Source: Defluviimonas aquaemixtae (lineage in GTDB: Bacteria > Pseudomonadota > Alphaproteobacteria > Rhodobacterales > Rhodobacteraceae). Taken from it: DNA of 37,434 bases. Positions 1-37,434 of the stretch are shown here, one piece after another. The notes under the pieces were generated by a model. It did not search any database. It was not told the origin of the DNA and saw only the letters and a list, made by a program, of their open reading frames with translations. The position numbers and the translations under genes are program-made. Numbering within the stretch: position 1 is the first letter of the stretch; every line of letters starts with the position of its first letter. Where the stretch lies: contig NZ_OMOQ01000008.1 in the NCBI RefSeq assembly GCF_900302475.1, forward strand, positions 1 through 37,434, read 5' to 3'.

Positions 1-1
1 C

Positions 2-127
2 GTCGACCGGATCATCACCAATCTCGGCGTCCTCGACGTGGTCGAGGGCGGCCTGAAGATCGTCGAGACCGCCGAGGGCGTCAGCGAAGACGAACTCCGT
101 GCCGCAACCGAGGCGACGATTGTCTGA
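2..127 (+). CDS. pcaJ: 3-oxoacid/3-oxoadipate CoA-transferase subunit B, C-terminal fragment
   Basis: Only the last 41 residues and the stop are inside the window; the gene enters from the left edge. The visible tail has the pattern seen at the end of CoA-transferase beta subunits: VDRIITNLGV, then a short strand leading to GLKIVETAEGV and a final DELRAATEA helix. The family (SCOT/PcaJ/CatJ) moves CoA from succinyl-CoA to a 3-oxoacid and works with an alpha subunit, which should lie further left. The pcaD-like and pcaB genes that follow at once make 3-oxoadipate the likely substrate and PcaJ the likely identity. An acetoacetate-specific subunit cannot be excluded from a fragment this short. 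Confidence 0.8.
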   Translation, partial: VDRIITNLGVLDVVEGGLKIVETAEGVSEDELRAATEATIV

Positions 128-141
128 AGGCGACGCGTAGT

Positions 142-921
142 ATGCAGTTTTCCAAGCCGCGCGACGTGACGCTCCACTACCGGTTCTCGCCGCGCTTGGA
201 ATCCGTGACTCCGATCGCGTTCCTGAATTCCCTCGGCACGGATTTCCGCATCTGGGATGGCGTAGTGAACCGCGTGAACCCGGACATTCCCTCCTTGCGG
301 ATGGACAAGCGCGGCCAAGAACTCTCTGACGAGGGGCCGATCAGCTTGGACGCGCATATCGTCGATGTCGCGGACCTCATGGACACGCTCGGGCTGAAAT
401 CGGCGCTAATCTGCGGCATATTCGTCGGCGGGATGATTGCGCAAGGGCTGGCCGCAGCCCGTCCTGACCTCATATCCGGATTGATGCTATGCAATACCGG
501 TGCCCGGATCGACGATGCGGCCGGCTGGAATGCGCGGATCGCGGCGGTCGGTGAGACCGGTATCGCAAGCCTCGCCGAATCGATTCTTGAGCGATGGTTT
601 TCGCCGGATTTTCATCGGGATTGGCCGGCAGAAGTCGTCTATCGCAACATACTGACCCGCACTCCCGCCGGCGGATATGCCGGCATCTGCGCTGCGATCC
701 GCGATTCAGACTTTGTCGCGACATCCGCAAGTCTGAAGCTGTCGACAATCTGTGTCGAAGGATCCGACGATCTGGCGACGCCGCCTGCGACGGTCCGGAA
801 GCTTGCAGACCTGATCCAAGGAGCCGACTACAATCTTCTCGACGGTGTCGGGCATTTACCCTGCATCGAAGCGCCGGAGATGGTAGCGCGACACCTCTCG
901 GTCCTTCACGGGCGGCTTTGA
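142..921 (+). CDS. pcaD: PcaD-like alpha/beta hydrolase with a substituted nucleophile
   Basis: A 259-residue protein of the 3-oxoadipate enol-lactonase family, close to the usual length of about 260. PcaD opens 3-oxoadipate enol-lactone to 3-oxoadipate in the protocatechuate branch of the 3-oxoadipate pathway. The fold is recognisable from LNSLGTD near residue 30, DKRG at 55-58, GGMIAQ after the nucleophile elbow, Asp209/Asp210 in the acid position, and GHLP with His238. The nucleophile elbow, normally CGLSxGG, reads CGIFVGG: residue 94 is Phe (codon TTC, 421-423), where Ser is expected. The normally conserved KRGHGLSD also reads KRGQELSD. The frame is open and the gene is coupled to pcaB by an overlapping TGATG. 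It may be a catalytically dead or repurposed copy, or the bases may contain an error. The family call is firm; the enzymatic activity is doubtful. Confidence 0.82.
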   Translation: MQFSKPRDVTLHYRFSPRLESVTPIAFLNSLGTDFRIWDGVVNRVNPDIPSLRMDKRGQELSDEGPISLDAHIVDVADLMDTLGLKSALICGIFVGGMIAQGLAAARPDLISGLMLCNTGARIDDAAGWNARIAAVGETGIASLAESILERWFSPDFHRDWPAEVVYRNILTRTPAGGYAGICAAIRDSDFVATSASLKLSTICVEGSDDLATPPATVRKLADLIQGADYNLLDGVGHLPCIEAPEMVARHLSVLHGRL

Positions 922-1997
922 TGACAAACGTTTTTGAACATCCTTGGTTAGGTGGCCTCTTTGGCGACGACGAGGCCTCGGCAATCTGGTCGCCCGAGAG
1001 GCAAATGCGCCACATGCTCGCGTTCGAGAAGGCATGGGCGCAGGCGCTCGGCCACGTCGGTATCGTGCCTTCGGACATTGCCCACGCTGCGGCCAAGGCG
1101 ATTGGTGGCTTTGCGCCGGACCTGCCGGCTCTCCGCAGGGGTTCGGCGCGTGACGGACTGCCCGTACCCGCGCTCATCGTGCAGTTGAAGGCTGCGGCGG
1201 GCGCGAATGCCCATGCGGTACACCGTGGCGCCACCTCTCAGGATGTGATCGACACGGCGCTGGCGCTGACGCTGCGTGAGATGAGCGATCTATTCACGGC
1301 ACGCATCGAGCGGCTGTCTCAGGGGTTGGGCGATCTTACCAAGCGGTTTGGTGACAACGCCCTGATGGGCCGCACAAGAATGCAGGCGGCGCTGCCTATT
1401 GCCGCGGCCGACCGCATCGTGATTTGGCAGATGCCGCTTGCCGATCATCTCCGGCGCCTCGAGCAGGTACGCGATCGCGTTGAGTTGCTGCAGTTCGGCG
1501 GCGCGGCAGGAAATCGCGCGGCAACCGGCGGCAAGAGTTTCGCCATCGCGGAGTTTCTCGCAGACGCCCTTCACCTCGGCAACCCACCGAGATCATGGCA
1601 CGCGAGGCGTGACGGGATCGCGGAATATGCAGGTCATCTGTCGTTGATCACCGGTACGCTGGGCAAGATGGGTCAGGATATCTGCCTGATGGCGCAACAG
1701 GGTGTGGACGAAATCGATCTGGCGGATGGTGGCGGATCTTCCGCCATGCCCCACAAACAGAACCCCATTCTCGCCGAGCTTCTTGTGACGCTGGCCCGGT
1801 TCAATGCGGTTCAGGTCTCCGGCATACATCACGCGCTGGTCCATGAGCAGGAGCGGTCGGGCGCAGCTTGGTCGCTCGAATGGATGATCGTGCCCCAGAT
1901 GGCTCTCGCGACAGCGCGCAGCCTTGAGGCGGCTTCCGAACTCTGCCGACAAATCGTTCGCGTCGGACGAAGCAATGACGGGAGCAATCATCAGTGA
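921..1997 (+). CDS. pcaB: 3-carboxy-cis,cis-muconate cycloisomerase
   Basis: PcaB, a fumarase/aspartase-superfamily enzyme, converts 3-carboxy-cis,cis-muconate to 4-carboxymuconolactone in protocatechuate degradation. The superfamily signature [11 protein letters not shown] is at residues 272-282. HRGATSQD is at 101-108, [10 protein letters not shown] at 150-159, and FGGAAG at 192-197, all characteristic of this subfamily. The product is 358 residues, typical of the shorter alphaproteobacterial form. The frame stays open upstream to 594, but the ATG at 921 overlaps the pcaD stop as TGATG and gives the correct family N-terminus ([12 protein letters not shown]), so it was chosen. The stop overlaps the GTG start of aroQ. 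Overlaps on both sides indicate translational coupling. Confidence 0.93.
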
Positions 1998-2434
1998 CAC
2001 GGACGATTTTCGTCATCAACGGTCCGAACTTGAACATGCTCGGAACGCAGCAACCAGAGATCTACGGCCTCGAAACGTTGGCGGACATCGAACAGCTATG
2101 CCTGAAGGTCGGGAATGAGTTGGGTTTCAATATTGCGTTCCACCAGACAAATCATGAAGGGGACATTGTCGACCTCGTTCAGCTAGCCCGCGAGGCAGCC
2201 TGCGCGATCGTGATAAACCCGGCAGCTTATACGCATACCTGCGTGGCAATTCGCGATGCACTGACGGCGTGCGACTTCCCGATCATCGAGGTCCACATCT
2301 CGAACATCCATCGGCGCGAGCCGTTCCGGCACCATTCCTATGTCTCGGGTGTGGCGAAAGGCGTGATCGCTGGGCTTGGTGTTGAAGGCTACGCTGCGGC
2401 GATCCGTGCTCTCGCGACATTTGTGAGAACCTAG
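1994..2434 (+). CDS. aroQ: Type II 3-dehydroquinate dehydratase
   Basis: The 146-residue protein matches the small dodecameric type II dehydroquinase, which interconverts 3-dehydroquinate and 3-dehydroshikimate. Family motifs are clear: NGPNLNMLG at 9-17, PEIYG (catalytic Tyr), [18 protein letters not shown] and [20 protein letters not shown], which carries the catalytic His and Arg. The start is GTG at 1994, overlapping the pcaB stop. Position at the end of a pca operon suggests a catabolic role: it would supply dehydroshikimate to a dehydratase that makes protocatechuate during quinate use. A biosynthetic shikimate role is also possible if this is the only copy. No quinate dehydrogenase or dehydroshikimate dehydratase is visible here. 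Confidence 0.93.
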
Positions 2435-2935
2435 ATTTGAAATCGCTCGTCGCTTGGACATTAGGTGCCGGACATAATAGCCATATCGTTCGCGTCACGC
2501 GCATTACGCCCGTTCATTTGCGGTGCAGCTTTGCCAAACCGGCCATACGCTCCATGCGCGAGGCCAGCTAGGTCCGCTGCGCGGACTAAGCGGGCTTGTG
2601 CAGTTGCGGCTATTGCTTGCGCAGAAAACCGTCGTGCTTGCAGCGCCGTCGTTTCGGCAACGCAGGGGATGTCCCTAGACCGGTCGTTCAATCGCGCCGC
2701 ATCCGGCTGATTCCAAGCCGACCCTTCGCTGCGGTCAGTTCTTACAAACGACACGCGGGACGGAGCGGCTACCAAAATCCACTGTATCAAGGTCTTCTTC
2801 ACCGCAGATTGCAGCCCTTCATCACACATGGCTCGCCGTGTTCAGGCAGTCGCGTAATGGCACGACAATATGGTTCGCAAGGAGCGAACCCCATTTTGCT
2901 GCAAGCACGACTATCCAGTAGCCACCAAAGTGCGC
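2435..2935. other. Gene-free stretch between convergent operons
   Basis: About 500 bases between the stop of aroQ and the stop of the PanB-like gene. Short open frames exist on both strands, but none has a plausible start signal or recognisable protein, and they are rich in Arg, Ala and Ser, as out-of-frame GC-rich DNA often is. The only structure noted is a hairpin near the right end. It could be decayed coding DNA, but no parent gene could be identified. Confidence 0.5.
2872..2890 (-). terminator. Hairpin behind the PanB-like gene
   Basis: Perfect 7-base arms GGTTCGC (2872-2878) and GCGAACC (2884-2890) enclose the loop AAGGA. It lies 45 bases past the stop of the PanB-like gene. There is no long T tract on the minus strand; on the plus strand the hairpin is followed by CCATTTT. 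It may serve either converging operon. Confidence 0.4.
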
Positions 2936-3748
2936 TCAGCGTTTGTCATCCTCTGATTGTTGAGACACAAATCGCTCAAGCTCCTCGTCGGAGATGGGTA
3001 CTGAGTGCTCTGACGCGGGATAGGCCCCGCGTTTTACATCCGCGTCGAACTCTTTGAATGCGCCGATGCGTTCTTTCTGAAGCCGGTCCAATTCGCTTCG
3101 GAAATCGCGATACGTCTTGGCATGACGCGGTTTGTGACCGCGCGTGTATCCCAGCACGTCCTCGGCAAATAGATACTGCGCATCGGCATGAGGACCGGCC
3201 CCCATCCCGAGAAGAACCAGCTTGGTCCGCTTGGCGATCTCGGCAGCGACACGGTCGGGCACAACCTCTAGCTCGGCCCCAAAACATCCTATGTCTTCAA
3301 GCGCCTTCACGTGCCTGAAGACCTCGAGCGCGCTCTCGGCCGTTTTTCCAACCGCCTTGAACCCGCCGGTCCAGGTGGCCTTCGACGGAATCAATCCAAC
3401 ATGGCTCACTACCGGAATTCCATCATCCGACAAGGCTTTGATCGTACTGAGCGACGAGGCGCAATAGACGCAATCGCCGCCAACCTGCATCGCGCGATGC
3501 GCGGCGCGCTGGTAATCTTCCTGGGTGACCAATTCCCCATAGAGAAGGCCGACCTGGACAAAACAATTGCCTGCCGCTTCGCGCATCTCGGGTGTCCACA
3601 CCGGGTCGATGATCGACAGCATGTCGATGCCGGCCTCGGCCGCGGCCGCGGCCTCGTCCAGGGTATCGACATAGAGCATGGAAAGCGTGCGCTTGCCTTT
3701 GAGCGCGCGGATGTCCGCGACCGTCGGCCGCTTGTGATAGTGTCCCAT
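2936..3748 (-). CDS. Divergent PanB-like (ketopantoate hydroxymethyltransferase family) protein
   Basis: A 270-residue TIM-barrel protein whose second half aligns with PanB: GIPVVSHVGLIPSK at 110-123, GGFKAVGK at 128-135, then GAELEVVP with Glu161 in the place of the catalytic Glu, and GMGAGPHADAQ at 181-191. PanB adds a hydroxymethyl group from methylene-tetrahydrofolate to 2-oxoisovalerate. Here the VGDSLGM-like metal motif is reduced to SIIDPVW (Asp48). The segment that normally holds a Mg-binding Asp reads QVGLLYGE, and the KIEGG-type metal and substrate segment reads VYCASS. A standard pantothenate role is therefore unlikely. It starts at an ATG preceded by GGAGGAAG and is the last gene of the moc-like operon, 16 bases after the reductase. 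It may handle a one-carbon unit or another product of the oxygenase; this is inference. Confidence 0.72.
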   Translation of the reverse strand: MGHYHKRPTVADIRALKGKRTLSMLYVDTLDEAAAAAEAGIDMLSIIDPVWTPEMREAAGNCFVQVGLLYGELVTQEDYQRAAHRAMQVGGDCVYCASSLSTIKALSDDGIPVVSHVGLIPSKATWTGGFKAVGKTAESALEVFRHVKALEDIGCFGAELEVVPDRVAAEIAKRTKLVLLGMGAGPHADAQYLFAEDVLGYTRGHKPRHAKTYRDFRSELDRLQKERIGAFKEFDADVKRGAYPASEHSVPISDEELERFVSQQSEDDKR

Positions 3749-3764
3749 TCTTCCTCCGCATCGC

Positions 3765-4958
3765 TCAGGCCGCCCGGAGCAGTTTCTTCATGTTGTGCGA
3801 CGGATCCGACAAGAGCGCCGGGTTGATTTCGGATCCGATTAGCCGTTGCGCAATCTTGATGTCTTTCGCCACGGTATTCCCCGGGCCGAGACCCGCCGCC
3901 CCGTTAAGCCTGTCTTGTCCGTCCAGAAAAAACAGGATCTGGGCTTGGTTTCCGAGCGCACGGATCGCTGACGGATCCCCTGACGTATTGCCGACCCCCT
4001 GGCGTCCCAGATCGTACTGATCTGACCAGAACCAGATCGGTACATCGAACTGCGCGTCGCTACCGGCAAGATTTCGTCCTGCCATCTCGCCCTGCGCCCG
4101 CGCGTTTTGCCAGGTTTCATACCGTCGGTACGTGCCACCGGATGTCTTCACAGAAGCACAGTCGCCTGCGGCGTAGATCAACGGGTCATCCGTCACGAGG
4201 CTGTCATCGACACATATTCCGTTCTGCACGCTCAGTCCCGCCGCTTCGGCTAGTTCGACGCTAGGCACTACTCCAATAGCGGCCACGATAAGATCGGCCT
4301 CGAATATCCGCTCCTTGTCCAGTACCACCGTGTTCTCGGCACATAGCACGACGCTGGCGTCACAGATGATCTGGACGCCCTGTTCGCGATGCCGGTTCGC
4401 CAGTGCAGCAACCAAGCCGCGCGGGACATTCCGCCCAAGCGGACGTGGACCGGCTTCGAGAACCGTAACCCCTGCGCCGCGCGCAGAGAGAAGCGCCGCG
4501 AGCTCCAGCCCGATGAGCCCGGCACCCACGATGACAACGCGCGTACCCGAAGCCGCTGCACGATATGTGGTCCGGGCGTCCGCGACCGTCCGTAGGACCT
4601 TCGCGTTCTCTCCGCCAGGGCAACTCAAGGCTCGCGGCCGCGCACCTGTCGCGAGGAGCATTTTCTCGTAAGGCATCGACGTTCCGTCCGAGAGCCGCAC
4701 CTTGCGTTCAGCGCGATCCAGTTGGGTAACGGAAATACCGGTTTGAAGGTTGATCGCCTTCTCGGCCAACGCCTCCGGGTTGGTAATGGGTTTCTCAATT
4801 GCACCGGTCTCGTCGGGTTTCGAAAGTGGCGGTCTTTCATAAGGCGGTACGGGCTCATCACCGATCACGGAGATTGCACCCTCGTATCCCGCGTCTCGTG
4901 CCGCAAACGCAGCGCGTATCCCGCATTCACCGGCGCCGATGATGGCGATCCCCGCCAT
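3765..4958 (-). CDS. FAD/NAD(P)-dependent ferredoxin reductase (MocF-like role)
   Basis: A 397-residue flavoprotein of the rhodocoxin/putidaredoxin reductase type, which passes electrons from NAD(P)H to a small iron-sulphur protein. The FAD Rossmann motif GAGECG lies at 8-13, followed by the PYERPPLSK segment (39-47) usual for these reductases. LLATGARPR is at 101-109, a second nucleotide-binding motif VGAGLIG at 144-150, and the FAD-contacting AAGDCASV in the C-terminal half. Its ATG is separated from the TGA of the ferredoxin gene by a single base, so the two are co-translated. With the ferredoxin and the di-iron oxygenase it forms a complete three-component electron chain, matching the role of MocF in rhizopine degradation. 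Confidence 0.88.
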   Translation of the reverse strand: MAGIAIIGAGECGIRAAFAARDAGYEGAISVIGDEPVPPYERPPLSKPDETGAIEKPITNPEALAEKAINLQTGISVTQLDRAERKVRLSDGTSMPYEKMLLATGARPRALSCPGGENAKVLRTVADARTTYRAAASGTRVVIVGAGLIGLELAALLSARGAGVTVLEAGPRPLGRNVPRGLVAALANRHREQGVQIICDASVVLCAENTVVLDKERIFEADLIVAAIGVVPSVELAEAAGLSVQNGICVDDSLVTDDPLIYAAGDCASVKTSGGTYRRYETWQNARAQGEMAGRNLAGSDAQFDVPIWFWSDQYDLGRQGVGNTSGDPSAIRALGNQAQILFFLDGQDRLNGAAGLGPGNTVAKDIKIAQRLIGSEINPALLSDPSHNMKKLLRAA

Positions 4959-4959
4959 G

Positions 4960-5271
4960 TCAGATCTCGATAAATACGCGGTCGCCTTCGACCTTGACCG
5001 GATAAGTGTTCAGATTGACACAGACCGGCGCGCGCTTCGCCTCGCCGGTGCGATAGTCGAACTGCCCGTTATGCTTTGGGCATTCGATCACGTAGTCCAT
5101 CACCAGACCGTCTTCGAGATGCACCTGTTCGTGGGTGCAGAGCCCGTCCGTACAAAAAAACTCATCGTTCGGACTTCTATAGATCGCGAAGGTGCGATCG
5201 CCGTGGTCGAAGCGTATCAGGTCCTCTTCATCCACATCGTCCATTCCGCAGGCATCGATCCACTCAGCCAT
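4960..5271 (-). CDS. mocE: MocE-type Rieske [2Fe-2S] ferredoxin
   Basis: A 103-residue single-domain Rieske protein that would carry electrons from the reductase to the oxygenase. Cluster ligands are Cys45-x-His47 and Cys64-x2-His67, within CTHEQVHLEDG and IECPKHNGQFD. The acidic surface and the EDGLVMDYVIECPKH stretch match the MocE subfamily. The frame extends upstream to 5367, but the ATG at 5271 has a strong GGGGAGG ribosome site just before it and gives the expected N-terminus, so it was chosen. It sits between the desaturase-like gene (22 bases upstream) and the reductase (1 base downstream). Confidence 0.9.
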   Translation of the reverse strand: MAEWIDACGMDDVDEEDLIRFDHGDRTFAIYRSPNDEFFCTDGLCTHEQVHLEDGLVMDYVIECPKHNGQFDYRTGEAKRAPVCVNLNTYPVKVEGDRVFIEI

Positions 5272-5293
5272 ACTGTTGTCCTCCCCTGTATAG

Positions 5294-6373
5294 CTATTCG
5301 GCCGGGACGCTAAGCGCCTGTTCATGCAAGTCTTCCCGATAGGGACGCGCCGATCCGGGCAGTTCACGCTTGACGAAAAAATCCTCGTAGCGAAGCTGCC
5401 GCTTCAGAGCGGGCCAGATTTCCCGATAGGCATCGAGGATCGAGGTATTCGGCGCCGGCAGGTCGTGCTTGATCTTCTCGTGCAACTCCGGAAGCCGGTG
5501 ATAGGGCACCATCGGGAACATGTGGTGCTCGACGTGATAGTTCATGTTCCAGTAGATGAAGCGGCTGATCGGGTTGACGTAGACTGTGCGACTGTTCAGC
5601 CGGTGGTCGAGCACGTTTTCAGCAAGGCCTGCGTGCTGCATGATCCCGGTCATCACATGGTGCCAGGCGCCATAGAGCCGCGGCAAACCAATCACCATAA
5701 GCGGCAGGATCGAATGCATTGCGACGGCGAGCACGATGGTCGCGAGGTAGATCAGCACCCAGACGCGCGCCACGCCGATGACTTTGTGCTGTTCCTGCTC
5801 GGGGATGAAGGTCGCCTCTTCGGAATCGAGATGACCAGCGGCGTTCATGATCATACGCATCCAGCCGTTCAACGCATCGACGATGCCGAAGAAGTTCAGG
5901 AAGATGCGGAACAATGCCGGCGGCCGCATCGCGACAATCTCGGGATCACGGCCGACGATGATCGTGTCGGTGTGATGCCGCGCATGGCTCCAGCGCCACG
6001 TGACCGGGTTGCGGATCATGCAGAAGGACGCGATCTGATAGATCACGTTGTTCATCAACGGCGTCTTGAAGGCGGTGCCATGCCCGCATTCGTGCCACCG
6101 GCTGTCCATCGCCGAACCGTAGAGCACGCCGTAAGCCAGCCAGAACGGAGCCGACCACCAAGACGGCCAGAGCGCGATGCCAATTCCCGCAATCAGGATC
6201 ATTGACCCAAACAGGATGACAGCATCCCGGATTGCGGGTTGGTCCGAGCGCTGCATCAGCGCCTTCATCTCTTTGCGAGGAATGTCGGTGTGATACCACT
6301 CGGCGGTCGCCAGCCCCGTCTCGACGGCACGCTCGGCATCCGGACCGAGCAGTGAATAGTCGCGCTTCGTCAT
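5294..6373 (-). CDS. mocD: Membrane di-iron oxygenase of the fatty acid desaturase superfamily (MocD-like)
   Basis: A 359-residue membrane protein with the three histidine boxes of the desaturase/hydroxylase superfamily: HECGH at 94-98, HARHH at 130-134 and HVEHH at 280-284. Hydrophobic segments lie near 50-70, 75-90 and 205-230. In Rhizobium, MocD with MocE and MocF is reported to be needed for demethylating the rhizopine 3-O-methyl-scyllo-inosamine, and this gene is followed by exactly such a ferredoxin and reductase. A methyl-ether oxygenase acting on an inositol derivative is therefore the best guess; a true lipid desaturase is the alternative. The start at 6373 was preferred over 6394 because GGGAGGAG precedes it closely. 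The gene is divergent from a LacI-type regulator, which probably controls it. Confidence 0.85.
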   Translation of the reverse strand: MTKRDYSLLGPDAERAVETGLATAEWYHTDIPRKEMKALMQRSDQPAIRDAVILFGSMILIAGIGIALWPSWWSAPFWLAYGVLYGSAMDSRWHECGHGTAFKTPLMNNVIYQIASFCMIRNPVTWRWSHARHHTDTIIVGRDPEIVAMRPPALFRIFLNFFGIVDALNGWMRMIMNAAGHLDSEEATFIPEQEQHKVIGVARVWVLIYLATIVLAVAMHSILPLMVIGLPRLYGAWHHVMTGIMQHAGLAENVLDHRLNSRTVYVNPISRFIYWNMNYHVEHHMFPMVPYHRLPELHEKIKHDLPAPNTSILDAYREIWPALKRQLRYEDFFVKRELPGSARPYREDLHEQALSVPAE

Positions 6374-6408
6374 GGTCTCCTCCCGGAGTATCATCTCCTG
6401 TGAGATAC

Positions 6409-6432
6409 ATTGAGACCAGCGATGCTCTCAAT
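6409..6432. promoter_or_regulatory. Inverted repeat, candidate operator
   Basis: Perfect arms ATTGAGA (6409-6415) and TCTCAAT (6426-6432) are spaced by 10 bases. The repeat lies 36 bases upstream of the mocD-like start, in the 131-base gap shared with the divergent lacI-type gene. It is a candidate binding site for that regulator. Confidence 0.4.
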
Positions 6433-6459
6433 ACTCGGCATTGCTTTTCGCATCAAAAT

Positions 6460-6486
6460 ACATCATTAATCAGCCTATGATGATGT
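6460..6486. promoter_or_regulatory. Inverted repeat, candidate operator near the regulator start
   Basis: Perfect arms ACATCAT (6460-6466) and ATGATGT (6480-6486) are spaced by 13 bases and end 18 bases before the ATG of the divergent lacI-type gene. The position suits autoregulation. The arm sequence differs from the other repeat in the same gap and from the palindromes near 18.1 and 19.2 kb. Confidence 0.4.
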
Positions 6487-6504
6487 GAATACCTCAGCTT
6501 TGGA

Positions 6505-7539
6505 ATGAAGACACGTCGCCCCACTTTGAAGGATCTGGCAGAGGCTGCGGGGGTCGGTGTGGCCACCGTTGACCGCGTTCTCAACGAGCGCCCGAACGTT
6601 CGTGCCACAATGGTCGAGCGCGTGCTCGCCGCTGCTGAAGACATCGGGTATCCGACGAAGAAGCTGGACGCCATCAAGCTCGATGCTGCGCGGCCGGTTG
6701 TCAGATTGGGCATTGTCCTGCACAAGCCGTCCCAGGAGTTTTATCGCAATTTCGCCAGCGAACTCGAGATCGCCGTCAAGAACCGTGCCGAGGTTCGCGG
6801 ACGGTGTGAAATCAGGTTCTCTTCGTCTCAAGCGCCATCCGAGTTCGCCGCCGAACTCGTTGAAGCCTCCAAGTCGGCCGAAGTGCTTGCGACGTCCGCC
6901 ATCAACCACCCCACGCTGTCGCAAACGATCCGCGCCTTGCAGGACGATGGTAAGCCGGTGTTCTCGCTCCTTAATGATGCCGCGTCGGGCGTGCAGCAAA
7001 GCTATGTCGGCCTCGACAATGTCAAGGTCGGTCGTATCGCCGGGTGGATGATCGCAACGCAGGTTCGTGAGCCGGGCAAGGTCGCCGTCTTCATCGGCGG
7101 GAACCGCTGGCACGGTCATATTCTGCGAGAGACGGGTCTTAGAAGCTATCTCAGAGACTACGCTCCACACCTCCAGCTTCTGGATGCCATCGTGAACTTG
7201 GAGACGCGGCAGGTCACCTACGAGGCGACGCTCGATCTCGTCGACCGCCATCCCGATCTTCGTGGAATCTACGTCGCGGGCGGTGGCATGGAAGGCGCTA
7301 TCGCCGCGTTAAGAGAGGTGAGACCGCCCGGCAAGGTAGCGCTGGTCGTCAACGAACTTACAAACGAGAGCCGCAAGGCGCTCTCAGACCGATATGTCAG
7401 CCTTGCGATCGCGACGCCGCTCCCTGACATCTGTCGATACCTAGTCAGCTTGATGATCGAGGCAGCGCGAAGCGGGCCCAGTGAAACATCGGGCCAGCAT
7501 TATCTCACCCCGCAGCTTCTCGTGCCCGAGTCTCTCTAA
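6505..7539 (+). CDS. LacI-family transcriptional regulator (moc side)
   Basis: A 344-residue repressor-type protein. The N-terminal helix-turn-helix (about residues 6-50) contains TLKDLAEAAGVGVATVDRVLN; the third helix reads TVDR where many LacI proteins have TVSR. The rest is a periplasmic-binding-protein-like sensor domain with FIGGNRWHGH and YVAGGGMEGAI. It is strikingly similar to the regulator at 18138-19169, with long shared stretches such as SQEFYRNFA, PVFSLLND and GNRWHGH. It is divergent from the mocD-like operon and its stop lies 2 bases from the convergent iolB stop, so it links the moc-like and iol operons. The likely ligand is an inositol, inosose or derivative; this is inferred from context only. 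Confidence 0.88.
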   Translation: MKTRRPTLKDLAEAAGVGVATVDRVLNERPNVRATMVERVLAAAEDIGYPTKKLDAIKLDAARPVVRLGIVLHKPSQEFYRNFASELEIAVKNRAEVRGRCEIRFSSSQAPSEFAAELVEASKSAEVLATSAINHPTLSQTIRALQDDGKPVFSLLNDAASGVQQSYVGLDNVKVGRIAGWMIATQVREPGKVAVFIGGNRWHGHILRETGLRSYLRDYAPHLQLLDAIVNLETRQVTYEATLDLVDRHPDLRGIYVAGGGMEGAIAALREVRPPGKVALVVNELTNESRKALSDRYVSLAIATPLPDICRYLVSLMIEAARSGPSETSGQHYLTPQLLVPESL

Positions 7540-7541
7540 TC

Positions 7542-8348
7542 CTACTTGTCTCTTTCCATGATCCAATCCACCTCCGGCGCGGGCACGAAGCGCCACTTGC
7601 GCAGGGGGCCGGCCATGACGTTGAGATAGTACATCTCGAACCCGTAGGGCGCGCCGCAGGGATGGTGCCCGCGCGGGACGAGCACCACGTCGCCGTCGGC
7701 GACCGCCATGGTCTCGTCGAGCCGCCCGTCGTCGGTGTAGACCCGCTGGACGCCGAAGCCCGAAGCCGGGTTCAGCCGGTGGTAGTAGGTTTCTTCCAGA
7801 TAGGTGATGCGCGGAAAGTCGTCCTCGTCATGGCGGTGGCTCGGATAGGACGACCAGTGGCCCGCAGGCGTGAAAACCTCAGTGACGAGGAGGCTGTCGG
7901 CGTAATCCTCCGCCTCCATCGCGATGTTGTTGATGTGCCGCGTGTTTGTGCCCTTGCCGCGCTCGGTCAGGGTGATGCCGTCGGGCCCGATGCGGCGCGC
8001 TTCGTGGCCGCCCTTGCCTGGCGCAGAGCAGACGGCGAGGACGCAATCGGTCTCGGCCTTCGCCTCCCACTCTGTGCCGTTGGGCAAATAGAGGCAATGC
8101 GGCGGCGTCCTCTCGAAGACGTCCATGCGCGCGCCGAGAACGCCCCAGTCCTTGCCCGCGCCGGTGAACGCCGCCTTGCCCTCCACCATCACTAGGATGA
8201 CCTCGCGGTCACGCGTCGCCTCGCCCACCGCCTCGCCCTTCCGCAGCCGGTAGAGCGAGAAGCCGACGTAACGCCAGCCTGCGTTTTCGGGCGTGATCTC
8301 ATGGACCTTGCCATGGGCTCCGAAGGGCTTTCTGAGAAGATCGGGCAT
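7542..8348 (-). CDS. iolB: 5-deoxy-glucuronate isomerase
   Basis: IolB isomerises 5-deoxy-D-glucuronate to 5-dehydro-2-deoxy-D-gluconate in inositol degradation. The 268-residue protein has the bicupin pattern: an N-terminal cupin with GWRYVGFSLYRL, and a C-terminal cupin with WSSYPSHRHDEDDFP and the second metal segment VLVPRGHHPCGAPYGFEMYYLNVMAG. Length matches the family. An in-frame TTG exists at 8363 overlapping the iolE stop, but the ATG at 8348 follows a GAGG site and gives the expected N-terminus (MPDLLRKP). It is the last gene of the inositol operon and converges on the lacI-type gene with a 2-base gap, leaving no room for a dedicated terminator. Confidence 0.95.
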   Translation of the reverse strand: MPDLLRKPFGAHGKVHEITPENAGWRYVGFSLYRLRKGEAVGEATRDREVILVMVEGKAAFTGAGKDWGVLGARMDVFERTPPHCLYLPNGTEWEAKAETDCVLAVCSAPGKGGHEARRIGPDGITLTERGKGTNTRHINNIAMEAEDYADSLLVTEVFTPAGHWSSYPSHRHDEDDFPRITYLEETYYHRLNPASGFGVQRVYTDDGRLDETMAVADGDVVLVPRGHHPCGAPYGFEMYYLNVMAGPLRKWRFVPAPEVDWIMERDK

Positions 8349-8359
8349 GACGTCAGTCC

Positions 8360-9265
8360 TCAATCTTCAATCGCCAGGCCGGAGCGGCCACAGATTTCAC
8401 GGATATGTTCATATCCGAGCTTGGAATACTCAAACGGAGGAGCTTTGGCGGGGTCCTGTTCGGCCTCGACCACTATCCAGCCGTCGTAGTCCTGTGCCTT
8501 CAGAAGGTCGGTGATCGCCTGGAAATCAATACAACCGTCGGCATCTCCCGGCACCGAGAACACCCCGCCTGCCACCGCATCGAGAAAGCTGCCGTTCTCG
8601 GCATGGATCCTGTCCAGAACCGACTGACGGACGGTCTTGAAATGCACGTGGCTCACGCGGTTCCCCCACTTATCGAGGACGGCAGCCGGGTCAGCCCCTG
8701 CAAAATGCAAATGCCCCGTGTCATAGAGCAGGGTGACCTCCGGTGACGATCCCTCCATCAGCCAGTCGATGTCCTCAGCATCCTGAACCATCGCGCCCAT
8801 GTGGTGGTGATAGGCCAGCACCATCCCCGTGTCCGAGACACGTTTGGCAAGTTCGGACAGCTTGGCGGCATAGCCCGTCACCTCGTCCCGGCTCAGCTTC
8901 GGGCGCTGGCTGACGGGCGTGTTCATCATGCCCTGGACGGTGTTGGAGCATTCCGCATAGACGATGCAGGGAGCGTTCAACGCCACGAATTGTTCGACCT
9001 GCTGGCGGATTGCGCCAAACTCCTCGTCTGCTGGGGCGAGCATGAGGTTTCCAGAACACCAGCCACCACACAGAGACACGCCATAACGGTCGAGATAGGC
9101 GCGCAGGCCCTCGGTATCGGCAGGCATGCGGCGGCCCCGCTCGACCCCCGCATAGCCGATACGCGCCGCATCCTCCATTGCGCCTTCGGTCGTGTACTCC
9201 CAGGTCAGTTCCGGCAGGTCGTCGTTCTGCCAAGCAATCAGGGAGATACCGATTTTGACGCCCAT
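8360..9265 (-). CDS. iolE: Inosose dehydratase
   Basis: IolE dehydrates 2-keto-myo-inositol to a cyclohexane-trione (3D-trihydroxy form), the second step of the pathway. The 301-residue protein is a xylose-isomerase-like TIM barrel of typical IolE length. Landmarks are IGISLIAWQNDDLPEL near the start, AYHHHMGAMVQ, LLYDTGHLHFAG and a C-terminal GWIVVEAEQDPAKAPPFEY. The MocC protein of rhizopine clusters belongs to the same family. The ATG at 9265 overlaps the iolD stop by one base (TGATG), indicating coupling; an upstream extension of the frame to 9364 was rejected for that reason. Confidence 0.94.
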   Translation of the reverse strand: MGVKIGISLIAWQNDDLPELTWEYTTEGAMEDAARIGYAGVERGRRMPADTEGLRAYLDRYGVSLCGGWCSGNLMLAPADEEFGAIRQQVEQFVALNAPCIVYAECSNTVQGMMNTPVSQRPKLSRDEVTGYAAKLSELAKRVSDTGMVLAYHHHMGAMVQDAEDIDWLMEGSSPEVTLLYDTGHLHFAGADPAAVLDKWGNRVSHVHFKTVRQSVLDRIHAENGSFLDAVAGGVFSVPGDADGCIDFQAITDLLKAQDYDGWIVVEAEQDPAKAPPFEYSKLGYEHIREICGRSGLAIED

Positions 9266-11094
9266 CAGTCTGCCCTCTGTGTTTTCTTGTGTTCGACATA
9301 ATCGGCACGGGCCTTGTTTACCTCTGCCCGTTCCGAGACCTCCGGCAAGCCAACGTCCCACCATGTGCCACCGTACTCAGTCGATGGGTAAGGGTCGGTA
9401 TCAATGACGATGACATATGGCCCCCTGACGCCGTCGCGTCTGGCGAGCGCGTCTTCCAGTTCGACAATCGAGCAGACCTTGACGCTGGTCGCCCCCATCG
9501 CTCCGGCGTGCTTGGCAAAGTCGATGGCCGAGGGCTGCGCGTGAATCGTGTGATCCAGCAGATTGTTGAACTCAGCCCCGCCGGTGCCCATCTGAAGCCG
9601 GTTGATGCACCCATATCCTCTGTTGTCGGTGACGACCACGGTAAAGGAGATGCCCATCATCGCCGCTGTCGCCAGCTCGGAATTGGCCATCATGTAGGTG
9701 CCATCGCCGGTGAAGCAGATCACGTCTCTCTCGGGCTCGGCCATCTTGATGCCCATCGCCCCGGCGATCTCGTAGCCCATGCAGGAGAAGCCATACTCCA
9801 TGTGGTAGGAGCCAGGCCGGCCCGCCTTCCACAGCTTGTGCAACTCGCCCGGCATGGTGCCGGCGGCGCACATAACGACGGTGTTTTCGTTCGCCGCGCG
9901 TTGCACGGCGCCGACCACCTGCATGTCGGTCGGCAATTCGTTGCCCTCGGGCGCGGAGGTTAGGGGATCGACCCGCGCGAACCACTCGGACTTCAGCTCG
10001 ACAGCATCGGCATCGAAGCGCAGAGCGTCCAAGGCATCGGAAAGATCTGCAAGGCCGGTTTTCGCATCCGACAGGATTGGCATGGCGCCGTGCTTTTCCG
10101 CGTCGTAGGCCTGCACGTTCAGGCTGACGAGCCGGCGTTCGGGGTTGGCGAAAAGGCCCCAAGAGCCGGTCGTGAAGTCCTGGAAGCGTGTGCCGATGCC
10201 AATCACCACGTCAGCCTCCGCGGCGACGGTATTGGCTGGCTCGCCCCCCGTCACGCCGATGGGCCCGAGGTTCAGCGGATGATCCCAGGGAAGCGCCGAC
10301 TTGCCGGCCTGCGTCTCGGCGACGCGAATGTTGTGGGTTTCGGCGAAACTTTGCAGCTCCTCGGTCGCATCGGAGTAGTGCACGCCGCCGCCGGCCACGA
10401 TCATCGGGCGACTGGCCGCCCGGATCGTCGCCGCCGCGCGGTGCAGCTCGTGGTGTTCGGGCCGGAGTCGGCGCTGGTACCAGGTTCGCGGGTCGAAGAA
10501 GCTGACCGCATAGTCATAGGCTTCAGCCTGCACGTCCTGGCAGAAGGCCAGCGTCACCGGACCGCAATCGGCCGGGTCGGTCATCGTCCGGAAGGCCCGC
10601 GGCAGCGCGGTCAACAATTGCTCGGGGCGCGTGATGCGGTCGAAATAACGGCTGACCGGTTTGAAGACGTCGTTGGCACTGACCGTGCCGTCGCCGAAAT
10701 CCTCGATTTGTTGCAACACCGGGTCGGGGCCACGGTTTGCGAATACGTCGCCGGGCAACAACAGGACCGGAAGCCGGTTCACATGGGCCAGCGCCGCCGC
10801 AGTGACCATGTTCGTTGCCCCCGGCCCGATCGACGAGGTCACCGCCATGGCACGCCTGCGACGCAACTGCTTGGAATAGGCGATCGCTGCGTGCGCCATC
10901 GTCTGTTCGTTGTGACCACGATATGTCTGGATCGCATCCCGCGAGGCATGTAGCGCCTCACCCAGTCCTGCCACGTTGCCGTGCCCAAAGATTGCCCAGA
11001 CGCCCGCGATGAACGGATCGCCGTCCTCGGTCAGTTGCGCCGTCAGGTAGCGCACAAGAGCCTGTGCCGCCGTAAGCCGGATCGTCTTGCCCAT
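9265..11094 (-). CDS. iolD: 3D-(3,5/4)-trihydroxycyclohexane-1,2-dione hydrolase
   Basis: IolD is the thiamine-diphosphate enzyme that opens the inositol-derived ring to 5-deoxy-D-glucuronate. The 609-residue protein has the acetolactate-synthase-like three-domain layout: an N-terminal PYR domain with GHGNVAGLGEAL and GPGATNMVTAAA, a central domain with GVTGGEPAN and VIGIGTRFQD, and a C-terminal PP domain with the ThDP/Mg motif beginning CFTGDGTYMMAN. The ATG at 11094 was preferred over the upstream in-frame codon at 11160 because AGGAAG precedes it and MGKTIRLTAAQAL matches family starts. The iolC fusion gene ends 4 bases before it. Confidence 0.95.
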   Translation of the reverse strand: MGKTIRLTAAQALVRYLTAQLTEDGDPFIAGVWAIFGHGNVAGLGEALHASRDAIQTYRGHNEQTMAHAAIAYSKQLRRRRAMAVTSSIGPGATNMVTAAALAHVNRLPVLLLPGDVFANRGPDPVLQQIEDFGDGTVSANDVFKPVSRYFDRITRPEQLLTALPRAFRTMTDPADCGPVTLAFCQDVQAEAYDYAVSFFDPRTWYQRRLRPEHHELHRAAATIRAASRPMIVAGGGVHYSDATEELQSFAETHNIRVAETQAGKSALPWDHPLNLGPIGVTGGEPANTVAAEADVVIGIGTRFQDFTTGSWGLFANPERRLVSLNVQAYDAEKHGAMPILSDAKTGLADLSDALDALRFDADAVELKSEWFARVDPLTSAPEGNELPTDMQVVGAVQRAANENTVVMCAAGTMPGELHKLWKAGRPGSYHMEYGFSCMGYEIAGAMGIKMAEPERDVICFTGDGTYMMANSELATAAMMGISFTVVVTDNRGYGCINRLQMGTGGAEFNNLLDHTIHAQPSAIDFAKHAGAMGATSVKVCSIVELEDALARRDGVRGPYVIVIDTDPYPSTEYGGTWWDVGLPEVSERAEVNKARADYVEHKKTQRAD

Positions 11095-11098
11095 CTTC

Positions 11099-12991
11099 CT
11101 ATCCCCTTGACTTGTCCCACGCGGCGCAGAGCCGCGCGTAGTTCTCGGCCATTTGCGCAACAGCGTCTGCGTCGGTCATTCGGCCGGTCATCCACGCCTC
11201 GGCGGAACCGGCGAAGATCGTCCGCCCTAAAGCGAACCCTTTCACCAGTGGATATTGTGCGGCCGCGTCGAAGCTGGCGGCGAGCTTGTCTTCGCTCTCA
11301 CCAAGCCCAAGGATCACGATGCCTCGCGTATTGGGATCGTTTTTTTCGATCGTGTCGCAGGTGAGTTGCCACGCCCGCGATGTCAGCATCGGCTCAAGCT
11401 TCCACCAGTCGGGATAGACGCTGTTGTCGTAGAAACGCTGGATGACTTTGGCGGTCGTGTTGTCCTCCACATTACCGACCTTCGAAGGGATGACCTCAAG
11501 CAGAAACTCCAGGCGGTTTCGACGACAGGCGTTGAAAAGTCTGACGATCGTCGCCTCCTGATCGGCCCAAGTCGCCGCATCATCGTCGGGGTGGCAGAAA
11601 CAAAGTACCTTGACCACCTGATCGCGCGGCCATTCTGCCAGCCCGCCGAAATCAGGTCCAATCTCGGGCTCGAGCATCAGCGGCCGCGAGCCCGGCCATT
11701 CCACCGGACGCCCCACCCAGAGGCCGGTGCCGGCCGTCTTGTAGAGTGCATCGCGTCCGAGACGCCCGTCACAGAGTAGACCGTGCCCCGGCTTGCCGGC
11801 GGCGACGCTTTGAACGGCGTCGAGGCAGAGTTCCTTGAACCGGCCGATCATCTCAGGCGTCGCGCCATCGATCTCCTCCAGCTGCACACGGTGATCGAAG
11901 GCGAAGATGCGAACCTCGGGCCAGTCGATATTCCGGTTCGTCGCCCAATGAATCTGTTCGAGCGCTTCGTCGTTCCTCAGATCCGGGCGCTTGATGCCCC
12001 GCTCTAAGAAGAATTGCAGTTCATCCCAGCTTGGATATGCCGGCGTGCAGCCGTGGCGTGACACGGCGAAAGCTCCGCAGGCGTTTGCGTATTTCAGCGC
12101 AGTCGGCCAATCCTCTCCATCGAGCCAGCCTTTGAGCAGCCCCGCCATGAAGCCGTCGCCGGCGCCCAAAACGTTGAAGACTTCGATCGGGAAGCCCGGG
12201 CCGGCCTCGGCATCGTCAAGGTTGTCTGGCACGTCGCCTGTGATGGCAACAGCGCCCTTCGCACCGCGTTTGCATACGAGCGTGGCGTCAGTGACAGCGC
12301 GCACAGCGCGAAGCGCGGCGATCGTGTCGGTAGCCCCGCCGGCGATGTGGAATTCCTCTTCGGTTCCCACGATCAGGTCGAAGTAGTGCAGCGTGGACTG
12401 CAGTTTCTCGGTGACCTTGGCACTTTCAACAAAGCGGCTTTCGCCTTCCCCGTGCCCGGAGACGCCCCAGAGGTTCGGGCGATAGTCGATATCGAGTGTG
12501 GTCTGTATGCCCGCCCCACGCGCAATCTCCAGCGCCTTGAGCGTCGCCGCCTCTACGTCAGGATGCGACAGGTGCGTCCCGGAGGCGACGACGGCGCGCG
12601 CCTCGCGGATGAAGTTCGGGTCAATATCATCTGCCGTCAGGCCCATGTCGGCGCAGTTTTCCCGGTAGAAGATCAGCGGGAACCTTTCCTGATCTCGGAT
12701 GCCCAAAAGCACCAGCGCGGTAAGTCGCTCGGGGTCAGTCTTGACGCCGCGCGTGTCCACGCCTTCGCGTTCAAGTTCTTCACGGATGAACCGGCCCATG
12801 TGCTCGTCGCCGACGCCGGTGATGACTGCGGCTCTCAATCCCAGCCGCGCAGTGCCGCACGCCGTATTTGTCGGGCTGCCGCCGATGTACTTGTCGAAGG
12901 ACCGCATGTCTTCCAGGCGCCCGCCAATCTGCACGCCATAGAGATCCACCGAAGATCGGCCAATGGTGATGAGATCGAGAGTTTTCGCCAT
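11099..12991 (-). CDS. iolC: IolC-DUF2090 fusion: 5-dehydro-2-deoxygluconokinase with aldolase-like domain
   Basis: A 630-residue two-domain protein. Residues 1 to about 330 form a PfkB/ribokinase-type kinase, with the N-terminal GGSPTNTA motif at 37-44 and the catalytic GAGDGF at 276-281 (base Asp279); this part phosphorylates 5-dehydro-2-deoxygluconate. Residues from about 340 to 630 are a DUF2090 domain, an aldolase-like barrel with VRIFAFDHRVQLEEI, GLLCDGRLG, LFNACRRNRLEFLLEVI and KGFALGRTIF. Such fusions are known in proteobacterial inositol clusters and are annotated as doing the following aldolase (IolJ) step as well. No separate iolJ is seen in the window, which fits. The kinase role is secure; the aldolase role is by family only. 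Confidence 0.92.
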   Translation of the reverse strand: MAKTLDLITIGRSSVDLYGVQIGGRLEDMRSFDKYIGGSPTNTACGTARLGLRAAVITGVGDEHMGRFIREELEREGVDTRGVKTDPERLTALVLLGIRDQERFPLIFYRENCADMGLTADDIDPNFIREARAVVASGTHLSHPDVEAATLKALEIARGAGIQTTLDIDYRPNLWGVSGHGEGESRFVESAKVTEKLQSTLHYFDLIVGTEEEFHIAGGATDTIAALRAVRAVTDATLVCKRGAKGAVAITGDVPDNLDDAEAGPGFPIEVFNVLGAGDGFMAGLLKGWLDGEDWPTALKYANACGAFAVSRHGCTPAYPSWDELQFFLERGIKRPDLRNDEALEQIHWATNRNIDWPEVRIFAFDHRVQLEEIDGATPEMIGRFKELCLDAVQSVAAGKPGHGLLCDGRLGRDALYKTAGTGLWVGRPVEWPGSRPLMLEPEIGPDFGGLAEWPRDQVVKVLCFCHPDDDAATWADQEATIVRLFNACRRNRLEFLLEVIPSKVGNVEDNTTAKVIQRFYDNSVYPDWWKLEPMLTSRAWQLTCDTIEKNDPNTRGIVILGLGESEDKLAASFDAAAQYPLVKGFALGRTIFAGSAEAWMTGRMTDADAVAQMAENYARLCAAWDKSRG

Positions 12992-12993
12992 GA

Positions 12994-13998
12994 CTAGCCA
13001 AGGACTTCGGAAAGTTTGATTGCACGTCCATCTTCGACCGATTTCAGCGCGGCGTCGGCCAAGGCGAGCGCCATCAAGCCATCCTGGCCGGTGGTCGGCG
13101 TCGGAGCCCGGTTCGATACAGCATCCACGAAAGCCGCGATCTCGTTGGCATAGGCATTTTCATAGCGCGACATGAAGAAGTTGAGGAGCGGCGGGCGCAG
13201 ATATCCCTTGTCATCCGCGATCTCGATATTCGCTTCGCGATGGTTTTCGGCAGATACCGAACCCTTCGAACCCAGCACTTCAATGCGCTGGTCGTACCCG
13301 TATGCGGCACGACGCGTGTTGGTGATCGTGCACTGCTTACCGCTGGCGGTAGTCAGGATGACGTTGATGCTGTCGAAATCGCCCAAGTCACCGATTTTGG
13401 GGTCGGTGAGGACCGACGCCGCGGCCTGAACCGTGTCGACCTCTTCGCCGAGCAGCCAGCGCGCGACGTCGAAATCGTGGATCGTCATATCGCGGAATAT
13501 GCCGCCCGAGACCTTGATGTACTCATAGGGCGGCGGCCCGGGGTCGCGGCTCGTCAGCGTGATCATCTCAACGTCGCCGATGCGGCCGACGTCGATCGTC
13601 TGCTTGAGCGCCATGAAATCGGGATCGAAACGGCGCTGGAATCCAACCATAAGGATCGCCGCCTCCGCCTCTACGGTCTTCAGACAGGCTTTCACGCGGG
13701 CAAGGCTCAGGTCGACCGGCTTCTCGCAGAAGACCGCCTTGCCGGCCTTCGCGAACTGCTCAATCAGGTCGGCGTGTGTAGGGGTCGGCGTACAGATTGC
13801 CACAGCATCGACGTCCTCGCTCGCCGCTATCTCTTCGATGCTGCGGATGTCGCAGCCATAGGTGTCGGCCACTTTCTTCGCAGTCTCCGTCACCGGGTCA
13901 GCGATGGCGACGAGATGGGCACCCGGCGTGGAAGTCACCGCCTTTGCGTGAACCTGACCGATGCGACCAGCGCCCAGGATTGCAAAATTTACCGTCAT
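12994..13998 (-). CDS. iolG: Inositol 2-dehydrogenase-like oxidoreductase (Gfo/Idh/MocA family)
   Basis: A 334-residue NAD(P)-dependent dehydrogenase. The Rossmann motif GAGRIG is at 9-14, the family EKP motif at 92-94, and the catalytic segment FRDMTIHDFDVARW runs around 168-181 with Asp170, Asp175 and His174. IolG oxidises myo-inositol to 2-keto-myo-inositol, the first step of the pathway. MocA of rhizopine catabolism belongs to this same family, so a modified inositol or inosamine substrate is possible. The start at 13998 follows GGAGGACAAT; the open frame reaches 14037 but lacks a better signal. It ends 2 bases before iolC begins. A 141-base gap separates it from the upstream transporter ATPase gene. 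Confidence 0.9.
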   Translation of the reverse strand: MTVNFAILGAGRIGQVHAKAVTSTPGAHLVAIADPVTETAKKVADTYGCDIRSIEEIAASEDVDAVAICTPTPTHADLIEQFAKAGKAVFCEKPVDLSLARVKACLKTVEAEAAILMVGFQRRFDPDFMALKQTIDVGRIGDVEMITLTSRDPGPPPYEYIKVSGGIFRDMTIHDFDVARWLLGEEVDTVQAAASVLTDPKIGDLGDFDSINVILTTASGKQCTITNTRRAAYGYDQRIEVLGSKGSVSAENHREANIEIADDKGYLRPPLLNFFMSRYENAYANEIAAFVDAVSNRAPTPTTGQDGLMALALADAALKSVEDGRAIKLSEVLG

Positions 13999-14139
13999 AT
14001 TGTCCTCCGTTTTAGTGGGGGGGGCGTTTGGCCACATCTGTTCCGTCAGCAGCCGACGGAGGGAGACACGCCGGCCGCTTTGGGAGGAGCTATAGCGCTC
14101 GCAGAGTCTAATCGTTGGCTTGGATAGGAACTCCCGGCG

Positions 14140-14970
14140 TCACGCGGCCTCCTCGTATTCCGGCTGGGTCTTGGCGCCAGTGATGTAAGCCACGACGTCT
14201 TCGCCGTTGGTCTCTTCTTTCTTCAGGTTGGCGCAGATCCGTCCCCGCCGGAACACAACGATGCGGTCCACCAGATCCATGACCTGCCGCATGTTGTGGC
14301 TGACCAGGATCAGCGGTTCGCCCGCTTCCTTGAGAGTCCGGACGATGTTCTCGACCTGCGCGGTCTCCTGGACCCCGAGCGCCGCGGTCGGTTCGTCCAT
14401 GATCGTCAGTTTCGAGTGGAACGTCGCCGTCCTCGCGATTGCCACGCACTGCCGCTGACCGCCCGACATCCGCTCGATCGTGCCGCGGATGTTGGGAATC
14501 TTTACGCCGGTTTTCTCGAGTGCATCGAGTGTCCGCTGCCTCATCGCCTTGTAGTCGAGCACCGAGAAGGGCCCGAGCTTCCATTTGATGATCTCGCGGC
14601 CCAAGAAGAGGTTGTCCGGCACGTCGAGTTGGTCGGCCAGAGCGAGGGTCTGGAAAACAGTCTCGATCCCGGCGTTGCGGGCTTCGAGCGGGCCGGCGAA
14701 GTGCACCGGTTTGCCGTCGAAGATGATCTCGCCGCGGGTCCGCTGTTCAACCCCGGTAATCTGCCGAACGAAGGTCGATTTCCCAGCCCCGTTGTCACCC
14801 ATGATCGCGACGTGTTCGCCCTTGCGGAGCGTGAAGTTGGCGCCTTCGAGCGCATGCACGCCCCCGTAGTGCTTGGTCAGGTCCCTTGTCTCGAGGATGA
14901 TATCCCCCAAGGCGGCATCCGAGTTCGGTGCGCTGGCCCCCGAGATATTGGTCTGCATATCGCTTGCCAT
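14140..14970 (-). CDS. Sugar/inositol ABC transporter, ATP-binding protein
   Basis: A 276-residue single-domain ATPase. Walker A GDNGAGKST is at 58-66, the signature MSGGQRQ in the middle, and Walker B LTIMDEPTAALG follows. Most ribose- or inositol-type importers in this family use a double ATPase of about 500 residues; here there is only one domain, as in the FrcA fructose transporter, so it would act as a homodimer. The ATG at 14970 has GGGAGGAAACC in front; the longer frame to 15018 was rejected. It follows the permease gene with a 14-base gap and powers uptake with the permease and binding protein next to it. Confidence 0.9.
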   Translation of the reverse strand: MASDMQTNISGASAPNSDAALGDIILETRDLTKHYGGVHALEGANFTLRKGEHVAIMGDNGAGKSTFVRQITGVEQRTRGEIIFDGKPVHFAGPLEARNAGIETVFQTLALADQLDVPDNLFLGREIIKWKLGPFSVLDYKAMRQRTLDALEKTGVKIPNIRGTIERMSGGQRQCVAIARTATFHSKLTIMDEPTAALGVQETAQVENIVRTLKEAGEPLILVSHNMRQVMDLVDRIVVFRRGRICANLKKEETNGEDVVAYITGAKTQPEYEEAA

Positions 14971-14984
14971 GTCGGTTTCCTCCC

Positions 14985-16073
14985 TCAGGCCTTCGCGGCC
15001 GCGCGCTGTTGGCGCCACTGGTCGAGGACCACCGCCCCGATGATGATCGCGCCCATCGCCATCAACTGGTAAAATGCGTCGAGCTTGACGAACGTGAACC
15101 CGGACTGAATGACACCAAAGACCATGGCTCCCAGGACGGTGCCGATGATCGAGCCGCGCCCGCCGGTTAGGCTGACCCCGCCGATCACTGCCATGGCGAT
15201 GGCATAGAGTTCATAGAACTGCCCCATGCCCGCCTGCGCCGTCAGGTTTTTCGAGCTCAGCACGATTGCGGCAAAGGCGGCCAGCATCGAGGCGATCATG
15301 TAGACGAGGATCTTGTGGCGGCGGACATTGATACCCGACATCCGCGCGGCTTCTTCGTTGGAACCAATGGCATAGGTGTGCTTCCCGTAAACCGTATAGC
15401 GCATGATCAGGTGCAGCAGGATCGCCAGTCCGATGAACCATACGACGGGCATCATGCCAGTCCCGATCCAAGCGTATTCAGGCGTTGGGAAGGACACTGG
15501 CTGGCCCTTGGTCCACCACTGCGAAATGCCGCGGCAGATCAAGAACATGCCTAGCGTGGCGATGAAGGGCGGGATACGCGCAAAGGCGATGAAAAACCCG
15601 TTGATCGACCCGATCAAGGCCCCGAATAAGAGACCGACGATCAGTGGCACGATGACTGGTAAGTCCATCGCCCACAGACCAAATACGGCCTTCGGGTTCG
15701 GATTGCCGTTGACCAATTCGGTCTGGGCAAAAGACATAACGATCATCGCTGTCGCCCCGACGAGCGGTCCGGACGACAAGTCGATGCCGCCCGAGATGAT
15801 CACTTGTGTGACGCCGAGTGAAATGATCCCGATGATCGCGACCTGCAGAATGATGATCTTGATCCGGGCCATGTTCAGGATCGTGCCATCGCGCGCTTCG
15901 TTAAAATCGAACAGCATGCTCTGGCCGTTCATGTACGGCAGGATCTGTCCCAATGCCTCGAACAGGAGAATGATGAGAACCAATGCGAGAAAGACGTTGA
16001 ACTCATTGGGCAAGGCGCGCTTCGACTTGTCGAACGTGAGCCCGCCTATCCCATGCGATGCCTGATCAGCCAT
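14985..16073 (-). CDS. Sugar/inositol ABC transporter permease (RbsC/FrcC type)
   Basis: A 362-residue integral membrane protein of the branched-chain/ribose permease family. Hydrophobic helices are spread along the length, starting with VFLALVLIILLFEALGQIL near residue 28. Family-typical segments include VIISGGIDLSSGPLVG, EEAARMSGINVRRHK (the ATPase coupling loop) and AVIGGVSLTGGRGSIIGTVLG. It would import the operon's substrate, presumably an inositol or derivative, together with the upstream binding protein and downstream ATPase. The ATG at 16073 is preceded by GGGAGGAGACGG. A strong hairpin separates it from the binding-protein gene. Confidence 0.92.
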   Translation of the reverse strand: MADQASHGIGGLTFDKSKRALPNEFNVFLALVLIILLFEALGQILPYMNGQSMLFDFNEARDGTILNMARIKIIILQVAIIGIISLGVTQVIISGGIDLSSGPLVGATAMIVMSFAQTELVNGNPNPKAVFGLWAMDLPVIVPLIVGLLFGALIGSINGFFIAFARIPPFIATLGMFLICRGISQWWTKGQPVSFPTPEYAWIGTGMMPVVWFIGLAILLHLIMRYTVYGKHTYAIGSNEEAARMSGINVRRHKILVYMIASMLAAFAAIVLSSKNLTAQAGMGQFYELYAIAMAVIGGVSLTGGRGSIIGTVLGAMVFGVIQSGFTFVKLDAFYQLMAMGAIIIGAVVLDQWRQQRAAAKA

Positions 16074-16107
16074 TTCCGTCTCCTCCCAGAAGATCGCCTA
16101 GTTCTTC

Positions 16108-16142
16108 TTGCGGGAGCGGCGCATCTAGCGCCGCTCCCGCAA
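16108..16142 (-). promoter_or_regulatory. Strong intra-operon hairpin behind the binding-protein gene
   Basis: Two perfect 15-base arms, TTGCGGGAGCGGCGC (16108-16122) and its complement (16128-16142), enclose a 5-base loop, 18 bases past the stop of the binding-protein gene and 34 bases before the permease ATG. There is no T tract after it, so full termination is unlikely. Hairpins at this place in other importer operons protect the upstream message, giving more binding protein than permease; that role is inferred. Confidence 0.75.
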
Positions 16143-16160
16143 TCGTATACCACGCGCAAG

Positions 16161-17105
16161 TCAGTTCTTCGCGAGGTAGTCGTCGATGTTGGCCGGCGTC
16201 ACGAGTTCGAACGGGATGTATACCTTCTGATCCACTTCTTCGCCGCGTGCGAGCTTCAGCGCCGCGTCTAGCGCTCCCGAGCCCTGACCCGCGGCGTTCT
16301 GGAAGACAGTGACGTCGAGTTCGCCGGCCTGCATCGCGGACAAGGCATCCTGCGTTGCGTCAATGCCGCCGACCACGACATCGTCCATAGAGATACCGGC
16401 GGCCTTCATAGCCTGAATGGCTCCGATGGCCATCTCGTCGTTGTTGGCGATGACAGCGTCAAACTGCTGACCGGAGGACAGCCAGTTGGTCATCAGGCTG
16501 GTCGCCTGTTCGCGGGACCAGTTCGCCGTCTGACGGTCGATCTCCTCGATTTGGACGGCACACTGACCATTGGCGATGACGTCGTCGATGTCCTGCGTCC
16601 GCTGAACGGCAGCCTGGTTCGACAGTTCACCCATCATGACGTAGACGCGCGCCGGATCGGTACCGTTGGCTGCGAGGATATCGCAGATCTCGATGGTCTC
16701 GAGCGTGCCGGATTCGCGCTCATCCGAGGCCACGAATGCTTGGTTGTCGGGCAGCGTGTCGACATTGATCGGCTCGCGGTTCACGTAGACTAACGGAACG
16801 CCAGCCGCTTCAGCAGCTGCAGTCATCGCTTCGGTGGCAGACGTGTCCACCGGATTGACGATGATCGCGTCGACGCCGGAGGCAACGAAGTTGTTGATCT
16901 GGTCGAGCTGGCGCGCCACGTCGTTCTGGGCGTCCTCGATCTGGACCTCGACATCGTCCATTCCCTCGGCCAGTTCCTGGATTCCGTTACGAAGAACGGT
17001 CAGGAAGTTGTCGTCAAAGAGCGCCATCGACACGCCGATTGTTTCGGCCATGGCACTGGTGGACAGTAGCGACGCGAGCGCGGCCGCGGTCAGAGTCTTT
17101 TTCAT
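16161..17105 (-). CDS. Periplasmic sugar/inositol-binding protein
   Basis: A 314-residue substrate-binding protein of the ribose/galactose-binding (Peripla_BP_4) type. The signal peptide MKKTLTAAALASLLSTSAMA is followed by the likely cleavage site before ETIGV. The mature part begins with a strand typical of this fold, then DDNFLTVLRNGIQE, with ligand-pocket landmarks DAIIVNPVDTSA, VYVNREPI, NNDEMAIGAIQAM and VVGGIDATQDAL. It would capture the substrate in the periplasm for the adjacent permease and ATPase. MocB of rhizopine clusters is also a binding protein of this class, but the sequence alone does not name the ligand. AGGGAGGAA precedes the ATG. Confidence 0.92.
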   Translation of the reverse strand: MKKTLTAAALASLLSTSAMAETIGVSMALFDDNFLTVLRNGIQELAEGMDDVEVQIEDAQNDVARQLDQINNFVASGVDAIIVNPVDTSATEAMTAAAEAAGVPLVYVNREPINVDTLPDNQAFVASDERESGTLETIEICDILAANGTDPARVYVMMGELSNQAAVQRTQDIDDVIANGQCAVQIEEIDRQTANWSREQATSLMTNWLSSGQQFDAVIANNDEMAIGAIQAMKAAGISMDDVVVGGIDATQDALSAMQAGELDVTVFQNAAGQGSGALDAALKLARGEEVDQKVYIPFELVTPANIDDYLAKN

Positions 17106-17183
17106 TGGGTTCCTCCCTCTGTCGGTGTCCGGCGCACCAATTCCCTTGCCGGAAGCCCCGCCACGGGGCGGTTGCTCCTCACC

Positions 17184-17999
17184 TTAAACGGCGTGCGCCT
17201 GAATTTGCGAGGAAATGAAGTCGAACGAGCGCTTGATTTCCGAATAGGGATCGGCGTGCTGATGCATTTCAGGCGAAAAACATTCGTAAGAGATCGGACC
17301 GTCGTACCCGGCTGCCAGCAAAGCTGCGATCTGTTCGATGTTTCCAAGCCGGTCCTTCTCGTCGACGAGAACACGATGCTCGTCTTCCATCTGCCCCACA
17401 GACAGCGTCGGATCGACAACGCCGGAAATGTGCACGATGCCGGTCATCTCGGGATAGATCGGACCACCATCGGCCAGCGCGTGGTGGAAGGTGTCGTGGA
17501 CGATCTTGAAATGGCCCTGGCCCCCGATTGAGGCAATCATGTCTACAAGTTCGGTCTTCGACCGTAGTGAAGAGCGCTGAAATCCCAGGGGTTCGACAAG
17601 CGCAGTCATTTCCGCGTCCTGCAGGAGCGGAAGCACGCCCTTGAGAGCGATCCGCAGGTTCGCCTGCCGCTCGCCATTCCCAAGCGCCGTGCCATCGTTG
17701 CGCGGTATGAGGCTGATCGTTTCGGCACCGGAGGCTTTGGCAGTTGCGATCAGCGCCTCGACCGCAACTTTACGCTCTGCGGTCCAGTCGTTGAATGGAT
17801 AGACTTGGCTCAGCCCGACCAGGCGAAGCCCCTTGTCGGATGCAATGCGTCCTGCCTCGGCTGGATTCAGGTCATCGAATAAGGCGTGGGCGATGTCATT
17901 GCGCACCTCGACCCCAACGCAGCCAAGCTTCGCGGCAAGATCGAGAAATGCCACGTACCCGATATTGGGCACGGTCATATGGTTTAGCGCTGTCTGCAT
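17184..17999 (-). CDS. IolI-like sugar isomerase/epimerase (TIM barrel)
   Basis: A 271-residue xylose-isomerase-like TIM barrel. Likely metal ligands are Glu136 (VEPLGF), Asp169 or His168 (IVHDTFHHA), His190 (IVHISGVVD) and Glu239 (YECFSPE). The order HDTFHH, then DEHRV, then a GYDGPISYECFSPE end resembles IolI, which isomerises 2-keto-myo-inositol to the 1-keto form, and less strongly IolH or hydroxypyruvate isomerase. It is the first gene of the inositol operon, preceded by GAGGGAGGG before the ATG at 17999; the open frame to 18071 is probably not used. The IolI assignment is plausible but unproved; the metal-dependent isomerase fold is secure. Confidence 0.8.
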   Translation of the reverse strand: MQTALNHMTVPNIGYVAFLDLAAKLGCVGVEVRNDIAHALFDDLNPAEAGRIASDKGLRLVGLSQVYPFNDWTAERKVAVEALIATAKASGAETISLIPRNDGTALGNGERQANLRIALKGVLPLLQDAEMTALVEPLGFQRSSLRSKTELVDMIASIGGQGHFKIVHDTFHHALADGGPIYPEMTGIVHISGVVDPTLSVGQMEDEHRVLVDEKDRLGNIEQIAALLAAGYDGPISYECFSPEMHQHADPYSEIKRSFDFISSQIQAHAV

Positions 18000-18089
18000 T
18001 TTGCCCTCCCTCGCCGGATGTTCTGACCGGCGATTGGCTGCACGTTTGCGCTGTAACTCAGATTCAGTCAATCCATCGAGGTGTAAATG

Positions 18090-18105
18090 GCGTCATCCAT
18101 GACGC
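18090..18105. promoter_or_regulatory. Palindrome in the inositol operon promoter region
   Basis: GCGTCATCCATGACGC is a perfect palindrome with 7-base arms around CC, about 90 bases upstream of the IolI-like start. Its CGTCA and TGACG halves are the same words as in the palindromes at 18121 and 19184, but in the opposite order. It may be part of the operator array or a chance companion. Confidence 0.45.
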
Positions 18106-18120
18106 ATTACTGACCGCAGA

Positions 18121-18138
18121 ATGACGTTTTAACGTCAT
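18121..18138. promoter_or_regulatory. Candidate LacI-type operator upstream of the inositol operon
   Basis: ATGACGTTTTAACGTCAT has perfect 8-base arms around TT. It lies 122 bases upstream of the operon's first ATG and touches the last base of the lacI stop codon. It shares the form TGACG-N6-CGTCA with the palindrome in front of the regulator gene at 19184, so one protein probably binds both. Confidence 0.7.
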
Positions 18139-19169
18139 CAAAGAATTTCAGGCAGATACAACCGCGGTTCGAGAAAATACTGTCCGGACACCCCGTCGTT
18201 CGCCTGGCCAATGGCCGCGATCATCATGTCAACGAGATCCTTGCAGAGCTCGGGCAATGGCGTGGCGATAGCCATGATCGCGTAGCCGTCGATCAGCGCC
18301 GCACGGCTATCGGCCGTCAACTCGTTGACAATCAAAGCAACCTTCGGCTCCGAATGCCGTTCGCGGAGCGCGGCGATCGCGCCCTCCATGCCGCCGCCGG
18401 CCACATAGATGCCGTTCAGGTCCGGATGCCGGTCAAGCAGATCGAGCGTTGCTTCATAAGTCAGTTGCCGTGTTTCCAGGTTCACGAGCGTATCAAGGAC
18501 AGAAAACCCGGCCCCCGCCTCTCTCACGAAAGAGCGGAAGCCCACCTCCCGCAAATCGTGCCCATGCCAACGGTTGCCGCCAACGAATATCGCGAGTTTC
18601 CCCGGTACGTGCACAGTTTTCGTGATCAGCCAGGCCGCCAGACGTCCGACTTTCATGTTGTTCAAGCCGACGTAGTTTTTTCGAATGCCTTGCGCGAAGT
18701 CGTTCAGCAGAGAAAAAACTGGGACGTTTCTATCTTTAAGACCCTGAACGACCCGGTCGAGTTTCTGGTCGTTCACGGCCGCACCGGCAATGGCATCACA
18801 GGTTTCGCCGAGCTCAGTCAAGAGATCTGCAAATTCTGCCGGGGACTGGGATGACGAGAAGCGGATAGCGGCCTTGCCGCGGATGTCGGTGCGCGCCTCG
18901 ACTGCACGCTCAATCTCCTGGGCGAAGTTGCGATAGAATTCCTGCGACTGTTTCAGAAGAACGAATCCCAGGTTCACCTCGGGTACGGACTGATCGAGCC
19001 GATCCCGAAACGTTCCCATACCGTGATACCCGACGCGCTGTGCTGCGTCTGCGATTTTCTTCAAGGTTTCCGATCTGACAGTCGCACGACCGTTGATCGC
19101 CCGATCTACCGTCGTCACGCTGACGCCTGCTTCGCGTGCGACATCTTTGATCGTTGCTCTGTTCGCCAA
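18138..19169 (-). CDS. LacI-family transcriptional regulator (iol side)
   Basis: A 343-residue regulator with an N-terminal helix-turn-helix (TIKDVAREAGVSVTTVDRAIN, about residues 5-25) and a sugar-binding sensor domain (VGGNRWHGHDLREVGF, YVAGGGMEGAIAAL). It is clearly paralogous to the regulator at 6505, by eye more than half identical over the sensor domain. The start is TTG at 19169, with GGAGA about 9 bases upstream; no ATG in frame would keep the DNA-binding domain. The perfect palindrome at 19184-19199 lies just before the start, and a matching one lies beyond the stop before the iol operon, so self-repression and repression of iol transcription are likely. The inducer is probably an inositol catabolite. 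Confidence 0.9.
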   Translation of the reverse strand: MANRATIKDVAREAGVSVTTVDRAINGRATVRSETLKKIADAAQRVGYHGMGTFRDRLDQSVPEVNLGFVLLKQSQEFYRNFAQEIERAVEARTDIRGKAAIRFSSSQSPAEFADLLTELGETCDAIAGAAVNDQKLDRVVQGLKDRNVPVFSLLNDFAQGIRKNYVGLNNMKVGRLAAWLITKTVHVPGKLAIFVGGNRWHGHDLREVGFRSFVREAGAGFSVLDTLVNLETRQLTYEATLDLLDRHPDLNGIYVAGGGMEGAIAALRERHSEPKVALIVNELTADSRAALIDGYAIMAIATPLPELCKDLVDMMIAAIGQANDGVSGQYFLEPRLYLPEIL

Positions 19170-19183
19170 GTGTATTCTCCAAT

Positions 19184-19199
19184 TGACGATTTATCGTCA
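19184..19199. promoter_or_regulatory. Candidate autoregulatory operator of the iol-side LacI regulator
   Basis: TGACGATTTATCGTCA has perfect 7-base arms around TT and begins 14 bases upstream of the TTG start, adjacent to the ribosome site. It has the same TGACG-N6-CGTCA form as the site at 18121. Confidence 0.7.
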
Positions 19200-19670
19200 G
19201 CAAGACTATTTTCCGCGGTTGCCTTTGACAATCATTGCTTCAGCTCCTTCACTCGGAACTGGCAGAAACGCTTCCGACCAAGATTTTCGACGACCGCGAC
19301 TGTGAGACGCATCGGCGCAAGAAACCTGCCAGGCGTATGGATGATGTAGGCAAACCGGGTTCAGCCTCAACCAACCGAGGGCCGTTCAAGAGTGTTCCTG
19401 ACAATAAGCGCCGAAATTTCCCGAAGTGCGTACGAATGCAATTTCAACATGTTAATATTCCGAAAACACAATCTTCCAACTTGCCGAAATTAAGCCAAAT
19501 CAACCCCGGCCATCGTTGGGTAGGCGTAACGATACTAACGATAGTCGATTTTTTTATTAGCGGACATTCGTGCAATCCGCAGCATTCGATGCTGTGGGCT
19601 CGAAGCCGCCTTCCGAGGTCTTCGAGCCGAAGAGGTCAGCGCTGCCTTGGACCTCGCCTGGCCGCCCGCC
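19200..19670. other. Gene-free stretch with lower GC
   Basis: About 470 bases between the operator of the iol-side regulator and the stop of the nucleotidase gene. No open frame here has both a plausible start signal and a recognisable product. The part from about 19400 to 19570 is clearly richer in A and T than the surroundings and includes a run of seven T. It may hold the promoter of the regulator gene at its left end and decayed DNA elsewhere. Confidence 0.5.
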
Positions 19671-21650
19671 TCAGAGCGTGATCCGGAAGCGCGCGAAGCC
19701 GTCGGGGCCGTCGCCGGCGGGCTCGATCGTCACCGCCTTGACGTCGCCGATGAGCTCGGCGGCCTTGGGACCGGTGTCGAAGAGCACACTCGTCCCCGGC
19801 AACGCCTTGAAGTGCCAGTTGGCATCCGCGGTCGGGTTGATCGTGCCCTGTTCGTGGATGTAGCGCACGATGATGTCGCGGTTGGTGTCGGGGCCCTCGA
19901 AGATGATCGTATCGCCCTTGGCGCCGGGGAAATCGCCGCCGCCGGAGGCGCGGTAGTTGTTCGTCGCGATGATGAACTCGGCCGCCGGATCGACGGGCTG
20001 GCCGTCGTGCATGAGGTTCACGATGCGGCTCGCGCCGGGGTTCAGATCCTCGCCCTTCGGCCCGTATTTCGAGGGCTGAGAGAGGTCGATCTCGTAGGTC
20101 ACGCCGTCGATCACGTCGAAATTGTAGGACGGAAAGTCGGGGTTGAGGAGCACCTGGTCGGCCTCGCCCTCCGTCACCTGGTTGAACATGCCCGCAGAGC
20201 GTTCGAGCCAGTCCTTGAGTTCGGCCCCCGTGACCTTCACCGCCCGGATCGTGTTCGGGTAGAGGTAGAGGTCGGCCACGTTCTTGATCGCCACGTCGCC
20301 CGCGGGCACGTCGGTGTAGTAGTCCGGCCCGCCCCGGCCCCCGGCCTTGAAAGGCGCCGCTGCCGAGAGGATCGGCAGACCCTCGTATTCGGTGCCCTTC
20401 ATCATCTCCTCGATGTACCATTTCTGGGCGATGGAGACGATCTGCACGGACGGGTCGTCGGCAACGAGCGAGAAGTAGCTGTGGAGCGGCGCCGAAGTCT
20501 TGCCCACGGCGCGGCGGATGTAGTCGAGCGTCTCGTCGTGTTCGCTCTGGACCGAGGCCAGCACGGCCGGCACGCTCTCGACGAGCGGCGTGATCGACCG
20601 GTCCTCGCCCCGCTGGAAGATCGGCCGGGCCTCGCAGGTGTGGCTGATCACTTTCCAGCGGTTGCCGTCGCGCTCCAGCAGCAGGTCGACGAGCCCCATA
20701 TGCGAGCCCCAGAAACCCGCCATGACAGCGGGCTTGCCGGAGATTGTGCCGGTGGTTACATCGACCTCGGCGAAACCGTCATAGGTCGGCGACGGGAAGA
20801 CAAGGTGGCTGTGCCCGGTCAGAAGGACGTCGATGCCGTCGACCCGGCCGAGGGGAACGGAGGCATTCTCCATCCCGTCGGAATGTTCGGCCTGGGCGAT
20901 GCCGGAATGGCTGAGCGCGACGATGATGTCGCAGCCTTCCTCCAGCATCTGCGGCACCCAGGCCTCGGCGGCCTTCACGATGTCGCGGGTCTGCACCTTG
21001 CCTTCCAGATGCCGCCGGTCCCAGGTGATGATCTGCGGCGGCACGAATCCAATGAGGCCCACGCGGATCGGGTGCGGGTTTCCTGCGCCGTCCGTCACCT
21101 CCCGGTCGATGGTGACGTAAGGCTTGATGAGCGTCTCGTCCTCGCGCGGGGTCGCGCCCGTCTTCTTGACCACATTGGCCGAGACGATGGGGAAGTTCGC
21201 CCCGTCGAGCGACTTCATCAGGAAGTCGAGCCCGTAGTTGAATTCGTGGTTTCCGAGCGTCGAGGCGTCGAAGCTGAGCGTGTTCATCGCCTGGATGACG
21301 GGGTGAGTGTCGCCGTCCTTCATGCCCCGTTCATAAGCAATGTAGTCGCCCATCGGGTTGCCCTGAAGGAAGTCGCCGTTATCGACGAGCATTGAGTTGG
21401 TGGCCTCGGATCGGATCGCCTCGATGATCGCGGCGGTTCGCGCGAGCCCGACGGTGTCGATTTCCTTGTCGGAGTAATAATCGTAGGGGAAGACATGGAC
21501 GTGAACGTCGGTGGTTTCCATAATCCTGAGATGCGCCTGGTTCGAGGCGGCGAAGGCGGAATAGGGATGAAGTGCGATCAAGGAGGCTCCGGCGGTGCTG
21601 CCCGCCAGAAACTTCCGGCGAGAAATAGAATGGTGCTGCAATCGTGTCAT
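19671..21650 (-). CDS. Exported 2',3'-cyclic-nucleotide 2'-phosphodiesterase / 5'-nucleotidase (CpdB type)
   Basis: A 659-residue periplasmic nucleotidase. The N-terminus carries a twin-arginine signal (SRRKFLAGSTAGASLIAL, residues about 9-26). The metallophosphatase domain shows METTDVHVHVFPYDYY near the start, LVDNGDFLQGNP, the LGNHEFNYGLDFL motif and LLTGHSHLVFP, which together bind two metal ions. The C-terminal half is the 5'-nucleotidase domain, with NTIRAVKVTGAELKDWLE and NNYRASGGGDFPG. Enzymes of this family release phosphate and nucleosides from extracellular nucleotides. The ATG at 21650 follows GGGAGGCTTCC. The gene stands alone, divergent from nudC. Confidence 0.92.
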   Translation of the reverse strand: MTRLQHHSISRRKFLAGSTAGASLIALHPYSAFAASNQAHLRIMETTDVHVHVFPYDYYSDKEIDTVGLARTAAIIEAIRSEATNSMLVDNGDFLQGNPMGDYIAYERGMKDGDTHPVIQAMNTLSFDASTLGNHEFNYGLDFLMKSLDGANFPIVSANVVKKTGATPREDETLIKPYVTIDREVTDGAGNPHPIRVGLIGFVPPQIITWDRRHLEGKVQTRDIVKAAEAWVPQMLEEGCDIIVALSHSGIAQAEHSDGMENASVPLGRVDGIDVLLTGHSHLVFPSPTYDGFAEVDVTTGTISGKPAVMAGFWGSHMGLVDLLLERDGNRWKVISHTCEARPIFQRGEDRSITPLVESVPAVLASVQSEHDETLDYIRRAVGKTSAPLHSYFSLVADDPSVQIVSIAQKWYIEEMMKGTEYEGLPILSAAAPFKAGGRGGPDYYTDVPAGDVAIKNVADLYLYPNTIRAVKVTGAELKDWLERSAGMFNQVTEGEADQVLLNPDFPSYNFDVIDGVTYEIDLSQPSKYGPKGEDLNPGASRIVNLMHDGQPVDPAAEFIIATNNYRASGGGDFPGAKGDTIIFEGPDTNRDIIVRYIHEQGTINPTADANWHFKALPGTSVLFDTGPKAAELIGDVKAVTIEPAGDGPDGFARFRITL

Positions 21651-21868
21651 GGAAGCCTCCCGTCATGCCCGTGGGGGATGAAGGCAGGTTACCACGACAT
21701 TGGCGTGAACTTACCGGCTGAATTCGACCGCTTCTATACTCCCGATCACAACATCTGAAAATAATTCTACCTTGGGTTGATCAATGGCCGACCCGAGCCG
21801 CGCGTTGTTGCCAGAATTGCAACGTGCGGACGGTCGTGCGACATCTCGCCCCAACGAAAGGGGGCGGA

Positions 21869-22828
21869 ATGCGGCATGCTGAGTCGGTGACGTTCGGCGG
21901 GTCAGGGTTCGACCGTGCCGCCTGGCTGCGGCCCAAGCCGGACGAACTGCGTGCCCTGCTAGGCACCGACGAGGCGCGAATCTTACCGGTCTGGCGCGGC
22001 AAGCCGCTGATCGCGGGCAGCGCTGCGGGCTGGCTGGCGGTCGGGCATCCCGTCTTTGCCGCGGCTGGCGAGGCGCAGGTGTTTCTGGGGCTCGACAACG
22101 GGGCGGCGCGGTTCGCCGCCGACATCTCTGGCTGGGAACCCGAGGCGGGCGAGATGCCGGTCGATAGCGTGTTCTTCGACCCCACCGAGCAACACCACCC
22201 GAAGCTGCCCGAGGACCATCGCTTCGCCGAGCTGCGCAACGTCATGGCGACGCTCAGACCGCGCGACGCCGAACTTGTGGCGACGGCGAAGGCGCTGATC
22301 GGCTGGCATCAGAATCACCTTTTCTGCTCGTGCTGCGGCAGCCCGAGCGAGGTGGCAGATGGCGGCTGGCTGCGCCGCTGCCCAGCCTGCGGCGCGCCGC
22401 ATTTCCCGCGCACCGACCCGGTGGTCATTATGCTGATCACGCGCGGCAACCACACGCTTCTCGGCCGGTCGCCCGGCTGGCCGGAGGGGATATTTTCCTG
22501 CCTTGCCGGCTTCATGGAGCCGGGCGAGACGCTCGAGGCGGCGGTCCGGCGCGAAGTGGCCGAAGAGACCGGAATTCTGGTGGGCGCCGTGCGCTACCTC
22601 GCGAGCCAGCCGTGGCCCTATCCGTCCTCGCTCATGATCGGGTGCGAAGGGATAGCGACAAGCCACGAGATCACGCTCGACCCCGTCGAGCTTGAACACG
22701 CGCTATGGCTGACTCGCGAGGAGGTGGCGCAGGTGCTCGCCGGCGATCATCCGACGCTCCGCCCCCCGCGCGCGGGCGCGATCGCGGGGTTTCTCCTGTC
22801 CAACTGGGTTGCGGACCGGCTGGATTGA
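21869..22828 (+). CDS. nudC: NAD(+) diphosphatase (Nudix; also RNA decapping family)
   Basis: A 319-residue NudC. It has a zinc ribbon with Cys153/Cys156 and Cys171/Cys174, then a complete Nudix box from Gly214 to Ile236 (Glu220, Arg228-Glu229, Glu232-Glu233). The NADH-hydrolase signature SQPWPYPSSLM follows at 246-256. The enzyme cleaves NADH/NAD to NMN(H) and AMP and, in E. coli, removes NAD caps from RNA. The frame opens at a GTG at 21824, but the ATG at 21869 has AAAGGGGGCGG directly upstream and was chosen. The SRPBCC gene follows 37 bases after its stop. Confidence 0.94.
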   Translation: MRHAESVTFGGSGFDRAAWLRPKPDELRALLGTDEARILPVWRGKPLIAGSAAGWLAVGHPVFAAAGEAQVFLGLDNGAARFAADISGWEPEAGEMPVDSVFFDPTEQHHPKLPEDHRFAELRNVMATLRPRDAELVATAKALIGWHQNHLFCSCCGSPSEVADGGWLRRCPACGAPHFPRTDPVVIMLITRGNHTLLGRSPGWPEGIFSCLAGFMEPGETLEAAVRREVAEETGILVGAVRYLASQPWPYPSSLMIGCEGIATSHEITLDPVELEHALWLTREEVAQVLAGDHPTLRPPRAGAIAGFLLSNWVADRLD

Positions 22829-22865
22829 GGCCAATAGTCAGTGCCGGGCCAGCGAAGGTGAGCAG

Positions 22866-23339
22866 GTGAAGTTCTCGACGAGAGAGGATATCGAGGCGCC
22901 GGCCGATACGGTCTTTGACGCGCTGTCGAATTTCGAGCGGTTCGAGCGTGCGGCCATCAAGCGCGGCGCGGACGTCGCGCGCCTCGACCCCTTGGCGGAG
23001 GTTGCCCCGGGGCTTGGCTGGAGCATTCGCGCGCCTGTGCGCGGCAGGATGCGGCGCGTTATGTGCGAGATGACCGGGTTCGACCGACCGAACGGCATGG
23101 TGTTCAGCGCCGAGAGCAAAGGCTTCCTGATGGAGCTGAAGCTGCGCCTAGTCATGCTGTCGCAGGCGCGAACACGGCTTGGAGTGGAGTTCGAGATCCG
23201 GCCGCGCGGACTGACCTCCCGCCTTCTCTTGCAGTCGGCGCGGATCAACAAGGCGAGCTATGCGCGCCGCTTCGAGGCCCGTGTCCAGAAATTCGCCTCC
23301 GAGGTGGAACTGCGACACCTCGGCGCGCGGACGTCCTGA
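22866..23339 (+). CDS. SRPBCC-family protein
   Basis: A 157-residue protein of the START/polyketide-cyclase-like (SRPBCC) fold. It opens with VKFSTREDIEAPADTVFDALSNFERFERAA, the standard first strand and helix of the fold. The middle has strand-rich segments such as GWSIRAPVRGRMRRV, and it ends in a long basic C-terminal helix. Members bind hydrophobic ligands, but no specific ligand can be named. The start is taken as the GTG at 22866, with AAGGTGAG just before it, because upstream codons lie within or beside the end of nudC and add no fold. It is probably co-transcribed with nudC. Confidence 0.8.
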   Translation: MKFSTREDIEAPADTVFDALSNFERFERAAIKRGADVARLDPLAEVAPGLGWSIRAPVRGRMRRVMCEMTGFDRPNGMVFSAESKGFLMELKLRLVMLSQARTRLGVEFEIRPRGLTSRLLLQSARINKASYARRFEARVQKFASEVELRHLGARTS

Positions 23340-23522
23340 GGGGCTGCGCGCCGGGATGTTCCGCGGGTTCGGATCCACCGGATTTCACGCGTGGAGTCAT
23401 CGTTATTGCATTGAAAACAAACGGCTTAATGAGGGCTTTCTGCGAAATTTGTACTCTTGTTCACGGCCTTGGAGAGCGAAGCCGTTCCGGCGAAAGGCGG
23501 CGCAGAGCCCTGGGCGGACGCA

Positions 23523-23885
23523 CTATCCCAGACCGTGAAATGCCTTGAAGACAATCTGCCAGCGCCCCTTATCCTTTAGCAGGATAAGGCTGTCGTGGAA
23601 TTGGCGGTTGCCCCATCTGTCGCGAACGACCACTACAGCCGTTTGCCCAGATATAAAGAGTGTTTCCATCTTCCAATCCGGGACCGGGCCATCCGGGTCG
23701 GGGGCTGACTCTGCGCAGAATGAGGCGAACTCCTCCGCACTGTCCCATTGAAGTTTGCCATCAACGAGCCCCGATGAGACAAAACGCGGGTGCAATGCGT
23801 GCAGGAGAAGTTGTTTGTTGCCGCGGTTGAAGCCGGCTACGTAGGTCTCCACGACTGCGTGTATTGCGCGTTCTTCCTCATCCAT
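23523..23885 (-). CDS. NTF2-like / SnoaL-type protein
   Basis: A 120-residue small protein with the shape of the NTF2-like superfamily. An N-terminal helix EERAIHAVVETYVAGFNRGNKQLLLHALHP precedes a curved sheet with WKMETLFISGQTAVVVVRDRWGNRQFHDSLILLKDKGRWQIVFKAFH. The last stretch is the typical C-terminal strand pair of putative lumazine-binding and SnoaL-like members. Function is unknown; members include enzymes and ligand-binding proteins. GAGGTG lies before the ATG at 23885. It stands alone on the minus strand between the SRPBCC gene and pheA. Confidence 0.78.
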   Translation of the reverse strand: MDEEERAIHAVVETYVAGFNRGNKQLLLHALHPRFVSSGLVDGKLQWDSAEEFASFCAESAPDPDGPVPDWKMETLFISGQTAVVVVRDRWGNRQFHDSLILLKDKGRWQIVFKAFHGLG

Positions 23886-24174
23886 CGTTCACCTCAGGAG
23901 TGTTGGTGCGGGCTATGGCTCGCGCTCATGTCTCAGTCTGCTATCGGGGTATTGGCGGCAAACTTATCACAATGACACTCCGCCAATCGCTGGAGCAGTA
24001 GTGTTAAGCCGAAGGACCGCTTCGTCCCGCGATCCTGCCGTCCTTGCCCGGCGCTGTCACTACGTGGGTCGGCCCTTGTGCGAACGCCTGCTCCTCCCCC
24101 CGTTTCCTCCTCCGGCGGAAGAGGGCGGTCTGGCAAGGCTCGGAGCCTTCGCTCCGGCCGTTCACATTCTCCGC

Positions 24175-25008
24175 TCAGTGGCGGCTGGGATCGGCGGGAT
24201 AGACGCCGAGAAGCGTCATCGACGAGGTGAAGTAGTCGAGCTCGTCGAGCGCGCGGCGCACGTTGGCGTCGTCGGGATGGCCCTCGATGTCGGCATAGAA
24301 CTGGGTGGCCGAAAACGAGCCGTCGACCATGTAGCTTTCGAGCTTGGTCATGTTCACGCCGTTCGTCGCGAACCCGCCCATCGCCTTGTAGAGCGCGGCC
24401 GGGATGTTGCGGACGCGGAAGACGAAGGTCGTCATCATGCCCGCTTCGCCGCGGCGCTTGAAATCCGGCTCGCGCGCCATCACGAGGAAGCGCGTCGTGT
24501 TGTGGGCGCGGTCCTCGATATGGCGGCCGAGGACGTCGAGCCCGTAAATTTCGCCCGCGAGTTCGGACGCGAGGGCGGCGAGCTTGGGATCGCCGAGTTC
24601 GGCGACGTGGCGAGCCGATCCGGCGGTGTCCGCGCCGGTGACGGGTTTCAGGCCGTGGCGGCCGAGGAACTGGCGGCACTGGCCGAGAAGCACGGTGTGG
24701 CTCATCGCACCCTCGACATCCTCGAGCCGCGTCCCAGACACGGCGAGCAAGTTGATGTGCACGCGCACGAAGGTCTCTGCGATGATGTGCAGGCCGGATT
24801 CGGGCAGGAGGTGGTGGATGTCGGCGACGCGGCCGTAGGTCGAGTTCTCGACGGGCAGCATCGCGTAGTCGGCGTCGCCCTTCCTCACCGTCTCGATCGT
24901 GTCCTCGAAGGTGGCGCAGGGCAGCGCCTCGAGCGACGGATAGGCCTTGCGGCAGGCTTCGTGCGAATAGGCTCCGGGCTCTCCCTGGAAAGCGATCCGA
25001 CCGGTCAT
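24175..25008 (-). CDS. pheA: Prephenate dehydratase
   Basis: A 277-residue monofunctional PheA, which makes phenylpyruvate from prephenate for phenylalanine synthesis. The N-terminal prephenate dehydratase domain runs to about residue 180, with the opening FQGEPGAYSHEA, the LPVENSTYGRV motif, and the catalytic NTTRFLV (170-176). A C-terminal ACT regulatory domain follows (about 193-270), with NIPAALYKAM and GVNMTKLESYMVDGSF, where phenylalanine normally binds to inhibit the enzyme. No chorismate mutase domain is attached, as is usual in alphaproteobacteria. GAGGAG precedes the ATG. The gene is divergent from the cytochrome c gene, 121 bases apart. Confidence 0.96.
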   Translation of the reverse strand: MTGRIAFQGEPGAYSHEACRKAYPSLEALPCATFEDTIETVRKGDADYAMLPVENSTYGRVADIHHLLPESGLHIIAETFVRVHINLLAVSGTRLEDVEGAMSHTVLLGQCRQFLGRHGLKPVTGADTAGSARHVAELGDPKLAALASELAGEIYGLDVLGRHIEDRAHNTTRFLVMAREPDFKRRGEAGMMTTFVFRVRNIPAALYKAMGGFATNGVNMTKLESYMVDGSFSATQFYADIEGHPDDANVRRALDELDYFTSSMTLLGVYPADPSRH

Positions 25009-25129
25009 GCGGGTGGCTCCTCGACGGCGGCCCGGGGCCCGGGCGTTTCGTCGCGCTAACTATACCTTGAAACTTGTCAGGGGAAGCGGGTAGATACCCC
25101 GCTAAGAATTGCCAGCGTAGAGGCGCGAC

Positions 25130-25651
25130 ATGTTCGACACGATGACTGTAACGAAGGCCGGTGGCGCGCTGTGCGGGGCTTTCCTGATATTCCTTCTCGG
25201 CAAGTGGGCCGCCGAGATCCTGTACCACACGGGCCCGGTCGCGCATGGTGGCGAGGAAATCGCGCAAGCCTATGTCATCGACACCGGCGCGGCCGAGGGC
25301 GGCGAGGCGGCCGAAGAAGGTCCCGATTTCGCGACCGTGCTCGCCTCGGCCGATGCGGCGGCGGGCGAAAAGGTCTTCAACAAGTGCAAGGCCTGTCACA
25401 AGCTTGACGGGACGAACGGCACCGGCCCGCACCTTGACGGCGTCCTGAACCGGGCGGTCGGGGGGATCGCGGGCTTTAGCTATTCGGACGGCATGGCCGG
25501 TCATGGCGGCGCCTGGGATCCCGAGACGCTGAATGCGTTCCTCGAGAACCCCAAGGGCAATATACCGGGCACCAAGATGTCCTTCGCGGGCCTCAAGAGC
25601 GTCGAGGACCGCGCCAACGTGATCGCCTATCTGCAGTCGCTTGGCGGCTGA
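25130..25651 (+). CDS. cycM: Membrane-anchored class I cytochrome c (cytochrome c552/cy type)
   Basis: A 173-residue cytochrome. An uncleaved N-terminal anchor (residues about 8-31, [20 protein letters not shown]) is followed by an acidic, Ala/Gly/Glu-rich linker, then a class I cytochrome c domain. The haem site CKACH is at Cys86, Cys89 and His90, and the axial Met150 lies in PGTKMSF. Anchored cytochromes of this kind carry electrons from the bc1 complex to cytochrome oxidases in alphaproteobacteria. A strong terminator lies 26 bases after the stop, so it is a one-gene unit. Confidence 0.92.
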
Positions 25652-25677
25652 CATGGCACGATCCCGTCCGGTTTGCC

Positions 25678-25706
25678 GAAAGGCCGCCTGAAGGCGGCCT
25701 TTTTTT
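25678..25706 (+). terminator. Intrinsic terminator of the cytochrome c gene
   Basis: AGGCCGCC (25681-25688), loop TGAA, GGCGGCCT (25693-25700), running directly into a tract of seven T. A-rich bases upstream make it partly bidirectional in form. Confidence 0.92.
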
Positions 25707-25819
25707 CCGCGCCCTTGATCGCCTTCACGCATTCGCAACTTGAAGCGCTCCACCGGGCACCGTAGCTTTCGCACTCAGAGGACGGACGAGGCGGTGACGG
25801 TCGCCCCAAGGAGAAAGCG

Positions 25820-27736
25820 ATGACTTTGCAGATGCCCGAAATTTCGGCCCGCTCCATCGGCGGGCTGCAAGGGGGACGCCGGACCGTTCTCGCGGCGGGC
25901 GCGGCGGCTTTCCTCACCTTTGCGCTTACATTCGCGGCGGACGCGCTCGAAACCGTTACAACGTCGCATGGCTATTCCAACTTCGGAGAGTTGAAGTACC
26001 CGGCCGATTTCGATCACCTCGACTACGTCAACCCGGACGCGCCGAAGGGCGGCGAAATCTCGATCTGGGCGCAGGGCAGTTTCGACAGTTTCAACCAGTA
26101 TGCCAGCGACGGCGTATCCGCCGCGCTCAACACCATCGGGAGCGAGGCGATCCTGACCTCGACAGCCGACGATCCCTACGGAAGCTACTGCTTGCTGTGC
26201 ACGACGCTCGAATATCCCGAGGACCTGTCCTTCGTGACGTTCAACCTGCGCGAGGACGTCACCTTTTCCGACGGCGTGCCGATGACGGCGGAGGACGTGG
26301 CGTACAGCTTCAATCTGTTCCAGACACAGGGCATCCTCGAATACCGCCGCGTCGTCGAAGGCTATATCGACCGGGTCGAAGTGGAGGGCCCCTATCGCAT
26401 CACGTTCTATTTCACCGAATCCGCGCCGATGCGCGACCGCGTGAGCTTTGCCGGCGGAACCCCGGTCTTCTCGAAGGCCTGGTTCGAGCAGACCGGCACC
26501 CGGCTCGACCGGGCGACGAAACAGACCTTCATGTCGACCGGCGCCTATGTGCTCGACAGTTTCGACTTCAACAGCCGCGTCATCTACAAGCGCAACCCCG
26601 ACTATTGGGGCAATGACATCCCCTTCAACAAGGGTCGCAACAATTTCGACCGCATCCGGGTCGAGTACTTCGCCGACAGCGACGCCGCCTTCGAGGGCTT
26701 CAAGGCGGGCGACTACACGTTCCGCACCGAGAACTCCTCGCAGGACTGGGCTTCGGGCTACGACTTTCAGTCGGTGCAGAGAGGCTGGGTCAAGCGTGAG
26801 ACGATTCCGGACGGCAACGTCGGCACCCGTCTGTCCTGGGTCTTCAATCTCGACCGTCCGAACTGGCAGGACCCCCGCGTCCGCGAGGCGATCGGGATGA
26901 TGTTCAACTCTGCATGGTCAAAGCAGACTCTGCAGTACGGCCTTTATGACCGCCCCGTCTCGTTCTGGCCGAACACCGAATTGGCCGCCTCCGACACTCC
27001 GTCCGAGGGCGAACTGGCGCTGCTTCGCCCCCTTGTTGATGAAGGCTTGCTCGATGCGTCGATCCTGACCGACGAGGCGAAGGTGCCGGTGGAACACGAT
27101 GCCAAAGCGAACCGACCGTCGCGCCGGATCATCCGGCAGGCAGGCACGCTTTTGGAGGAAGCCGGCTGGACAATCGGCAATGACGGTCTCAGGCGAAACG
27201 CGAACGGGCAAGTTCTGAGCATGGCGATCATCCAGTTCAGCCCGATCTACGATAAGTTCATAAACCCCTTCATCGAGAACCTTGCCCTGATCGGGGTCCA
27301 GGGGAAGCTGGACCGCGTCGACATCTCGCAATACGTCGAACGGCGCCGGAAGGGCGACTTCGATCTGGCAAATCAGGGCTTCGACATGGGATTCGAGCCC
27401 TCCGGCGGGCTTGAACAATGGTTCGGCTCGAAAACCGCCGACGACAGTTCGCGCAACCTCATGCGGCTCAGGAACCCCGCCATCGACCGGCTGATTGGGC
27501 ATGTCGTCGCGGCGCGGACGCTCGAGGACCTGAAAACTTCGATCCACGCGCTCGACCGCGCGCTGAGAGCGGTGGGCTTCGATATCCCGCTCTGGTACAA
27601 CCCTGAAACCTGGGTGGCCTACTACGACTTCTACCGCCACCCGGAGAATCTGCCGCCGCTTTCCGTCGGCGAGTTGGATTTCTGGTGGTACGACGCCGAG
27701 GCGGCGGAAAGGCTCAAGGCCATGGGCGCCTTCTGA
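25820..27736 (+). CDS. yejA: Oligopeptide-type ABC transporter substrate-binding protein (YejA-like)
   Basis: A 638-residue family 5 extracellular binding protein. A basic segment followed by a hydrophobic core ([23 protein letters not shown], about residues 20-42) forms the export signal. The mature part has the family start [32 protein letters not shown], typical of YejA, followed by [24 protein letters not shown]. YejA-type proteins deliver peptides, and microcin C in E. coli, to the YejBEF transporter, whose genes follow in order. AAGGAG stands before the ATG. It is the first gene of a five-gene block with overlaps. Confidence 0.92.
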
Positions 27737-27755
27737 AGACCGGGAAAGCAAGGAC

Positions 27756-28841
27756 TTGGGCGCCTATATCCTGCGAAGACTGCTTCTGATGTTTCCGACG
27801 CTGTTCGGGATCATGCTGATTAACTTCACGCTCACGCAGTTCGTGCCTGGCGGGCCCGTCGAACAGATCATCGCCCGGCTCGAGGGCCAGGGCGATGTCT
27901 TCCAGAACATTGCCGGGGGCGGCGATACCGAACTGCAACAGCAGGCCGGCGGGGACGAGCGCTATCTGGGCGCCCGCGGGCTGCCTCCGGAATTCATCGA
28001 GGAGCTGGAAAGGCAGTTCGGGCTTGACCGCCCCGCGCATGAGCGGTTCTTCAAGATGATCGGCGACTATCTGCGCTTCGACTTTGGTGAGAGCTACTTC
28101 CGCAAGATCTCGGTCGTGGACCTGGTGATCGAGAAGATGCCGGTCTCGATCACCCTGGGGCTATGGTCGACGCTGCTGGCCTATCTCGTCTCGATCCCAT
28201 TGGGCATCCGCAAGGCAGTGAAGGACGGTAGCAAATTCGACACCTGGACGAGCGGGGCGATCATCGTCGGCTACGCGATCCCCGGCTTTCTCTTCGCAGT
28301 TCTCCTGATCGTCCTCTTCGCCGGCGGCAGCTACTGGCGAATCTTTCCGTTGCGCGGACTCACCTCGGACGACTGGGAGAGCCTTAGTCTCATAGGCAAG
28401 ATCGCCGACTACCTCTGGCACATCACGCTGCCGGTCGTAGCCACCACGATCTCGAGCTTCGCGACGCTGACGCTGTTGACCAAGAACAGCTTCCTGGACG
28501 AGATCAACAAGCAGTACGTGCTGACCGCCAAGGCCAAGGGTCTGAGCGAGGGCCGGGTGCTTTACGGTCATGTCTTTCGCAATGCGATGTTGATCATCAT
28601 TGCCGGCTTCCCCGGCCTTTTCCTTGCAGTCCTGTTCGGATCGAGCCTCCTGATCGAGACGATCTTCTCGCTCGATGGGCTCGGTCGGCTCGGCTATGAG
28701 GCGGCGGTGGCACGCGACTATCCGGTTGTCTTCGGCACGCTTTACGTCTTCGGACTTATGGGCCTTCTGATTGGGCTTTTGTCCGACCTCATGTATGTCT
28801 TCGTCGATCCGAGGATCGACTTCGAGAGGCGGGCGGGCTGA
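27756..28841 (+). CDS. yejB: Peptide ABC transporter permease YejB
   Basis: A 361-residue inner-membrane permease of the DppB/OppB/YejB type. It starts with the family pattern [34 protein letters not shown], has further hydrophobic segments, and carries the ATPase-contacting loop [29 protein letters not shown]. The insertion of about 40 residues after the first helix ([19 protein letters not shown] and following) is usual for YejB. The start appears to be TTG at 27756, with AAGGA five bases before it; no ATG or GTG in frame fits the N-terminus. Its stop overlaps the yejE ATG (TGATG). Confidence 0.92.
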
Positions 28842-29940
28842 TGGCGCTGTCGCCTCTTAACCAGCGCCGATGGCGCAATTTCAAGGCCAACCGACGGGCA
28901 TTCTGGTCGCTCTGGGTCTTCCTCCTGCTCTTCGTGCTGTCGCTCTGCGCCGAGATCATCGCGAACGACAAGCCGATCCTCGTGAGGTATCAGGGCAAGC
29001 TGCACTACCCGATCTATCAGTTCTACCCCGAGACCGCGTTCGGCGGCGATTTCCGGACCGAGGCGGTCTACCGCGAGCCGGAGGTGCAGTGCCTGATCGT
29101 CAGCGGCGGGTTGGAGGATTGCTTCGACGACCCCGAGGGCGTGATCGAAGATGCGGCTGACGGCAACGTGGCCGGAGAGGCGGTCGAGAAGGGCTGGATG
29201 CTCTGGCCGCCCATCCCCTACAGCTACAATACGATCAACAACGTGGGCACGGCACCGTCGGCCCCGGACAGGGACCACTGGCTTGGCACCGACGACACGT
29301 CACGCGATGTGCTGGCGCGGATCATTTACGGCTTCCGGCTCTCGATCCTGTTCACGCTGATCGTCACGACGATTTCCAGCCTCATCGGCGTCGCGGCGGG
29401 CGCGGTGCAAGGCTATTTCGGCGGCTGGACCGACCTTACATTCCAGCGGCTATTGGAGATCTGGGGGTCCACGCCCGGCCTTTACGTTATCATCATCCTC
29501 TTTGCGATTCTCGGACGAAGTTTCGGGCTTCTCGTGTTCGTCACCATCTTATTCGGCTGGCCAGCCCTCGTGGGTGTGGTCCGGGCCGAATTCCTGAGAG
29601 CGCGGAACTTCGAATATGTCCGCGCGGCCCGGGCACTCGGCGTTTCGGACCGGGTCATCATGTTCCGCCACATCCTGCCTAACGCGATGGTCGCGACGCT
29701 GACTTTCCTGCCGTTCATCGTCACCGGGGCCATCGGCGGCCTCGCCGCGCTCGACTATCTCGGCTACGGTCTGCCGGCGTCGCTGCCGTCGCTCGGCGAG
29801 CTCGCGCTGCAGGGCAAGTCGAACCTTCAGGCGCCGTGGCTCGGTTTTTCGGCATTCTTCACCTTCGCAATCATGCTGTCGCTTCTCGTCTTCGTCTTCG
29901 AGGGCGTGCGCGACGCCTTCGACCCACGAAAGACGTTCAA

Positions 29941-29944
<4 letters not shown>
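28841..29944 (+). CDS. yejE: Peptide ABC transporter permease YejE
   Basis: A 367-residue permease, partner of YejB. It has a first helix near 20-45, then a long periplasmic segment (RYQGKLHYPIYQFYPETAFGGDF to SYNTINNVGTAPSAPDRDHWLGTDD) typical of YejE. The transmembrane domain follows, with the ATPase coupling loop YVRAARALGVSDRVIMFRHILPNA and ALDYLGYGLPASLPSLGEL. The ATG overlaps the yejB stop and the stop overlaps the yejF ATG (ATGA), so the three transporter genes are translated together. Confidence 0.94.
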
Positions 29945-31538
<1,594 letters not shown>

Positions 31539-31542
<4 letters not shown>

Positions 31543-32753
31543 AGATCCTCTTCGTCCACCAGAATTTTCCCGGCCAGTTCCTGCACCTCGCCCCGGCGCT
31601 CGCCCGGCGCGGGCACGAGGTGCTGGCGCTGACGGCGGAGACGAACAAGCGCAGTTCGCCCATCGCGACGCTGCGTTACCGCGCGCCCGCCAAACTGGCC
31701 CCGGATGGCGTTGCGCGCGCCTTCTCCGAGGCCGCCGAGCGCGGCGCGTCCGTGACCCGGGCCGCCGCGCAGCTGCGCAGTGAACGCAACTACGTCCCCG
31801 ACGTCGTCTTCGGCCATGGCGGCTGGGGCGAGACATTGTTCCTGCGCGAGGTCTGGCCCGAGGCGCAGCATCTGACCTATGCGGAGTTCTTTTACAACGC
31901 GGCCGGTCAGGACACCGGCTTCGACCCGGAATTCAGCAAGGACGGCATCGGCCCGCGCGCCTCTGTCGTGGCGCGCCGGGCGCATCTTCTCATGGCAATC
32001 AACGATGCGGATTCGGCGGTGGCGCCGACGAACTGGCAGGCCTCGACCTTTCCCGCGCCGTTCCGGGACCGGATCGAGGTGATCCACGACGGGATCGACA
32101 CCGACCGCGTCGCACCGCAGCCGAGCGCCGTGTTCGACCTGCCGGGCGGCGGCCAGCTTCGGCCAGGTGACGAGGTCCTGAGCTTCGTCAACCGCAACCT
32201 CGAGCCTTATCGCGGGTACCACATCCTCATGCGGGCGCTTCCCGAAGTCATGGCGGCCCGGCCGGAGGCGCAGGTCGTGATTGTCGGCGCGGAGGGCCAG
32301 AGCTACGGGCCGCGCCCTGGGACAGGTAGCTGGAAAGAGATGTTCCTGAACGAGGTGCGCGACCGGCTCGACCTGGCGCGTATCCATTTCCTGGGCCAGC
32401 TACCCTATGCGCGCTTCGTCGCGCTCATGCAGGTCACGCGGGTGCACGCCTATCTTACATATCCCTTCGTCCTGTCGTGGTCGATGCTGGAGGCGATGAG
32501 CGCAGGTGCGTTGGTCGTCGGGTCGCGCACGGCGCCGGTCGAGGAAGTGATCCGCGACGGCGTCAACGGGCGGCTGGTGGATTTCTTCGACATCGCCGGC
32601 TGGTCGCGGGCGCTGACCGACGCGCTGGCCTCTCCAGATCGAGACGATCATCTGCGCGCAGCGGCGCGCGTAACGATCGTCGAGGGCTATGATATGAAGC
32701 GGTGCTCCCTGCCCGCGCTCGTCGAGTTCGTGGAGCGCCACGGCAGACGCTGA
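31539..32753 (+). CDS. Family 4 glycosyltransferase
   Basis: A 404-residue GT-B fold glycosyltransferase. It opens with KILFVHQNFPGQFLHLAPALARRGHEV, an N-terminal Rossmann start typical of family 4. A central IEVIHDGIDTDRV marks the start of the C-terminal domain. There, RNLEPYRGYHILMRALPEV and the donor-binding SWSMLEAMSAGALVVGSRTAPVEEVI (E-x7-E-like) are found. The acceptor cannot be predicted; such enzymes build capsule, LPS or other envelope glycans. Its ATG overlaps the yejF stop (ATGA), so it is translated with the peptide importer, an odd partner. The next gene converges from the right with a 15-base gap. Confidence 0.88.
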
Positions 32754-32768
32754 GCCGCTCTGCGAAGA

Positions 32769-34124
32769 CTACACGGCAGTGCTGTGCCCTGCCTGCGAAA
32801 GGTCATATGCGTCGAACACCCGCGCGATCATCCGCGTCAGTGGGCGGCCGCGGACGGGGATGGCGAGCCCCTCGCCATCGCGCTCGACCATGTCACCGAA
32901 GGCCGCCTGAGCCTCGCCGAAAAGCGAGTCGAGCCGCGCCTGCGAGACTCCGAAATCTCGCTTGAGCTCGCCTGCGTCGATACGGAAGTCGCACATCAGC
33001 GCCTCGATCATCCGCGCCCTGAGCCGATCCTCGCCAGCGAAGACATGGCCGCGCGCCGTTGAGAACCGGCCCTCGCGGATCGCCTTGACATGCGCCGAGG
33101 TGGCCGGGGCGTTCTGCGCGTAGCCTTGCGGAAAGCGCGAGATCGAAGAGGCGCCAAGTCCGATCAGTACCGGCGCGGTATCGTCCGTGTAGCCCTGGAA
33201 GTTGCGCCTCAGGCGGCCGTCGAGCGCAGCGCGCGCGAGACCGTCCTCGGGCAATGCGAAATGGTCGATGCCAATGCTGACATAGCCGTCCGCCTCGAAC
33301 AGCAGCCGCGCCACCTCGAATAGCGATAGGCGCTCCTCTGGCCGCGGCAGCGCGTTCGACGGGATCATGACCTGCCTGCGAGCCATCCATGGCACATGCG
33401 CATAGCCGTAGAGCGCCACCCGGTCGGGGCTGAGCGAGAGGAGCTTCTGTACGGAGGCGGCGATCCGCTCTTTCGTCTGGTGCGGCAGGCCGTAGAGGAT
33501 GTCGGCGTTGAGCGAGGCGATGCCGCGTGCCCTTAGGCCGTCCACCGCCGCCTTCGTTACCTCAAACGACTGGTCGCGGCCGATCGTCTTCTGGATCGCG
33601 GGGTCGAAATCCTGCACGCCGATCGAAGCGCGGTTCATCCCCGCCTCCGCCAGCGCATCGAGCCGCGCGCCGTCGATCTCATTCGGATCGATCTCGACCG
33701 AAAACTCGCCCTCGGACGCGAGCGGCGCGACGGCGAACGCAGCCGTGGCCAGGTCCCGCATCAGGGGCGCGTACAGGAGCGTCGGGGTGCCGCCGCCCCA
33801 GTGCATGCGCGACAATGTGACGCCGGCTGGCAATGCCTCGGCCAGGAGCCGGAGTTCGGCCTTCAGCGTCTCGACATAGGCGCGCACGGGTTCGTCCGTC
33901 GCCGTGCCCTGGGTGCGGCAGGCGCAGAACCAGCAGAGCCTTCGGCAGAAGGGAACGTGGAGGTAAAGCGAGATCTGCGAACCTTCGGGAATCGCGCCGA
34001 TCCAGCGGCGAAACGTGTCACCGCCGATGCCGGGCCTGAATTGTGGGGCGGTCGGATAGCTTGTGTAGCGCGGCACACGCGCGTCAAAAAGCCCGAGCCG
34101 CGCGAGTTGCGATTCAGATGCCAT
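32769..34124 (-). CDS. hemN: Oxygen-independent coproporphyrinogen III oxidase
   Basis: A 451-residue radical-SAM enzyme that decarboxylates coproporphyrinogen III without oxygen, for anaerobic haem and bacteriochlorophyll synthesis. The iron-sulphur ligands are Cys60, Cys64 and Cys67 (CRRLCWFC), with Cys69 also present as in HemN proper. RYTSYPTAPQF at 20-30 is the characteristic N-terminal signature that separates HemN from HemW. HWGGGTPTLL and INADILYGLPHQT follow. The ATG at 34124 gives the family start, although the frame is open to 34193. The gene is divergent from fnrL and shares an FNR box with it, so expression under low oxygen is expected. Confidence 0.95.
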   Translation of the reverse strand: MASESQLARLGLFDARVPRYTSYPTAPQFRPGIGGDTFRRWIGAIPEGSQISLYLHVPFCRRLCWFCACRTQGTATDEPVRAYVETLKAELRLLAEALPAGVTLSRMHWGGGTPTLLYAPLMRDLATAAFAVAPLASEGEFSVEIDPNEIDGARLDALAEAGMNRASIGVQDFDPAIQKTIGRDQSFEVTKAAVDGLRARGIASLNADILYGLPHQTKERIAASVQKLLSLSPDRVALYGYAHVPWMARRQVMIPSNALPRPEERLSLFEVARLLFEADGYVSIGIDHFALPEDGLARAALDGRLRRNFQGYTDDTAPVLIGLGASSISRFPQGYAQNAPATSAHVKAIREGRFSTARGHVFAGEDRLRARMIEALMCDFRIDAGELKRDFGVSQARLDSLFGEAQAAFGDMVERDGEGLAIPVRGRPLTRMIARVFDAYDLSQAGHSTAV

Positions 34125-34158
34125 GTCTCTAGCTTGAGCACATGTCGGGCGAATTGCC

Positions 34159-34172
34159 TTGACCAAGATCAA
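34159..34172. promoter_or_regulatory. FNR-type box between hemN and fnrL
   Basis: TTGACCAAGATCAA matches the FNR consensus TTGAT-N4-ATCAA with one change in the first half. It lies between divergent hemN (34 bases from its ATG) and fnrL (9 bases from its ATG). Activation of hemN and autoregulation of fnrL fit this placement. Confidence 0.88.
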
Positions 34173-34181
34173 AGAGCGCGA

Positions 34182-34928
34182 ATGTCCCTTCACGATCCCC
34201 TTCCCGCAGCGCCCAATTGCGGCGACTGCCCGATCCGCTACACGGCCGTCTGCGCACGCTGTGACGTGGACGAACTTGCGCAGCTCGACGCGATGAAATT
34301 CTACCGCAGCTTCGAGGCGGGCCAGACGCTGATCTGGTCAGGCGACCGCATGGATTTTGTGGCCTCCGTCGTCACCGGAGTAGCGACGCTGACACAGGTG
34401 ATGGAAGACGGTCGGACGCAGACCGTCGGGCTTCTCTTCCCGTCGGATTTCGTCGGCCGCCCGGGACGCGACACGGCGCCCTACAACGTCATCGCGACAA
34501 CCGATCTTCTGATGTGCTGCTTCCGCAAGAAACCGTTCGAGGAGTTGATGGAGCGGACGCCGAATGTCAGCCACCGGCTGCTCGAGATGACGCTGGACGA
34601 GCTGGATGCCGCACGCGAGTGGATGCTGCTGCTCGGCCGCAAGACGGCCAGGGAAAAGATCGCCAGTCTTCTCGTGATCGTGGCGCGGCGGGACGCTTCG
34701 CTGCACCTGCACGCGCCACGCGGGCGGATCGTGTTCGAGTTGCCGCTGACCCGCGAGGCGATGGCGGACTATCTTGGCCTGACGCTCGAAACGGTCAGCC
34801 GCCAGATTTCGGCCCTAAAACGCGACGGTGTGATCGAGCTCGAGGGCAAGCGGCATGTTACCGTGCCCGTCTTCGACCGCCTTCTGGAAGAGGCAGGCGA
34901 CGACGATGATGGCGGCTTCGTCGGGTGA
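34182..34928 (+). CDS. fnrL: FnrL, oxygen-sensing Crp/Fnr-family regulator
   Basis: A 248-residue Fnr-type regulator. The [4Fe-4S] ligands are probably Cys13, Cys16, Cys24 and Cys112, the spacing known for FnrL of Rhodobacter; Cys27 and Cys113 are extra. A cyclic-nucleotide-binding-like barrel occupies the middle, then a dimer helix. The C-terminal helix-turn-helix is LTREAMADYLGLTLETVSRQISALKR, with ETVSR, which reads the FNR box. The frame is open upstream to 33801, but that part is antisense to hemN; the ATG at 34182 gives the family N-terminus. The box just upstream suggests autoregulation, and its 9-base spacing to the ATG would favour repression. Confidence 0.95.
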   Translation: MSLHDPLPAAPNCGDCPIRYTAVCARCDVDELAQLDAMKFYRSFEAGQTLIWSGDRMDFVASVVTGVATLTQVMEDGRTQTVGLLFPSDFVGRPGRDTAPYNVIATTDLLMCCFRKKPFEELMERTPNVSHRLLEMTLDELDAAREWMLLLGRKTAREKIASLLVIVARRDASLHLHAPRGRIVFELPLTREAMADYLGLTLETVSRQISALKRDGVIELEGKRHVTVPVFDRLLEEAGDDDDGGFVG

Positions 34929-34994
34929 GCACAGCGTCGGCAGCGCTATCGCTGCGGCACGACCATGTCGAGAGAAACTTGACGCTTGAGAGCC

Positions 34995-35070
34995 TGGCAG
35001 GGGCAGCAGGACTCGAACCCGCGACCCTCGGTTTTGGAGACCGATGCTCTACCAACTGAGCTATACCCCT
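34995..35070 (-). tRNA. tRNA-Trp (CCA anticodon)
   Basis: A 76-base tRNA on the minus strand, from AGGGGTA at 35070 to an encoded CCA at 34997-34995. The acceptor stem AGGGGTA pairs with TGCCCCT (one T-G pair). The D-loop has AGCTCAGTTGGTAGAGC, the anticodon loop is CTCCAAA with anticodon CCA, and the T-loop has GGTTCGAGTCC. No secE or nusG follows within the window on the downstream side; fnrL lies there instead. Confidence 0.97.
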
Positions 35071-35183
35071 AAGGCCGTGCGGGTTCTTACGCGGGCACCG
35101 GACGCTTTGCAAGATTGAAATCGCCGGTCGCGACCGGCATGCGGTCCGGGCGGCACCCGCCTCACGACAAGCGATGCTGCCGA

Positions 35184-35213
35184 CAAAAAGGGCCGCCTTC
35201 GGAAAGGCGGCCC
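35184..35213 (-). terminator. Intrinsic terminator of the small secreted protein gene
   Basis: Perfect 10-base arms GGGCCGCCTT (35190-35199) and AAGGCGGCCC (35204-35213) have a 4-base loop, followed on the minus strand by five T (35185-35189). It lies 48 bases past the stop at 35261. Confidence 0.9.
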
Positions 35214-35260
35214 AGGGCGAGGCCGGGACGATGCGGCCCCGCGTCCCCTGCGGGGATCGG

Positions 35261-35494
35261 TCAGTTGAGGATGGAGCGGACCTCGGCGCGCTTCTCTCCG
35301 TTCGAACCCGAGCCGTAGAGCGCGGCGGCGAGAGCACCGGGCTGCGCGGTCGTCAGGTTCGACAGATCGGCATTCGGCACGATCTTGCGGATCTCGGCCT
35401 TGTCGATGTCGGACAGAAGCTGAGACGGTGTCAGGGCGAAGGCCGCCGGCGCAAAGATGGCGATCGCAGCCGCGGTCACGACAAGACGTGTCAT
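35261..35494 (-). CDS. Small secreted protein of unknown function
   Basis: A 77-residue protein with a clear signal peptide (MTRLVVTAAAIAIFAPAAFA) followed by a mature part of about 57 residues. The mature part is LTPSQLLSDIDKAEIRKIVPNADL, then a Ser/Gly-rich stretch with LYGSGSNGEKRAEVRSIL. It has no cysteines and no recognised domain. A ribosome site AAAGGATTC and an intrinsic terminator show it is a real one-gene unit. The ATG at 35494 was chosen over 35524 because of the signal peptide and ribosome site. It resembles in size and style, though not clearly in sequence, the small exported protein at 36249 on the other strand. Confidence 0.82.
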   Translation of the reverse strand: MTRLVVTAAAIAIFAPAAFALTPSQLLSDIDKAEIRKIVPNADLSNLTTAQPGALAAALYGSGSNGEKRAEVRSILN

Positions 35495-36248
35495 GATGAA
35501 TCCTTTCGAGTGACGTTTGGGCATGCGCGGAGCAGTTCAGCCCCGAGGACATCAGGATGCAGACACTTGAAAAAAAGAGGAAATCACAGATTGATCGCGC
35601 CGGATCGCAGAGTGTTGGTCGCGTCGTGAAGGCGGGCATCGAGGCGCGCGGCGGCATGGCCCAAGCCTTTGGACCGCGGGGATTTGCGACTCACGGCGTG
35701 GAGAGCCGACGGGATGGTCGGGTCACGGGACGGGCGCCGCACGATTGTGTGTGCGTTCGCGCAGATTGGCGACGATTGCTCCAGAGCGGATGCTGAGTTC
35801 TCGCAGGGACGCTGTGCGCTGGGAATTGATTCGCGCGGGATGGGCGGTTTCGCATCAGGTTTCAGAATTTCGGGCCGTTCTCACGCCGCCGCGACCGGGA
35901 CCCGCGCCATCGGTGATCGAAACGTGAAGTCACGCCGATGTGCAATCAAGAAACATCGGCCGGCTGTGCGCAGATGGCATGAATCATTTCAATCACGCGC
36001 GCTCCCATCCGCCGTGCTGTCAGTCACAAAAAGCGCATATCTGGCAAGGGCAGTCGCGCTCACGCTGTCGCGACGCATCCGTGAATGCGCCTCCCCGCCA
36101 CCTGTCAACTGCAAATCCGCGGGAGAATCCGTGAGCTGATTCGTGTTTTCCCTCAACGATTTGCGCCCGTTAGCAAAGAGGACGCCGGCAGTAACTGCGG
36201 CGGGCAGGACGCTGCTAGCAACAGACACAACTCGAAAGGACGACATCA
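35495..36248. other. Gene-free divergent stretch between two small secreted protein genes
   Basis: About 750 bases. The longest open frame (35669-36139, plus strand) has no ribosome site, no recognisable fold and an Arg/Ser-rich composition, so it was not accepted. The stretch must carry the two divergent promoters and includes an 8-base inverted repeat at 35934. It could hold a small RNA, but nothing proves it. Confidence 0.5.
35934..35960. repeat. Inverted repeat in the gene-free stretch
   Basis: GCCGATGT (35934-35941) and ACATCGGC (35953-35960) are perfect complements across an 11-base loop. It may be an operator or part of an RNA hairpin; no T tract follows it. Confidence 0.45.
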
Positions 36249-36505
36249 TGAAACGCACGATTACCGCTGTCGCGACCGCTGCCATGCTTTCGGTCTCGAC
36301 CCTGACCGGGGCCGCGTTCGCCGCTGAGTCAGAGATGAACATGGTTGTGGATGCCGTGACCCGGCTTCTCGTCGAGCTGAGAATCCCCTCCGACAATGTC
36401 GGCGATCTGACGATCGACCAGGTCCGCCGCATCGTCCAGATCGCCGACAGCCACGAAATGGGCGACGCGACGCGCGCCCAGGTGCTGAAGATCATCGACG
36501 AGTAA
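36249..36505 (+). CDS. Small secreted protein of unknown function
   Basis: An 85-residue protein. The signal peptide (MKRTITAVATAAMLSVSTL then TGAAFA) ends at about residue 25 before AESEMNM. The mature 60 residues look all-helical and acidic: VVDAVTRLLVELRIP, LTIDQVRRIVQIADS and GDATRAQVLKIIDE. The sequence has no cysteine. The ribosome site AAAGGACGAC precedes the ATG. A GC-rich hairpin follows at 36567. No family was recognised; the paired helices of the form x-T-x-D-Q-V could suggest a small helical-hairpin protein that binds a partner in the periplasm, which is inference only. Confidence 0.85.
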
Positions 36506-36566
36506 TTGCGGGCACGCGGCTCTCGCGCGATACTCCAAAGATCGGCGAGGCGACCGTGACGGAAGT

Positions 36567-36590
36567 GGGGCGGCCCGGTCGGGCCGCCCC
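36567..36590. terminator. Hairpin between convergent genes
   Basis: GGGGCGGCCC (36567-36576), loop GGTC, GGGCCGCCCC (36581-36590). Perfect 10-base arms lie between the stop of the small secreted protein and the stop of the cytochrome gene. No T tract on either side; probably a shared, possibly factor-assisted terminator. Confidence 0.65.
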
Positions 36591-36632
36591 AATGCGTTGA
36601 GCGCTCCGATGCGATGGGACGGTCTGCGGGGT

Positions 36633-37055
36633 CTACTCCTCCTGCAGCGTCGCGATATGTTCGATGAGGGCAAGAATTCTGCCGCGCACGTATGCCTCCT
36701 GATCGGCGGTGCTGTATTCCCAACCGAGCGCGCGCGGCGCCTTGGCATTGTAGCGCATTCCCCAGGCCGGCATCTGTGATGACCCATGCGCACCGGCGGC
36801 TTCGCTACCGTCGATGATCGCGTAGACGCGGGAGACCGGGAACACGCCGCCGTTGGAAGATTGCAGCGCCGTAAGATCCGGCGCCGACTTGGTCAGGAAC
36901 CCGGCGATCACACCGTCGCCCTTACCGCCCGGTCCATGGCATTGGGCGCAGCTGTTCATGAACTCGGCCCCACCGATCGATACATCCTGCGCGGCTGTGC
37001 AAAGCGGAAGCGTCGCCAGAGCGACCGCGACCGGCGCGGCAAGAAATCCTCTCAT
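36633..37055 (-). CDS. Small periplasmic class I cytochrome c
   Basis: A 140-residue cytochrome with a signal peptide (MRGFLAAPVAVALATLPLCTAA, cleavage before QDVSI). One haem site, CAQCH, is at Cys36, Cys39 and His40, followed by GPGGKGDG; the axial Met is probably Met95 in SSQMPAWG. The order matches single-haem cytochromes that donate electrons in the periplasm (cytochrome_CBB3 type domain). The ATG at 37055 has GAGGAGGAGAG in front. Its partner enzyme is unknown; the neighbours (a small secreted protein and the EF-Tu gene) give no hint. Confidence 0.88.
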   Translation of the reverse strand: MRGFLAAPVAVALATLPLCTAAQDVSIGGAEFMNSCAQCHGPGGKGDGVIAGFLTKSAPDLTALQSSNGGVFPVSRVYAIIDGSEAAGAHGSSQMPAWGMRYNAKAPRALGWEYSTADQEAYVRGRILALIEHIATLQEE

Positions 37056-37140
37056 GTCTCTCCTCCTCTTCAGCTGGCCCGTCGTGCAGACCCATCGTTC
37101 GCAGAATGACGGGTTCGAGCGCACAGGCATTGATCGCCGT

Positions 37141-37203
37141 CAGCCGGTCCGCGATCACGCGGACCGGCTGGAGCAAAGCAAACGCGGGCGCCGAGGCGCC
37201 CGC
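37141..37203 (-). terminator. Tandem hairpins behind the EF-Tu gene
   Basis: The first hairpin met by transcripts from the right has arms GCGGGCGCC (37184-37192) and GGCGCCCGC (37195-37203), followed on the minus strand by T-rich GTTTGCTTTGC. The second has perfect 12-base arms CAGCCGGTCCGC (37141-37152) and its complement (37159-37170). Together they would end transcription from tuf. Confidence 0.8.
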
Positions 37204-37231
37204 GCGTGTCCTGCGTCGAACCGTTCTTGTC

Positions 37232-37434
<203 letters not shown>

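Follow-up and report, generated by a model that had tools for sequence, protein, structure and literature searches.

Gene content and organization of the locus

The window (i.e., the whole stretch of 37,434 nucleotides that was analysed) holds a ten-gene unit ordered lacI-tim-ABC-iolGCDEB, beside which lie a divergent lacI gene and a mocD-mocE-reductase-panB-like operon (Table 1). All of the genes that a preliminary description of this DNA had named, when pointing to a three-component oxygenase adjoining an iol operon with its own ABC importer, were found in the window. The oxygenase module is tightly packed, the gaps between mocD, mocE, the reductase gene and the panB-like gene being 19, 1 and 16 nt, respectively, which indicates a single operon where a MocE-family ferredoxin and a ferredoxin reductase accompany a membrane enzyme of the FA_desaturase type. 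The latter carries three histidine boxes, and its H101, H105, H137, H140, H141, H287, H290 and H291 are invariant in 105 of 105 aligned sequences.

Table 1. Features of the locus, with their positions in the window, strand and basis of naming.
Feature	Positions	Strand	Basis
PanB-like protein with KPHMT fold, lacking the metal ligands	2936..3748	-	
MocF-like ferredoxin reductase	3765..4958	-	Pyr_redox_2 and Reductase_C; HcaD-type, but under that cut-off
MocE-family Rieske [2Fe-2S] ferredoxin	4960..5274	-	TIGR02377, 173.2 bits vs cut-off 136.15
MocD-like membrane di-iron oxygenase, putative O-demethylase	5294..6394	-	PF00487 (FA_desaturase), 5.5e-34
Candidate operator for LacI-1 between mocD and lacI, TGATGTATTTTGATG	6451..6465	-	
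LacI-family regulator 1, divergent from mocD	6505..7539	+	PF00356, PF13407
IolB, 5-deoxy-glucuronate isomerase	7542..8363	-	TIGR04378, 342 > 205
IolE, inosose dehydratase	8360..9364	-	TIGR04379, 373.2 > 290; match begins at residue 36
IolD, trihydroxycyclohexane-1,2-dione hydrolase	9265..11160	-	TIGR04377, 905.1 > 715
IolC fused to DUF2090 aldolase	11099..12991	-	NF047869, 689 > 600
IolG, inositol 2-dehydrogenase	12994..14037	-	TIGR04380, 421.4 > 355
ABC transporter ATPase	14140..15018	-	Open frame, conserved neighbour of the binding protein; named by eye
ABC transporter permease	14985..16073	-	Open frame, conserved neighbour; named by eye
Putative sugar/cyclitol-binding protein of the importer	16161..17105	-	Nearest solved relative 4yo7
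IolI-type TIM-barrel protein, putative inosose isomerase	17184..18071	-	PF01261
Candidate operator for LacI-2 ahead of tim, palindromic TGACGTTAAAACGTCA	18122..18137	.	
LacI-family regulator 2	18138..19169	-	Family domain match; 55% identity with regulator 1
Candidate operator for LacI-2 ahead of lacI-2, palindromic TGACGATAAATCGTCA	19184..19199	.	

IolG, IolE, IolD, IolB and IolC all exceed their NCBIfam equivalog cut-offs (five of five), with the real start of IolE probably lying downstream of the listed one. As iolA was not found among the window proteins scanned (a scan covering the frames up to 22.8 kb other than the ATPase, the permease and the frame at 594-1997), the operon previously called “complete” merits that adjective only up to the IolC-aldolase step. 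By sequence, the nearest solved relative of the binding protein (E 9.5e-61, 43% identity) is 4yo7, the ligand of which we take to be myo-inositol, while ribose- and glucose-binding proteins match as well as 4yo7 does when fold alone is compared. The TIM-barrel profile has 4hgx and 2q02 as its top matches (8e-57), with IolI itself (1i60) following at 1.7e-10; this gene was considered as a part of the demethylase and, in the main, rejected as such, and it seems tied to the importer/iol unit instead, because it also occurs on contigs of genomes of the family without a listed MocD and, among the control iolD loci, in L187.

Both of the LacI paralogues noted earlier are indeed present. Within the window TGATGTATTTTGATG has a single match (0 in 100 shuffles), and stretches resembling it are recognizable by eye upstream of mocD in relatives; the two paralogous regulators, with their related operator half-sites, might co-switch both units.

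Recurrence of the neighbourhood and the PanB-like partner

The linkage of the oxygenase genes with iol clusters, whose conservation in relatives the preliminary description had left to be checked, does recur: among the 25 neighbourhoods fetched around MocD relatives of 65-80% identity, iol enzymes are present in 12, only an importer in 6 and a divergent iol operon in 1, and 6 hold neither iol enzymes nor an importer within ~10 kb, which counts against the best reading set out below. As the linkage of mocD-mocE-panB-like with lacI-tim-ABC-iol is also encountered in other genera, and in more than one gene order, the cluster appears to be more than a chance arrangement.

Neighbourhoods of the PanB-like gene were taken from the best 80 of at least 576 confirmed relatives, a ranked selection as opposed to a random one. 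Among these best 80, 68 encode a membrane di-iron oxygenase from either of two families, 67 encode MocE and 15 have an iol core at ≥45% identity, with no oxygenase recognised in 12 (half of which, 6/12, lie within ~3 kb of a contig end). Initially regarded as an oddity of the setting, the PanB-like gene is, going by those 68 of the best 80 loci, a regular partner of such membrane di-iron oxygenases instead, which is a new observation; of the 28 highest-ranking MocD sites, however, 10 lack a PanB-like gene within 8 kb. The PanB-like loci span Rhodobacterales, Hyphomicrobiales, Betaproteobacteria, Acidimicrobiia and one Anaerolineales record, and the PanB-like tree contains 13 changes between the two oxygenase families, at least 11 of them forced by starred branches. 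In one locus (L041), the module neighbours a divergent iol operon, of which IolG, IolD and the IolC domain score over their cut-offs. Another (L148, an Ilumatobacteraceae record) combines the PanB-like gene and PurU with IolG (53%), IolD (61%) and the alternative oxygenase, the last at 46% to a seed.

PurU (formyl-THF deformylase) is encoded in 21 of the best 80 PanB-like loci (13 full-length, 8 partial) and FolD in 3. As for the background, 41 of 190 genomes of the class have a PurU match, one apiece, as do 5 of 41 relatives; PurU is absent from the window's own genome at E 1e-50, and it is found in 0 of 20 control iolD loci. That control is weak alone, having been selected for lacking MocD and the PanB-like gene and drawn from the window's family, the more so as PurU accompanies only 5 of 37 PanB-like loci within Rhodobacterales. 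The gene order reads mocE-tim-mocF-panB-like-folD-purU-iolG in one locus (L083) and mocD-mocE-mocF-panB-like-purU, with 62 nt before purU, in two near relatives (L099 and L101). In L125, where no oxygenase was recognised, the PanB-like gene lies directly behind a gene for an MTTB-family methyltransferase, a family also present in L089 and L092; such methyltransferases are corrinoid-dependent and make no formaldehyde, and this neighbour counts against a purely formaldehyde role for the PanB-like protein.

The PanB-like protein itself has the ketopantoate hydroxymethyltransferase fold (KPHMT being the closest, followed by 2-methylisocitrate lyase, other lyases and mutases), but differs from PanB in adjoining demethylase-type genes, in falling far under the PanB cut-offs (101.6 bits against 207.55 for the equivalog TIGR00222) and in not conserving D45, D84, E114 and K112 (E. 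coli numbering), which we take to be the Mg ligands and the lysine of PanB, respectively. The D84 position is G67 in at least 90% of 32 sequences, the K112 position is Y95 in 32/32, and those of D45 and E114 are variable or changed; H116 and E161, which in PanB presumably serve the keto acid and not the folate, are retained, a point against the folate role proposed below. A separate PanB, followed by a frame that is PanC-like by eye, is encoded elsewhere in the source genome, and many of the database labels reading “3-methyl-2-oxobutanoate hydroxymethyltransferase” are suggested to be wrong. The literature searched offered nothing relevant on PanB-like proteins in demethylation; in the available portion of one source, true PanB has a folate-cleaving side activity (PMC4814558), and in that of another, on nicotine breakdown, PanB is mentioned only as pantothenate-linked (PMC3891541).

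Proposed pathway and competing explanations

Oxidative demethylation feeding the iol enzymes is the best reading of the conserved context, and we would put the probability that this cluster serves to take up and break down an O-methylated inositol, a one-carbon step by the PanB-like protein included, at about 0.62, judging by sequence and gene neighbourhood. Going by family and linkage, the cyclitol would be taken up by the binding protein and ABC importer, after which the MocF-like reductase and then the MocE ferredoxin would relay NAD(P)H electrons to the MocD-like di-iron enzyme, whose family and context suggest hydroxylation of the O-methyl group, which would be shed as a one-carbon unit with the oxidation state of formaldehyde. 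Free inositol would then be oxidised by IolG, isomerised by the IolI-type protein if needed, and degraded via IolE, IolD, IolB and IolC-DUF2090 (identities by curated models, activities predicted). The one-carbon unit might be handed to tetrahydrofolate by the PanB-like protein and released as formate through FolD and then PurU or Fhs, PurU and FolD being found in relatives' clusters and not in this window. According to the available portion of a study on E. coli, spontaneous condensation of formaldehyde with THF is unlikely to be an effective assimilation route (PMC7073904), which leaves room for an enzyme.

The substrate is quite probably an O-methylated cyclitol, among which pinitol would be the likeliest single compound, albeit a tentative pick, because an IolI-type isomerase suits D-chiro-inositol. 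A tetrahydrofolate role for the PanB-like protein is plausible at somewhat below even odds, and it is a more speculative proposal that this PanB-derived family, rebuilt around the lost metal site, might be a THF-dependent one-carbon acceptor (formaldehyde/hydroxymethyl to methylene-THF) partnering at least two membrane di-iron demethylase families that act on methylated cyclitols and sugars, and followed downstream by PurU/FolD. If true, the PanB-like partner would be an enzymatic answer to the loading of demethylation-derived one-carbon units onto folate, and a bacterial gene cluster could be named for the breakdown of methylated inositols, known as plant osmolytes in cases such as pinitol; none was found in the literature searched, outside of which lay most subscription journals. 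An absence of glutathione formaldehyde dehydrogenase from the source genome, making a folate route necessary, was also considered and rejected as an assembly artefact: TIGR02818 pieces (positions 1-42 and 317-367) stop at the extreme ends of four contigs (C3, C11, C4 and C5), and the gene was therefore probably split by the assembly.

The most serious competitor, which we nevertheless hold to be rather unlikely, has the PanB-like protein acting on the carbon skeleton (as an isomerase or aldolase for the cyclitol or the sugar product) and PurU handling folate-bound units arising otherwise. It would suit both the MTTB-family neighbour in L125 and the lyases and mutases that follow KPHMT among the closest folds, but the protein is common to two oxygenase families and occurs in modules with and without iol enzymes, so that one common skeleton is unlikely. 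Hydroxylation of a deoxy-inositol ring (e.g., quercitol) to inositol, with no methyl removed, is in keeping with what membrane di-iron enzymes of this class do, context alone leaving the position unfixed, and would make the inositol linkage equally expected; it is improbable, as it would account neither for the linkage to PurU and FolD, nor for the descent of the PanB-like partner from a THF-using enzyme, nor for the MTTB-family neighbours in three loci. As for a lipid desaturase or hydroxylase lying beside iol genes by chance (lipid desaturation being one of the findings that, according to the preliminary description, would overturn its proposal), little besides the Pfam family name FA_desaturase speaks for it, whereas the MocD-like enzyme scores 19.8 bits with the DesA model and 40.2 with DesB, each with a cut-off of 500, and importers and iol genes are recurrent neighbours in other genera, making it by far the least probable of these explanations.

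A rhizopine system, in which MocDEF would demethylate 3-O-methyl-scyllo-inosamine and a deamination would precede entry into the inositol pathway, would agree with mocDEF being described as rhizopine genes in the available portions of PMC10107442 and PMC3538637, and with R. etli, whose mocD (70.1% identical to the window's), mocEa and mocFa are in the same order and come with a PanB homologue. Against it stand LacI regulators where MocR (alongside mocABCR) would be expected, the absence of an aminotransferase among the window proteins scanned, and the wide taxonomic spread of the PanB-like loci, rhizopines being called rare in nature in the available portion of PMC6668481; we consider it as improbable as ring hydroxylation. 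Demethylation followed by inositol breakdown stands as the best reading of the conserved context, the inosamine branch of the earlier proposal being the weaker one, and with LacI in place of MocR, a neutral methyl-inositol fits better than a rhizopine. The proven rhizopine moc locus (S. meliloti L5-30) is neither among the MocD plasmid matches listed nor in the seven regions examined, one of them unannotated.

Relation to known systems

The idea of coupling demethylation to inositol breakdown has been voiced before (Bahar et al.), and the present reading extends the published MocDEF rhizopine model. The order of oxygenase, MocE ferredoxin and ferredoxin reductase and the proposed route into inositol breakdown are shared with MocDEF of mocCABRDEF, and the window's mocD shares 70.1% and 72.4% identity with two rhizobial genes that bear the label mocD or MocD-like. 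A departure from the classical moc genes, already remarked upon in the preliminary description, is borne out by both regulators being LacI and by the dehydrogenase and dehydratase being IolG and IolE by cut-off; the adjacent iol unit and importer, the PanB-like fourth gene, and PurU and FolD in relatives differ as well. Rhizobial LacI (FixV homologue)-epimerase-mocDEF clusters (PMC3538637, as far as its available portion goes) likewise place mocDEF next to a TIM-barrel protein and a divergently oriented LacI; the three annotated rhizobial plasmids with such an arrangement all carry a PanB homologue, which that portion leaves unmentioned, and in none of the three is an iol operon adjacent. With the bacterial iol operon, the locus shares the five enzymes over equivalog cut-offs and the IolI-type protein, differing in its own LacI pair, the oxygenase module and the lack of iolA among the proteins scanned. 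The purU-mabO-folD nicotine operon (PMC3891541, available portion) similarly joins a demethylating enzyme, an oxidase that makes methylene-THF, to FolD and PurU, but this enzyme is a flavin amine oxidase, whereas here a di-iron oxygenase is accompanied by the PanB-like protein.

Gene arrangement, candidate substrates and regulatory sites

The preliminary description placed a three-component oxygenase beside an inositol operon with its own importer, and this is borne out by the gene order and by the curated cut-offs, which were passed by IolB, IolE, IolD, IolC-DUF2090, IolG and MocE. A MocD-like FA_desaturase protein (the proposed O-demethylase), a MocE-family Rieske ferredoxin, an FAD ferredoxin reductase and a PanB-like protein are encoded consecutively on the minus strand with gaps of 19, 1 and 16 nt. 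Divergent from mocD lies lacI-1, whose end is 2 nt away from that of iolB, the last gene of a second minus-strand unit ordered lacI-2, tim (IolI-type TIM barrel), ABC binding protein, permease, ATPase, iolG, iolC-DUF2090, iolD, iolE and iolB. The window spans an entire contig of 37,434 bases, and, as a second, more distant IolD (48%) is encoded elsewhere in the genome, this cluster may not be its sole inositol route.

Since an IolI-type isomerase would suit D-chiro-inositol, pinitol may be a fitting candidate substrate; ononitol, sequoyitol and others are possible, and a rhizopine is less likely.

Two exact sites of TGACGNTAAANCGTCA precede lacI-2 and tim, and the four strand-wise matches found in the window at up to two mismatches were reached by none of 100 shuffles; TGATGTATTTTGATG is located between mocD and lacI-1. 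Looser TGAYG-N6-CRTCA palindromes precede mocD in 14 of 52 relatives (expected 0.013 per 290-nt stretch); the window's own mocD upstream region holds no full palindrome of this kind.

Coordinates of the features discussed (C, contigs of the window's genome, G000; L, fetched loci)
Feature	Location	Coordinates
mocD-mocE-reductase-panB-like, minus strand	window	from 6394 downward
Second IolD	C1	1064902
Formate-THF ligase gene (small contig)	C10	16222-17886
Formate-THF ligase gene	C3	601044-602708
Second inositol-like cluster	L034	1495-7397
Second inositol-like cluster	L041	12724-19398
MTTB-family gene near panB-like	L125	7231-9789
BtpA-family gene adjoining panB-like	L118	3986-4828
Sterol-desaturase-family and MocD-like genes	L197	5792-14984

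Recurrence of MocD-like genes beside inositol genes

The MocD-like protein was searched against 198 family genomes, and wide neighbourhoods were fetched for 25 of the 26 foreign places of at least 65% identity, the one left out being a 4.5-kb contig (G030). The proposed linkage recurs across Rhodobacteraceae: 12/25 have one or more iol enzymes (60% identity or above), 6/25 only an inositol-type binding protein or importer (at least 59%), three of these (L049, L053, L056) running into a contig end there, and one (L041) a divergent iol operon. The remaining six (L033, L036, L039, L045, L054, L057) show neither iol enzyme nor importer within about 10 kb, the first three having IolD and tim farther along the same contig. 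As gene order varies among genera, with mocD diverging from lacI-tim-ABC-iol in several, this recurrence argues for selection and not recent common descent alone.

IolG, IolD and the IolC domain of L041 pass their own cut-offs at 49, 46 and 33% identity to those of the window, and belong to a second, divergent inositol operon adjoining the same module. Divergent inositol-like clusters also adjoin the module in L034, L097, L098, L105, L122, L123, L133, L143 and L158; these second clusters contain an IolC-domain kinase, an IolB-like protein, a class II aldolase-like frame, an IolE-like protein and one or two Gfo/Idh proteins, with IolD mostly absent.

The core of the module is already known: lacI and tim diverge from mocD-mocE-mocF-panB-like on plasmids of R. 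etli CIAT 652 (where the genes are named mocD, mocEa and mocFa), R. leguminosarum WSM2304 and R. johnstonii 3841, and LacI/epimerase/mocDEF clusters, for which an inositol-derivative signal was suggested, are described in PMC3538637, resembling the window in having LacI and a TIM-barrel gene beside mocDEF. On a Marivivens plasmid, tim, importer and iolGCDEB accompany mocD, mocE and a PanB-like gene, with no reductase gene in between.

On the R. leguminosarum Vaf-108 plasmid (L197), adjacent sterol-desaturase-family and MocD-like genes are accompanied by ABC and Gfo/Idh genes; iolE and iolD are transcribed divergently from them, close to a regulator of MurR/RpiR type. The genes of L139, a record titled Exiguobacterium profundum SSD5, are Rhodobacterales-like (importer 68-78% identical to the window's), and the organism name is therefore doubtful.

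The PanB-like partner, its oxygenases and PurU

Within the 198 family genomes, a typed MocD place lies within 8 kb of 49/76 PanB-like places (E 1e-30 or better), and a PanB-like gene within 8 kb of 18/28 top MocD places, own included. In 8 of the 13 fetched PanB-like loci without MocD (L077-L089), an FA_hydroxylase-like protein (PF04116, another His-box membrane family; Pfam matches obtained for L056, L061, L086 and L089) is found instead. Neighbours were further counted by tblastn (above 55 bits, with seeds from this analysis) around the best 80 of 576 PanB-like relatives in a named-genome scan: MocD-like in 52/80, FA_hydroxylase-like in 22/80 (including a weak match in L166), either in 68/80, MocE in 67/80, reductase in 31/80, ABC genes in 47/80, and, at 45% or more, IolG in 30/80 and another iol enzyme in 15/80. 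No recognised oxygenase was seen in 12 of these 80 (L114, L116, L118, L125, L126, L132, L136, L138, L146, L151, L156, L173). On a quick PanB-like tree (several long branches, 18 of 128 rows unlabelled), the nearest oxygenase type switches 13 times, at least 11 of them forced by starred branches; oxygenase type is also clustered, as shuffled labels average 27 switches.

MTTB-family (trimethylamine methyltransferase-like) genes lie near PanB-like genes in L089, L092 and L125, in the last directly upstream, where sugar ABC genes and an FGGY kinase gene come before it. Sugar ABC genes are likewise present in L118, in which a BtpA-family gene adjoins the PanB-like gene.

Among the same best 80 of 576 loci, one-carbon genes also occur: PurU (formyl-THF deformylase) was matched in 21 (Rhodobacterales 5/37, Hyphomicrobiales 12/28, other 4/15), 12 to 8,755 nt from the PanB-like gene, and FolD in three, with both genes in L137, L152 and L154. 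Thirteen PurU matches are full-length (at least 249 bits) and eight partial, seven stopping at a fetched-piece or contig edge and one (L134) consisting of two short pieces; the PurU cut-off was passed in the three loci checked (L101, L148, L156). Since PurU occurs in 41/190 genomes of the class (one match each) and 5/41 relatives, chance should place it within 9 kb in well under one case per 80 loci, by an estimate assuming genomes of 1-6 Mb. Neither PurU nor MocE was found in 20 control iolD loci picked for no nearby MocD/PanB-like match, a control weak by itself because of its smaller span (378 versus 1,306 kb) and single family. In L099 and L101 the order iolCDEB-lacI-mocDEF-panB-like is that of the window, with purU 62 nt behind, and in L083 folD and purU immediately follow panB-like; a parallel is the purU-mabO-folD operon of nicotine breakdown (PMC3891541). 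No PurU reaches E 1e-50 in the window's genome; the two formate-THF ligases encoded there could stand in.

Four contigs of this genome (C3, C4, C5, C11; L202-L205) each end in a fragment of a gene resembling glutathione formaldehyde dehydrogenase. These are likely copies cut by the assembly, and the gene could wrongly be taken to be missing.
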